NCBI GenBank assembly: GCA_003971905.1
Contig: RSEE01000047.1
Location: 1 to 64,000 of the forward strand
Source: Moniliella sp. 'wahieum'
Lineage: Eukaryota; Basidiomycota; Moniliellomycetes; Moniliellales; Moniliellaceae
Length of the DNA stretch: 64,000 nucleotides
Direction: 5' to 3'
The position numbers and the translations under genes are program-made. The notes below the pieces were generated by a model that worked only from the letters and a program-made list of their open reading frames with translations, was not told the origin of the DNA and ran no database searches. Numbering within the stretch: position 1 is the stretch's first letter; the number at the start of each line of letters is the position of its first letter. Positions 1 through 64,000 of this stretch are shown here, in pieces.

Positions 1-1295
1 CGTTTTTGCTCTTTATATACCCGGAAAATATCCCTGGAAAATATTGATTTGAAGCTCCAAGGGACGAATGATTAATGATGCATGATGCATGATGTGTGAC
101 GCGCTGACGCGTGACGCGTGACGAGCGGGCGCCACAATGTTTGAGATCCGCCCGATGGCAAATATCTACCTTCTATCTCGGGCCAACATCCAAAATACAT
201 GTGCATAGGAAGGTACATACTGCTAGGCACAGGTGTGTGAAAGAATTGGCTGTTGTGCTTAGGGTTTAGGGTTAGGTACGTTAGACGCACACGTTTAGAC
301 GTTGATGCAGTGGAGCGTGGAGCGCTGAGCTCATGCTGAGCAGCGCTCAGGCTGAGCGCTGACACGCATTGAACGCTTTTCTGCATGATGCATGATACGT
401 CGATGCATAGTCGCTGCGGTCGATGGCGTCGATGCTCGATGCTCGATGAATTTTTGACGGATATTGTTTCTCGCCGCAAAACAGGTGTTGGGGTTATCGA
501 GTTTATCCATTAACACATCCATCCATTACCGATTAACGGATTGTCGAGAGAATCCGGCGGTTAGAGTATCCTGACCTAACATGTTTGGAAGACATCAAAA
601 CGCTTCAGCGCGCCGTTATACGCGTGCGGGGTATTGGTATAGGCCACCCAACGGCACCTCTGCACAGGGATGTTAAAAGAAGCCAACCCCTATTTCGGGC
701 CAGAGGCTGCGAAACAAGGAACACACAGAAAAACGAGGAAACATCGGACCACACACCTATTGACCTGTGGAGCTTGAGGAGGGCCCTAAAGAACCTTGAC
801 CAGAAGTCCGTGCCATCCCGTACGTCAAAAGCTCTGGTCAATTTCTTTCACATCCAATGATTAATGAGATGAAGGGAGCCTAATCAATAGCTAATCGAAA
901 TTTCTTGCGCACAATCTTGTGGGCCTTGCCCACCTTGAATTTTGTACGTAGTACTCACATATCTATCCCGAACCTTGTAACCAGCATTTTCGATTAGCTA
1001 TGATTGATGTTTGGCCATTGGAAAGAACAAAAGCCGGTGAGGAGACAGAGATCAAATGCTGAGCATTTGAGCTATAAGGACATAATGACTTTCCAGATGG
1101 TTGGTGGGTTGGCCAAGCTGGCTATATATATCATATATCATGTACGGGCTGCCTTCACATACACAAGAGGGAGAGACAACCAAATATTTGAAGAGCATCT
1201 GATGGTCCGTGGTGATGATAAAGAATAATAATCTATGCCAGTGCCTTTCCCTCCATGAAGAAAATGAAGCAATCCTGAACAGAGAATAAGGGGAC
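1..1295. other. Gene-free leading region
   Basis: I see no convincing gene here. Several short ORFs exist on both strands but none resembles a known family or shows an intron pattern. The segment contains a clear 7-bp-period array at 69-125 and looser copies of the same words around 330-410, described separately. Two adjacent TTAGGG-like words near 256-275 are too few to be a telomere. Confidence 0.6.
69..125 (+). repeat. Heptad array, TGA + palindrome
   Basis: The plus strand reads as consecutive 7-bp units, each TGA followed by four bases: TTAA, TGCA, TGCA, TGTG, CGCG, (one extra C), CGCG, CGCG, CGAG. Five of the eight four-base words other than the edge unit are perfect palindromes. One of the clearest examples of the window-wide heptad pattern. 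Confidence 0.8.
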
Positions 1296-2566
1296 TCAGA
1301 ATCCCACCCTCGCCTCTTCATCTGCTGTTTTGCTCTGATGCAGTGAACGAGAGGGGAGCGGGGTTAGGGTCACGGATGAAGGATCGTGCATCTGCATCAC
1401 CTGTGTCTCGACCGTGAAGGGGACGTTGCCCACACGGTTGGGAGGGGAGGGGAGGGTCGAAAAATGGGTTATGGAGCTGCGCTCACACTCTTTGATTGCA
1501 GATGTGTTCTCCATCTCGACTTGATCAACCACGGCTTGGGTGATAGTAGATATTTGGATCGTTGCTGTGCCTTCTTGTTTCCCACTACCGCTTGAGAGGG
1601 AGGGGTATCCCGCAATACCTTTCAAGTCCAGGCCACCACCCAGCTTCAGCAGCACGAGACGATATGCACAAATGGCAGTAAAAGCATTGGCGATGGACCC
1701 ATTAATGTTGGAAAAAGTCCAGCGCTTGCTGAAAAAGAGCGCGTTGAGCAAGTTGATGGAGAGGGCACAGAAAAAGTAGATCAAACCGTCAGACATAAGA
1801 CGTTGCTGCACGACCTTGGTCAACACAGTTTGCCTGGTAATATTAACCCGCCGCCCGTGTGCGTCAAACAAGAAAGAGGCAAAGGCAAGCGAAGTGATGA
1901 GTGTGTCGAAGACAATGTTGCAGATAAAGTATGCCCACGGAATTTCGTGTCCTGGCATCGCGTAGACACACACACCCAGGTTAAGCGCATACGGGCGAAA
2001 CCAGTTGTTGAGGATAATATTGATCATAAATTGGGCCAACCAAAGGAGCGCAACGACTATCATGATATAGCGATTGCAGTGCCACATGGCCCAAGTTCGT
2101 ACGGAAAAAATGAAGGAGGCGGAGGAGGTAATAATGCTGCCAAGAAAGACGGACGCACGCCCCACGTGGTAACACTCTTGGGTTGTCCAAGAAGGTTTCC
2201 GAAGGGCATGAATGTAGAGTCCGATACAAATTGGGCTTGTGTAGCGCGCGATAAGAAAAGCTGGAGTGACAAGCCATTTGAAACCCCGCTTCCTGTGCAT
2301 GCGGATCTCAGCTGGAAATGTGATAAGTATGCTTCCAGAGGAGGTTATGTGTCAGCAGAGGTGCAGGCGTAAAAATGAAGGAGGATAGGATGAGAAATGG
2401 AGAAGGGGTAATGGCGTACTCCCACAGCAGAAAAGCAAGCAGCACCTAGGTACATACCCCGCACCAAGTCCTGTTCCAATAGCGAAGTTGGAACAGATGG
2501 GGGCAAATGCACCCTCACTCCGGGCGCAGCATGCTGCATCATATGGGTAGGTGGGTTGTCAGCCAT
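1296..2566 (-). CDS. Seven-transmembrane protein, basidiomycete DUF6533-like family
   Basis: Predicted multi-pass membrane protein of about 369 residues, three exons. I place the start at 2566 (MADNPPTHMM...), introns at 2446-2518 (73 bp) and 2332-2419 (88 bp), and a stop at 1296-1298; the three exons sum to an exact multiple of three. Exon 2 is a 26-nt microexon that joins to give LLWDILITFPAEIR, which matches the WDxLLTxxxEI-type signature near the N terminus of these fungal 7TM proteins. Several hydrophobic helices follow, then a conserved-looking stretch around RLMSDGLIYFF and a Ser/Thr-rich cytosolic-type tail. The family is abundant in Agaricomycotina; ligands and function are unknown. 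The first intron is my inference: reading straight through is also open but ends without the signature. Confident in the class, less in exon 1. Confidence 0.7.
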
Positions 2567-2886
2567 ATGCGCAAAGGTGATGGCGATAGTGTTGGTCGTG
2601 ATGTGGGGGGAGAGGTAGAGAAAATGAGAAAATGCCAGCATGAACGCGCGAACGTTACCTCGACCTTTATATACACTTGAGCGCTTAATGAAGCTTAAAC
2701 GTTAAACCCCCAAACCATGCCAAACCCTGAAAGTGACGAAAGTACATATCGTGAGTACCGGAGAGCATTTGTGTACCGAGTTATTCCTGAGGCCCTTAGG
2801 CCTAAGGCCGGAGGGGGCTGGAGGCACAATCTTCACAAAAGTGGCCGACACCCAATCTGAGGACCTGAGGCCTGTGAGGCTCGCGC

Positions 2887-2954
2887 TCAGAGATCATCGA
2901 TCATCGAGATCATCGATAATCGATAATCGATAAGTGACCGGTGACCGATGACCC
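2887..2954. repeat. Heptad array that flips polarity
   Basis: Begins as TCA-spaced units with the palindrome TCGA repeated, passes through TAA spacers, then continues as TGA-spaced units with CCGG. The linking base therefore changes strand inside one array, about 320 bp upstream of the 7TM gene start. Confidence 0.75.
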
Positions 2955-3245
2955 CAGGCGCCACAAGTGGCGCTTACGCAGGGGCACTGTGCTTGCCACA
3001 GTCCGAGTACTGAGTACTCTGTCTGAGTCGAAGAGTCCACGTATGTATACTGTGTGCTGCACTTATTTTTGAGGATTCGAAATTTTAATGAGAAAGCGAG
3101 AGAGAATGATTCACAATATCCACAACCATCACGCATCACTGCCTCTGAAATCTCAGTGAGATCTGATGCACTCAGACTCAGCAGTTGAGTACTCAAGGTG
3201 GCGCCGAATTAGATCTTCAAAAGCTTTTTAAGCTCTTTAACGTCT

Positions 3246-3285
3246 TCAACGTTCAATAAAAGCTTCAAGCTTCAAGCTTCAAGCT
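3246..3285 (-). repeat. Heptad array, TCA + ACGT / AGCT
   Basis: Units TCA-ACGT-TCA, a short interruption, then TCA-AGCT three times in exact 7-bp phase (TGA-spaced on the minus strand). Confidence 0.75.
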
Positions 3286-3977
3286 GGAATGAACGTACCA
3301 CTCCACAGGCTGTGGCCTGCTGTGGCTCTTGTGGCACACGGCAATATTCATCCTGTATCTAAGAGGTGGACGAGACGGAGTCGATCGATGATCGATGGTG
3401 TAGACGCGCGGCACGGTTCAAAAGAAACCCTAATGTTGCGTTTCGCATTCATTTAAATATTTACAGAAGTACGCGAGGATACTACGGCACCAAGACGGCG
3501 GGCAAGTTGTTTGCGCATTGGAAGGAGTTGGCTACTAAGTCTCAGTGGAAATGGTTCCTCGCTCGGATGTCAACCACGTTCCTCCGTGTCCACACGCGCT
3601 TCCTAGGGTACGGGACCGGATGGCGAGAGCCGGAGGGTCCTGATATCCTGGCGATCCCCCTGGTTCCTTGACCTTAGTGGCGCTTCCAAGTAACCCCCGC
3701 AAGATGAACGGTTCGGTTTAGACGTAGCGTTCCCCCTGTCCCAGCCTTAAGCTCTGTCAATGATATGAATTCAAGAAGTACGGCTGGGACAAAAAGAAAC
3801 GCTCTGGGCGCCTTTGGTGCTGCGCGTATAACCAGCTAATACACCCGCCGCGTCCTGCTTGCCCGTGTTATGCATGTCATGCATGTTAACTCAATTGGGA
3901 GAAGTGGAGCTAGTGGAGGGTAGCGCGGAGAAATGAAAAAGTGGTATCTCCACGTGACAACATATGAGAGCAATGAA

Positions 3978-4935
3978 TAACGAGGAAGTGCTATTCGATG
4001 ATATTCGTATTTCTATATCGGAGGGTGCAAAAGAAAATGCCAACCCTTTTGCCCGCCGACCTGCACGTGATGGGTGGGTGGGGCTGGCTACGCCAACGAT
4101 CGGGCATATGACAGAGTCGCGTCGACGCGTCCCTCCACTACCTTAAAATGCCCCCTATCCGTGCTCACTGGCGGTGCCCCCACATTGTCGCATCAACGAC
4201 CACACTCGCGCACAGTGCCCCTCCAATCCACACCGAGAGTTATACCGTCATGCCCTCGCCCTGGTCACAAAAGGCTGCCGACTGCCCACAATGCGTATTT
4301 TGCAAGACGGATGACCACCCGACGCGTCTCTGCCCTGCCCCTAGCTCTCGGTTCGGATCATCCTCCAATGATCTACAGCGTTTAAGCTCGATAGGGTGGA
4401 TGGGTGTGTTATTTCATGCCTGCCATCCTATGGGGACTTCACTACTGGCTCAAAGGGGAGCAGTGATGCAAAGAGTACCCGCGATAGCACAACAGGCGGA
4501 GTGGTGGAACAAGGCGGAGATGTGGAGAGCAATTGGGCCTGTGGAACAAAAAGAGGGGGGAGGGGGTGGAAAAGGTGATCGGTGGAACAAGGGAAGGGTT
4601 GGAGCAAGGATAATCGGTGGACCAGAGGTGGTGGGCTCGACCCATGTAACGTGATACGACGACCCTGGGCCCTGCCAGGGGGCTCTCACCCAGGTTGATG
4701 GGGTACAATCCCTTAGGTGAAGGACGATTCACGGTAGTTTCGGGTTTGGGCGAGAAGGGAGATGGAGCGAGCAGGGCGTGTGCGGCCTGCGAGCGGAACT
4801 CTTTCGACCGGCTAAGCGAGAGCGTCACCGATCCACTGAGGGTGGGTGCAGGGGAAGCCTAGCACTACCCCCCCAACAGAAGCAAGCGAAGGCTGCCAAG
4901 GCACTAAGAATATCATCCGATAGCACTTCCTCGTA
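3978..4935. mobile_element. Candidate short element bounded by 30-bp inverted repeats
   Basis: The sequence at about 3980-4009 (begins cgaggaagtgctat) is nearly the exact reverse complement of 4905-4934, with about 26 of 30 positions matching. The enclosed segment is about 0.96 kb, has no intact long gene, and includes a zinc-knuckle-like stretch near 4260-4350. This layout fits a non-autonomous DNA transposon or a decayed insertion. I cannot identify a target-site duplication or a transposase, so it is only a candidate. Confidence 0.35.
4140..4360 (+). pseudogene. CCHC zinc-knuckle remnant
   Basis: A C-x2-C-x4-H-x4-C motif (CVFCKTDDHPTRLC) is readable near 4300-4345. CCHC knuckles occur in retroelement Gag proteins and in host RNA-binding proteins. 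No other domain is recognisable nearby, so this is best treated as a broken fragment, possibly of an old retroelement, lying inside the inverted-repeat-bounded segment. Confidence 0.3.
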
Positions 4936-5271
4936 AATTATTACACTGGCACTGAGTAGTACAGATTGAGTACGGGGGCCTCTTGGGAAGACCTACCTTA
5001 TCAATTGTAACGCTTATCCCTATCCCCGTGTGCACATCATTGTCAACACGCAAAGTGGGGGCAAACTGTGTCGTATATAGTAACTGCATCAAGTGCGCGC
5101 TTCTACCGAATTTGAGAACCCAACAGGCGAAGCCTTGGGCCTGGCCACCCATGTTGATTTTCTTCTTGTAAAACCACATCTTGTAATGATCAACGATTAT
5201 CGATTAGGGATCATCGGCCGCACAGCACAATATTCCATTCACGTATACACGCCCCGGTCATACTTGACACG

Positions 5272-6351
5272 CTAGGGCGCGTTGATCACGATTTTTCCCA
5301 AGGCACGGTTGGTCAGGAGACGCTGGTATGCGTCCTTGGCCTCGTCAAACGCAAACTCCGAATCAATTACGGGCTTGATCGACGTAGCGGCGTCAGCAGT
5401 GATGTACTTGGCGCCCAGGACCGGCATCTGGAGTTTGTCAATCATCTCTTCCTTGTATGTCCTTGGCACACCCGACAAAAATCGAGGCAGTAGCACCAGG
5501 CGCGCCCGACTCCACAAGAACTTTAACACTGCTCCGAGACTCTGGCCTGGCAGCAGGTCCGTTGCCCCGATGTTACAATAGACCCCGTCCTTTTTGAGGA
5601 ACTTGTCCGACGCGTATAAAATGCTTAAGTCTCCAACGCAATCAAGCACAACGTCGAAAGCTTCGGTGCTGTTGGTGGCATGGGACTGGGCCAGCTCAGT
5701 GGGGAGCGAAACCGCACGATAATCCAGCACTTCGTCTGCGCCCAGCGACTTGACCACCTTAATTTTTTCCCCCGAAGCGCTGGCAGTGATAGACTTGGCC
5801 CCAAGGAAGCGGAGGATCTGAATGAGGATGAGGCCGACACTGGTGCTACCGCCCAGGACCAGGACGCGGTCGCCGGCCTTGACGTAAGACGAGAGCTTGA
5901 GGGCAGTAAGCGAGGTAAGAGGGAGCGCGGCACCCTGGGAAAAGGATAGGCGCTCCGGTAGGGGCGCAACGCAGGTTGCATTGGAGCATGTATAGGTCGC
6001 AATCGTGCCTGGCAGCTTCGTAAATGCCACGTCACCCGCATCATTGAGCCCGCACACGCGAGCGCCAATAGGCAAGGTCTTCTTCTGCTCTTCACTCAGG
6101 CCGGGGCCGTGATCGGCAACAATGCCAGCAAAGTCGCTACCCAGCGTACGGGGCCAGGTTTGCAAGAAAGCTGGCGCGACAGCAGTAAGCTTCCAGTCGA
6201 CTGGGTTGATCGAGCTGGCGCGGACCTCGACTAGGATCTGGCCCTTGCCCGGCTTGGGGAGCGGCACCTCTTCTTTTTGCATCGTCACAGGCGGCAAGCC
6301 CGCCTTATGCACACGCCACGCAGTAGCGGTGGAGGGAAGAGTAGTGGACAT
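5272..6351 (-). CDS. Zinc-independent MDR-type NADPH oxidoreductase (quinone-oxidoreductase-like)
   Basis: Single uninterrupted 359-residue ORF starting MSTTLPSTAT; an upstream in-frame Met (41 residues earlier) exists but the family's N terminus fits the later one. Residues 10-130 form the GroES-like domain, with SSINPVDWKL (46-55) and GSDFAG (71-76). The Rossmann domain carries the nucleotide loop GGSTSVG (167-173), and the C terminus ends in GKIVINAP, where the family typically ends with a GK-V/I stretch. There is no cluster of structural-zinc cysteines, so an NADPH-dependent quinone or enoyl reductase/trans-ER-like role is likeliest; the substrate cannot be told from sequence. It is one of the few genes here without any frame change. 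Confidence 0.85.
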   Translation of the reverse strand: MSTTLPSTATAWRVHKAGLPPVTMQKEEVPLPKPGKGQILVEVRASSINPVDWKLTAVAPAFLQTWPRTLGSDFAGIVADHGPGLSEEQKKTLPIGARVCGLNDAGDVAFTKLPGTIATYTCSNATCVAPLPERLSFSQGAALPLTSLTALKLSSYVKAGDRVLVLGGSTSVGLILIQILRFLGAKSITASASGEKIKVVKSLGADEVLDYRAVSLPTELAQSHATNSTEAFDVVLDCVGDLSILYASDKFLKKDGVYCNIGATDLLPGQSLGAVLKFLWSRARLVLLPRFLSGVPRTYKEEMIDKLQMPVLGAKYITADAATSIKPVIDSEFAFDEAKDAYQRLLTNRALGKIVINAP

Positions 6352-7247
6352 GATGGCGCAAAGGAAAAAGGCAGCGGGTTGCTTGGCCCGAATCCTTTCG
6401 CCCAACTCGTGTGTTAATATGCTATCGGGGGGCGGACGTAAGGCAATCTGCGCTCTTCGATCACTGGGTCGCAAAGGCCGAGATGAACTGCAGCTTCAAG
6501 TTTTCTCTAACTTTCCAATGTCAGTGTAGTCAATCACCACTTCTCAGATCTCACCACTCCTCACCACATTACTGGCACTACAGCACTGCGGACAAAAGGG
6601 ACACTGGCCGCCGAACCCCCACAGAGGGCCAGTGCCGATGCAGCCCCGCCGAGGCTGGCCGACTGGCTAAACCCCCATGCCGAGGTCGCCCGAGCCTCCG
6701 CCGCCGCCCTTATTTCCGGGCCACAAGAACCCCTTACAGGCGTGGCGGACTTGGAGCTTGGAGGCGGAACACTGGCGCAGGAATTGAAATGTACAGCGGG
6801 AGGCGGTGGCAGGCGGAGGCCACGTGTCCAACTGAAATGAACGCTGGAGGCGTGCCCTTCGTCCCAAACGGGTTACGTTGGTGCGGGACGCCCGCTCAGT
6901 GAGTGGCAATCGTGTTGCGTGTTGGGTGTCGCGTCACGCGTCAGACCCGCTGAGCATCCGACACACCAATCAGTGCAACCCTATTCTCCCTCCACGTAGC
7001 CCGTGCATGACGTAGACACGGACAAGGGCAGTGTGGGGGTCACCCGTCCCGTTGCTTCGTCGCTCACCAGCGTGAAGGCGCGGGGCCAGTGTCGGCACTG
7101 GGGCTGCTCTGGGGCCATTGCGAGCATCATGCATCGCTCCATGTCACCCCCCGCCCCCACGGCCCGCAGCATCCATCTGAACCTCCACCTCCCCTCCACC
7201 TCCACCTCCACCTCTGCCTTCTGCCCCGAGGTTGGGCTGAAGATACC
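6352..7247. promoter_or_regulatory. Divergent intergenic region
   Basis: Lies between the divergently transcribed oxidoreductase (-) and the 952-residue protein (+), so it should contain both promoters. I see no clear TATA box. A short heptad word pair (TCA-CGCG-TCA) occurs at 6934-6943, and CCAGTG-type words recur at 6600-6770 and near 7085-7105. Confidence 0.4.
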
Positions 7248-10170
7248 ATGTCGCACCCTCCGCGCCATCGCCAGTACCCGCCGCTCTCGAACGCAGCGCC
7301 CCCGCCCGTGCGGACCGGTGCTCCGCCCTCGGCTCCTCCACAGGGCCCGCCGCGCGCCAGTGCTCCGCCCTCGGCGCCTCCGCAGGGCCCGCCACGCGCC
7401 GGTGCCCCGTCGCACCCCCCCGCTGGCCGTCCCCGCCACGGTGCCCCATCCGCTGTCCCCTCTTCTGTCACTGCCACCACCACGGCCACTTCGCCTCCAC
7501 GCAGTGCTCCCGCCCTGCGTCCTGCTGCTGCTCCCATATCGGTTCCCACACCCGCTTCGCTCAAGGTGTCCGACTCCGCTCCGGCCCCGCCGTCGACCAC
7601 CGCCTCGCGCAAGGCCGCCGCTTCAAAGTCTAAGGCAGCCGCTCGAAAGCCCAGAGCACGCTATGAGCCTCTTCCTCACCGCCGGGCTGGGAGGAATTTG
7701 CTACGCCACCTGTTGCGCCTAGGTATTCTTTATACTCTGTATTTATCCCTCTGGTCTTGTCCCAGCACGCCCTTTTCATTCACGTACAACGCTGCCGACT
7801 CACGTGGCCTCTGCCGCACTCTGGCATCCACTGGTGAGGTACTTGGCCCACATTTAGGTCCCTATGCCCAAGCGCTCGATGATCGGACAGCCCCGTATGT
7901 GGCGGCAGTGGCGCCTATTGCCCAGGCTGGGTTCCGTGCCACCGCCCCGGTGGTCAAGGGGATCCATCATGCGGGTCATCAGTTGTACCACAATCACGTG
8001 GCACCCGTTCAAGCTCGCTGTACGACTGCCGCCTCATCTTGGGCCGCACCCCATCTCGCCAATGTTCATGCTGTGATCGATCCACACCTTCAAACCCTCA
8101 AGACCCAGTTGGGACACTATAACGACATCTATTGGCGTGATGTGCATCAGTACGTGGCTGCAGCGCATTCTCATGTTGATGCGGGTGCCCGTGCTGGGTG
8201 GAAGGTGTATTTGAACCATGCACACCCGCGGCTGGTGCGGGTGTTTCAAGCCATCTACTCGTTCTTGGCCGACCGTCTGTTCCCTTTGATTGCTCGCACT
8301 TACGCCACGCACTTGCTGCCCCATCTTCGCTCGCTTGGGACTAAAGTGTGGGAAGGCAAGCTGGCGCTACGCACCCGTGAAGCCATCGCTTCGACCCACG
8401 TCCGCTCTCTTGGTCTCACTATTTCTGGTTGGTACACCCACGTGTCGGACAAGGCCGCTGCGTGGACCCAGCCTCGAAGCCAAGAGCCCGACCCTGCGTT
8501 CCTGGAATCATTGACGGCTGAAATCCGTGCACAGATCCTAGGGGAACAAGCAGAGGAGGAGGCGCGCAGGGATCAGCTTCGCAAGGAGGAGGAAGCCACC
8601 ACGTTTGACCGTCTCAACCTATGGGAAGTAGGCCTGACAGAGCACATTCGCAAGTCGTACAAGACTTGGACGGACCGAATCGTGAACCTCCGGGACAGCA
8701 CCATTGCTGACTTGCCTGTTCGCTTTGCTACCCTTACCGATGAGTTTGTGGACAGCGAAGCTGGTGTGGCTATTGCCCGGTTGGAGCGGCGGTTTGAGGC
8801 TTTGTCTTCGGCCAAGGACCCGCGTCCGGTCGAGGAGAGAGTGGAAATTGCCAAGCGTGGACTCAAGCGTGAGCAGAACAAGCTCTTGGCTGAGGGTGCA
8901 CAGCTGCGTAAGGAACTGCAGTCCGTGCTTACTGAGCTGGATGAAGCTGAGAAGGCATCGACGATCAAATCGGCCGACGACGTGGCGCAATTTGCCGACA
9001 CTGCCATCTCATTCCAGCAACGACTGATGTCGCAGGCGCAATACAGCGAGACAGTCTCCCGGTTTGGTCGGTGGGATCTGAGCATGCAAATGCGCGCCAA
9101 GCTCTATCGCTCCGAAATTGAGGACGTCCTCTACCGTGGTAAGCCTGTCAAGGCCGACCTGGACGTGGTGGACCCTAACAAGGCCGCTCCAGATGTGGCG
9201 ATGCACGTAGCCGACCTGCAGCAACGAACTGCGCTCCTTTACTCCGCTGCAGCTGACGCCATTCGTCGGTACGGTGTCGAGGGCATTGAGGAGCTGCGTC
9301 GCAGCCCGAAAGAGGTAATTTCTGCTGAAGAGGGGGGCAAGCGACACCAACTTGCCCTCGACGCCCTTAAGCGGGTCGCTGAGGCGGCCAAGGAGATTCA
9401 AACCCAGATTCCTCGTGCTCTTCTCGATGCGGCGTCTAAAGCCCGCGAGAGTCTTGGATGGGAGGAAATTGTCCCCGAAAACCCAGATGAGGATCTCTGG
9501 GTTGGCCCCCCTCCCGAGATTGACACTACTACTCGCATCGACGCGGCGGTGGAGGTGGAAAACAAGGTGAGAGAGCATGAAGCAGAGCAGATTGACCTTT
9601 CCCCCCTTGAGGAGGTCTCGACAGCCACGGAGGAGCTCGACACTACGACTATTCCCGTTGAAGGTCATTCGGAGGAAGAGATCGTCTTCCATGGTGCTAC
9701 AACTAGCGTATCCCCCTATGGCTACACCTACGTCAACGGACGTGCCGTCCTCGGTGGAACCACAACTCCAGGTGGGCACGACTGGTGTAGTCCAACCTGT
9801 TGGAACGGAAGACGCTGCGTTGAGTGCGTCATTTGCTTCAGAGGCTGCTACTGCGTCCGCGGCCTCCGCCTCCGCCTCTGCCTCCGCCTCCGCGACCGCG
9901 ACCGAGAAGACCACTCTGGTTGCCCCCGTAACTACTTCTGCGCCGGAAGTAATCGACACGGTAGAATCGGAGGAGGTACCTGTTGCGGAGGAGGCACCTG
10001 TTGCGGAGGAGGCACCTGTTGCGGAGGAGGCACCTGTTGCGGAGGAGGTACCTGTTGCGGATGAGGTATCTGTTGCGGAGCCTACACCAACCGAGTCCAC
10101 CGGGGCTGCTCCTCCCGGTGCCACTGCTACGAAGGTCGCTTCGAGGCGCTTAAAGTGGAGGAAATACTGA
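7248..10170 (+). CDS. Unrecognised Pro-rich / membrane / coiled-coil protein, 952 aa
   Basis: I do not recognise the family. Start at 7248 has a good context (accATGt). Exon 1 ends at 9707; a 64-bp intron (9708-9771, GTATCC...CCAG) restores a long frame to a stop at 10168-10170, giving 820+132 residues. Visible parts: Pro/Ala-rich N terminus with two copies of an APPSAPPQGPPRA repeat (about 25-51), a basic patch (about 120-150), one hydrophobic segment (about 151-170, likely a membrane anchor), a His/Ala-rich helical region, Glu/Arg-rich coiled coil (about 400-620), then an acidic tail with Ala-Ser runs and six near-identical 6-residue units PVAEEA/V. One TM near the N terminus followed by long helices suggests an organelle-membrane protein, but this is inference. 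The C terminus could instead be spliced to a further exon ending at 10277. Confidence 0.65.
9976..10080 (+). repeat. 18-bp coding tandem repeat
   Basis: About six copies of an 18-bp unit (like gcacctgttgcggaggag) encode PVAEEA/PVAEEV/PVADEV in the acidic tail of the 952-residue protein. The units are almost identical, indicating recent expansion or homogenisation. Confidence 0.8.
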
Positions 10171-10277
10171 CGGAACCACCACTGGAGGTTTCGGCATCCT
10201 CTTCCCTTCCGGTGACGGCTTCGGCCAGCTCTGAGTCGGTCGATGAGCCCACGTCAGTTGAGCACGAAGACCTATAA

Positions 10278-10708
10278 CCTTTTTGGCCTCAACCTCGCAT
10301 GTACGGTGGAGGAGGTACGTGGCCCTCTCGCTTTGATATGGGGTGTGGATATCTGGCGTGATCGTTTCTCTGGCCATTGTAGGCTCATTAAAGAATTTTC
10401 CTATAGGGGACTTCCATCAAGCTTGGGTCTTGACGGCCTGAGGTCTGAGAGAAGATAACTCTACTGTTGGTAGCTTCTATATATGTGGAACTCGCCATGG
10501 AAAACATTTTCTTGGAAGTCAGAGGGGAACGCAGGAGAGCCTCTGTAATAACGCGAACTGGGAACTTCCAAAATTGTACCTTCCCCTATACGATGATGTC
10601 GATGATGATCGATGATTAATGGATTAATGATTACAAAAGCAACCCATTTCGGCTTCGGCCATAGTCGGGGATGAACCGGTCTAGCTTGCCACCACCACCG
10701 CCGTCGAG
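10278..10708. promoter_or_regulatory. Intergenic, upstream of BolA gene
   Basis: No gene seen. Contains a heptad array at 10603-10634 (TGA-TCGA-TGA-TTAA then a slightly irregular continuation), only about 75 bp upstream of the BolA start codon. Confidence 0.45.
10603..10634 (+). repeat. Heptad array, TGA + TCGA / TTAA
   Basis: Units TGA-TGA-TCGA-TGA-TTAA followed by TGG and TGA words, in 7-bp phase except for one interruption. Confidence 0.65.
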
Positions 10709-11198
10709 ATGTCTCTGCGCCTTTCTGTACCGCTCGCTAGGGCTGCGCGGAGCGTATTTCTCCCCCGTTTGGCACTGTCTCCAGGCAGCAGGGTGTACCC
10801 CATGCCTATGGCGCAGAGGGCGTTCAGCGTCTCCTCCACCTGCCGCGCCGAGCCTATCGGAGTGGACGTTGAAGCTTCCCCTGCGGCTCCGGTCGAGCAG
10901 GAACAGACCGAAGGCGAAAAGCAAATCCTCTCCGTCTTGGAGGCCAAGTTTTCGCCTTCGATGCTGAGCGTTACCGATGTGTCGGGAGGCTGTGGGGCGT
11001 TCTACACGATCATGATTGCCTCCAAGCAATTTAATGGCCTGTCCACTCTCAAGCAACATCGCCTGGTCCAGACGGAACTCAAAAACATCATCAAAGACAT
11101 CCATGGTCTTCAGGTGTGTCCCTCTTCTTTCGGGGAAGCCGGGGCGCTGACCTTTCTCTTGCCAGTTGCACACAGTTCCAGAGCCCGATGAGGCATAA
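10709..11198 (+). CDS. BOL3: Mitochondrial BolA-like protein (BOLA3/Bol3 type)
   Basis: Predicted 145-residue protein in two exons: 10709-11113 and 11166-11198, with a 52-bp intron (GTGTGT...TTGCCAG). The first about 45 residues are rich in Arg/Ser/Ala and lack acids, as expected of a mitochondrial presequence. The BolA domain spans about 70-145, including SGGCGAFYTI with Cys95, the position used as a Fe-S ligand in BolA3 proteins, and KDIHGLQLHT with His132 at the end of the domain. Bol3 acts with Nfu1/Grx5 in delivering 4Fe-4S clusters to mitochondrial enzymes such as lipoyl synthase and succinate dehydrogenase. Clean ORF, no frame changes. Whether it is Bol1- or Bol3-type rests on the GGCG motif. 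Confidence 0.85.
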
Positions 11199-13352
11199 GT
11201 ATGTGCACGTTGTGCTAATCAATCTCCAGTCAAAGTCTGTCTGATGGTCGAATGAGAGGAGACGAATGGGTTAAGGGGGGTCGTTTTGTGTATAGGACGG
11301 AAGTAAAAAAGCATGTCATACTGGGAGGCGAGGTCAAAAGTCAGGCGGGGTTGTTGCTGGGATTAAGGGGGAGGCATCTCGTCCTGGCTGGTCCAAGGCG
11401 ATTAAGGTTAACTTCCCTGCTCCAGGCTTGGGCTGATGCTGCACATCATCTACCCTATCCAGATTGCTATCGAGTAGTCGGAGGATGTAGTCTTTAGGAG
11501 GGAGTTTCCCACCTAAGGCCCAAATCGAGAACATGAAAGCGAAACGCACGTCATGCCTCCAGCTCTTAATGCCTCACTGGCCTCACCAAGGTCCGGGGCA
11601 ATACGTTCAGAAGGATGCCAGTTTGTGGGTTCTGCGCCCGGAGAAGCGGAGTCTCTTCCTCCGCAGGCTCCCTAAACTTGGGGTCACGCCGTTTTCAGAG
11701 CCCTGCCTGCATATGATTGGTTCAGCGTCTCGGGTATACTCTTAAGGAACGAGGCCTCTCTTATTCATAGCAGTGTAAAAGAACAATGCAGCTTGCGAGA
11801 GACCGTTGCAGAAGAGGTTGTGGCTTGGGCAGCACTGCTTTTCGAAACAGCAGCTGCATTTGATGGAGATGGTGCAAAGATTTGGCCCGCAGTCAGTCGG
11901 GGCTACATGGCAGTAGAACTGTCATATATCAATGCTGCCAGATGCACTGAGACGTGGGGGGGGGGGGCAGACTAGGAGCTTTGCCAGAATATATCTCTTT
12001 CTTTCCCAGGAACTCGTACCGCGTGCTCTTGAGCGTCACGTTACAGGCACCACAAGAGTAATATGTGGGTGGCGAGGCCCAGTGAGGCAACAGGAGGATG
12101 GACCAAATGGTAGAACCGAATGTGACTACAGCTTAGCCTCCAACTAGCCATTCAATCATCTCTCCTCACCTTGCTAAATGCCATCTGTGGGCTGAGGCGC
12201 TGTTGAGGCCTGACTGGGGCTCGCATCAGACATCCATTTCGGCCCCTCATATAGTATGCGACCGTCCCACTTTTTCTCCTTTTTCCTTTGTTTGCTCCAA
12301 TAAGGTCATTGTCTCTGGCTTTCCACCCAACGAAAACGCGTTTTTGCCATTCTTCTTTTCAGCCCTACCGCGAGCCACGGTGGTAGTATCCGAACTAAGC
12401 CATAGATCACTTCCCCAGCCCATCATCATAAAATTAAACCACTACATCTAGAGGAGTGCGGTGGTACTAGTTCGGACGATGAACAGTGGTGGACCGAGTG
12501 GGCCAGGGACACCGAATGTGTTGTAAAGGGGGGGAGGCAGACACCTTTTGCCTAGCAGGCTGCGGTGCCGCGTGGGACAGAAGGATACAGGGTGTGTTTG
12601 TGCACGCAGCGCGCGCCCCTCTGCTCCTCTCCTCAGGCCTCAGCCTCATCTGATCTGCGATCGTGTCATGCATCATGTCTCGGTACCACCGCTCCGTTCT
12701 TTGCTCCACTCGAAACAGCATTTCGCTCATCATGCATCAACGCCCAACCTGCTTTTTTCATTGCGACCAACATAGCACCACAGACGACGGAGGTCGCCGG
12801 CCAACGTTCGACTCTCTCTACTGGATTAGTGAGTACTGAATACAAAAGTACTTCCGAGAGTGCCTTGTTCTACGATGAAGTAAGTGTGGACCGAGTAGCC
12901 GAGAGTGAAATGGACCGAATGGACAAAGAAGAACTAGGCGGAGGACACCTTTCCACCCCAGGCGCCGTGGGCTCCACAAGGCCCAATAGAGCCGGCCTGA
13001 CATCGGTACCTTTCTTGGGTTGGGCCAGTGTTGTGCCTGGATCAATGCACCATCGACGCCCTTGCTGGAGTAAGAATATGGTGGCACTACTCACGCCTTA
13101 CTCTCATCCTGTGACCGACGTCGGGTGGTGATCATGTGGTGGGGTTTGGAACGCCCGCAGGGACGGTGCAACGGCGAGCAGCGCTGCTGAGGCTCAGCTG
13201 CCAGCTGGCGCTGATCGCTGATGGATGAAGAAAAGCCACCGCGGATGGCAGGGCAGGTGGGATTGTGACACGTGAGAATAGGCGAGCGTGCCTCCCCAGT
13301 CTCTCCCGTGTCTCTCCCCACCGCGTCGACTTGACGGGGCCCCTGCTGGAGG
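11199..13352. other. Gene-poor region
   Basis: About 2.1 kb without a gene I can support. ORFs at 11252-11497, 11533-11745 and 12565-13131 have no recognisable domain and no convincing splice structure. A run of 12 G lies at 11956-11967. Confidence 0.45.
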
Positions 13353-13412
13353 CCAGTGCCAGCCAGTGCCAGCCAGTGCCAGCCAGTGCCAGCCAGTGCG
13401 TGCCAGTGCCTG
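13353..13412. repeat. 10-bp tandem repeat upstream of galactokinase
   Basis: The unit ccagtgccag is repeated four times perfectly and then twice with one or two changes. A 10-bp unit places each copy on the same face of the helix, and the array lies about 280-340 bp upstream of the galactokinase start codon, so it could be a regulatory element; this is inference. Confidence 0.7.
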
Positions 13413-13690
13413 TCTCGGCCTTTGCAGCCTGCGCCTCTCGCGGGGCACCGTGGGGCGGCGAGCGGGGTGTCTGAGAACTGGCGCACCCGCCGCATGTTGC
13501 ACCGGCCCTCCAGCACACTGCCTCCATGTGCCCGTCACCCTGGCCGGTGCGCACGGATCAGAGTGCGCACGCCGCTATATTTGGGCGTGCCCAAGCCACC
13601 GGCCTCCCATCTTCCATCACCATCACCGCCACTACCACCACCACCATTCCCATTACCACTTCTACCTCCACCACCTCCCACCCCCCTGCC

Positions 13691-15396
13691 ATGTCCTCGC
13701 ACCCCCCCGAAGACGTCATCCCCGTGCACGACTCCCTCGGTGAGATCTACTCTGCGGAGCGCCTGCCCCGCGAGCAGGCTCGCTGGCACGCCCTCCACAA
13801 TGCCTTCCAAGCCCAGTTTGGAACCCGCCTCGACTTTGTCGCCCGTGCCCCTGGCCGTGTCAATATGATCGGCGAGCACGTCGACCACCAGGGCTTCTCC
13901 GTCTTGCCGGCCTCGATTGAGATGGATATTCTCATGGCCACCCACGTCGAGTGGAGCAAGAATGTCACCCCGCCCAACCAGACGACTGAGTTTGTCCTCC
14001 ACAATGTCACCCCGCGTTTTGAGGGTACCTCCTTTACCACTACTTGGAAAGAAGGCCTGCCGGACGTGCAGCTCCACAACTCTGGTCCCGACCGCTGGGC
14101 CAACTACTTTAAAGTCGCCCTCCACGGCCTTCTGCCTCACCTTCCCGCCGCGACGACCGCAGCAACGACACCCAAGCCTGTGCGGGTCAGCATCTTGGTC
14201 GATGGCACGGTCCCCCCCGAGTCGAGCTTGTCCAGTTCGGCAGCCATGACCACAGTAAGCAGCATCTTGATTCTCGAGGCGCTGGGCGTGCGCCAGTTTA
14301 TCGATCGCAAAGAGATGGCCAATGTGGCCATCGAGTCGGAACGTCTGGTGGGCGTAAGCTCGGGTGGCATGGACCAGTCGGCCTCCATTTTTGGCCGGCC
14401 CGGGTACTTGCTGCACATTGGATTTGTACCCCACCTCTGGATCCACCCGATTCTTGCCCCGCATGGTCCGCCCAAGACGGAGTCGTACAAGTGGTTGATC
14501 GCCAACACACTTGTCGTTTCCGACAAGAAGTTTCGGGCCCAATCCACTACAACCTTCGTACCGCTGAGCTTCGCATGTCAACGCGGGCGCTGGGCAAAGC
14601 GCTCGGCATTGCACCCACCCCTACTAACTATACTCTCAACGGTATGTTGGTGACTACTTCAAGCTCCATCCAGTTGATAAGCTATGGTACGTTACTTCGG
14701 ACGAGCGGGCCGAGTGGCTCAAGGAAGCCGGTGAGGAAGGTGTGCGCATCAAGTTTTTCGAATCGCTCGCGCTCTCCCACTTGCCTAAGGAGCCTGTGAC
14801 TCGGCCGAGGCCGAGACTTTGACCGGGTATGAAGGTGAGGCATTCACCAAGGAGTTCCTCACTACCTTCCCTGTCAAGGCAGAAAAGTTTGACCTTTTCA
14901 AGCGCACCAAGCACGTATTTGACGAGGCGTATCGCACTCTCCGCTTTGTTACGCTCCTCCAAGTGGCAGCGTCGCGGGCTGAGAACGATGAGATCCCGAG
15001 GCTGATGCCGCGGTGCTTTACAAGCAACTGGGTGAGCTAATCAACCAATCCCACTACTCGATGCGTGACTTCTATGAGGCTTCCTGCCCTGAACTTGAGG
15101 ATGTCACAACGATTGCGCGCAAAGCAGGTGCCCTTGGTGCCCGTTTGACAGGTACGCCCCTTCTCCCTGCCATGTTGAAGAAGAGACGATGCTGACTGAT
15201 TTCTGGAATAGGTGCGGGCTGGGGAGGATCAACCGTCATCCTGGTACCTGGGAGCAAGGTGCCTGCTGTAATCAAGGCGCTGACCGAGCAGTACTTTGCT
15301 GTGCGCCACCCGGAGCTGGATCAAAACGGTTTGAACGATGCTTTGCTTCTCACGGAGCCGGCGGGCGGAGCATGCGTATACAAGCAGACGATCTAA
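13691..15396 (+). CDS. GAL1: Galactokinase (GHMP kinase)
   Basis: Phosphorylates galactose to galactose-1-phosphate in the cytosolic Leloir pathway. The start at 13691 gives [10 protein letters not shown]. Seen motifs: the galactokinase signature [16 protein letters not shown] (residues 53-68), the GHMP ATP loop [11 protein letters not shown] (about 175-185), [10 protein letters not shown] (221-230) and, in the last exon, [11 protein letters not shown] 60-bp intron (15152-15211) interrupts that last motif. The frame changes near 14530, 14641, 14800 and 14990, each by one base, while coding similarity continues across all four; I read these as assembly indels in a normal gene rather than decay, because sequence on both sides remains family-like. 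No other GAL gene is adjacent. Confidence 0.88.
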
Positions 15397-15739
15397 CACG
15401 ATCTGATCTCTGATTGCTCCCGGACATGGGTTTTGCTTAGTTGCTGTCGCCCCACCCGCACTCGGGGCTATGTCCTATTGGAGCGGCAGTCAGTTGTGCT
15501 ACATCCTCGCCAAGTGCACTTAATGAACGAACAGCGTGAGCGTTCAGAGTGAATCTAAACGCGGAAGATATTACTGATGCCAATATTATGATGTAAAAGA
15601 TGCGCATGATTAGTGATGCATGATGAGTGATGGTCGATGGACGTAGATGCCGATGGCGGCGCTGTGAGTCCGGAATACGTCGGAGTTGAAACGACGTGAG
15701 TCTATTTTTGGCCATCTGCCACCATCTCCCGTAGGCACG
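15397..15739. promoter_or_regulatory. Intergenic between galactokinase and MFS gene
   Basis: No gene. Holds a heptad array at 15607-15630 (TGA-TTAG-TGA-TGCA-TGA-TGAG-TGA) about 110 bp upstream of the MFS start. Confidence 0.5.
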
Positions 15740-17469
15740 ATGCAAGAGGGACAGCGGTTGCTTACCAGAGTCGAAGCTGGCATTGAGGAGGAAGGCGAAG
15801 TGCATCCTCCCATCCCCGCCTCAAGCCAGAGAGTGAGCCAACGCTCCCGCCCATGCGGAAACTGGCACCCATTCTGGTGGCGCTATGGGTGCCGGCCCTG
15901 GCGAGCGGGGTGGAGGGCACAGTGGTCACAACGCTTTTGGAGAGTGTGGGGAGTACCTTCCGCTCGGCAGAGAATGCGTCATGGCTCGGAACTGCCTTTC
16001 TTTGACGCTGTGCTGCGGCACACCCCTCTCGTCTCGAGTATGCGAGAGCCTGGGGCGTAGGTCCACGCTCCTTTTCTCCGAGGGACTGTTTACCTTTGCT
16101 ACATTTCTGTGTGGGATCTCCCCAGTATGGGAGCCTTGGTTGCGGCCCGTGCTCTCGCTGGGTTGGGTGCCGCAGGATTGGTGACAACGGTGAGTATTGT
16201 CATGTCCGATTTGGTACCGATGCGGCAACGAGCCTGGTACCAAGGGTTGACCAACCTTTGGTTCTCGGCCGGGCTGGGGCTGGGGGGGCCCTTAGGTGGA
16301 TGGGCCGCTGACACGGTCGGATGACAAGCTGGTTTTTCTTTGCAAGTTCCCTTGCTGTTGTTGGCCGTAGGCCTGACCTGGGTCTATGTACCCGAGGGCT
16401 CAGCTGCTCGGACCAAATGGGAGTGGAGCCGGGTCGACTTGATGGGTACGGTGCTCTTGTTCTGTGGGATCGCCATTCCCCTCACGTCCCTCAGTATTAT
16501 GGGTACGCAGGATATGGGGGTTTCGAATGTACGCGCCTGGGGTGGTCTCCTCTGGGTGGGGGTGCATCTTGGCTTTCTACCTGAATGAGAAACGACCCGT
16601 TTCCCATTCTTCCCCTCTCTTTACTCCATCGCCTCGAGCCTCAACGGAATGGCGCATGCCATCTCTAGTTTGTCCCTGTGTACTGCCGTCTTTGCGTTCT
16701 TGTATTCGGTGCCGGATTTGTACCAAGCTGTACTGGGCACCAGTGCATCGCGTGCGGGCATGCTGATGCTTCCCTACTCGATCTGCATCTCTCCTCGGTT
16801 CCATCATCGCCGGTGCTCACATCAGAACCCACGGCACGTTTAGGCGCTTCACTCTGTACTCAAGCTATGGCATGTGGCTTCCTCTGCCCTTTTCCTCGGC
16901 ACCACTGTCTATCTTCCTCTCATCCTCCGGTACCCGGAACGGAATATGTGCTCTGTTTGGGCGCGATGCCAATGAGTTTTGGATTCGCAGCGACGGTGAC
17001 AACCAACCTGATTGCCTTGTTGCACGGGGTTCCTCGTACCTCCATTCCCCTCGCCACCGGAATGTCTTATCTCTTTCGCCAGGCGGGCCAAGTGTTTGGG
17101 GTAGCTTGGGCCGGGGCTATGGTTCAATCACTGCTGCGGTTTCTCTTGCCAGGCGCACTTTCCTCCCCGATCGACAGGGCAATGTGCTTTCCCCCGACGA
17201 ACGGACACGATGGGCGCAACGGTTACGACACGAACCAACCCGGCTGCCTTCGCTTCCTTCTCACCTAGTGGGCCCGGCAAGAGCCGCGTACGCCCGAGCT
17301 CAAGTGTCGGTTTACCTGTTGGTTTTCCTTGGTGTGGCTGTAGCTACACTTGCCAACAGCCAACTGGACGAGACGGGTTTTGCTCAACCCACAGTCTCAA
17401 ACGCCAGAGGTTGGGAACGAGACGCCGAACCCGCAGTCACGTTATGGTGCAACGGAGCAAGAACCTTGA
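15740..17469 (+). CDS. Major facilitator superfamily transporter, DHA2/VBA-like
   Basis: Multi-pass transporter. Starting from MQEGQRLLTRVEAG, the sequence reads through TM1 (KLAPILVALWVPALASGVEG), ENASWLGTAFL, and the MFS loop 2-3 motif CESLGRRSTLLFSEG, a variant of the G-x3-D-x2-GRR signature. GLGAAGLVTTVSIVMSDLVP and FSAGLGLGGPLGGWAADTVG match the TM4-TM5 region of 14-TM drug:H+ antiporter-2 and vacuolar basic amino-acid transporters. Later segments include LIALLHGVPRTSIPLATGMSY and a final TM near LLVFLGVAVATLA, ending at 17469. Coding similarity hops between frames several times, so exon borders are unreliable. Likely substrates are basic amino acids or toxic compounds; sequence alone cannot decide. 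Confidence 0.75.
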
Positions 17470-17693
17470 GTAAGCACACATGATCTTTTACCGTCGTCGA
17501 ATGAAGACGAAGACTTCGATCGTCTTTGCTTGTAAAAGGCGTAGCGATGAGGCTCGTCTTGTGATGCTGGGAATGCGGCACACGATAGTGGAATGTGGTG
17601 AGGCCTGGAGAGGCTTTGGCTGGCTGAACCGGATGGCTTAAGAAGGCAGATGGGTGGGCAGAGCGACATATTGTTGGAGAATGAAAAAAAAAC

Positions 17694-17799
17694 GACACCT
17701 GTGAGATTCGAACTCACGCCCTCAGAGAGGATTCGCTGGCCCTTGAAGCAAGGTGCTACATATAGCAGGCGAACGGGGTAACCACTGCCCTAAAGTGTC
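17694..17799 (-). tRNA. tRNA-Ser(GCT), intron-containing
   Basis: Minus-strand acceptor stem GACACTT pairs with AGGTGTC. The T arm is GTGAG-TTCGAAT-CTCAC, the anticodon stem TTCGC/GCGAA, and a long variable arm (CCTC/GAGG) marks a class II tRNA. The loop begins CTGCTA, giving anticodon GCT, with an intron of about 25 nt directly after position 37. A run of nine T on the minus strand (plus 17684-17692) follows as a Pol III terminator. Confidence 0.9.
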
Positions 17800-19526
17800 G
17801 ATTGGTTCAATTGCGTTTTGTCCTCAAACTTAACCGTAAAACCACTCACACCAACTCTCCAGATAACACGAATTGCCTTCTGTGTCCTCGATCGTATTTC
17901 AGAGCAGGCTAAGATCTTATGGAGATCGAGGGAGATGCTGTACCTATTCCACATAGCCTGCCAAAGCTCGATTCTATATACATCAGGATCTACACGCGCT
18001 ATAGGCCCGCACCAAAAGCTATTTTTGGTACAGATCGAGTTGTTTCGGTTGGAAAAGAGCGACAGCCTGAGTACATGCCCGTCAATGGGTACTTTCGCGC
18101 TGCGCCGCAGTTCGTCTAGACCAAGGCCGAAGAGTTCCGGCACGGCACGCATATGGCTGGGGTTATTGTCCGTTTTCTGGACAGACTAATCGCGCAGACT
18201 TGCCTTGTTCAAATCGGGGTCATGCGCTGTGTTTTGATCTCCCGCATCTGATCCTTTTGTGCAGCTGGGCCCGCAGCGTTGCATAGCACCCGGCGGGCCC
18301 AATCATTTTCGGCAATGATGAACCCCTTCCAGTGAATGGGGTCAAGCCCAACCTTCTTGGTGATGAGGGGGGAAAGGAGGTTTCTACTCAGGTAGCCTTT
18401 TTTGAGTGAGGGGACTGAACTTGTCTATGTTGCCAGAAGCACCATGATTGCATGCGGACAAAAGATGGTGGACAGAGCCGCGGTTCTATGATAATCGGGT
18501 TCATCGTTGCTGCCAACACCTCGGCACGGAACATCTCTTCGGGCATGTTAAGGCAGACTTGCATCTCGCCCTTGCTGCGACCTTCTTGCCTATCTCATTC
18601 TCGGCTCAGCCCGGGCAGATGAACTGGCTGTCATGGGGTCGGGAAACGGACCGAGGGCAAGAGGTTATACGCAAAACCGGCGGCCGCCTCCTTGAAAGAA
18701 GCCCTGACTGCTTTGTGGCGCATGCCGCATCGACCAAGCAGGGTCTGGCAGGGCTAGAATTAGTGCAAACATGCTACCGAACAACCAGCGCTGGTGTGTT
18801 GTTACCACTTCACAGGTCCCAAGAAATGGGCAGAAGGATGCATAGCGTTTTTGATTCCAGTCAACAGAAGAAGGGTACATGCACAGCCCGTTACGCGGGT
18901 GTTGCGCATTGGCATGAGGCCATCTGCTTCTCGCAACAGGGACTGCAAACGCACACTTGCTAAAAGCACAGATGTTAGTTTTGAGCAGTGCTGCTGCCTC
19001 CGGGAACGACGATGGAGTCCTGGCTGCTGGCTGGGAGGACAGGAGACCACACGCACGCGTGGAGGCCTTAGGATGCGGGAGAGGCGAAGCAAAGCAACAG
19101 CGCAACGTTAAACAAGTCCTACAATCGCAGGGGGGAGGCAAGCCCCTGCGATCCATAGTCTACTCAGTACTCAGGTTCAATCCTTCTCATGACGAAAGAG
19201 ACTACAGGTCAACAAGTCCAGTAGCGGTCATAACCCAATACTTGATTGAGAAAATGGCTTGAGAGGGACAGCAGACGCTAGAGTCCCACTCAGGATACAT
19301 GAATGGAAGAGGGGAGGTGGGAAAAGAACAGAAAGCAGCCCACTGTGTGATATATGGGGGAGAACCAGACTCAATGTCTGGCAGGGAATCGCGGCAAAGA
19401 GGGGGGATCATAGAGCCAAGCGGATGTGGGCAGCAGGAGAACGGCAAGCACAAAGCCTAACGGGCCGACAGCGGAAGAGGAAGGGTTGCCATTGTCACAT
19501 GGGCTTACCAAGGCATGGCATGGCGT
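17800..19526. other. Unresolved region downstream of tRNA-Ser
   Basis: No family recognised. Minus-strand ORFs at 17790-18152 and 18665-19156 have protein-like composition but no identifiable motif. A hairpin with an 8-bp stem (cgcagggg/cccctgcg) lies near 19127-19151. It may hold a diverged gene or a pseudogene. Confidence 0.3.
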
Positions 19527-19824
19527 TTAGCCGGCGCGAGCGCGGTTCTGGGCCTCAGCCTGCTTCACACGGGCCTCGAGGGTAGAGGTCTTGGCGAGCT
19601 GGGCGGCAGTGGGCTGGCCGTCGTGAAGGGCCGGGTTTGGCCGGTCGGAGTAACGGGTGGCATCGGCGTTGCTGCCCTGGTAGGACGAGGTGGTACGGGT
19701 CAGGCCTTCCTGAGCGGCAGGCTTGGAGGTCTTTTCGGGCGAGGAGAAGCAAGAACCCTGGGGAGGCAAGGGAGGGTTAATAGGGGACAGAGGGCGGGCA
19801 CGCAGCACAAGGGACACGCACCAT
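19527..19824 (-). CDS. Small dual-acylated protein (MGSCFSS start), 77 aa
   Basis: The start codon at 19822-19824 is directly followed by a GTGCGT donor; a 64-bp intron (19758-19821, ending CCCCAG) joins ATG to GGTTCTTGC, producing MGSCFSSPEKTSKPAAQ. This is a textbook N-myristoylation (Gly2) plus palmitoylation (Cys4) signal. The rest is 60 polar residues with a short helical tail (LEARVKQAEAQNRARAG) and a stop at 19527. The architecture resembles small lipid-anchored scaffold proteins of vacuole or plasma membrane, such as Ego1-type subunits, but I see no specific homology. An exon made of the start codon alone is uncommon yet splice signals are good. Confidence 0.6.
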
Positions 19825-21460
19825 GATGAGGGAATAGGAGCTGGGTGGGGGGTGAGAGCAGTAGAGGTGGTGGTGGGGAATAAAACGCGGGCGACGGGGC
19901 CAGGGGCGCAGAAACTTTATAGCGACGGCGGAGGGGCGGGGAACGGGCGACTGTGGGCTACTGGGAGAGAGGGGCGTGCGGGGCGCAGGGGCAGTGTGAA
20001 GAAGGTGCGCGGCAATGCGCGGTGGTCGTGCGCGTGCAGCAGAGAGGACGCAGTGTGCCGTGCCGCGCAGTGCCCCCCGACCGACGCGGAGAGGATGATC
20101 GATGATCCTGAGACTTGCCCGACTTGCGTGGGGCAGTATTCTTGACGCATGATGGATGGTGCAGAGAGCGGGCTGGGTGATTCCGAAGCCAAGGGAGCAG
20201 GGCAGCCAGCAGGACCCAGCTCGGAAGTCAAGGCGGTGTGACATTGGCATGGGACATGGCCCTGGCGGTGGACATGGATGGACATGGCTGGACTGGACAT
20301 GGGCATGGTGCATGGACGTCGACATGGGACAGGCGACAGGTGACATGGTGACAGGCGACACTGAACGGGTGCTGCATCTGGCTTGTGCGCACTGGCGTTC
20401 AGTCGAAGAACGCTGAGGCGCTGAGTCCTGGAGAGCTGAGGCACGGAGGCGCTGAGCAGCAGGCAGCAGGGGTGAGCGCTGAGCGAGTGAGCGCTGTGCC
20501 GCTGAGCTCTGACCAATGATTGGATGACCTGTGACCGGTGACCGGTGACCGCACAGATTGATGATCCGGGGGCACCGAGTGGGGGCAGTGTGGGCAGGGC
20601 TGGGCGCATCCATTAGCGCTGGGCAGTAGGCCAGCTGTGCGGCGAGAACCGGGCTGGGCTGCTGGGGCGCCCGTCTGAGCGTCTGAGATCTGGGCCGAGG
20701 CAGTGCACTGTTAATGCGGTTACTAGGTTGCTCTCCCACAGCAAGGGCGGCCACAGGGATCGATCGATACTCTACACCCGAGCAGCCACCACGTCTGCAG
20801 CTTCTTGCCGCGGTGCGTCAGCAGCAGCGACAATTGCCATTGCCAACGGGCGCTGCTGGCCGTTGCGCGGCACCCGCACCCGCCCTGGTGGCAATCGACA
20901 ATCCACAAAAGTCAGGCCGTGGCACAGGAGGGCACAGCGTCGGCCTGGCTAGCCTGCTCGCGCTTTGGAGAGACTGATGCCAGTGAGCCAGTGTGACCCT
21001 GAGGCTTAGGCCAGCCTGAGGCCCTGAGGCTCAGGCCGATGGGAGAACGAGATGGTCAGGAGACTACACACTGCGATCGAGCTGGAATAGGCTGGAATCC
21101 ATCACGCATCAGCCATGGCATGCATGAGCATGAACGCTCCGCGCCAGGGGGCAAGGGCGCAGCGAGCGCATGCCAAGGGCTGCGCGTAGACACACATACG
21201 TACCTCCTTCTCAGATCGCAGATCTCAATCTCACATCCCAGATCCCAGGTCGATCTCAACCACTAATCATCGATCTCAATTATCTCAGACTCACTGGCCA
21301 TTGTTTCAACGTTCAACCTCCATTCTCAACACGCAGATCCTCTGGCACGCTTCCGCAGCGTCCGCTCCACCAACACCAGGGGCATCACATTGTCACGGTA
21401 CTCAGGACATCCAACTAGACGTTCAGTCTAACGCGTGTCACATATTCACATTCAATAAGT
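19825..21460. other. Gene-free region rich in TGA-spaced words
   Basis: Upstream of the acylated protein. A 325-residue minus-strand ORF (19777-20754) is Pro/Ala/His-rich and looks like a by-product of composition. Many TGA/TCA heptad words occur at 20400-20551, 20995-21040 and 21200-21300. Confidence 0.45.
20473..20551 (+). repeat. Heptad array, TGA + GCGC / CCGG
   Basis: Successive units TGA-GCGC, TGA-GCGAG, TGA-GCGC, a break, then TGA-GCTC, TGA-CCAA, TGA-TTGG, TGA-CCTG and TGA-CCGG twice, keeping 7-bp spacing through most of the run. Confidence 0.65.
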
Positions 21461-21562
21461 GGCTAGTGACTAGTGACTAGTGGCTAGTGAAGCTTGAAGC
21501 TTGAAGCTTGAAGCTAATGATTAATGACATGTGACATGTGACATGTGACACAGCGACATGTG
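21461..21562 (+). repeat. Composite heptad array with four different palindromes
   Basis: The longest and cleanest example. In order: CTAG four times, AGCT four times, TTAA once, CATG three times, each separated by TGA (twice TGG). The only slip is two bases between the AGCT and TTAA blocks. The palindrome changes but the spacing does not. Confidence 0.85.
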
Positions 21563-22149
21563 TGTGCACATGTCACGCGCCACGTGTGTGATGGAATGGA
21601 TTCGTTCAGGTGATCTGTCAACCATTCCTGTCACATGTCATTTTCATCGTACCCGGTCTTCTCTTTCCTCTACCAACGATTGCCTTGCCTCCTTTGGAGC
21701 ACTGGGAGTACTTGGTTCGCTCTATTTGCCGCTTCCCCGACATCTCCCCACGGCCCAGTTGGGGGTACTCGATACTCCCTGATGCTCCTGCTTCTTGGGT
21801 GGCGCTGAGGGCATCGGAATGAGAAGCGGCACTAGTGACGTGCCACTCTTTCAGTGCCTGTCGAGTTGGAGCGGCCACCTCCACCACAGACCACACCACG
21901 TTGAAGGTAGTAGCCCAAAAGTTAACCAACAAACTGCGTCCCACATTCGGGAGGGGCCCAAGCCAGGCTTTTCTCCTTGTGGAGCCGGGCTTGTTAGAGT
22001 ATGCCAGCATGATCGTGCACTCACATGCCATTTACTTTTGCGGCCAAGCCACTGGTATGCGGAAGTCTTCTCTTTGTTCTGCCTCTCGAGCGCATCGCAC
22101 AGGGTATCCCTTGCGGGCCTCCTTCCCCGTCCTTTCTTCTCTCCCTGTT
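21563..22149 (+). other. Coding-like fragment, copy A of duplicated unknown sequence
   Basis: A plus-strand frame around 21835-22254 reads KLTNKLRPTFGRGPSQAF and LLEYASMIVHSHAIYFCGQA, which looks protein-coding, but no family is recognised. It leads directly into the repeat at 22150-22380, as the ORF at 23599-24249 leads into the second copy. Confidence 0.35.
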
Positions 22150-22380
22150 GTACACAAGGTCGGACTAACATCAGCGCGTCATGAGCTTACGAGAAACTAT
22201 TTCGGATTGTTTCCTCCCTTCCCTTGCACAATGCAATCGTCCTTGGCTTGGTAGCGTAGCTACTTCTCAGTGAATGGACAGCCGCCGTTCTGGGCTCACA
22301 TTGAGGTGACCGATCCATCGCGCTCACCCATTGATCACCCAGTATAGCGCTTCGCCCTAGCCCCCATTCCATTCTTTCGT
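22150..22380 (+). repeat. Diverged direct repeat, copy A
   Basis: Begins with tacacaaggtcggactaa and ends with a block near cgcttcgccctagcccc. The same landmarks in the same order occur at 24250-24429. Both copies can be read as a short hydrophobic C-terminal peptide (like YEKLFRIVSSLPLHNAIVLG versus YKKLFVTVSYLPLHRAIILS), so they are probably two copies of the end of one unknown gene. Confidence 0.6.
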
Positions 22381-23545
22381 GGTAGCTGTCATGGCGAGGG
22401 GGTCCCGAGGTGGGACCCCCTCTGTAGTTTAGGGGGTATAAACCCTTGGACAGGCCAATCGGTGTCTCGTACGTTAGGTCCTGCTCCAGATCCTGTGGTT
22501 GAACCGAGCGGATGTAGAGGCGAGGAAGAGACCCTTTAGTTCGGGTTACTGCCTGCGTGCAAAGGCCGCAGCTCAGACCCTCCTAAGGTAGGAGCCGCGT
22601 ACGTAGGTCGTTATACAAGTTAAAGGGGTCCAGGAGCTCCGAAGTTACTCTGTTCCTCGTAGCGTTACCAGACTCGGTACGCTGTAGTATGCGGAAGCGC
22701 TACTAATGAGAGTAACCGCATCAGCTTGCAGTGTACTCGACGTAAGTCGTAAATTCGTAAGCGTAAAAATGGTAGAAGGTAGAAGGGCGAGAGAGGAAAT
22801 AGTAGTCGGGGGGAACAAAGACAGGATGGCCGACAAGGACCACATCCAGCAAGCCTTAGACATGGCTGCTTATATACAACAGAAGGAATCAGGCCTCAAG
22901 TGCCCCCATGATAATAGGTATAGACAGAATGCGGGGCACTTTCCAGAGAGGTAAAGACTAATGCACAGCCCATGCTCTCAAGGGCGCTGACGCTGCGTAG
23001 TCGGGCGCAGCAGGAAGGATTATTTCTGCAAGACTGAGTGCAATGGGCACAAAGCATCGTATCGATGAGCGCATGCGACCATGGCGGGCCGCGGATGATA
23101 TCCGCAGCATGGATAAGGTGTTGTCTGGCTCTCTCTCGCTAGTCTAACAGGACTGACGCGTGTTGGGCTGAGATGTCTACGACATGCGGGACTCAGCGTC
23201 CGCAGATAACCGGAGCGCCCCGTAACTTCCTACTACTACTCTTCCGCCCTCCCTAGTCCTAACCCGAAGAGAGCGACTTCTCCATCGTTCTCTCTACCCT
23301 CAACGAGGGCCCACCCCTAAATCCTATTACGTCATCACTTTTCCCTCCGCCCCAAACCCACTCCACGCCACTCTCACCCCAACCTCTCCACCCCCAACCT
23401 CCACTGCCACGACTACTAATACTACTTGACAACTCCCTTCCTCCCAACCCCATTTTCCCCACCGTTGCTACCAACCTTCCCCCGCTTTCACCACTACCAC
23501 TACTCTGTACCACTCCTACCCAGCATGAACAGCGACAGTGAAGCG
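22381..23545. other. Possible structured non-coding segment
   Basis: No gene. An 11-bp perfect stem with a 5-nt loop lies at 22396-22422 and a 6-bp stem (ctccta/taggag) at 22579-22593; composition from 22440 to 23200 is less GC-rich and unlike the flanking repeats. It does not match RNase P, MRP, SRP or spliceosomal RNA motifs that I can check by eye. Confidence 0.3.
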
Positions 23546-23598
23546 GGCAATCAGTTGACTCCGCCGACCCAGGCTGCTCCTGCGATGGTCTGGCCGCA

Positions 23599-24249
23599 GT
23601 GTTCCTGCGCAACGGCCCTCATGATGATAGTTACCATCGCGTTCTTACGGCACTCCCACACATTTTCAATGGCGACGCGGTTGTTGAAGAAATTGCGCGC
23701 TGGGACAAAAATGGCAAGCCGAAAGCAGGGTCGCCTGTACCTGACGACGGCCCTGAGTACGAAGTGGCTGAACTGGTTTCCTACTGCATTAACACTCTGG
23801 GCAAGAAATTCATCAAGGCAAAGGATCTGTTGTTTGTTAAAGTCATCGTCACAACCCGCCCCAAGGACACCGTGGCAAGTCTCCAAGCCCAGCTCCTCCA
23901 GCTAGTAACTGATCTTTGCAGTCACAATGTGGATCTGGCATGGCGTTCCTACTACCGTCTCGCCAACTTTCTGTTTAGTGACGATGACTTTATCCCCATC
24001 GTTACTTCCGTCGATCCTGTCTTCGCATTTGACAAGCTCGGTGTTGCAAAGGACTCGCCTCTGTACAAAGCACAACGCGACGGCCTAAGCTGGGCAGATT
24101 TTGACGCGGCCAATGCTGCAGCATTTCATACTTCGTGGTCTCCGACGCGGCGTTCCCTTGCTCTTCGCGAGAATCTTGAAGAGTGGACCAAATTTCTGCA
24201 CTTTCCATTAATGCTGTTCTTCTTCCTGGCGATCACCTATATCCTGTAG
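23599..24249 (+). CDS. Unrecognised ORF, partial, copy B of duplicated gene
   Basis: A 216-residue open frame with good coding character: DDSYHRVLTALPHIFNGDAV, YEVAELVSYCINTLGKKFIK and LAWRSYYRLANFLFSDDDF. A Met at 23525 in a neighbouring frame may be the real start. No domain is recognised and both ends are uncertain; the stop at 24247-24249 abuts the direct repeat. The helical, HEAT/MIF4G-like feel of the sequence is only an impression. Confidence 0.4.
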   Translation: MFLRNGPHDDSYHRVLTALPHIFNGDAVVEEIARWDKNGKPKAGSPVPDDGPEYEVAELVSYCINTLGKKFIKAKDLLFVKVIVTTRPKDTVASLQAQLLQLVTDLCSHNVDLAWRSYYRLANFLFSDDDFIPIVTSVDPVFAFDKLGVAKDSPLYKAQRDGLSWADFDAANAAAFHTSWSPTRRSLALRENLEEWTKFLHFPLMLFFFLAITYIL

Positions 24250-24429
24250 TGCACAAGGTCGAACTAGCGTCAGGAGCTTACAAGAAGCTATTTGTGACTG
24301 TTTCCTATCTTCCGTTGCACAGGGCAATCATCCTTAGCTTGGCAGCGTAGCTACTTTTCAGTGTAGCTACTTCTCGGGTAACGGGCAACCCAGTGTAGTG
24401 TGCTTCGCCCTAGCCCCCGTTCTTTCAGA
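24250..24429 (+). repeat. Diverged direct repeat, copy B
   Basis: Second copy of the repeat at 22150-22380, sharing acaaggtc, gagcttac, gtagcgtagctactt and cttcgccctagcccc in the same order; roughly three quarters identical by eye. Copy B is shorter because an internal stretch is missing or replaced. Confidence 0.6.
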
Positions 24430-24998
24430 GCTGAGCAGAGCCTGTCAAAACTATATTCCCCCCCGCTGCTCGCTGGATGCTTGGCAGGGGATGGCGGAAG
24501 GGTGGTGGGATGTTCCCCCTTTGGACTGTAAACCAACCTACCCGGTCTCTGTGTGTCATTTTAAGGACTTCAGTTGCAGGAGGTGTTTCAATGGAACCAC
24601 GTGGCTTGGTGACTGATGTACGTCACTTTTGGCGTTACGCCTTAACACTTTTCTTTGACTGAGGCTGTTGGACTTTTTGAGAATGGATGCAATGCTTCCA
24701 TGTGGGCGACGTGATGTTTATACTGGTATAGATATGACTTACCCATGCCAGCAGGTTCTCTCCACCAATCCATTCCTCTATTGTCGTGTTCGTCCACTTT
24801 GGCAACGGCCTACCGCCCGCACTCGAATCACATACGCAATCACACAATGCCAGTGTTACAATGCCAGTCTTTGTATGGCCCGTCCCTGCTGGCGAGAGTA
24901 TCGTGATGCGTGGTTGGGATGAAGAAAGGAAACAGAGAGGCAGGAGCAAGGCAGAGTACAACAGGACCTGTTCCATCTGGGTGTACGGTAGGCATCGT
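24430..24998. other. No gene seen
   Basis: Short unrelated ORFs only; no domain, splice structure or repeat of note before the tRNA. Confidence 0.4.
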
Positions 24999-25082
24999 GG
25001 GTTCGTGGTGTAGTGGTATCATGCCTCTTTAGGGTTTTCAAACTCGTAGAGGTGGTCCTCGGTTCGATCCCGGGCGGACCCC
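24999..25082 (+). tRNA. tRNA-Pro(AGG), intron-containing
   Basis: Acceptor stem GGGTTCG pairs with CGGACCC; T arm CTCGG-TTCGATC-CCGGG; anticodon stem CCTCT/AGAGG. The loop TTAGGG...T gives anticodon AGG with a short intron of about 12 nt after position 37. Followed by six T (25083-25088), a Pol III terminator. Confidence 0.9.
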
Positions 25083-25822
25083 TTTTTTGCCGGCGATTAA
25101 CCAATGCCGGATCCTCACTGGTCCTGAAGGCGCTTTCCGGTACCGCGCTGGCACCACCCATGCACGACATGGCGGGGGTGCAGGACCACTGGCCACTCTG
25201 GATTAGCGAAGTGGCCGCTAGGATTTACCAATTGTACCAACCTTGGACTTGCACTAACCTAGTGCTGGGTCAGTGTCTCCTGTGCAAGGACGCTGTAATA
25301 GTACTCAATGGCTGTGGCATCTCCGTAGTTAAGTGGGAGGGAAGAGATGGCTTGAACATCCGCTCTCTCTGCTCTTCCCTCAGACGCCAGCGCGTCAGCT
25401 CAGCTGTCGCCTCGAATATAATAGCCCCTTGATTACAGTACATATATTATCCTCGCCTGACTTAGTCAGCTACTCCTTCTAAGCACTTCCACCGCTTGCT
25501 GCTTTATTGGCTCCTGTGTTTCTCTTTATCGATAATCGGACGAGCGACTAGTGACTAGTGAGACGTGGACGATCGGCCCTTGATTAATGATTGCCTGTGG
25601 TTGATATAGGATAGACTTTCTCCCTGTCCCTTTAAACACGACCATACCTACATTACCCGCCCAAACCATGCTCCTACTAATGCTGTTTTTTCTTCATCTT
25701 ACTTTCTGTATCTCGGGGGGGCAACGTAATATGGACCAACAGTCATGAAATCGGTGCGGTGGGGGTGCAGGTGCAGGTGCAGGTGCAGGAAAACAGATGC
25801 GATACGGAGGCCAAAAGCAACT
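25083..25822. other. Intergenic, 3' side of calcineurin A
   Basis: No gene recognised. Heptad words at 25548-25561 (CTAG-TGA-CTAG-TGA) and TGA-TTAA-TGA at 25581-25590. Confidence 0.45.
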
Positions 25823-27895
25823 TTACTCGTCCACTTCCTCCGGCAGCGGTCCATGCCTGCGGCCCGAGAACGAGCGGGTGATGCCAACATCATCAGGGGG
25901 CGACGCTGGCATAGGCTGACCGTCGGCCATGGCCTCCTTGATCATCGAAATCGTCGACTCGATCGACCGCCGACGCATGGAGGGGGAAGACATGGTGGTG
26001 CCCAACGATGAGGAACGGGAATGATGATGGCCCCGACGAGCGGACTTTTGGCCACTCAGGTTGGCCTGTCCCTTGGCATTGATGAAAGAGCCAAACGGGT
26101 TTGCCGGATCGCTCGACGTGTCCAGGGGGGGCAGGGTGGTATGCTTACGGGAGCCGGGTAGAGTGGGTTCTTCGGGCAATTCGGGCAAGGCAGTCTCCTT
26201 TGGTGACTCGGGCAGAGGTACCGGCTCGCCCATGGGTGAATCCGTTAGTCCCCCTCGGTGAGCGGGTCGGACGCATCCATCAACTCAGGAGGGAGACGTT
26301 CGTTCTCAATGTCCACCTTGCGCGCATCGTCAAATCCGCGAATGTTGTCCTTGACTTCCTCAGAGCCAAGGATCAGGGAATCGTACGGCAAACTCGTCTC
26401 GGTGACAGGAGAACGCAGTTCCGAGGAGCGCTCCGTCTCTTCACGCAAAAGGGAAAAGACGCGTGACATGCGGCCAACAGAGATGATCTTGTCCTGGATT
26501 CCCTCATCGTCGGTTTGCATCGCCTCGGGCCCTGGCTCTGGTTCTGGCTTCGCTTCCTCAAGGAGCAGATCATCTTCGTCCTCTTCCTCCAGTTCCTCTT
26601 TGGAGCAAATGTTGAGCAGCGAAACCAGCATGTCGGTGATTTTCTCCCCCACAAAAGGAAGAGACCACGTAAACACGTCCATAAAGTTGGGCAGCCAATA
26701 CGGGTGAGGGGTGGCGTTGAACTGTCGAATGTTCATGACGTTGTTGTCGTACTTGAGTACGGCAGCCTTGTTGTTGTACACGTCAAGGTAGTTGGGGGCA
26801 GAAAAGATGGTCATGACAGAGGGAAAGCCTGTGGTCTTGGTTTTGCGGTACATGCGGTACCCAGCATCTTGAGCCTCATGTGCACGAATAATGGACAGGA
26901 GGTTGTTCCGTTCAAGGAACTGACAGGTGGCAGCGTAGGTGAAAAAGTAACTGCACCCTCGGACATGATTGTGGAGGAAGAGTTCGCCGTTTCTCTCTGA
27001 ACCAAATTCCTCGCACGGGTCGGCCCAGAGGATATCGCACAGGACCGTGCGTGGGCGGCTCACGGAACCGATTCAGGTCACGAAGATCGTCCAGCGTCGT
27101 AAATTCCGGTGAGAGACCGCCGTGAATGCAAAGGAATTGTTTGTTCATCAGCGCGCCGAGAGGTAGTGTGCAGAACGATTCCATGCACTCGTCATAGATG
27201 GCTTCGGAGTATTTGTGTTTGCCTATTTGGAAATGTCACATGTCGTCCAGGTACGGTAGTCAGCAGCCACCCTCGAAGGGGTGGAAAGGAACGTACATTC
27301 GAGTTTAAAGGTAAAATAGTCAGTCAGGTGCCGGCACTCGTGGTTTCCACGCAGAAGAAAAATAGAGGGGGTAGCAGATCTTGAGAGCCCAGAGGTAGAG
27401 AACACATTCAATGGAGAAGTGGCCGCGGTCAACATAGTCCCCAAGAAAGAGGTAGCGCGTCTCGGCCGGGTTGCCGCCGACTTCAAAGAGCTTCATCAGG
27501 TCGTATATTGGCCATGCACATCGCCACAGACAGTGATGGGTGCTTCGACTTCGAGGAGATTAGGCTCGGCACGGAGGAGGGCGGTGGCGGTGCGGATGAG
27601 ATAAAGGGCCTGGTCATTGGTGAGGCGGCCCTCGTGGTAGAGATGGTCTTTGAGGAAGGCTAGATTGGGCGTGCTGTGCTGGGCATCGGCGTAAAAGTCG
27701 GTGTCAGAGGGAGAGCAACGGCGGGCGCGGCTACATCGGTGATGACACGCTGGCGGGTGGAGACGGTGGTGCCGTCGTCGAGGACGTGGACGCTAAAGTC
27801 AATGTCGGGGACGAGGCGGCCGACTTGCGCTGGATCTCGCCGAGGGCAGCATGGAGGTGTTCGCGGTGGGCCTCGGCAGCTGGGGGCAGGGCCAT
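25823..27895 (-). CDS. CNA1: Calcineurin A, catalytic subunit (PP2B)
   Basis: Ca2+/calmodulin-activated Ser/Thr phosphatase. N-terminal part reads [19 protein letters not shown] and [12 protein letters not shown]; then [56 protein letters not shown] and [20 protein letters not shown] with the metal-binding Asp, His and Asn residues of the PPP family. C-terminal to this are the calcineurin-B-binding helix ([13 protein letters not shown]), the calmodulin-binding segment ([18 protein letters not shown]), an autoinhibitory stretch ([20 protein letters not shown]) and a Ser/Pro-rich tail ending at 25823. An intron of about 80 bp (about 27218-27297) joins FKLE-C to [12 protein letters not shown]. 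About six single- or two-base frame changes, several next to C or G runs, interrupt it; the start at 27895 is inferred. Confidence 0.88.
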
Positions 27896-28573
27896 GGTTG
27901 GGGGGGGATGGTGGCTGTTGCGCTGCTGCGCTGCTGCGGATGGGGATGGGATGCTGATGCGGATGCGGGCGGGGCGGAGCTGGGGTGGCGCAGAGGCGCT
28001 GGGGCTGCCTCAGGCAGGCGCCCTGAGGCGTGACGTGAGGCGTGATGCATGGATGCGAATTGGCCCAGAGGCGCGGGGGATGCGGTGTGGTGCGCGTGCC
28101 GCTGTCTGCTGCCTGCCGCTGCCCAGGAGCACAAGCGAGCTGCGTCGGACGGGGAGCGACGCCTGGGGTAACATTTCACAGCTGCACGGGGTAAATAGGG
28201 GCGCTGCGCACATGACATGTGATGTCGCATGTCAGTCACATGGCACATGCCATGCATGCCACGGGTCGTTCGCGTCAATCGCCCTCTGCAGCAAGCGCTT
28301 CGTGCTGCGAAGAGAGAGCACAGCAGGGCCACCAGTGTCCCTGCTCTCGGCTGTATATATCTCGCGCAGCACACGGTATATACGCACGCGCTCTCCGTAC
28401 CAAACAAAGCTCGACGATCCGGCGATCCCATCCACACTCAGTTCAGAGAGCACACCAGCCGCCCGCCGGCGATCGCTCAAGACGCCTCAGCATGAGAGGG
28501 TGAGATGATGCAGACAATCACTGGGATGGTGACGGCGCCCCCCCTCTCTCATCCTTTGCTTCCGCATCCTGCC
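27896..28573. promoter_or_regulatory. Divergent intergenic region, calcineurin A / FSH hydrolase
   Basis: Should hold both promoters. Heptad words occur at 28017-28050 (TGA-GGCG, TGA-TGCA) and CATG words at 28205-28260; a TATATA-like stretch lies near 28353 and 28375. Confidence 0.4.
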
Positions 28574-30014
28574 ATGCCCGCTCCTCCTCGTCCCGCCGCC
28601 CTCTATGCCCGGGGCCATCCGCCCCTGCGCGTGCTGGCTCTCCACGGCAAGGGCGCCTCCGGCTCCATCATGCGTGCCCACTCACCGCGCTCGCCCGGTA
28701 CACGTCGCTCGAACCCCACCTGGTCTACGTCGATGCGCCCATGCTCGCCCCCCGTACCACGGCGTTGAGACCTTCTTCCCCCCGGCGCACCACCCTACCA
28801 CGCCTGGTACCATGCCCTGCCCTCGCACCATTCGGCAAGCCCATGCCCATCTTCAAGCACTCCTCACCCCGCCTGCGCTCCCCCAGTGCGCATGTCCACT
28901 TCTCCGCCCCTTCCTCCCCGCTCCTGCACCCGTTCCCGGCCGACCCCCTCACCATCGCCAGCTCTCACGAAGAGGAAACGTACCCCCCCGACCTCTTTAT
29001 CCCCCCCGCTCAACATCCATGACGGCGCTGGATGAGCAGAGAGGAGACTATGCGTTTTCGGGTCCCCTATTTGAGCGGCACCACTTCACCGCTTCCAATG
29101 ACCTAAGTCATTATGTGGCGTCACCTTCTCCTACCATTGCAGCGCACAGTATCGTATGGAGCCAATCGAGCCACGACAGCCCTCCATGCAGCAACAGGAC
29201 GGGGAGCTATTCAACCAGTCCCTCGGACACTCCGCCGCAGTCCAAGTCCCCTCCACGCGAGAGCAGCCCGATTATTGAGCGCCCGTCGCTGAGCAAACTC
29301 CGAACCAAGAAACGTGTCTCCTTTGGCCCCGAGCCTGACGAGAACGATGACGAGCCACTGTTGCACTCACCGGCATCCACCCAAACGCGGGTGCGCACTG
29401 CTTCCCAACTCCGTCCGGCTTTGGTCCAAACCTTTCCCCGCAGTGGCATGCCAACAGCCCATTTTCCTTCCAAACAGAAGGCGATTGCTACGACGGTGCC
29501 ATCTGTTTTGCCCAAGGATGTGCTGTCATGGCAGGCTACCTGCTCCAGCGTGCGGCAGCCGAGGCGCTAGGGTGCATTCATCTCATGCGGCCTTTGCCCA
29601 AGTTTGTCATCTTCATTTGTACGTCCCCCCCAGTTCGTGCCCAGCAGAGCTCTTAAACTGACCACATATAATATGCTCTCTGTTTCAGGCGGCAGTCGCC
29701 CCACTCGGCACGGGGCGGGGCACAGTACGAAAAGTGGACGCAGATCAAGTTCCCTTTACGGTCCCCGGACGTCTGATACTGTACCGACACTTCATCTCAT
29801 TGGGCGTCTGGACGGGGCGAGGAACGAGGGCCACGGGCTTGCACGTATGTGTGACCCACGCACTTCGGAAGTGGTTCAATTTGAAGGAGGACATGCACCA
29901 CCGCGAAAGCAAGTAGATTTACGGCTGATTGGTCCGGCGGTGGAGCGCCTACTGAAGCGCGCGGGACTGGACTGTTGGCAGGAAAGTGAAGAAGAAGGTC
30001 GGACGAACTTTTAG
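28574..30014 (+). CDS. FSH-type serine hydrolase homologue lacking the nucleophile Ser
   Basis: Fungal FSH1-like alpha/beta hydrolase. From MPAPPRPAALYARG, the first strand and loop read LRVLALHGKGASGSIMRA, followed by LEPHLVYVDAPMLAP. After a long Ser/Pro-rich insertion (about 29100-29470) the nucleophile elbow reads YDGAICFAQGCAV: where the family has GFSQG, this protein has CFAQG, so the catalytic Ser is Ala. The intron near 29621-29688 (GTACGTCC...TTTCAG) precedes SRPTRHGAGH. The last exon holds LHLIGRLDGARNEGH and VVQFEGGHAPPRK, consistent with the Asp and His part of the triad, and ends at 30014. A few frame changes occur in the first third. Either a pseudoenzyme or a substitution error; the reading frame around the elbow is long and unambiguous. 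Confidence 0.7.
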
Positions 30015-31047
30015 TTCAATGTATACTGCGTCCACTATAGATATTGCGGGATTTGGCCTTTCCCGCGTTGACTGTTGCTTTTCTTCATGTGAGGAAGAAG
30101 GCCTCTTACTTTCCACCTCCGCTCCGCTCCCCCTTTTCTCTTTCCTTTCCCATCTCCATTGATGCACAGGCCCCCTCATTGTCCTCTCCTTCCTCTCGCT
30201 CCTTGCATGAATCCCTGTTGGCATACTTCCCAGCCCTACCCCAAATCCATATTCTCATCACCTTTCCTGTATTGTCTTTCTCCTCTCTTCGTTTCCTGTA
30301 CTCTCCATCTGCTCACTCCGACTGACAACAGCATCCACGATCTGTTTACCGCTTCCAAAATGTATCCCACAAGCAACATCATATGCCGCGGCCCTGGTGG
30401 CGTCCTCCCATCAGGCCTCAGGTTTGTCACAGCGTTCTAGCTGCTTTTCTCATTCCCTCATTCTCCTTTCTACCACTCACTCTCTTTTGATTCCGCCGAC
30501 GTGTTAATGTGGTGCACACAGCACCCTCCTCAATCAAAGCCATTATATGTATACTTGAACCACAGTCTGAGACTTCCATCCTTGCCCCGAGGCTTTTCGG
30601 CTCCTGTCATGCGCCACAGTTGATGTCAACTGCCCACGTTCAACCTCGTTCACCATTCACCTGATCTCGTCGACAGGCAGAAGGTCGACCTTGCAGTTCT
30701 GGATGGAATACAGACCACAGCTGCCAGGCCGCCTCTGTGGCATTAGTGGATGGCAGCGCATGGGGGGAAGTGCAGTCTCTACTACTAGCATCAACCTGTC
30801 GCGAAGGCGTAGGAGTCACACGAGGTCCTCCCACATCACGGTCCATGATCTGAGACGTGGCACTTACGGTCTATCTTCTACCTCGTGAAAGGGAGGGCAG
30901 GAGGGACGGGTAGCATGAGGACAAGCATTGTTCTTCCAGCATCAGGGCATGGGGGAGAGGGTAGATTAGTGCGCGAACGCTACCGAACACGACGGCAGTA
31001 GTGATCTAGTGAACATCAATCAGGGCAACAAGACGGCCATCACGGAA
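30015..31047. other. Gene-free, pyrimidine-rich
   Basis: Between convergent genes. The plus strand 30060-30480 is strongly pyrimidine-rich. No gene recognised. Confidence 0.5.
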
Positions 31048-32799
31048 TCATGGGCGTAGCGCTGCTTTTCGGGTGGAGACGAAGGTCATGCATGGTAGCC
31101 AACTTTGCCCTTCGGTCGTGCCCGTAGCCCAGGCACCGTGGACCGAGGCAAACCAGTCGCGGTGGGTGGCTTCACCCGCAAAGCGAAGCGTATGAGACCA
31201 GATTGGGTGGCCGAGCTCCAGCAGGTCCCAGCTCGATGCCGAAGCTTGCGTCGCGTCGCGCGGGGGATGTAGGTGTACGACCCGAGCGCGTGCGGGTCGG
31301 TGCGCCAACGGGTGAGAACGGCGTGTTGGAAGGCCGGTGCCTTCTGTCCGGGGGGCAAGAGGGCGGACTGGAGACGGGCATGCAGCGATCAAACAGTTCG
31401 GCTCCTTTTCCTTGGGGATGGTCTCCATCACTTCGGCCAGCGTCGGCGGCGGAATAAAGGCCATGAGCACAGGGTGACCATGGATGCTGGTGTAGTCTTG
31501 GATGTGGAAGTGCCCGACACCACCTCGTCAATCGCTGTCGTCTTCTTCTCCTGCACGGCACCAGGGAAGGTAGGATTGGCGTCATCCACAATTTCAATCC
31601 AGCGGTCCAGATTACTCTCTCCCTCCTTGGCCCACCAAGACGAAGGGTAGTGGAGGATGATCTTGTCGAGCAAGCCGAATCCGAGACGCTGGATGGAAGC
31701 AAGTTTGCGCTGGGGCAGCGGCGGGGTAAAGGTAGGGCAAGCATTCTTCAAAACACCAAGAGGCAGTGTGCAGACAATGTAATCGGCATAGAAGGTCTCT
31801 TCCCCTTGGGGGGTGGAGGCAGTAACCGAATGTTTTCCTCCATCTACGCCCTGGGTGACGGCGGTGACACGGTGCTGGAGCTTAACCTCCAGCATGGGCA
31901 AAGAACTGGAGAGCCATGTAGTTGATCACCTGTCCAAACCCTTGCGGTACCACCGCATCATCTCCCACTGTCTCCTCGTCCGTGCCCCACCAGCGAAGAG
32001 CGACCTTGTCAATAGGAGCTCCGGTCCACCCTGCCCACATCTCGGGTTGGGCCAGGATGCGTTCCTGGCGGTGGCAGGGATGCCGTCCCAGAGCTGGTCC
32101 AGCTTGGCTTTAGTCTTCTCCGGGTGCGGGTCCGAGGGCGAGACGTTTCCTAGCAGCGCATCCACAAATCAGGTCCGTCGGCTCCCAGTCGTCCGTGCTC
32201 TGGCTCAGTCCGAGAGACGAGCAAAGGTGACCTCGTACGAGTGCTCAAACTCTTGGATGCCTCGTCCATCGGGAGAAGAATTTGGCCATGGGAGGTGGAG
32301 CGGAGAGTCTGGAGCAGGGTGGGCTCGGTGGGCCGGGCGAGGGAAAAGCCGGGGACGACACCAATGTAGGCGTTGAGGGGTTGTTGTCAGCGCCATGGAC
32401 AAAGGAGGCACCCAAGTCGGCGGGGACACGGGCGGGGTTGAGTTGATAGGGCACGGCCGGGTCCTCCTTTTGGCCCGTCATGTCAATCGTGTGGATCCGC
32501 CCGCCGAGCCGATCCCGGCTTTCCAGCACACCGACTCGCATCCCGGTCCGGGCCATTTCGCCAGCAGCTGCCAGGCCCGAGATGCCGCCGCCAATGACGA
32601 GGGCATCGTACTCGTTGTGCGAGGGGGCGGAGGCGCTGGTGGTGAGGGCTTTGGGCGCGGGGGTGACATGTAGGCGATTGGTTCGTGTCGAGGGAGCGAG
32701 CAGGGGAGAGGCGAGGGACGAAGATGGCCGATGTGACTGACAGCGTCCTCGCAGCGCACACTTTATGGGCCGCCCCAAGCCCCAGGCACCAATCATCAA
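31048..32799 (-). CDS. FAD-dependent amine oxidase (polyamine-oxidase-like)
   Basis: Flavoenzyme oxidising an amine, probably a polyamine, with release of H2O2. The N-terminal Rossmann fold shows ALVIGGGISGLAAAGEMART and the adenine-binding ESRDRLGGRIHT; GASFVHGADNNPL follows, as in polyamine oxidases (GASWIHG-NP). The middle has YADYIVCTLPLGVLK and SIQRLGFGLLDKIILHY; the C-terminal FAD-contact region reads RWRTDPHALGSYTYIP and RFAGEATHRDWFASVHGAW. Coding similarity changes frame several times, so intron positions are not given. The upstream extension from 32799 is Ser/Arg-rich; whether it is a targeting signal or untranslated is unclear. No SWIRM domain is visible, so an LSD1-type histone demethylase is less likely. 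Confidence 0.8.
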
Positions 32800-32820
32800 T
32801 CACGCGTCACGCGTCACGCC
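32793..32820 (-). repeat. Heptad array, TCA + CGCG
   Basis: TCA-TCAA-TCA-CGCG-TCA-CGCG-TCA-CGCC in strict 7-bp phase, at the 5' edge of the amine oxidase gene. Confidence 0.75.
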
Positions 32821-32968
32821 GCTCGGCTGGCCAGCGCACCACGCCAGACGGGGCAGCACACTGCCGCCATGCGGGGGGGGGGGGGGGACGAGGCCTCGCG
32901 GGGGGCATCCAATCGGGCTTTTCCGCGTTACGCTTCAAACTGCAAGCACAGATGGCGAACTTGAACCT

Positions 32969-33003
32969 TGAAGCTTGAAGCTTGAACGTAGCTTGAACGT
33001 TCA
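32969..33003 (+). repeat. Heptad array, TGA + AGCT / ACGT
   Basis: TGA-AGCT-TGA-AGCT-TGA-ACGT, a spacer-less AGCT, then TGA-ACGT-TCA. The final spacer is TCA, so polarity flips at the end. Confidence 0.75.
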
Positions 33004-33404
33004 GCCGGAAATGAGCGCGTCCCACCGGCACCGGCGGACCGGCGGACCCCGCGGCTGACCCGCCTCGCAACACAGGGGCGCCTCTGCGCGTCCAGCGCTT
33101 AGATCGGCAAGTTCAGTAGCAACCCTACCTACCGCCTTGGACGGCATTGCCCCCGCCTCCCCGCCGCTCCTTCGCCCGTCGCCCCCATCCTCACACCTCC
33201 TCACCCGCACCGCCTGTTCACAAATTTCACAGGAGCCACTATCGACTATCTGTATCAGCACTACGCGCTACGCGCTCCGAGCTCAACGTGCCTCGGGCGC
33301 CAGAGATAAGAACCCAACCCCGGCCCTGAGCCTGACGCCTGACGCGTGGGTTCTGAGTATTGAGTCACTGAGTACATGCCTCGCCACTAGTGCTGTCAGC
33401 AAAG

Positions 33405-33444
33405 TGACCGATGACCAGTCTGACCAGTGACCAGTGACTAGTGC
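33405..33444 (+). repeat. Heptad array, TGA + CCAG / CTAG
   Basis: TGA-CCGA-TGA-CCAG, a 2-base slip, TGA-CCAG-TGA-CCAG-TGA-CTAG-TGC. Here the four-base word drifts from an imperfect (CCAG) to a perfect palindrome (CTAG). Confidence 0.7.
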
Positions 33445-34039
33445 AAGTGACAACTACTCGTGCAGTGCCAGTGAGATCTGAGACGGCTCGATGTGCCTGC
33501 CGATATACTTGCCGACGAGGCAGAAGCGCAGAGGGAGTTAGCAGTTAGCGCTTAGCTATGATATCCGAGCCAAAGGACGATAATGCTGCAGGGACATGGC
33601 TTGGTGCCTATTACTACCAGTGGTCCGCCCATCTCGGCGTTTCGTATCAGTACCAGTACTCAGGGTTGAGGCACACATTGTCTTCCGACACAGGCCGTGT
33701 AAAGAGCCGGGGCCGGCGCATTCCCTGCCATACTTTCCACCACCTTCTGACTTGCGAACCCATCTCCTTTGCCTATCGTCAGCACAGCCCACCAGACCGG
33801 TCCGTGGTGTAGAAGACCAGAGAGCAGACAGTTGATGTGGAGCATTGCATTGCACATGATGAGCTACAACAGAGGCCAGAGAATCTTCCCGCCCTCCAGG
33901 ACGGAATATTGCAAGGAGTGTGGAACGTAGTGAACCTGAAGCTCTGAAGGTTCCGAGCTGGGGCTACCGGCGCCACTACACCAGTGTGGCTTCCCACGTG
34001 GCGACAGGGTCCTTTATATTCATTGGCTTCTGGCGTGTC

Positions 34040-34375
34040 TTACTCGGAAAACACGTATAGCCCCCGGGCGCTGCTGGACGGCGAATCTGAGGTGGGAGAG
34101 CACTTTGCCAGGCGCGCGGGCAGTTGCGGTTCGGCGGTGATCTCGTCTCCGGCCGGGGTTGACCTGCCCCACACCTTTGGGTGTGCCCGTGAGGAGCAAG
34201 TCGCCCACCTCGAGTGTCATTGCATGTCATGATGCATCCTGGTCCTATGCAGGCTGCGCGCCGTCACATGTCGATGGCCAATGTGTGCCCATCAATGTAC
34301 CCCTTCGTCTTGGCTGCTGCAACGTCCTGTCCCGCCTTGCCCATCCCAACACCCAGCTCGACTGGGAATGGGAAC
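34040..34375 (-). pseudogene. Truncated fumarylacetoacetate-hydrolase-domain gene
   Basis: Two separated pieces of an FAH-family acylpyruvase/FAHD protein remain: FPVELGVGMGKAGQDVAAAK with YIDGHTLAIDM, then MTLEVGDLLLTGTPKGVGQV and a C terminus GLYVFSE. In intact proteins about 80-90 residues separate these blocks; here only about 15 codons do, and a stop lies between them. The N-terminal third is not visible. The central loss cannot be a one-base assembly error, so this is a genuine pseudogene or a badly mis-assembled gene. Confidence 0.65.
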
Positions 34376-35623
34376 ACGTCAGGAATTCATTGGCTGGTTC
34401 CATCTCATCGATTTGGGGGTGGTGCACCGCACTACCAGCACCCCCGTCGTCCGCGTCATTCCACCTGCATAGAAGGGGGACGATCTATGTCCCATTGCTA
34501 GTGTCTGGACTGTGTGGTTTGGGTAGGCGTGGGCGACTGAGAAGGATCGATAGGTTACGAAAACCCCCTCCGTAAAATATACATAAGAGATATCCGCCTG
34601 CTATCACTATTAGCATGATATCGATTCAGCTTCCAATCCACTGCGGCACTTGGCAAGCTGCAGAAGTAGAGCCAGGTGTACTCTGATACCATTTCAGTCC
34701 CCATCTTTAGGCCACATCGAACGATCGAGCCTGTCGTCTCTCGCCATGGCGAAGTTCTCAGTCCAAGATGGTGGGCGCGTGAGAACTGAGCCTCAATGCT
34801 GAGCTGAGCAGAAGCATCCAACACGTGACATCACGGCGCACGTCTAATACTACCCAGGTTGGCCAGACAACGTCCGTGCTTGCTTCCGTAGGATTTCATC
34901 GATGATTGGTCAGATGGCGGCATTGGAATACAGACTGCGTTGATGTTCGGCCCAAGTCGTGTCAAAACTTGGTCTCTGCTGAAACAGCTGAAGGCTGAAG
35001 GCTGAAGCTTGGTGCCAGAGAAAGGGATGTGAACACAAGTAAACGTTGGCCGGGGTGCTGGGAGGCAGAGGCGGGGCGAATCGGCATATGCTATGCCTGC
35101 TGCATCGCACAAGCTACAGCAAGTTCTATGCCTGGGAGTTCCTGCAGTGGACCTTGTGAACCTTGTCTCATTATGCCGTTCATATTTAACTTTGAAGAAT
35201 CCCGCTTGACCAATCATCTCCTCTCTCACTGTCGACGGTACACCATACCTCTCATGCACGTATGTCTCCCGGACACGGCCTCGTCGCGGCCGATCCGTGC
35301 TGGGAAACGGTATTTCGCAATGGGAGCGCTCCCACGCACGAAGAAGCACCAGCATCGATCCGATCCGAGAATCGCATCCCTGCTGCGCGCCATGCGGGGC
35401 GAACGTCCGCGGCAAACGTCCACGGTGTGTAGGCTACCATACCCGTGCCCCGATTACGCTGACATGACCAATGGGATCGAATCGACCCAGTCGGGTCGAC
35501 AGCGCCGAAAGCAACCCGTCTGGCTGCCTCCAACCCATCAAGCACTAGGAGTGGGGGCGTGGGGGTAGAAACCCATGCGTGGCTCGCAATGGGGGCAAGC
35601 GACGTGGGCGGTGGAGGCGATTG
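34376..35623. other. No recognisable gene
   Basis: Minus-strand ORF 34831-35415 (194 residues) and plus ORF 35029-35568 overlap on opposite strands; neither has a recognisable motif. Confidence 0.4.
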
Positions 35624-36718
35624 TTAGCCGGAAGGGACTGGGGAAGGGGACAAGGCGACGACGGGCGAAGCCGGTGGCGCATCGTCCCACTTGCCTCGGA
35701 GCGGGGGCAAGGCCAAGGCAAAGGCGTCGGAGGAAGTGGCTTGTTCCTCGGGGGGGCTCCATCCTGCTCGGGGAGGCAAGCTTCGTTCAAACGCCATGAG
35801 CGCATGCACGAATCCTAGGTTGGGACACGCCTGTCGTCGTTGGCCTACGACAAAGTCGTACGCGCGTACCCAGGACCAGTGGCGGGCGTGCATCAGGTAC
35901 GCGACGACGGCCACCACAGACCGGCTTTGGCCAGCAAGACAGTGGACGTACACTGGGCTCTGGGCTTGGTGAGCGGCGTCTGGATCAGGTGCCAGGGGGT
36001 ATAGGCTAGGGGTGAGTGGGGCGCCAAGCGCAGTGCGCTCTCGCGTCTGGGGCGGAGCAGGCAGGGCAGGAGACATACCAAGGAAAACACACGCTTGTCG
36101 CATCCCGTCCTCAACCTCGGGCGCATCAACAAAGTCCCGCAGAGGGATGCGGTGGACGAGGTCAAAGGTGGAAGGCAGATGCAGGTTGGGCCATCCGCCG
36201 GGGGGGATTCCTCGGCCATATTGAGGATGCGGCGCACGCCGAGCTGGTGCAGACTGCGGACCTGGGCGGGGGGTGGTGATGTCTGGTCCGAGGTAGAGAA
36301 AGTTGGGGATGATGCAGCTCACCTCCTCCTCCTGCTTGGGTGCAGGGGTGTGGAGGAGAGGCGCGGTGTTGAGTCGGGTGAGCTGTGGGCGGCGGTTTTG
36401 AGGGGGGGGGCGAGGGAAGGAGCGCGGGGGGGGCGGGGGAGGGGGACAAGGGAGGGGGAGCCGAGCGGCTGATGGGCTGGCTGGAAGGCGGGGGGGGGAG
36501 ATCGGCCCAAGGACGGCGCTCATGGCGTCGGGGGGGGGACGGGATGCCTGGGCGGGAGTACGGGGAGGCAGGGCGAGGGGGAGGCGAGGGGGACGTTCAT
36601 GTGCGGGGGCGAATGGAGGAGGAGGGGGGGGGGCAGGGGGCGGGAGAGGTGGGGGTGGGGCAGGGGCGGGAGAGGTGGTGTGGACCCAAGCTGGGCTAGA
36701 AGGCCAAGGCCCAATCAT
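35624..36718 (-). CDS. Dual-specificity protein phosphatase
   Basis: Cys-dependent phosphatase of the DUSP class. The signature VYVHCLAGQSRSVVAVVAYL contains the HCxxGxxRS loop with catalytic Cys and Arg. Upstream, CIIPNFLYLG is the usual DUSP entry motif, and LRDFVDAPEVEDG plausibly supplies the general-acid Asp. The N terminus is extremely Pro-rich (about 36300-36690), and the C terminus is Pro/Ser-rich. Start could be MIGPW (36718) or MSAVLGPIS (36523). Between the entry motif and the acid loop the best match (GVRRILNMAEE-like) lies in another frame for about 20 codons, flanked by two compensating indels. Substrate, MAPK or otherwise, is unknown; no kinase-interaction motif is clear. Confidence 0.8.
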   Translation of the reverse strand: MIGPWPSSPAWVHTTSPAPAPPPPLPPPAPPPPPPFAPAHERPPRLPLALPPRTPAQASRPPPDAMSAVLGPISPPRLPASPSAARLPLPCPPPPPPPRSFPRPPPQNRRPQLTRLNTAPLLHTPAPKQEEEVSCIIPNFLYLGPDITTPRPGPQSAPARRAPHPQYGRGIPPGGWPNLHLPSTFDLVHRIPLRDFVDAPEVEDGMRQACVFLGMSPALPAPPQTRERTALGAPLTPSLYPLAPDPDAAHQAQSPVYVHCLAGQSRSVVAVVAYLMHARHWSWVRAYDFVVGQRRQACPNLGFVHALMAFERSLPPRAGWSPPEEQATSSDAFALALPPLRGKWDDAPPASPVVALSPSPVPSG

Positions 36719-36852
36719 ATCCAGCCCAGCAGCTGGAGCAGGGCATGCGTCCTGGGCCAGCGGGCAGGCACTATGCGTAGGCACTATGCCACCAGGCACT
36801 AGGCACGAGGCAGCGCACGCCAGGCACCGCAGTGGCACTGCCAGGGCCAGTG

Positions 36853-36880
36853 TCACGCGTCACGCGTCACATGTCACACA
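36853..36880 (-). repeat. Heptad array, TCA + CGCG / CATG
   Basis: TCA-CGCG-TCA-CGCG-TCA-CATG-TCA-CACA in exact phase, about 135 bp upstream of the earlier phosphatase start. Confidence 0.8.
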
Positions 36881-37183
36881 TCCGCCTCAGCAGCGCCCTG
36901 CCTGCGCTGCGCTGCGCTGCCCTGCGCTGCACTGCCCTCGGCTGCCGCGGCGCCTGCAGCGGCACGCAGCGGCGCCCAGCTTGCTCCAGCACTCCAGCAC
37001 TCCAGTGCCCCGCGCCCCGGCGCTCCAGCCTGCCCGCCCGCTCCAGCCCCGTCGTCGGAGCTGCGGAGAACGGCGGACCGATCGGTGGCGGCGGCGGCGG
37101 GGTAAACAACGCTACCAGCGCCAACGCTACATGGCCAACCGTAGCGTTAACCCCGGCAGAATAACCGGTGACTGAAACTCAAG

Positions 37184-37204
37184 TCACTAGTCACTAGTCA
37201 CTAG
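37184..37204 (-). repeat. Heptad array, TCA + CTAG
   Basis: Three consecutive TCA-CTAG units. Confidence 0.8.
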
Positions 37205-37520
37205 CGAACTAGCAACTCCGGAACGGTACCAGAATCCCAGCCTCCGCGCACCGCCCATGCCTCCCTTGCCCTCCGTCGTGCCCCCTCTCTCTGCTGAGTT
37301 CGCCCCCCCCCCATTTGTTCCAGCCGCAGCGTTCCACACGTTCCACGTCACACACTACACATGCCACACGCTCCACCGCATCCGCGGTAGGATAGGTCGA
37401 TGATGGATATTGCATCGATGATACCAGCTGTCCCCGCGCTCCGCTGGCACCCGGCCACCCTGCCTTTGGTCCTCGGTTGCGTTCGCCTCAGTGGCCGGCC
37501 TCAGTAAAGCTAGTAAGACG

Positions 37521-37561
37521 TTACCGGTGACCGGTGCCGGTGAAGGGTGAAGCTTGAAGCT
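37521..37561 (+). repeat. Heptad array, TGA + CCGG / AGCT
   Basis: TGA-CCGG-TGC-CGG-TGA-AGGG-TGA-AGCT-TGA-AGCT; one unit is shortened by a base and one word is degenerate. Confidence 0.65.
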
Positions 37562-38673
37562 CGGTCGTGTGATCAATACCAATGCCTCTCAACCAGCCCG
37601 GAGCTCTTTCCGTTGGCCCGCCTAACGTCCAACTCTACCACACTACCCAGAGACTCCTCCAGACGCAGTGCTCGGCCAGCTGGCCAGGCCTGCCTCAGGA
37701 CCATCTCGTCTTGAAATACGAGTGATGCGTTCGGGGGTCGTTGCTGGTTATGACCGGATACCCCTTTGGCATAGGTTTGCTGGACCAGGGTGGGTGTTGG
37801 GGCGTTGAGTGTTGGGCATGGACTACAGCGTAAATTACACCGTACCGTAGAGTCTGCGGTAATTGAAAATGGAAATGGCAGGAGAACTGGACATGTGACA
37901 TGCATGTGACCCAGGCACGGCAGATGAAAATACGGGGGTGACGGCGTCGAGCGCGCCAAACCTCGAGAGCTCCGCTACGTTGCGGCAGGGGGGCAGCCAC
38001 CGTCGCCTGCGGGGGTAGGGGGCACTAGAGGGCAGCTCCTGGCTGACCAGTGGTTCTGGATTACCGCTGAGCGGTGACCATGTGAGTTTTCCGGTTTTAA
38101 AATTTAATTCAGGGCCATTTATTGGATCGGGGCGCCAAACGCCATGCCAACGCCAACGCTTTTGCCCAGCCCCGGTCCCCTCGGGCATTGGCTGCGTTTG
38201 CCGAGGTCAACCGAGGGGACGTGTACTTGCCACGGGCGTGGGGGAGGGATCGCTTCCGCCAGGTTGAACGTGACATGCGTCTGGGCCTGAGGATCTGAGA
38301 CCCCAGCGCTCAGTGCCCCGCCTGAATAAGGAAGGCACCGAGTCGAAGCAGCCCTGGGATCTGAGAGCCAGGCTGCGCCGTGGGCTACCAGACGCGTGGA
38401 TCGCTCCGTTGATCGACAACATGAGTCGATCATGCCCATGAGAGATTGTCGGTTGCAAGAAGTCCCCTGCAGCGTGAGGGGATCAGACATGTGACCGACG
38501 ATCGTCCATCCCGGTCGCACCACAGCCGCATCTGTCGCCCCCCACAGTCCGAGCTGAGAAGCTCCCGCCAGCGCCGCACCTCCCCTGGCAAGCCCATCAG
38601 ATTCATCCAACCCTTCCTCTGAATTACCTGATGCCTCAGGGCCTCAGGCCTGACACGTCTCATCGAGCATTAG

Positions 38674-41058
38674 TCAGGCATCCCTCCCCCCCCCCTTCTC
38701 TCTCCAGGGTAGCTCAGGGGAGTAGGAGTACTGAGGATCTGAGTTTTCCTTCGTCTGCCTAATTAAAAGCCGGGCATGCCTGGCCGAAGCCCAGACAGTA
38801 TAGCCGCTTCTGCTCGATCCACACGCCGAGAACCCGCCAGCCCGCTTGCCTCTTCTGCAGACGACGAATAAACAATTATACCCAGCACAGATCCACATCC
38901 AACATTCCAGCCCCCCATGTGGCCACCCCAACCAAGCCCCATCCGGCACCATGCACCATGCACCAGCCCCCTGCTCCACGGACCGGCTGTGCCAGCGGTC
39001 AAGCCGGAGCGGGTGCCTCGCCCGAGGCGGATTGGTCCACATGCTGCCCAAGGCGCCTACCACCGCATCCACCTCTTCCACCGGCACCCCGCACGAAATG
39101 AGGATGAGGCGGCGGTACGCGGCCATGGCGGGGCCGGTGCCTTGGGCGGCGAGCGCCGCGTCGCAGTACGCCGTCTCGGCGGCCGAACAGCTTTTGGGCG
39201 CGTAGGACCGCGTCGCGCGCCTGGGCCAGGTCGCGTCCAAGTCGGTCGCAGGTTCAGGAAGGCTTCTACCGTTCCTGGAGCCGCGTGCGGAGAGGGAAGT
39301 GGCGACCAAGGTGGTCCACGCCGGGCGTGCGGAGACGTTTGGCGCGAGCGCGCATCGACGCATAGGACCGCGCTAAATCTTCCGCCCGCCGTTTGGCCAC
39401 GGCGGCTTCGAGACGCGGTCGCGCTTCGCCTCGTGCCTCGAGGCGCGCCTTGGCCTGCCTTGGGCGCTGGGCCAGCGTTTCCAGCGCCCGTTCGCTCTCG
39501 GCCGACTCGGTGGCAATTTGCGTCTGCAACGCTTGGGCTTGCGATAACATGCGGTCCGACTCGATCAGCTCCGCATCGTACGCGTCGGCGAGCGCAGTCA
39601 GGTGGGAGACCATGGGGCCTACCTGGCTCGCTGCTCGCTGCGCCGCGCTCGCCACACTGCGCTCGCGGAGGAGGCAAACTCATCTCGCCTGGCGCGGCAG
39701 GCCCAGTGCGCGGCGGCGAGGCACGGAACCGTTCGTCCACAATGTAGTCCTCGGCCCGACTTGCTTCGTGGTTGCGTTTCTTGGCGTCCGCCCCGTGTTC
39801 AAGCAGAGACGGACGAGGCGCTTGGAACGTGCCCGCCGCGCGGCCATCGTCAGTGCCGTCTCGCCCTCGTCGTCAGGAAAGTTGAGCATGTCGGCCAACT
39901 GGGTCCCGTACTCGCGTAGCCGCGTGAGCATCGTCTCGAGGTAGTACCGCGTTGCATGGGGCTTGCCTCGGCTCAGGGCAATCAATGGTATGATGGAACA
40001 CGGTGCGGTCCGAACGATCAATGTGAATGCTGCGGTGTGCAAGAGATCAAACAGTTCGGGGAACTTGCGTAGATCGTAATTGTTGCTAAACATCACTGCG
40101 CGCATCAATGCCGTCTGGCCCGACGTGTTCACCCGAAACATGTCCGCCCCCGCCGACAAGAGCAGCTTGACAATCCGTACCTGCCCATCGCACCACGCCC
40201 AATGCAGGGGTATGCTCGTCATCGTCAATCGACATGTTGGGATCAAAGTCAGCGGGGGGCGAGAGCAGCAGGTGGGGCACGGTGGTGCTTTCCGAGATAA
40301 AGTAGTCGAGAATAATCTCAGCATAGCGCGCCGCATTGTCACCTCGTCTCCTGGGTACCGTCCATACTGGTCCGGCTCGAGCGCCGAGCCACCCCGCACA
40401 AACGGTTCTGCGTCCATGGGCGAAGGGTGCGCGACGAACTCGAGCTCTCGCTCGGTGGCGGGCTGAGACTGCCATCGCTCGCGGCTTGCACGGACGCCTG
40501 CCGCCTCGCGCGGCCTCCCCGCGCAGGCGGGTCGAGGTCCATGCTGTCCGAGTCGGCCGTGGGCTCGCGCTTGGCCTTGGCTACGGCCGGGGTGGCCTTC
40601 TTGGCCTTGGTGGTGCTGGCGGTAATGTGTTTGGGTGGGGCGGCGAGGTGGCACTGGGCACGTAGCTCGTGATGGGTCGAGAAGGTGAGCAATGTTGTAC
40701 ACATGCGCCAGCTTGATCGCACTCTCGAGCGGGATCCAAGTACCTGGCAGGCAGAGGGTCAGCTTGCGCGCGCTGACGGGCCACGCGCCACGCGCCGGGA
40801 CAGGACAACCAACGTACCTTGGTACTTGCCGTACCCGCCCTGGACCTTTTCGTGCGTCTCACGCTGCACGTCGCGCTCAAGCACGCGGGTGCGCTGCGGC
40901 TTGTCCAGGCCGACGACCTTGAGGATCTGGGTAGCGTTGAGCCAGTTGTCGGCGCGGCGGCGCATGACGGCGACGCTGTTGACCACGCATTCGTACACGG
41001 GCACGCCGCTGTAGGTGGCCTTGTAGATCTTGCCTTCGACGGCGTTCTTGGGCGCCAT
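38674..41058 (-). CDS. MBP1: MBF-type APSES transcription factor with ankyrin repeats
   Basis: G1/S transcription factor of the Mbp1/Swi4/Swi6 class. The start at 41058 gives [18 protein letters not shown]; the APSES/KilA-N DNA-binding domain includes [20 protein letters not shown] and continues over a 74-bp intron (40744-40817) into [21 protein letters not shown] Ser/Lys-rich linker with [10 protein letters not shown] follows, then ankyrin repeats ([50 protein letters not shown]), a helical coiled coil ([17 protein letters not shown] onward) and a C-terminal [20 protein letters not shown] block, typical of Mbp1-like heterodimerisation tails. Several one-base frame changes interrupt it, and the exact C terminus is uncertain. 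A run of 16 C just upstream of the ATG lies in the leader. Confidence 0.85.
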
Positions 41059-41917
41059 GGCGATGGGGGGGGGGGGGGGGCAGAGAGGGGCGCGGGAGCA
41101 AGAGACGCGCAGGACGGCGGGGGGAGGGAGGGGGCGGCAGCCGCAATGGACGCGCCGCGTGTCTGCGCACCCGCACGCCCAGGCGGGCCAGCAGCAGCCA
41201 GCAGCAGCCAGCTGCCCCCCAGCACGCCGCAGCGGCCAGAGCGCGACGCTTACCTCATGCGGCACCGCACCAGTGTGCAGCCGTGCGCACCCACCCGCTG
41301 CGGCCCCCGCACGCCGCTGCACATTTCAAGTTTCCATCCCCCAGTGCGCATTTCAAATTGCAATCCCCACCGGATGCGCACCCCGCCACGCTGGCAGCTG
41401 CCCACGCGCACCCCAGCCGTGTTGCACCGATCCACGCAGTGCCATGGTCTCCGTCCGCCCGTCCGTGCAGAACTCGCCTCGGGCTACTCTTGCGCCCACC
41501 CCCCTTGGGCTGCGCCCACCCCCCTTGGGCTGGCGACACGTTACATGGGACTACTATACCAGCCCAGCAGCAGCCGGGCGCACCACCATGCACGTTCCCC
41601 CTTCCCTTTGGGCGCAGCGAGCAGGCAAATGAGAGTCCAGATGGGAGAGAATACGAGCAGGTTACAGTACGGAGGATGGGGACAAGGAGAAAGTGCGGAA
41701 GGACAGGAACCGAAAAAGGCATCAGTGAGAACAAAAAAAAAAGAGCAAACGCGTCGCAAGAAACGCTGGTACAGATGTAGGTACGAGCAGGGCGAATGGG
41801 GGTTGCTCCCATTCCCTGGCACCCAGCTTGGCTGCGACATGGGGCGAGGAGAGGGGGAGCGCAGCACCCTTATCAAGCGCTGCACTCCACGCCTGCAGCC
41901 TACCAGAACGCAAGCGA
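41059..41917. promoter_or_regulatory. Intergenic between MBP1 and chitin deacetylase
   Basis: Contains the MBP1 promoter and the 3' end of the deacetylase gene. Features seen: a 16-base G run (41065-41080), a duplicated cccccttgggctgcgccca-like block near 41500-41530, and an A10 run near 41734. Confidence 0.45.
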
Positions 41918-43388
41918 TTACAAGGCCAGTGCAGCCGCGCCCCCATTGCAGCGAGGGCCGCAGAGCCCAAGCTGGCAAACTGGGTGAGCGCCACGTCGCC
42001 AGACTTGGAGCCGTGCTGTGCATCATCGCTGCTTCCCTTGCTGGATCCAGAAGAGGGCTGCGCTGGGCTTGAGAGTGGCCTGGGAGCTGGAGGAGACAAT
42101 GCCCACTTCAATCGAGCCGACGGAGGAGGCGGTGATGTCACTAGCAGAGGGCAGGCCGGAAGGCATGATGTTGCCACCGGTGTACTGCTCAAAGTTGGGG
42201 TAGACAAACGATGCTTCACGGTACGGTTGGGTCTTGTTCTGGCACACGTGCACAGGGGTGATGTACTTGTAGGCACCGGCAATCGAAGGGTACTCTACAG
42301 GAGCAGGCAGCACAAGTTAGTAACACAATCCATCGACCAGCGGAACACGTGCCGGGGGGGGGGGGGGGACGTACCAGTGATCATCATTTGCATCGTGTCC
42401 GCGTTGATTTCATGGGTCAGAACCACGACGCCGCCAGTCTGGCCCGCGGGACCCTTGGCCTTGCTCACGATCGAGCGTAGTTGGCTTCAATCTGGGAGGT
42501 AGGGGCCGAGCCTTGGGGCTGGACGTTCCAGTCGTCCGTGTCGTCGGTCCAGATGATCGTCTCGAGGCCCAAGCCATACGCAATGGCACGGACGCGGTCA
42601 TCCACACATCACCAAACGGCGGGCGCCAAGAAGTAACGGTGACGCCCGTCACCCACTTGATCGCTTTGACCGTGTAGAACAGTTCAGCAAACACTTGGCT
42701 GCTGGTGAGCGCCGTCATGTAGTGGTGGGACCACGTGTGGGCACCAATTTGATGACCGTCCGTCAGACCACGCTGGGCTTGCAGCGGCCAGTTGAGAACG
42801 TTGGATCCAATGTAAAAGAGCGTGGCCTTCTGCTTCTTGGACTTGAGGAAGTCATAGAAGGCATTGTGGGTGCAGTTGGGCCCATCGTCAAAGGTGAGGC
42901 CCCAGGTACCAGGCTCGTCGCAAGTATACGTATCGGGCGGGATACCAGGTGCCTTGGGATGGACACACTTGGACGAAGTCCACCAGCAGTCCGGATCTTG
43001 GCCTGCATTGTACTGAGTACCCTGCTGCGAACCCGACGGCTGGCCTTTGGGGGCGTGTTGGGGATCTTGACTTGCTTCTGGATGTCAGACCAGACCGATT
43101 GGGCCTCCTGGTCGCCGTTCATAATGTCGGCGATCTGCCAGTTGGTCGGGAACGCCTTGGTAAGGACGAAGCGGGGGCGTAGTTGTAATACTTGCACTCG
43201 GTCGCCGTGTCGGTGATGGTCTGCCACGACTGGTCATTGTAGCTGGCTTGGCGGCGCTGCATCCCACGCTTTGCCACATCGGCCTGCAATGCAGGGGCAA
43301 GACGACCGGGGAAGCCGGCGCCGACGTGGGCGCAGGCCTGGCCCGCCATCAAGGTTGCCGTACTGATCAGGAACGCGAGGTTGAGCAT
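41918..43388 (-). CDS. Chitin deacetylase, polysaccharide deacetylase family (CE4), GPI-type
   Basis: Secreted wall enzyme converting chitin to chitosan. Start 43388 gives the signal peptide MLNLAFLISTATLMAGQACA. The NodB domain shows LTFDDGPNCTHNAFYDF (metal Asp), IGAHTWSHHYM (His-x3-His), WRPPFGDV, and VVVLTHEINADTMQMM. An 80-bp intron (42295-42374) with a TTACTAAC branch point and a 15-base C run on the coding strand joins MIT to EYPSIAGAYKYI. The tail is Ser-rich and ends in a small hydrophobic stretch (SLGSAALAAMGA...), a probable GPI-attachment signal; the stop at 41918 needs one base change in a G run. Several other one-base frame changes occur. Family with Cda1-3 of basidiomycetes; paralogue assignment is not possible. 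Confidence 0.85.
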
Positions 43389-45318
43389 CTCGTAAGGGAC
43401 TAAGAACGAGTGGTGCCGTCGAGGCGCGAAGAGAAGGTGGAAGGAGAAGGGGAGAAAATCTGGGAGGGGTGGTGGTGATGGAGAGACGAAAGAGTTGGAT
43501 CCAAGGGGGAGGAAGAGACGGAGGAAGTGTGGCAATGATGCTCTTTTGGGGGGCGCGAGACCTGAGGCACAGTGGCGAATATAGAGAGCGAGTGTGCTTT
43601 CGCGCAGAGCGAGAATAGTATAACAGCCCTTGTCCGCACTGCTTGCACCCCCCGTCTGCCAAGCCGCCCAGGCTGCTCGCTCACACCCTCTAGCTGGCTT
43701 GGCGCTGCGGCTCAGCGTTGAGGCTCAACGCGCAACGCCCAACTCAGGCGCAAGAGTGAGACTCACTGGTCGCCACGGCAGGCCAGCGGCCAGTCAGCGC
43801 CGTGTGTATACGGGGCAGGGGAGGGAGCGTAGGCTGGTCGATCCAGTCAACGATGACTTTCATCGATACCAAGTGAGGCCTGAGGGTCGTTCCAACGGCG
43901 TGTCTTGGGCTGAAGCTTGGAGAGCGAGCGAAGCGATCCCAGCACTCGCCCCGTGGTGGGTGTGGAGCAGGCAGGCGAGGTGCGGGGGGGGGCGTGCAGA
44001 GCCAAGCCTTTACCCCTCGCACTAGCCCTCTGCCCCTGTGGCTCTCGCCCTTGCCTGCCCACCGACAGGCCACTCCGGGGCAGAACGGGAGACGGAGCAA
44101 GTCGGTTGACAATGGCTGGGCGCTGGAGGGGCGGGGCTCTGGCGGCGGATGATGTCAATGATGTGCCCGGTGACGTCGATGCTGCGATGATCGATGACGC
44201 TGACGGGGGTCTGGTGGGGGCAGCGGCGTGGCTGCGCAAGGGCGGGGAGGCGCACGCAAATCTCAACCAGCGGCATCATCCCTCACGCGTGGCACCTCCA
44301 GCAGAACGCCCCCGCGCCGAATCACCCACCACGCATCCGTGCAGCAGCCATTCAAACTTGCAATGCAGGCGCCCACTTCCGGAGGGCGAGCAGCTAGATT
44401 AACAAACGAATCGCCAATCGGAGCGAGAGCAGCGCGTGGGCAGCCTGCCGTCTTGGCGCGCAATCGCTTCCTTCGGAGCGTCGTCCTACACACGTGTCCG
44501 CCCTGTCCTCCCGCTCCTGACAATCCGTCGTCGCTTTCGGGCGCGGGCAGCAGGTATGGCCTAGACCTATACGCACAACGCCCAAGGCCCATGGCACATC
44601 AAGTCATGCCAATCAAGTCGGCCCCAGCATCCATTCAATTTGTTCCGTCTCCAGCTGCAAGGCGTCCCCCAGGCCTCTTCAAGTCTCAAGCTCCAAGCTT
44701 CAAGCTTCAAGCTTCAAGGTTGAACGCACCATTGAAGCTAGTTGAAGGCTTGACGTCTCAAGATCTTCGACAATCTCGCTCGCAAGAGGAGAGCGCGGTA
44801 CGACTCGCCTGGCTGTGGCAGTCACTTGTCAGGGGCTATCGGCCCAGCGGATTAGGTCATCCTCCTCAGCAGTCCGAAAAGACATGGTTGGAGTTGAGGG
44901 CCTGTTGGGCGGGAGTAACGGGACCATGCAACGGCGCCTGGGCTGTGCTCGGTGCCCGCCCGGAGCAGGTAGGCGGGGTGGCGGTTGGTGGGGGCGCTGG
45001 GCGAGCGCTAGCGTTGGTTGAGCGTCGAGTGCTCGGTGCCCGACGCAGGGGCGCAATCACCGCCCGAATGCACGGACCCCGGCGCAGCTGGCTGTGGGCC
45101 CAGCGCCAGCACCGCAGTGGAGCTGTCTGGGGCAGCAGCTGCCTCCACGTCACCGGTCACCCACCGCCCTCCCACACGCCCACGCTTCGGGCAGCTGGAG
45201 CACTGGTCAGGGTTACGTGGTAGGGTTGGGCTTTGCATGGCGTGCCTAGCAGCTGGTGCATGCAATCAAGCAATGCTGCCACACCCCCACAGACCAACAC
45301 CTCCTCTGCCCCACACCA
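43389..45318. other. Gene-free region
   Basis: About 1.9 kb without a recognised gene, between divergent genes. ORF 44228-45223 (331 residues) is low-complexity and overlaps equally long antisense ORFs, so I do not call it. A heptad array lies at 44686-44716 and TGA words at 43700-43740 and 44140-44205. Confidence 0.45.
44686..44716 (-). repeat. Heptad array, TCA + AGCT
   Basis: TCA-AGCT-CCA-AGCT-TCA-AGCT-TCA-AGCT-TCA in exact phase; four AGCT words in a row. Confidence 0.8.
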
Positions 45319-47778
45319 TGTCCGACATTGACTTTGACTCGGACTACGACGACCATGGCGCGCGCGTGGCCGACTTTCTTCTCCTTTATGATCCAGTCGC
45401 AGGGCATGGGCCCGCCCTCGGCTCCGCGCATCCCCATGCCCCCGCCTGGCTTCTTCCCTCCCCCTGGCGTGCCCTTTGTCATGGGTGGCGGCGTCCTGCG
45501 TCGTAGCGCGCGGAGGAAGCCGAGGACGACCCCCCGGGTTCGACTTCTTGGATGACGAAGACGAAGGCGCAGAACGCCCCTATTATCCCATCTTTGATGA
45601 CGTTGAGTATGAACAGAGTGAACCGGAAGATGACGACGACTTTCACCGCCGGTATGCCACGTTCGGACCGCACTTTATGGGTGCAGGCTGGACTTTGTTC
45701 CCGACGAGCCAGTGCGCCCGATGCCCCCCCGGGTCACCCGGCCCCTTCCGGCCGGCGTGCATGCGCGCTTCAGTGGCGACTTTGGCAAGGTAACTATCCA
45801 TTTTTCTCTTGCTCGTCTGCACTTACATGGTATTGATAAGACGCGTCTTGCGCCCAGACTCCCCATCGCCCCCCGTGGACCAGCAGCTTTTACCTAGACC
45901 TAGTGCAGGCGAATCCTGCTATCGCGCACACCTTCCCGCGTCTGTTCCCATTGATGGGCAAGACAGCATCAGGGGACCTAGATGTCGCCTCGTGGCTAAA
46001 AAAGACACAGCCCCCCGCCAGCTCCGCCTCCTAACTCCTCGTCTCTTTCACCGACGGCGGATTCGGGCAGATGGGATGTTGCCGATGCGATGCGTTCCTC
46101 CTTCGGTGGGCTGGGCAACCCAGCAGAGCGAGTGTATCAAGCCCGTGCTTCTTGTCCTGGAGTGGGGCAAGGCTGCGGCCGGCCTGACATGTCGACGTAT
46201 GTTCCCAATGCGTTTGGGGCCGACGTGGCCATGTACCTCGGCTCGCCCTACGTGTCCCAATATTCGGCCGATGGCTCGCTGTTGGTAACGTGCACACGGG
46301 ACTTTGCTGCGCACCTCTACGCGACCCAGCCGGGGTGCAGTCCACCTTTGCACGCGTGGAATGGCAGTCGCAAAATTGAACTGTCCGAGTGGATGGACAC
46401 TCGGGCCCCCCGGCTGGAACGCGGCTCTCAGTTAACGTCGATGGATTTGCGCAAGACATTTGCCACATCCGAACATTACTCTTGGACCTTGACCGACGCC
46501 GATCTGTCGGTCAAGAACGATTGGTTGATCTACAGCTCCCTGACGCCGTATGTGCATTTGGCGCCTGTTGCCCAGTATGTGCACCCCCAGGCCCGCCCGC
46601 CGACGCGTTTTCCCCCTTTGACGACGCGGATCCGCCCGAGTACTCGGCCAAAAAGTGGTCCTTGTACTCCTCGGCGGATCAGGGATCCAAACAGGCGGGC
46701 ACGGAGGAGAACGACGGTGTGAACGAAGAGGTGGTGCTCAACCTCGGATCCTCTACCGACGACCCGTACACTTCGGACGGGGCGCTGTTCAGCGTCCGCT
46801 TTTCCACGCGACGGACGAGACATTGTGGCCGGGGCACGAGCGGGCCGAATCCATGTGTACGACATTGAGGCACGAAAGAAGTCCTTCACCATCAAAGGGC
46901 ACGGCGCGGACGTGAATACTGTCGCGTTTGCCGACCCGGCCGGCTCGCACGTTATTCTCAGTGGAGGGGACGACCACGTGGTCAAGATCTGGGACCGACG
47001 TTCCATCCAAAACAACAAGTCGATGGGCGTACTGTATGGGCACACTGGTGGGATTACTCACGTGTCACCCAAGGGGGATGGACGATACGCTGTTTCGAAC
47101 GGCAAGGACCACAATGCCAAACTGTGGGATCTGCGGATGCTCAGCAACGACTCTGCCTCTGTTTCAACGGCGGGGCCTGAGAGCGGGGGCAGGAGTCGGT
47201 CAGGCGGACTCCCGAGTGGAAAGAAGGATGGATCGGTGGTGACATACACTGGACACACAGTTTCCCAGACCCTGATTCGTTGCAATTTCTCGCCCATCGC
47301 GACAACAGCAGCGGTACATTTATTCGGGTTCGTCGGATGGCTTCATTTATGTACGTTTTTTTTTTTTTTTCAGGCGCCTTAATGGGTTGCGGTGTGTCGT
47401 GGCGTGGTCATTGGCTGACAGGAGCATGCGGGGGAACAGATCTGGGCGTTGGATGGGCGCTTGGTCGAGACGATTGACCGATCACAGGCGGCGACGATGC
47501 TTCCCGAAAAGGCCTTTTGACCGCTGCTCCCCGTGCGATCGATCCGTCGGGGCGGAACGAGTGCCGCATGGCAACCTGCGTTGCTCGGCCAATTGCGAAC
47601 ATCACCGGGCGGGTGGGTGGTGCGGGATGTGTCGTGGCACCCGTATGAGCCGGCCCTGATGTCGGCGACGATCTCGCATGGCCAGCACCTGGCCAAGCAC
47701 GAGTGGAAGGGCTTTGGGAAGTCGAGGCTGACGAGCCTGGAAGACTTTGCGGAGAAGACGCGGCGGGAGACGATGTAA
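45319..47778 (+). CDS. WD40 protein, DCAF11/WDR23-like CRL4 substrate receptor
   Basis: Likely adaptor of a Cul4-Ddb1 ubiquitin ligase. Start MSDIDFDSDYDDHG, then an acidic N terminus (EYEQSEPEDDDDF). WD repeats are seen as HVYDIEARKKSFTIKGHGAD, AFADPAGSHVILSGGDDHVV with KIWDRRSI, and LYGHTGGITHVSPKGDGRYA with NAKLWDLRM; the C terminus has RDVSWHPYEPALMSATIS. This repeat order (GGDD..KIWDRR, HxxGIT..KGDxRY) is that of DCAF11/WDR23 and plant LEC14B. An 89-bp intron (47351-47439) begins GTACG followed by 15 or more T. The frame changes several times in the first 1.4 kb. In animals WDR23 targets Nrf2-type bZIPs; a fungal target is unknown. Confidence 0.8.
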
Positions 47779-48231
47779 CACGTTGGCTGGCTGCAGCTCG
47801 CGCACGGTGTGTGTTGGTGTGGGCCGCCATGTAGTACAAAGATGTGTTTCGGATGCCGGATGCTTATTGTTTCGTTCGAGGTGAGGGACAAGACAGAAGG
47901 GCCGGCCGCTCTGAGTGGGAGAGAATGCGGTGTGTGGTGCCCTGGGGCAGCGTCGACCGCCGGGAGAGGAAAGGGCGAGATAACCCCGCGCTGCCAGGGC
48001 ACAGCACCGGTGACATGTGACAGCTCTCGGGATGACGTCAGGCGGCGGGGCACCCGCCCATGTCGGCCACGGCCGGCCGGCGTGCCAGGAGGCGCAGTTG
48101 ACATGGTCGAGCGTCCCACTGCGCACTGACTGAGCGCTGCTGAGCTCAGCCGCAGCGCCCAGGCTCCCAGCCCAGCCTCAGCCTCAGCTGAGATCACCAG
48201 TGCCCCCCCACCACCATCTCCCTCTCGCCCG
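47779..48231. promoter_or_regulatory. Intergenic, upstream of MINDY-like gene
   Basis: No gene. TGA/TCA words (TGA-GCGC, TGA-GCTCA) occur at 48127-48195, just upstream of the next start. Confidence 0.45.
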
Positions 48232-50709
48232 ATGAGCAGCACCAACCCTTCATGCCCGCCTCGCGCCGCCGGCGAGCAACCCCTTTGGTGCCCCCGCACC
48301 GACGCCCCTGTCGCCAATCCCAATCCATTCGCAGCACCCCTTCCGCCGTCTGCGCCCGCCGCCCAAGGCTCCTGGGTCCTGGCAGCAACCCATTCGCCGC
48401 GCGCCCCCCCCTCCGCCTCCCTCTCCTCTCCACCGGCTGGGCTTAGCTTCGGTGCGGAGCCCCAGATGGACGTCTTCACTCCCACACCTGCGCCTGCTAG
48501 CCCAACCGTCTTCCCCGCTGTCTGCCCCGCCTGGTGATGCGTTTGGCTTTGCCTCGGCTGCCGCTGCCCAGGGACAACAGGCCTTCTCGCCTCCGTCCGC
48601 TGCAGGTACCAACCCCTTTGCCCAGGCTTCTCAGCCTGAAGCGGCAGTTCCATGTTTGCAGCGTCACCCTTTGATCTGCAGCAGTCCCAGCCCCAGCCCC
48701 AGTTGACCGTGCATACCTCGCCATTTGGAGAGGCGCCTCAGCTGGATACCGTTGCCATTTGGTGCCTCCCCCGTGGCAGCTCCATCTCCGTTTGCCATTT
48801 CGAATCATCCGACCCCGGGGCTGGGTGCGCCCCTTCCCATCGCCGGCGTGCCCACCGCTGCACCCGAGAAGGACGAGCCGCCACCGAACGATCATGGGGT
48901 TCAGTGGGACGTGAAGAGGGTTTTGTTCCCAGCCTGACGGAAGTGTAACGACCGGCAAGTGGTCCAGCAGAACGGGCTGGGCGCTACGCCGCTCATTGCG
49001 CTGGTGAATGTCCTCCTCTTGCGCGGGGAGGTGAGCCTTACGCCTCCCAACCGACCCGCTGTGGACCATGATTACCTCTCGTCCTTGGTGGGCGAGTACT
49101 TGCTGGGCCGCGAAGATCCCACTCCCGACGCCCCCGGTTCTCTCGAGGACGCACTCAGTGTACTTCCGTACCTTTCGCGCCGTGTTACCCTCAACGCCAG
49201 CCTGACCGATGCCCGTGCTTTCCCTCCCCCTCCACCCAGCCAAACTGGCTCCGAGACCAGGTCGCCCGCATTCACCGTGGCGTTGTCGCTCTTTTCCGCC
49301 TGGCCGGGGTGGGCTTGGTACATGGTGGCCTGCTCGATGCGACAAATCAAGCGGCCACGCTCTCCGCCTTACCGCTACGGCGGATGTGGATCGCTTGAGC
49401 AGGTTTGTTGCGCAGGCCGATGCGACGGCGCGGCAAGTTTCCGGTCAGGGCTTGGCGCAGCTGGCTTCCGCCTTTGCTTCTTCCGCGGGCAAGGCACCCT
49501 CTGTGGTCAAGCTCAACGAGGCTGACGAACGAGCTGCTCGGGCGGCGATCGCGATGCAAACGTTTTTGAAGACACTCGATCTTGCGCCTGCCTACTTACC
49601 CGCTGCTTCTTCTACGACCGCAACTGGTTCTGCTTCGGATTCTGTGGGTGACCATGGTCTGTCCTGGGCCGCTCTGTTTGCACTGGGAGATATTGTGCGG
49701 GGCTCCTTATCAAGCCAAGCAAGTGGCCTGGCGGCGCTGTACCGCGCGGACGGATGGACGTGATCTACGTGCCGACACAGGAGCAACTGTCAAACACGAC
49801 GCAGCTGCTGGGCACTGAGTCCGAAGGACTTCCTGGCCTCCTCGTCCTTGCCAACCAACAGCTTTGGCGGCCGGATGACGATCCGGTTTGGCTGGGAGTA
49901 AGTGAGCCGTCGGACCCGTTGGGATCGGGTCCAGCAGGTGGTGGACAAGGCACTGCGCTGCCCGTACCGGCGCCTGTGGCCTTTGATGGCCGTCTCCATC
50001 CGCTCCCGACAATGGAGCGACGCGCTTGGCTGCTCCGACTCAAACGCGTGGGCGTTGCTGCGCCGACGCGGGGGGCGGAAAGCACAGTGCCGGCAGCATC
50101 GGATCAGCAATCGGGCGGCGCAAATGTATCGACGGACCAAACGGACAGCGAGTGGGTCCTCTTCCCCTCGTTGCAAATCTGGTCGTGTTGGGTGTACTAA
50201 CTTGTCCTGCTTCTTAGCTTTGCCCTTGCCCTGCATCTCCAGCAACAGGAGAACCGCCGTGCGGCACAAGGCGCTATCACCAACGGCATCAAGCGCCGCG
50301 CGTCGCTCCTACCCCCGAGCCGATGGGGGTTGGGCACGAATGGTACGACCCATATGGCAATGCGGGATCGGGCGTGGACGGGGATAAGCGTGGATGAAGG
50401 ACCTGCTCCGTTTCCCCGGCTTGGGCAAGAAAAAGCGCACCGATGCGGAGAAGTATGCGCCGGGCGCGCCACGCTTGTCTGTTCCCGAGCCGCGCGAACT
50501 GTGGATGCCGGGTGGGATTCGGACAACGAATACGCCATGGCCATGGCTCGCGTGCGCGCACACGAATGAGATGGCACGGGAAGACTACAGTCCCCCGCCC
50601 GGCCAGGACTTTGCAGCTGGTCCGACGGATGAGGAGCGGTTGAGATGCGGGATGGGAAAAGGGAGGCAAGATGGGGCGGTGGATCGCCAAGGCCAAGCAT
50701 GCGGTGTAG
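48232..50709 (+). CDS. MINDY (FAM63)-like protein, active-site residues not conserved
   Basis: MINDY enzymes cut K48-linked ubiquitin chains. Here the N terminus is Pro/Ala-rich with NPF motifs (NPNPFAAP, TNPFAQA) that could bind EH domains. The domain starts at GVQWDVKRVLFPA and has LIALVNVLLLRGEV and RPAVDHDYLSSLVGEYLLG, clear MINDY hallmarks. But the active-site segment reads QQNGLGATPLIAL where the family has QNENGPCPLIAL: the catalytic Cys is Thr. The downstream block LFALGDIV...GLAALYRADG lacks the expected His. The ubiquitin-binding tail QTDSDFALALHLQQQENRR is created by a 66-bp intron (50152-50217) with a TACTAAC branch point. The likely stop is at 50709 after GKMGRWIAKAKHAV. Several one-base frame changes are present. 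Probably a pseudo-deubiquitinase. Confidence 0.65.
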
Positions 50710-53700
50710 CGGCCCTCGCTTCTCTTTCTGCCAACGCAAATGCGTACCCGCTCTGCCCTGTCTATCATTCTCTTCCCTGTGCCCTGTCTATCGTTCCCTT
50801 CCCTTTGATATCCTCGTTGCGAAGCCCCCCCTGCTTTCATCCTGGTGGTCTCGGGTCGGGGTTCTCTTGCCCCCCTAGCAGGCCACATTCTTCTGTTCCT
50901 TGTGTTGGCTGCCCACCCCCCGCTGATTGCCTTTACCTGTGGTTGTCGTGTCTTGTCACATGCTGTCTGTGCAACATGGCACCACAACGGGGTGGACAGA
51001 CTCGTTCCCGATTCGGCAGCGTCTTATGATACTCCCTTTCCCCCCCCGCTTCTACCCTCGTAGCCTTCCTTGATCTCTCATGTCCCTTGGGCCCGGCGCT
51101 CCCGGTTGACAGGACGATGGGCGACGCGGTTTCCGTAGGCTAGACTGTATCCTCGGTCTGCATGGCTTCCAGCATAGAGCGAGTGAGAAAGGCTAAGCTT
51201 TAGCGCAGGGGCACAGCGTTTCGCACCCGAAGCTCGGCCGCTCGTGCCGAGCTCGCCGAGCTCGGATCGTTGCGAGAGGCTGGCTGCGGCTGGCTGCGGC
51301 CTCTTCGGGGCCTCTTCGCTTGCGCCTGAGTTTGAACTTGAGCTTGATCTTACCCTTGCGCTCAACATCAGCTCTCATTTTCTACCCGTGCGCCCTGGCC
51401 TTGGTGCGGAGCAGCCCGCCCCTGGGCATCTCCCTTATCTTAGCTGCAGGCCCGAGTGAATCGCGTTTGCCCCCCCCTCCCTGAGGCGCTGACCACCACG
51501 ACCATAACAAGAGTGCTGTCTGTGTCCGTTGTGGGTATAGCCGAACGTAGTCGTGCGCCGAGCCACCGAGCCAGCTTGCAGTGGCTTCGACCTGTATCCC
51601 CCCACCCCCAACCTGCGGCTCCCTCAGGGCCTTCCCCCATGCCTGCCCCAGCGTCCAGATGCTGCTCTCCGCGCCCCAGCCTGCCACCACAACTGCAGTC
51701 GACAGCGCCATGGCACCAGAGGCGCAGACAGCCGTCCACGCAGAAGCCGTGCAGTCCAGTCTCGCCGTTCGCACCGCGGGCGAGTGCGACCGCAACCACA
51801 AGCTCATGTGTGGTGCTGAGCGCTGTGTCAACCAGCGTGGTTGTCCCCACTGGAGTGAACACAGTAGTAGTGGTGTCCCGTGTGGTTATCGTGCGCCACC
51901 CCTCCCTTCTATCCCTTTCGATCCCCTTCTCACCCTGCGGTAACTGACCCGACCAAAAGCGTCTCCTCGTGACCCAGTTGGGTGCCCACGCAAGCGTCTG
52001 CAGGGAAACAACAACGAACCGGGACCCAACGCTTGTCGCAAGCGCACCGCTAAACAGGCCCCAATCTCGCTTCCCCACCTCAGCCCCCCATCTCTTCTCG
52101 ACTGTCACCTCCAATGCTGTCTCTGCACCAGCTTTGTCTGCCCTTTTGCCTGCAGACGCGTTTTCCAAAGACGCATTCTGGCCCTCCAAGGGGACAAGAG
52201 CTTTAATGCTTTCCTCGGCACGGACAACTCCGTCGGCGGGGCAGTTTTCCTGGGCCCCATGTCTCCCAGGGCCTCTCTGGTCCCCGCTTCCACAGATATG
52301 GGCGGGCTCCCGCCTGGCCCGGGTCTTGAATCAGAAGTACAGGCCCACCTCTGCCTCAGCGTCTCTCAACAGCTCGGGTCTTGCAGCGTTCGTACGTTCA
52401 GCGGATGCTCAGCAGGTCGTGTGCTCCAACCTTGGGCAGTTGAGCCAAGATTGTGCTGCCCCCGAAACCAATCCGTTCCCTTTGGCACATGATTGTACCC
52501 AGCGGCCCATTCGACCGTCTCAACGGCTCCTACTCTTCCTGCCCGCTTAGTACTCCCGTTAAACCTACTGCTTGGATCCGTTCCCACCTCCCAATACTTT
52601 GAGCCCGTTGCCCCCTCTCCCATTGCGTCGTCTGGTGACGTCAACAACTGGATGGACCACTGGGACCCAGAACGATTGGTTGCTGGGCGCACACTTGTGG
52701 ACTCGAAGTTGGCCGATGCAATCCCGTCGGCTGACTTTGGCGAGCGCGATTTGGGTACCGTTTCTTCTTCTTCCTCCAAGAAGCTGGCCCACCAGGTGTG
52801 CACAAACGCTCCTATCGTTACACCGGCACCAAGTACGACAGCGGCCACCAAAATGGCCCAGTCGATTGCCGTGCCTCTCTCCCCACTTAAGGCGATTCTG
52901 TCGGGAAATGACAGGGAGAACGGTAATGACAAGACGGTCGATGACCTGTCCTATAGCTCAAGCTCATCCGCGCCATACCTCCCTGGACATCATGTGCTAG
53001 TGCCTCCCTCGCCGCGCATTATCCAACGGCATGCTGCCCAATGGGAATGATGCGCCCCCAAAGCGAGGGTTCTTGCAAAGCACCCAATCGGATTGGGTCC
53101 TGTCGTTCTGGGTGTACCACTTCTAGGGATCAAGCGGCTGGGACGGGAGCGCAAGCAGAGCTAGCAGTTGCTCTCCCCCTGCTTCGCTGTGTACATGCTG
53201 GATCAAACACGATGCATCGATGCCTGGTCCTGGGGATTCATCAGGCACGTTGCAAACGTGCACTCTGTTCCAGTCTGTCCCCTATCACCCGCATCATCCC
53301 CCCCCATCCTACGCGGACCACAGCCACGCTGGCGCGCAGGATCCCAGCCACACCCGCTCTGTTTCTTCTGAGAACAGCCACGGACACAACCTATCGTGGG
53401 GGTCGAATCCCCCCGTATTATGCGGGTGCACGTGTCTGTGCGCTGCGGGGGCAGCGCTGATGCGGATGGAGCGCCAAAAAGCGGTCATAATGGCCAGCAA
53501 GCCGCCTCTTTGTCTCCCTGACAGCCTAGCCCGTTGGATCCCATTCGCCCTCCACATCTCCCAGGCCGTAAGCGAACGCTGTGTCTGTTCCTTTGCTTGC
53601 ACGACCTGCCGCACCAACCCCACGACACAGATGCGCGCAACGTTGTTGATCGGCAACGCTTTGCAGATCTCCGCCAAGGCGGTGCAAACGCTGCAACCGT

Positions 53701-54391
53701 TGCGGACGGGGAAGGGAAGTGGGCTGGGCTTAGGTCTGGAAAGACCCCCAGGACAAGTGGATTTGGATGTGCAGATTGGTGAGTGGCGTGCGTCCAAAGG
53801 GAACGCACGTGAGATCGCCCTGTTTGCCATGAAGCGGGAGCTGCGTGACCTGCAAGGGGCATTGAGCCGGATGGTACAGGTGGGCAGTACGGTCAGCCCT
53901 GCCAGCGTCGCCGACGTGGGGACGGACAGCGTTTTGCCACCTGTTTCCAAAGTGAAAACGGAGGAGGCGCAAACAGGACAACCAAGTCCTCATGCCGTTG
54001 ACCGGCTCGTCCTTCGCAAGCTCCATCTTCAATTGGGAGATTCTGGTTGCGGTGGAGAACTTGGAAAAGGACTAAAAGGTGGGTAGGCGTTTGCTGAAAC
54101 ACGCAGGACGTGCCGCCTGTTTGGCTCCAACACTCGCTCGCCACAGTGATTTTTCCCCTGCATCGATATGTCATCCGTAGCATCTGCCCCGTTTTTTGGT
54201 CCTGGCCATCAATACTGTATTGCATCCTTCTCTCGGCTCCTCATGGATAGTAGTACGATTGTTGCAGTAGCAGTACTAAAGTAAACGCATCCTCCAGGGC
54301 CGGACAGTCTACCTCCCCTCCGCCGCCCCATTCTGTGCTTCCCGCTCGCATGATTGGCATTGGATTATGGTCCGCATCCTGGGCGAGGGAT
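50710..54391. other. Unresolved coding-like region
   Basis: Long overlapping ORFs exist on both strands. On the plus strand 52493-53050 (SSGDVNNWMDHWDPERLVAG, LVDSKLADAIPSADFGERDL) and 53220-54086 (ISAKAVQTLQPL, REIALFAMKRELRDLQGAL) look protein-like, with a probable terminal stop at 53123 after STQSDWVLSFWVY. On the minus strand 52366-52932 encodes a strong membrane segment (AIDWAILVAAVVLGAGVTIG) followed by EEEEE. One or two real genes are likely, but I cannot decide strand, frame or family. Confidence 0.35.
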
Positions 54392-56845
54392 TTACTTGAA
54401 GATCATGGGCTGCAGCCACTGGTCTGCCAGTTCAAACTGTTGCACATAGTCCTTATCCAACTGGCCCTCCTTGTCCAGCAAGCGGACCGCGACCATGAGG
54501 GCCCGCCAGAAGCGGAAGCCCCTGGCCAGCTCGAGGCGCACGTCGCGAATTTCTTGGAAATTGCCCTGGAGCATCCCGACCAGGATCGATTTGGCCTCTT
54601 CCAGCTCCTCGGCATCCGCCTCGTGCGCCGGCTTGCCCAGGAAGGTGAGCAAGCCTTCGGTGTAACACTTGACGATCACGCCGAGCCCCGTGTTGGGCTC
54701 CGACTGGAACGGCAGGCTGAGCGCAATGCCCAACAACAGTTCGTTGTCCCTGCACTTGGCCGCACCCGAGAAGCATGTGGCTGGCGATCGTCTCCGCCAG
54801 CGACCGAAGGGAGCGCGTCATCGCACGTGCAAACGCATGGAACGCCAACAGCTCCCGTGACAGCGGCGCATCCCAACTCTGCGGCAAAAGCGTCATGGGT
54901 ACCAGAGAGAGCGTTCGCATGACCAAAAGCAGATGCCGATTTTCCTCCAGTGCCGTCTCACCCACTCCGTCAATCGCCTCGAGTGCAGGACCACCAGAGA
55001 AGACAGTCTTGCCGTGGTTAAGTACCGCGCGTGAAGCGCATACGCTCGCACCAACTCGAGCGCCACATAGAGCGGCTCTTGCAGTGGGTCGTTGATGTGC
55101 AGCTCCTTGATCGCAAAGAACAAGGCACGACCAAGCTCGGTGTGGAGGTGCTCATGGTTAACAAACCCTCTCAATTCAAGCAGACGGAAACGCGTGTTGA
55201 CCACCACCTCGTCCTTGCGTTCCAGCGGGGGCTGGTTCGGCCCGCGAGGAGTGATGGTCGCTTGAGCCCCGTGGTGTTGGCCGTCGCACCGAGGCAGAGA
55301 AGGAGGTCAATCCGGCCATACGGCTGCTCCGTCAAAGCCTGTGCGATGGTGCTACCCGGCACGTTCCAGCGTGAGACCCTGGTGAGAAGGGCCTGGGTCT
55401 CGTTGGACGTCCATGGAAGCTCATACGCATGGTGCGGCTCGAACCAATACAAGGCGGTGACGCGTCGTGTCTTCCAAAACTCGGACAGCTGGTTTGCTGC
55501 CAACGCAAGGCTGACACACCGCGGGCTCTGAGGCGTCTCCAATAACGTCTTACGCAGGAAGTGGTGGTACTCGGGCAACGCACCTCCTTCCAGTGGCTCC
55601 AGTTCAACACACTGACCACTCAAGAGGGAGTGATAAGCTTGTGTACCAATCAAACCGCGGGCCATGTGGGTGTAAATCTCATCCGGCAAGCGATTGAAGA
55701 AAATCTCATGCAAATCCGAAGGAACCTCGGGAAGAGGCGCCCCCTTGGGCGCGAGCACTCCATTTCCCAATCGGATCACGGGTGGGTTGCCCGGAGCTGT
55801 GGTTTGCGCGTTCTCGGCCCCCGGCCCAGCACGACGACCATCGCTCCTCTTCCCTTGGGCCCGAACAATGGCCACGGGGATGGGGAGGACTTTTCCGTCC
55901 TCGGAAAGGATAAGGGAAAATTTGATCATCGACCGAGCACGACAGAAGGAGTCGAGGTAAACATTCGTCCGGCTCGGGGGTCCGCCCAGGGCCATCACCC
56001 GCTGCCTGCCCACCTCGGTATTGCTTTACCAGAGCGACCACCGCGGGGGGGTCACCTTAGGCGGAGATCCTTGAGGGAGGGACCCATCCAGCAGGGGGGG
56101 GAAGGTGGGGCAGTGCTCAAAGCCAGAGAGGATGCAGGCATCCAAGAATTCGTCGGAACTGCACTTGAGCTCCGACAGGACGGCTGCTTTGGACACGAAG
56201 CTAAACGTCTTCTTTTCCAGGTCAATGGACGTGATGACCCGTTCCACTCCGTCAAACATGAGCAGCATCTCGTTTCCATACATCGAGTGGATAAAGCCTG
56301 CATGGTGCCGCTCGAGGTATGCCAGCTGCGACAAAGGTCAGAAGGGCAGGCAGGCGAGGGGGACATGGGGAAGGGCGTACCTGGGCCGAGGCGAGGAAGG
56401 GGGCGGTGAGGAAAGGGACGCCGCGCACCCGTAGGGTTTTGAGCGTGGTGCGGACAAGGTCCTGGGGGAGAGAGAGTTGGACTCTGCAAAGACGGCCGTT
56501 GCGGCCTCGAGGTCGTGGGCCTCGTACAGCTCCCAAGCGCGGGCGCGGTCAGCAGGGTGGTCGATCTGGCTGAAGGGGGGGTAGGAGCGGACAGGGGCCA
56601 TGCCCTGGATGACCGCAACGGGGATGATGAGGCGCGCTGGAGGATGTCGATGTGCTGGGAGATGCGTTCGGCGAGGGCGAGAGGCAGGCCCCGACGGCGG
56701 CGGTGAGTGGCTCGGGCTGCTCGGCGAGCACAGCGCGGACCCAGACGCTGAGGTCAATGCCGATGCGGGTGTTCTTGAGGGCATCGAGGGGCACTGTCTT
56801 GACCAGCCCGTGCTCGTGGAGGTACTCGGAGAGGCCGGTGATCAT
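54392..56845 (-). CDS. MKT1: MKT1 homologue (XPG/PIN-fold post-transcriptional regulator)
   Basis: Yeast Mkt1 with Pbp1 controls translation of HO and mitochondrial mRNAs; the fold is nuclease-like but without nuclease activity. The start at 56845 gives MITGLSEYLHEHGLVKTVPL and KNTRIGIDLSVW, the XPG-N region. The I-region reads QLAYLERHHAGFIHSMYGNE, LLMFDGVERVI and SSDEFLDACILSGFEH. The middle domain has YLDSFCRARSMIKFSLIL and FNRLPDEIYTHMARGLIG; the Mkt1-specific C terminus has LLELRGFVNHEHLHTELGRA, LVMRTLSLVPMTLLPQSW, IALSLPFQSEPNTGLG and ARGFRFWRALMVAVRLLDKE, ending FELADQWLQPMIFK at 54392. Domain order and length (about 760 codons) fit the family. Coding frame changes a few times, some at introns and some at likely indels. 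Confidence 0.85.
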
Positions 56846-57721
56846 GGCGGAGGAGGGGGGGGAGGAGGAGGTGGTGGTGGAGGCGAGGGCCGCAGCGGGC
56901 CGTCAGGCAGTGCCGCTGTGCCGGGCGTGGCCCCGTGGCTGCTGGGTGCGGCTGTGCGCTGCTGTGCCCCTTGCAGCTGGCCGCTGCCCCCCGCCCCGCT
57001 GCTGCCCCTTGCGGCCCTCGGCCGTGTACATTTCAAAAGCACATGCTGCTCACGTGGAGCGCCGAGCCGCGCTGGGCCCATGCAATGCATCATGCATCGT
57101 GCATCATGCATCATGCATGGTTGCTGCTGTCTGCGTTGCCGCCAGGTGGCTCATCGATCATCATGCACCATGCATCACCGTCATGCATCCCAAGCTTTGT
57201 CCAGACCCAGGCCAGTTCTCTCCACGCACCCTCGATGCAGTCGATCGGCCGGCCTGCGCCTCTCTTTTCTCGGCGACGGCGTGGGCCGTGCGTTTTGGCT
57301 TCCATGCATCCACACCCGACGTCTATCCACGCTTATGTCTTCCTTGTTCCCCCCTTGTGCACACACACCCGAGCGGATGACGACCATCATGCACACCATG
57401 GTTTGGTCCAGCCCTCTATCACCCCAATTCCCAGACGACAGCACGGCCCACCATCGTATAGCGCCGCGGAAATATGCGTTTTCCGACTCTTCTTGCCGGA
57501 GAGGTTGCGACGCGGCCCCTTTTCCTAGGATTCGTTTTCGTCCAGTTTCCCGTATGGGCAGCCGACATGTTCTAGAGCATGACGGCGACCTCGTGAATCG
57601 TCTCTCTGTTCTCTTATACCGACAGGGACAGGGCCTCACTAGTCTCAACCTCTTAGGGACGTATACTGCAACATGCTACACCACCTGGTGGTCTGGCTTC
57701 GAGACGGCCGACCCGCCACAT
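56846..57721. promoter_or_regulatory. Intergenic upstream of MKT1
   Basis: No gene recognised. A TCA-TGCA heptad array (57086-57120) lies about 240 bp upstream of the MKT1 start. Confidence 0.45.
57086..57120 (-). repeat. Heptad array, TCA + TGCA
   Basis: TGCA five times, separated by TCA, TCG, TCA, TCA in exact 7-bp phase. Confidence 0.8.
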
Positions 57722-57822
57722 GTTCTATTAGCTCAGTTGGCTAGAGCGTCCGACTGTTAAAGACGGCCCAGACTTGTCTATTCGACATCGGGAGGTCGTT
57801 GGTTCGAGCCCAACATGGAACG
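57722..57822 (+). tRNA. tRNA-Asn(GTT), intron-containing
   Basis: Acceptor stem GTTCTAT pairs with ATGGAAC; D arm has AGCTCAGTTGGCTAGAGC; anticodon stem TCCGA/TCGGG with loop CTGTTA...A gives GTT; T arm GTTGG-TTCGAGC-CCAAC. An intron of about 27 nt follows position 37. Five T at 57824-57828 terminate. Confidence 0.92.
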
Positions 57823-58719
57823 CTTTTTGCCTTCCTCATATCATGTTACACCGTCCCTGCCCTGCCGTGGTACTGAATTTGCCCCGTTGATTCAACCCAG
57901 CCGATGCAGTTCAAGCCGAGGGGAACCAGAAAACGGTAGGGTTTCCTCGCAGAAGTTTGGGGGTGGGCGGATTACCTCAATAGCATGTGTGGTCCCTGTC
58001 TTTCGCTCCGTATACACCGCAGGTGAAGGTGAAGACTTGGCCGTTTTCGTGGGCGTTTGTGCCATCAGACTCTATGGCCCACATGATTGCCTGTTTCCGA
58101 TGCCACAAGCATCCGGCCCCTGCGTCTTCTCATGTCTCTCTCAAGAGCCGGACAAGAACGGGTTTACTCTTTCCTTTGTCCCTCCGTCTTGCTCCAATGT
58201 TGGCGGACCATGTGTTAGACGACAAAAAGCTGAGGCCCCCAATGCTGGCCATGTCTGCAGGATCGAGCAGGGCGGGGTGCCTCTACGGGAGTCGTGTTGG
58301 TTGGGGAGAGCACGGAAGAAATTCGTTCGCTGCACGGCATATAGTAAACAGTGGCCGATCACCTTGGTCAGCTCTGCACCCGTAAGTGCTTGTCCATCCT
58401 CCGGGCGAAGAGAGAAGGACACATGTACTGAGTAAAAGTGAGGTCCAAATTGTCCGCATTCCGACTTGCATGCTTCCACATGGAAACGAAGGGGCCTGCA
58501 GTTGGGGCAAACGAATCCCCTTAATCGGGGTGGAGAGGCTCATACTCCGCATGGGCTGGTGGAGGCGATTGATGCGCTTTCATGCGCACCTTCAATACGG
58601 CACAAGAGTCGATACATTGCTTTGACCCGATTATACGGCACCCTGACGGGTGGAGGGGACTGAGTTGGAGGTGGTGGTGCCAACAAAGTATAGGCCAACT
58701 AGTTCCCGCCCCACCCAAC
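57823..58719. other. Unresolved region, possible minus-strand coding
   Basis: Minus-strand frames read GPFVSMWKHASRNADNLDLT, LTKVIGHCLLYAVQRTNFF and MASIGGLSFLSSNTWSAN, which look coding, but I recognise no family and cannot fix the ends. It may be a small gene running from about 58660 to 57990. Confidence 0.3.
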
Positions 58720-58763
58720 TGATGAATGATTTAATGATCGATGATTCATGTGATGAAGGGTGA
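58720..58763 (+). repeat. Heptad-like array, TGA + TCGA
   Basis: TGA-TGAA-TGA-TTTAA-TGA-TCGA-TGA then looser TGA words; about 140-180 bp upstream of the next start codon. Confidence 0.55.
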
Positions 58764-58897
58764 GCGCGATGAGCATACCAAATTCCGCTCCTCACGGCGC
58801 AGTTGTCATTCCGCTGCTGGCTGCTTTGTAATGGCCCGTCGCAGCGTACCCGGCCCCACCCGGCGGCCTGGCGCCTCCCCCACCACCCTGACGGACG

Positions 58898-59478
58898 ATG
58901 CGTGCGACGGGGGCTACGTTTTTGCGTGCCTCGCTCGCGCCTGCTCTGCGCGTCTCACGCCCTGCTCAGCTCCGTGCATCCGTACGGTCCCTCGATGGCC
59001 ACCGCAACCGAGACCCGTTCATCCAAGCAGAATGGGCCTTGCGCAAGTCGCCTAATATCGAGCGGTATGCCGTCATGCGCAACCACACGGACCGCAACTT
59101 TGAGTTCACCCCGACTGCGACGGCAGTGGTGATCATTGGGTGCATCATCGTGCCTTCTTTCATTGCGTGGGTGGTGTGGGACGACGCGGTACGTTGGTGT
59201 CGCTTGCATTACCTTGCCTTGCCTTGCCTGCTTTTGCCGCCATCCCGCGCTTGGCGGAGCAGATCCGGTCCAGGTGGGCAGACACTTGCCAGGATCGCTA
59301 CTAACCCACTTGCCAACAGCTCTACACAGCCCCCTTCCGCACCAACTTGCAGTTCGACCCCAACGTTCGCTGGCCGCATCGCAATGACCCGGAGCGGGCC
59401 GAGTACTTGAAGCACTATATCATTGGTGACTTTGATGAGTGGCTCGCGGCCAAGAAGGCAAGCGAGACGGAAGCCTAG
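58898..59478 (+). CDS. Small mitochondrial membrane protein, complex I B15/NDUFB4-like
   Basis: 149 residues in two exons: 58898-59188 and 59320-59478, with a 131-bp intron carrying a TACTAAC branch point about 20 nt before CCAACAG. The first about 30 residues are Arg/Ala/Ser-rich, a plausible import signal. The core reads DPFIQAEWALRKSPNIERYA, VMRNHTDRNFEFTP and one hydrophobic helix (AVVIIGCIIVPSFIAWVVW), then a soluble tail (FRTNLQFDPNVRWPHRND...). The order DPxLxRYAxMR..FRxTP + one TM is that of the NDUFB4/B15 accessory subunit of NADH:ubiquinone oxidoreductase, though the tail is longer. Clean ORF. The alternative is another single-TM mitochondrial inner-membrane protein. Confidence 0.5.
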
Positions 59479-60058
59479 CGGGCGTCCCCGTGACAATCTG
59501 TCTCCCTCCCCTACTGCCTTTCTCAGGCCCAATGCACCTCATACAGAATCCTGAACTTGGTGGGACATGGGATGGTGCATCTGTGCGGGTTGCGACGGCG
59601 GCGGCTGATGCACGCACGGGAATGGAGCTATTGCTAGGCAGCTCGGAGTAGACTACGTATGAGGTGGTGCCGCTTGGGGTTGGCTCTAAAGATGGCAATC
59701 CAGCACGCCCAACCCAACCAACCCCCAGGAACAGTTTCGGCTTTGCGACACGCTTTCCTGAACCTCGGGGAGGCCACAAACTGAACGGATAATCGATCAT
59801 CCTCTAGATAATACAAGCTCTAAGATCTAGCGTTTGGATAGTCTCAGCGCCATCTCTGCACCACAGGAAGAGTCAATGACCAAAGTCGAATGGAACATGG
59901 CAATATGCAGGCCAGGGACGAGGAGGAGTGGCGGGGTGTGGGGGGTGGGGAGCAAAGGCGGAGGCCCAATCCGCTTCTGCACGAGTGAAGGATCGACGAA
60001 AGCACAACCGAGACACCGGGTGAGAATGATGCCAAATCAATGTTCTCCATGCAGGAGG
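59479..60058. other. Intergenic, convergent
   Basis: Short convergent spacer between the small mitochondrial protein and PP1. No gene or strong structure seen. Confidence 0.5.
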
Positions 60059-61181
60059 TTACTGCCGCTTCTTCTGTTTGCGAGGCGGGGTGATGGGACG
60101 ACCGGCATGCGCCCCCCCATAGGCAAACTTTTGCTTCTTCTCCGCCGGCTTGAGAATCTGGAAAGAGCAAAGCAACGTCTCGTCCACACTCATCATCGCG
60201 CCTGCATTGTCAAACTCGCCGCAATAGTTGGGGGCCGAGAAGAGGGTGACAAGTTGCCTCTTGGCAAAGAACTCGTACCCGTCTTCCACTACTTGGTGGG
60301 CACGGCAGATCAGGTCCATATCGTGCTTCTGCAAGAAACGGGAGACAACATCCGGGCCAAACGTAAAGCTTACCCCACGATCGTTCTCCGACCAACCAGC
60401 CACATCTTTGTCCGGGTCAGACCAGAGAAGGTCACAGAGCAGCCCCGTATCCGGCACGTCCGTTGGACGCATGACACGACGAATTTGTTCCATGCTTTGC
60501 AGGTCAGGGGACAGACCGCCATGCATGGTGAAGATCTTCTCGTCAATGACGGCTGCAATAGGGAGACAGTTGAAGCAGTCGGTAAAGGTCTTCCAAAGCT
60601 TGATGTTGAACCTGCGCTTGCCTAGGTACGGGTTCAACAATACGGGCCAGTCAGCATTCTTTCCAAAACACGCGCCAGCGATAAGGACATACACTCATCG
60701 TAGAAGCCGTAGATACGGTTGATGGACGCGCACTCGTGGTTTCCGCGAAGGATAAAGAAGTTCTCAGGATATTTGATCTTGTAGGCCAGCAAGAGGCAGA
60801 TCGTCTCGAGGGATTGCTTTCCCCGGTCTACATAGTCGCCGAGGAAGAGGTAGTTGGCCTCGGGAGGGAAGCCGCCGTACTCAAACAGGCGGAGAAGGTC
60901 GTAGTACTGACCATGAATGTCGCCGCAGATCTTGATCGGCGCCTCGAGCTCAAGCAGAATGGGCTGGTTGATGAAGATGTCCCGCGCTTTGAGGCACAGA
61001 TGCTGGATCTCGTACTCCTCGAGGTGCACCGGTTTGCCCGGACGCGAGCCTCGCACTGGCCAGGCGCAAGCGAGAGTCAGGAACAGCGGTAGGCCGAACG
61101 CGCGTGGATGCAAACGTACCTTCCAACAGGCGGTCAATGATGTTCAAGGTCGACCTCAGGGGCCTTAGAAGCATCGGCCAT
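60059..61181 (-). CDS. GLC7: Protein phosphatase 1 catalytic subunit
   Basis: Essential Ser/Thr phosphatase of glycogen metabolism, mitosis and transcription. Three exons: 61181-61120, 61055-60693 and 60621-60059, introns of 64 bp and 71 bp. It begins [12 protein letters not shown], then [19 protein letters not shown], and has all PPP metal motifs: [63 protein letters not shown] and [16 protein letters not shown]. The C terminus [13 protein letters not shown] retains the TPPR site phosphorylated by CDK in PP1. Total exon length is one base too long: exon 1 has an extra T in GACCTTGAAC, after which the family sequence resumes. Since this gene should be essential, that base is most likely an assembly error. 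Confidence 0.95.
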
Positions 61182-62194
61182 GCTGGGAAGTTGGTGGGAG
61201 ATGGCCAACGTTGGCCGGGGGAAGCGACTGCCGACCCGCTGCGGAATGTCGAAAGCAAAAAAGTGGGCAGCAGAACCGCTGGGCCGCCGCACGGCGCCAC
61301 CCTCTCGACCTGTCGGGGGCACGTCCCCGCCCTTACTGCCCGCGTGCAGCGCACGCGAGCACTCGTCTGGTGCGGCAGGGCGGCGGGCGCCTCCGGCCCT
61401 CAGCGTCAGCGCTCAGCGCCCGCTGCTGGGTTCCTCCGGTTTTTTCCTTCGCCTTTGAAATTTCACATTGGACAGTTCGCGTCGCCCGCGTCACGTGCTG
61501 CTGCGTTGCCGCCTGGCCGTCTCCGCAGACACGAGGGCGCGCATCGCGCTGCTGCACCGGAGCTGCTGTCAGCGGCACTGCCCTAGTTAGAGGTTTGGTA
61601 TAGACGTGCACGGCCTGTGCCGCCTCCACTTGGTTCCAATTGTAAGCCGAGCGCGTAGTAGACCCCGCTGGCGCATTCCTCTGTTCTTCCTTGCCACCCC
61701 CCCCTCACCTTTTCGCTCAACTTGTTACCTCTCGTTCTCACTCAGCTGCTTCTGGTAGCTCACACCGCGCCGTCTACCTGCCGTAGTACGTCGCTACAGA
61801 GCTCAGAGACACCCATTGGATGTGACACCCGGCCACAGTCATAGCCCAACACAGTACCACAGCTGGTACACATGTCCCCACATTATGTGCGGGAGCTATC
61901 GAAGACCTAATAACGCAATCGACCGTGGGGTCGTTCGCATTGGCCATCTGGGAGTACAGTGACATACTTGTGGAGGCAGAGGAACCGTACAGCGGCGAAC
62001 AAAATCATAACTTCAGCATAAGAGGGCGGTCCGTCGGGCGGGCGGGCGGTCGTGGAGACAGGTAGAGAAAACAAAACGTATCGGAAAACGGAGTAAAGAG
62101 TATAGCAGCGTACGGTCGTAGGATCAGCAGGTCAGGACGGATGCAGATGTCGTGAATCGTTAGGGGCGCATAGGACGGTCAAAGGGCCATTCAC
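61182..62194. promoter_or_regulatory. PP1 promoter and 3' region of PIN4
   Basis: No gene recognised. A CT-rich stretch at 61680-61745 lies about 0.5 kb upstream of PP1. Confidence 0.45.
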
Positions 62195-63152
62195 CTAGAA
62201 TGTCCGGCGTGTCAGGCGCAGGAAAGCCAGGGCAACGAAAATGTGCCAAGTTGGTATAGGATCGCATCGAAGTGAGTCTCGGGGCCAAACAGCGGCACCC
62301 GGATTGGATACAAATGGTTGCATGCTAGTCTATATTGACATGTTAGACGTAAGACCGGACCAAACGTGTAGAAAGTGACATACTCGTTCAAAATCGGGCA
62401 ATTTACTGACCACCACGTACTTTTCCCCCTGTTGGGTTTCAACGGAGAAGTGGTGAAGACCCATTTTCTGGGCAATAACGTGGACCACTCGGCGTTCGGC
62501 GGATGTCAGGGAAGATGAAAACGACAACTCGTCTCTCATGCGATCATCATGAAAGAGAAGAATGCGAGAATAGACGTCCAGTGTGGTGGGGTCATTCATA
62601 TTGAGTTCAGGTGTTGCTGTCAGATGCGTCGTAGGCCCGAGAGGACTCGGGGGACGGGTGCACCATCAGGTTCGGGAGAGGAGCACACGACGAAAGAGGC
62701 GGCTGGAAATGATAGTTCCAGTTCTTGCCCTTTTCAATCTGGAGAGAATGCATCCTCTTGATCGCCTTGTCTTTCTCTAGTCGGTCTTTTTCCCCTGGTT
62801 TGAGCACACGCTTGTGCTCAGCCCGCAATTTACGACCCGACACATCAAAACCGTTCAAGGCAGCCACCGCATTTTCGGCGTCGGCTGCATGGTGGTAGTT
62901 GGCAAACGCTAGGCCACGAAAGATGCCTTGGTCAAAGTGGTAGTTGAACGCGTACGGCATGGGGAGCGATAAATCCGTCATCAGCGCAGCCAAACTTTCC
63001 TGAGGAAGAGTGAAAGGAATGTTTTTGATAACAATGGCGGTGGGGATAATGTCCGCTTTGGTGTGAGGCCACATAATCGGTGCAGCGGGCGCAGGGCTGC
63101 GCTTAACAGGACCAACCAAGGGGTACGGATCCACAGTGCGACCACTGCTCAT
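62195..63152 (-). CDS. PIN4: PIN4/Cip2-like RNA-binding protein (RRM + R3H)
   Basis: Cell-cycle and stress mRNA-binding protein related to yeast Pin4 and fission-yeast Cip1/Cip2. The start at 63152 gives MSSGRTVDPYPLVG. The RRM shows TAIVIKNIPFTLPQESLAAL (RNP2), LPMPYAFNYHFDQGIFRGLA leading to the RNP1-like GLAFANYHHA, and GRKLRAEHKRVLK. After a charged linker comes MNDPTTLDVYSRILLFHDD and the R3H domain (ELSFSSSLTSAERRVVHVIA, QKMGLHHFSVE). A 54-bp intron (62330-62383) leads to a last exon ending at 62195. One extra base just before MNDPTT breaks the frame (DSNT to ELNMNDP); the two exon lengths sum to one over a multiple of three, in agreement. Shorter than yeast Pin4, lacking the long Q-rich tail. 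Confidence 0.85.
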
Positions 63153-64000
63153 GATGAGAAAGTGGGAGGGTGTGCGGAGGGAAAGACGAGTGTAGGTCGT
63201 ATGTAATGAGGAGCAATGGGGTGGGCTAGGAGGACCTGCCCAACGAGCCCAGGAAGGTGGTGGAAGCAACGAGACGGAAGGCTGCGATGCGAAAACAGAA
63301 TGGTATCTGTCCAACAATGGCTGGCACAGCCCCATAACATGCACCAGGGCTTGACAACGTCTGCGGGGGGGGGGGCTCACCAATCACCGATGTGTGCGGG
63401 GACTGCGACCGGTGAGGTTGGTGAGCTGCTAGCCATGTCATAGATTAGTCAGCCGGTCAGACTCATGCGCCCCAACGTCCTGGCAGCTTGGACCCTGGCA
63501 GATGGACTTGGCCTTCCTCGGTCTCATATCCCCCGCCCTCCCGCCGCAGCCACGACGACACGTGTCAGACAGGCATGGCGCCACTGCTCCAGATGATACG
63601 TCTTTCACGGTAATTAGGGTAACCGGTAACTGGCCCCAGAAGTGAGCTCGATGTGACTCGTGAATGCGTGAACGGGTGAACGTGGAGACGTAGGACATTG
63701 GCCTTCCTCCATGGTCACTCGAATTCTTGAGGCCCAGGCTTGCCAGCTGCACGCCTCAAATTTCAAAAGTCTTCCATGGAACGCCTCGTCGGTCCATTTC
63801 CTTTTCCGCCGTAAAACAATGGGAAAGTGAGCTGCTCAGGCAATTCACATGCTATGGCGCAAGCGCCCAATGAAGCCAGTGACTAGTAACTAGTGACTTA
63901 TTAGCGCTGTTAGCGCTTAGTATGTTAGCTGTGATATTATTTTGAAATTTTGACTGGGAACCGAGAATCCGGAATTCAGGGAATAGGCCTTCCTGACATT
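63153..64000. promoter_or_regulatory. PIN4 upstream region to window end
   Basis: No gene recognised. An 11-base G run at 63365-63375 and a heptad array at 63880-63897 (TGA-CTAG-TAA-CTAG-TGA). Confidence 0.45.

Follow-up and report, generated by a model that had tools for sequence, protein, structure and literature searches.

The palindromic lattice and its position in the window

The window, as we call the whole 64,000-nt stretch analysed, lies at the start of contig RSEE01000047.1 in a genome assembly of 69.5 Mb; element statistics were taken from a sample of 314 kb. Its arrays alternate a T-N-A triplet with a 4-base palindromic word on a 7-base step, and the letters vary while the symmetry is kept. 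As the original prediction had it, this lattice spans the window: 65 elements with at least five matches at lag 7 extend from position 67 to 63,894. They are listed here with coordinates, strand and unit; 'other copy' denotes a second copy of the region, 4.6% diverged.

67..79 (+) ATTAATG element
75..94 (+) ATGCATG array, overlapping the 67..79 element; other copy has different words
105..123 (+) ACGCGTG array
351..362 (+) AGCGCTG element
382..396 (+) ATGCATG array; other copy one unit shorter
856..867 (+) ATTAATG element
1126..1141 (-) ATATATC array; other copy 7 bp shorter
2695..2707 (+) AACGTTA element
2798..2809 (+) AGGCCTA element
2892..2907 (-) ATCGATC array
2912..2933 (+) ATCGATA array
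2934..2947 (+) ACCGGTG array
3005..3018 (+) AGTACTG array; absent from other copy
3245..3256 (-) AACGTTC element
3260..3285 (-) AAGCTTC array; other copy shorter
3383..3397 (+) ATCGATG array
5194..5206 (-) ATCGATT element
6542..6553 (-) AGATCTC element
6930..6943 (-) ACGCGTC array
7124..7135 (-) ATGCATC element
10604..10616 (+) ATCGATG element
10622..10633 (+) ATTAATG element
12631..12643 (-) AGGCCTC element
12666..12677 (-) ATGCATC element
12728..12739 (-) ATGCATC element
15614..15625 (+) ATGCATG element
19161..19174 (-) AGTACTC array
20094..20107 (+) ATCGATG array
20473..20485 (+) AGCGCTG element
20531..20551 (+) ACCGGTG array; ACCGGTG ACGCGTG in other copy
21305..21317 (-) AACGTTC element
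21463..21482 (+) ACTAGTG array
21488..21515 (+) AAGCTTG array, within a 35-bp stretch absent from other copy
21515..21527 (+) ATTAATG element, within the same 35-bp stretch as the 21488..21515 array; a single AATGA in other copy
21525..21550 (+) ACATGTG array; one unit longer than other copy
21629..21640 (-) ACATGTC element
25546..25561 (+) ACTAGTG array
25581..25592 (+) ATTAATG element
27233..27244 (-) ACATGTC element
30411..30422 (-) AGGCCTC element
32800..32819 (-) ACGCGTC array
32967..32986 (+) AAGCTTG array, within a 32-bp stretch absent from other copy
33472..33483 (+) AGATCTG element
33545..33556 (-) AGCGCTT element, in a TTA lattice of varying words; absent from other copy
36852..36870 (-) ACGCGTC array
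36866..36878 (-) ACATGTC element, in phase with the 36852..36870 array
37182..37204 (-) ACTAGTC array; other copy 14 bp shorter
37523..37536 (+) ACCGGTG array
37548..37561 (+) AAGCTTG array
37890..37902 (+) ACATGTG element
38096..38107 (+) AAATTTA element
38640..38651 (-) AGGCCTC element
43874..43885 (+) AGGCCTG element
44185..44197 (+) ATCGATG element
44694..44718 (-) AAGCTTC array
45149..45161 (-) ACCGGTC element
48010..48022 (+) ACATGTG element
57085..57098 (-) ATGCATC array
57100..57118 (-) ATGCATC array; linker C is G in other copy
57151..57162 (-) ATCGATC element
58734..58745 (+) ATCGATG element
61406..61419 (-) AGCGCTC array
63618..63630 (+) ACCGGTA element
63756..63767 (-) AAATTTC element
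63882..63894 (+) ACTAGTA element

Against 20 order-2 Markov simulations, the lattice exceeds shuffled expectation as proposed: identical 6-bp palindromes spaced 7 bp apart occur 27 times in the window (0.5 expected). There are 0–2 at each of distances 6, 8 and 10–13, and 5, 6 and 5 at distances 9, 14 and 15 (0.4, 0.6 and 0.25 expected). Since 6-bp palindromes are in total about as frequent as chance predicts (1,027 versus 1,033), only their arrangement is special. The claimed bias towards intergenic DNA also holds, in that palindromic heptads number 11 in coding and 277 in non-coding DNA (0.08 versus 1.59 per kb) when the two are split by a self-trained codon model at its middle threshold, with approximate gene calls. 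For non-palindromic TSA-N4-TSA pairs the difference between these compartments is only about 3.5-fold, and elements are depleted 15- to 23-fold in coding-called DNA. Elements are clustered, 29 of 58 non-coding gaps holding one (200 kb of C1). In the genome's gene content, a Zn2Cys6 profile found 100 matches among 150 scored candidates, which points to a fungus; RuBisCO and chlorophyll-binding families gave 0 matches (although a nuclear assembly may lack the plastid), as did hydrophobin and radial-spoke families, whose silent controls make these weak absences.

Word rule, frame and minimal unit

The palindromic 7-bp lattice is real and genome-wide, and its rule is stricter than first described. 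The 17-mer TGA-AGCT-TGA-AGCT-TGA has 2,270 match positions genome-wide, compared with 1 for the single non-palindromic control word, AGTC (TGAAGTCTGAAGTCTGA), and 7 when AGT is substituted for TGA. The expectation that the rule stays constant while the word varies was borne out, and the proposed minimum of 13 of the 16 palindromes was exceeded: 15 occur in the window, ATAT being absent, and all 16 in 314 kb. Adherence by every unit did not hold, however. Among TGA/TCA-N4-TGA/TCA pairs with equal linkers in the window, 67 words are palindromic and 44 are not (chance, about 1 in 16); the palindromic ones make up only 37 of 67 TGA pairs and 30 of 44 TCA pairs. G and C do serve as linkers, but TAA and TTA are used too; since any base is allowed there, the constant part is T-N-A. 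The TNA frame carries 16.5 elements per 1,000 sites, the 15 other XNY frames 0.07–1.43, with no element signal in CNG, GNC or ANT. Outside TSANN, no flanking consensus was seen in 53 exact class-A elements.

Nor is a 7-bp tandem unit the smallest form. The minimal element is 12 bp, comprising two TNAzw copies (a 5-bp direct repeat) that flank the 2-nt reverse complement of zw, or the mirror form; the two forms number 197 and 186 in 314 kb, against 0.45 and 1.05 in 20 shuffles. Among 235 lag-7 runs, lengths of 5–6 matches are commonest (60 and 44 runs), with 23, 11, 21 and 8 runs at 3, 4, 7 and 8 matches and a second peak at 11–13 (8, 8 and 15). This distribution indicates a 5-bp repeat with chance extension plus whole 7-bp units rather than a 7-bp copy, and on it we rejected simple 7-bp tandem duplication followed by decay. 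The spacer is exactly the 2-nt reverse complement in 176 of 222 lag-7 TGANN repeats and 165 of 216 TCANN repeats. Reverse-complement spacers of 1 nt (20/48 and 20/50) lie slightly above the chance level of a quarter, and those of 3 nt (2/44 and 1/50) and 4 nt (0/60 and 2/64) are rare. For palindromic spacers of 2k bases, 658 were found at k=2 (75 expected), 62 at k=1 (70), 10 at k=3 (8.2), 8 at k=4 (1.4) and 0 at k=5 (0.4), so that beyond the two-base turn only k=4 is raised. Full palindromes TNA-NNnn-TN'A are likewise in excess, their top four of 64 outer triplets being TTA (5, 11x), TAA (3, 6.6x), TGA (18, 4.6x) and TCA (16, 4.1x). Palindromic words between linkers neither equal nor complementary are mildly enriched (32 seen, 3.4x).

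Two diverged copies of the region

Array length changes from one copy to the other by 7, 14 and 28 bp, in whole units, and indel lengths show a small bump at 7 (five of 6 bp, nine of 7 bp and four of 8 bp). Elements carry 8.6% substitutions against 4.8% in their surroundings, partly an alignment effect, and gaps at 0.38 against 0.23 in control segments. The whole-unit differences and the faster change of elements look like a mutational footprint rather than a conserved signal. Even so, the share of elements unchanged from one copy to the other (31 of 73, with the elements of both copies counted) is nearly as high as that of controls (0.47 of 1,144), which implies that formation is not extremely fast.

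Individual differences match the 5+2 geometry. At window position 33446 the copies differ as TGACA versus TGACATGTGACA, at 37691 as TCAGG versus TCAGGCCTCAGG, and at 21515 as AATGA versus AATGATTAATGA, the last being our reading of one portion of a gap of 35 bp. With two copies compared, every such event can also be read as a loss. Opposite window position 21608, the other copy has a lag-9 array in which GGTGATC occurs three times; its spacers, GA and CC, are both reverse complements of an adjoining end. One 309-bp indel carries a 9-bp direct repeat that is not TNANN.

Origin of the lattice

Rather than an ordinary repeat or a binding site, the lattice seems to be the mark of a small-duplication process not described before. 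We lean, tentatively, towards a lineage-specific process at T-N-A in non-coding DNA that combines a 2-base inverted copy, return at TNA and slippage. A single xy-TNA-zw would become TNAzw + w'z' + TNAzw (w'z' reverse-complements zw) or, for the opposite flank, xyTNA + y'x' + xyTNA (y'x' reverse-complements xy); one such conversion would yield the direct repeat of 5 bp, the palindromic 4-base word and the 7-bp step together. The step, once present, would lengthen or shorten by ordinary slippage, point mutation would erode elements, and many rounds would leave mixed-word islands. We infer gain rather than loss, and an intermediate in which synthesis may fold back over its last two bases, with inverted copying at the fold-back or at a hairpin-type end; the folded-back synthesis would copy A as T and rejoin the original template at TNA. 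Because TNA is self-complementary except for its middle base, the inverted copy could re-anneal there, and the excess of full palindromes is the product expected if the return step fails. Palindromes whose linkers are neither equal nor complementary are not predicted by that step, and turning back on one strand with no loop at all is physically difficult.

Both the elements and the copy differences place an inverted copy next to a direct duplication, as template switching does, but the variable switch lengths expected from local microhomology are not seen: k=2 dominates and only TNA is used, whereas plain switching would allow other turn lengths, and CNG, GNC and ANT. Quasi-palindrome and palindrome-extension switching in rad27-null yeast (PMC5677150) offers an earlier example of insertions that turn back and return and bring short duplications, two switches leaving a palindrome next to a direct duplication of short length; that account, as far as it is cited here, mentions neither a constant turn length nor a constant triplet, nor arrays across the genome. 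No described repeat class with this grammar was seen in the literature searched, as originally supposed. Intergenic heptamer repeats of Beggiatoaceae (TAACTGA; PMC4679880) and Xanthomonas (GGGAATC; PMC4692102) share 7-bp units, intergenic location, few copies per array and many arrays per genome, but each is described there with one word or consensus, whereas the lattice uses all 16 palindromic words and has no dominant heptamer. Arrays of (ACTAGTG)n also occur in bacteria; in 80 loci scanned, 127 palindromic period-7 runs comprised 118 of this searched word, 1 of ACTAGTA and 8 palindromes not of the A....T form, and we rejected a cross-domain phenomenon given such single-word arrays. TGAAGCTTGAAGCTTGA is present in 44 viral stretches that contain no other A....T word, and three ACATGTG units in 1 viral stretch.

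Ordinary 7-bp slippage, permitted only where slipped strands fold or self-pair, is unlikely to suffice. It would fit the unit-step differences between copies, typical of microsatellite alleles, and the palindromic units of 63 of the 88 period-7 runs with at least nine matches. Yet microsatellites demand no symmetry of their word, whereas non-palindromic words are not in excess here (direct w-TGA-w with non-palindromic w, 52 per 10,000 versus 72–191 for the 19 other triplets counted), and gating explains neither the success of TNA where CNG, GNC and ANT fail nor the five-match minimum. Per site, GC-only words do not come out as most frequent, which speaks against gating by stem strength, a reading we rejected. 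CNG trinucleotide repeats also combine a palindrome with one unpaired linker base per unit, but have a fixed word, a 3-bp unit and expansion at few loci. Stem-loops, for their part, allow non-palindromic arms, and non-palindromic w-TGA-rc(w) occurs at 38 per 10,000 TGA, inside the 23–59 range of 19 other triplets counted, a lack of enrichment that also speaks against gated slippage. TGA-loop hairpins were accordingly rejected, so that of the hairpin-primed mechanism originally suggested the TGA loop is not favoured, and a repair, replication or element footprint remains the best geometric fit. Selection for protein binding, transcript folding or termination would suit the strict spacing and the location outside coding-called DNA. 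It is improbable, as is the dyad-symmetric binding array first suggested, given that all 16 words are in use, that elements outpace their neighbours in substitutions (with the alignment effect above), that TGA-loop hairpins are enriched only if the word itself is palindromic, and that no strong link to gene arrangement was found (0.64–1.27 across four classes, 240 classified elements), a link we therefore rejected.

Excision of hAT and RAG type opens hairpin ends off the tip and leaves P nucleotides, giving a direct repeat with a short inverted duplication at the joint. A cut-and-paste element with 5-bp TNANN target duplications, its hairpins opened two bases off the tip, would in one step give the observed 5-bp repeat plus exactly two reverse-complement bases without a prior palindrome, and the lag-9 array fits it too. 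We consider it quite unlikely all the same. Genuine footprints are heterogeneous, whereas here the spacer is strictly two bases and one-sided: 1-nt spacers are barely above chance, 3–4-nt ones not at all, and no TGA run of exactly five matches has the two bases on the TNA side alone. About 58,000 elements would be required genome-wide, extrapolated from 263 in 314 kb. No mobile element behind the lattice was found: of the two transposase families tried, the hAT dimerisation domain (PF05699) gave 0 matches with controls also silent, so absence is not proven, and DDE_Tnp_4 (PF13359) gave 0 with one control responding. Non-exhaustive inspection of the 314-kb sample revealed no element with TNANN duplications, and no carrier repeat was seen among its dispersed repeats, which were not individually tested. 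Less probable still are topoisomerase II breaks at A^NNNN^T with 4-nt overhangs filled in and joined. In yeast, Top2 does produce 4-nt overhangs and small de novo duplications, but those reported are simply tandem, of 2–4 and sometimes 5 bases (PMC11477040), whereas the lattice has a 7-bp step and a 2-nt inverted spacer, and perfect lag-5 copies are few among the 5-bp repeats checked (8 TGANN and 22 TCANN, versus 222 and 216 at lag 7).

The original interpretation is partly supported. At 263 elements with at least five matches in 314 kb, the lattice is common enough to shape the genome's intergenic DNA. Repeats set by a symmetry rule and not by a fixed word would be the sign of a mutational process coupling TNA recognition, direct duplication and inversion, and their grammar is a signature to look for elsewhere. 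It is possible, though we think it unlikely, that a dedicated enzyme of the lineage recognises T-N-A and creates hairpin-type ends at a distance of two bases, thereby introducing palindromic heptads into non-coding DNA; if so, this would be a small-duplication system directed by sequence and without a described relative, shaping intergenic islands over time.

Palindromic heptad arrays

The lattice is built of 7-bp units, each a TNA triplet joined to a 4-base palindromic word (for example TGA-AGCT). Identical 6-bp palindromes lie 7 bp apart 27 times in the window, against 0.5 expected from 20 simulations; the runner-up among distances 6–13 is distance 9 (5 against 0.4), and distances 14 and 15 hold 6 and 5 such pairs, respectively. 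Across a 264-kb set (the window and positions 200001-400000 of contig C1), exact runs of at least nine matches number 88 at period 7, 46 at period 6 and 21 at period 8, and 63 of the 88 consist of a 6-bp palindrome plus one base. Lowering the cut to seven matches gives 169 runs; of the 60 units listed, every palindromic rotation has A as its first base and T as its last. In the whole genome, TGAAGCTTGAAGCTTGA matches at 1,199 + 1,071 positions, overlapping matches within one array being scored separately, and the reversed pattern has 0 + 0. The non-palindromic word control TGAAGTCTGAAGTCTGA matches once and AGTAGCTAGTAGCTAGT, in which AGT replaces TGA and the palindrome is unchanged, seven times; the reversed control of AGTAGCTAGTAGCTAGT happens to equal TGATCGATGATCGATGA, with 666 matches.

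The genome comprises 69,493,810 bases in 223 contigs, and the window covers positions 1-64000 of contig C47. A profile search gave 100 matches to the Zn2Cys6 domain among 150 scored candidates, domain searches returned none to chlorophyll-binding and RuBisCO domains, and the best relative of solved structure for a galactokinase open reading frame is entry 2aj4, yeast Gal1. From these three observations, we infer that the source is a fungus.

The smallest unit, its grammar and its placement

Among 235 runs near TGANNnnTGA, match lengths of 3, 4, 5, 6, 7 and 8 at lag 7 (the sequence compared with itself 7 bp on) occur 23, 11, 60, 44, 21 and 8 times, with a second peak at 11–13 (8, 8 and 15). A 7-bp tandem copy as the birth form would require at least seven matches at the start, and the observed peak lies at 5–6. 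Uniform decay of 7-bp copies predicts a different shape: 36 runs extend from TGA through NN and 24 are mirror runs (any array length), far more than the 11 four-match runs. As the match lengths resemble neither, the primary unit consists of a direct repeat of 5 bp, TNAzw or its mirror xyTNA, on either side of two bases reverse-complementary to the outer pair.

The two mirror forms of this 12-bp element, TNAzw + w'z' + TNAzw and xyTNA + y'x' + xyTNA (primes denoting reverse complements), occur 197 and 186 times in a 314-kb sample, against 0.45 and 1.05 in 20 shuffles; the sample adds five 10-kb stretches to the 264-kb set and covers about 0.45% of one genome. The 197 elements are counted over 11,908 TNA sites, and the other 15 XNY frames hold 0.07–1.43 complete forms per 1,000 sites. 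By the middle base of TNA, the rate per 1,000 is about 20 for C or G, 8.6 for A and 5.3 for T. The direct palindromic excess over the product of triplet counts is 36x for TGA, 38x for TCA, 57x for TAA and 33x for TTA, the next best triplet being TAG at 9.6x (314 kb). All 16 palindromic words are found in this sample; per site, the commonest zw are AG, TG, CA, TC, CT and CG (21–32 per 1,000) and the rarest are AT-only (3.4–5.2 per 1,000). Linkers flanking palindromic spacers are the same in 329 pairs, complementary in 42 and otherwise in 32, which is 18x, 4.6x and 3.4x enriched, respectively, over non-palindromic spacers.

For TGANN and TCANN repeats, the reverse-complement rule was absent from spacers of 3 and 4 bases, and 1-base spacers fit it slightly (20 of 48 and 20 of 50, where chance is a quarter). 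Among palindromic spacers, lengths of 2, 6 and 10 bases occur as often as chance predicts and a length of 8 slightly more often (8 against 1.4); odd 5-base spacers at lag 8 are likewise raised (22 against 11.6). Opposite window 21608, the compared stretch L036 holds a lag-9 array, GGTGATC-GA-GGTGATC-CC-GGTGATC, in which both spacers are reverse complements of the adjoining ends, one per side.

The lattice lies in non-coding DNA. Only 9 of the 383 elements fall in the 112 kb called coding and 374 in the remaining 202 kb, the calls being approximate because they come from a self-trained codon model biased somewhat by in-frame TGA. The non-coding to coding density ratio of palindromic heptads is 15 to 20 at three codon-model thresholds, whereas a contrast of only about 3.5- to 4-fold is seen for non-palindromic TSA pairs. 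Elements are clustered, with a median spacing of 206 bp and a mean of 1,182 bp.

Two copies of the region

The region is present twice in the assembly, in the window and as a diverged, syntenic copy on contig C10 (about 500500-560000). Identity is 86–91% across three main pieces, and substitutions amount to 4.6% (17,050 aligned columns in five stretches). The C10 copy may be a second haplotype or a homeolog, in a dikaryon, diploid or hybrid assembly.

Whole units differ between the copies: 7 bp at window positions 382 and 1126, 28 bp of ATCGATC at 21265, 14 bp at both 33944 and 37182, and, at 21495, a gap of 35 bp whose content we interpret as units of AAGCTTG, ATTAATG and ACATGTG. At two sites the shorter copy has one pentamer where the longer has the elementary step, TGACA / TGACATGTGACA (33446) and TCAGG / TCAGGCCTCAGG (37691); AATGA / AATGATTAATGA (21515) falls inside the 35-bp gap. 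Each such difference between the two copies compared could be a gain or a loss. Counting against a simple picture are a non-palindromic 7-bp unit at 34986 that likewise varies in number, a TTA lattice with unlike words in only one copy (33534), a linker that is C in the window and G in the other copy (57100) and many gaps that are not multiples of 7.

A conserved signal would be predicted to change slowly; elements instead carry 8.6% substitutions (77/893; inflated by gapped alignment, with elements from both copies counted) against 4.8% nearby (1,122/23,541). Identity in the other copy was found for 31 of 73 elements, against 0.47 of 1,144 control segments, and the gap-holding fractions are 0.38 and 0.23, respectively.

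A 309-bp indel (window 3466-3773), missing from the C10 copy, is bordered by the 9-bp direct repeat AGAAGTACG and has relatives of 73–94% identity elsewhere in the sample; it resembles a small mobile element that duplicates 9 bp of target DNA. A dispersed repeat of about 840 bp (22387-23226) has about 40 genome places among the best candidates scored, nearly all at 81–88% identity. Two 5.5-kb copies on contigs C1 (about 264017-269578) and C5 (about 404426-409977; compared stretch L029) share 99.7% identity and have matching ends of about 220 bp, with more matches to those ends elsewhere; they look like a young LTR retrotransposon. A short telomere-like stretch, TTAGGGTTTAGGGTTAGG, lies close to the contig start (about 259-276). 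Two tRNA matches probably hold introns:
Window 17693-17799, tRNA match of 107 bases, exceeding tRNA length
Window 57722-57822, tRNA match of 101 bases, exceeding tRNA length

Possible origins and novelty

A stem–loop with TGA as its loop is not favoured, because non-palindromic complementary arms show no enrichment (38 per 10,000, against 23–59 for other triplets). Nor is slippage alone the maker, because non-palindromic direct words are rarer around TGA than around other triplets (52 per 10,000, against 72–191); palindromic words, direct and inverted at once, flank TGA at 150 per 10,000. Slippage gated by palindromes is an unlikely source.

The geometry demands that two bases be copied inverted and five bases then repeated, and a turn-back followed by a return at TNA would yield both. 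We tentatively put forward this turn-back as the likeliest of the possible sources of the lattice, though at less than even odds. It would explain why T and A are fixed in TNA, which reads TN'A once copied inverted, and full palindromes TNA-NNnn-TN'A are, as it predicts, also in excess, though less so (42 in all in 314 kb); this reading leaves the fixed length of two and the silence of CNG/GNC without explanation. Element footprints, in which a hairpin end is opened two bases off its tip, would account for exactly two bases but require an element or enzyme; searches for PF05699 (hAT dimerisation) and PF13359 (DDE_Tnp_4) gave 0 matches in the genome, the PF05699 controls being equally silent, and we consider this origin improbable, somewhat more so than gated slippage. 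The turn-back would require copying to reverse and return at TNA.

No class of palindromic heptads with many words came up among the open-access papers listed by our literature searches. Heptamers are over-represented among bacterial simple sequence repeats, each being one word or consensus (PMC4692102). Three units of ACTAGTG occur in at least 93 bacterial stretches (for example L099 and L143), where our own arithmetic gives about 0.002 by chance; (ACTAGTG)n arrays occur in many unrelated bacteria, far more than chance. Other A....T words formed no runs of at least nine matches in the 80 bacterial ACTAGTG loci scanned. None of the known kinds tested matches the heptad lattice, as seen in a 0.45% sample of one genome, in all the features compared; the lattice may yet prove to be an extreme case of template switching.
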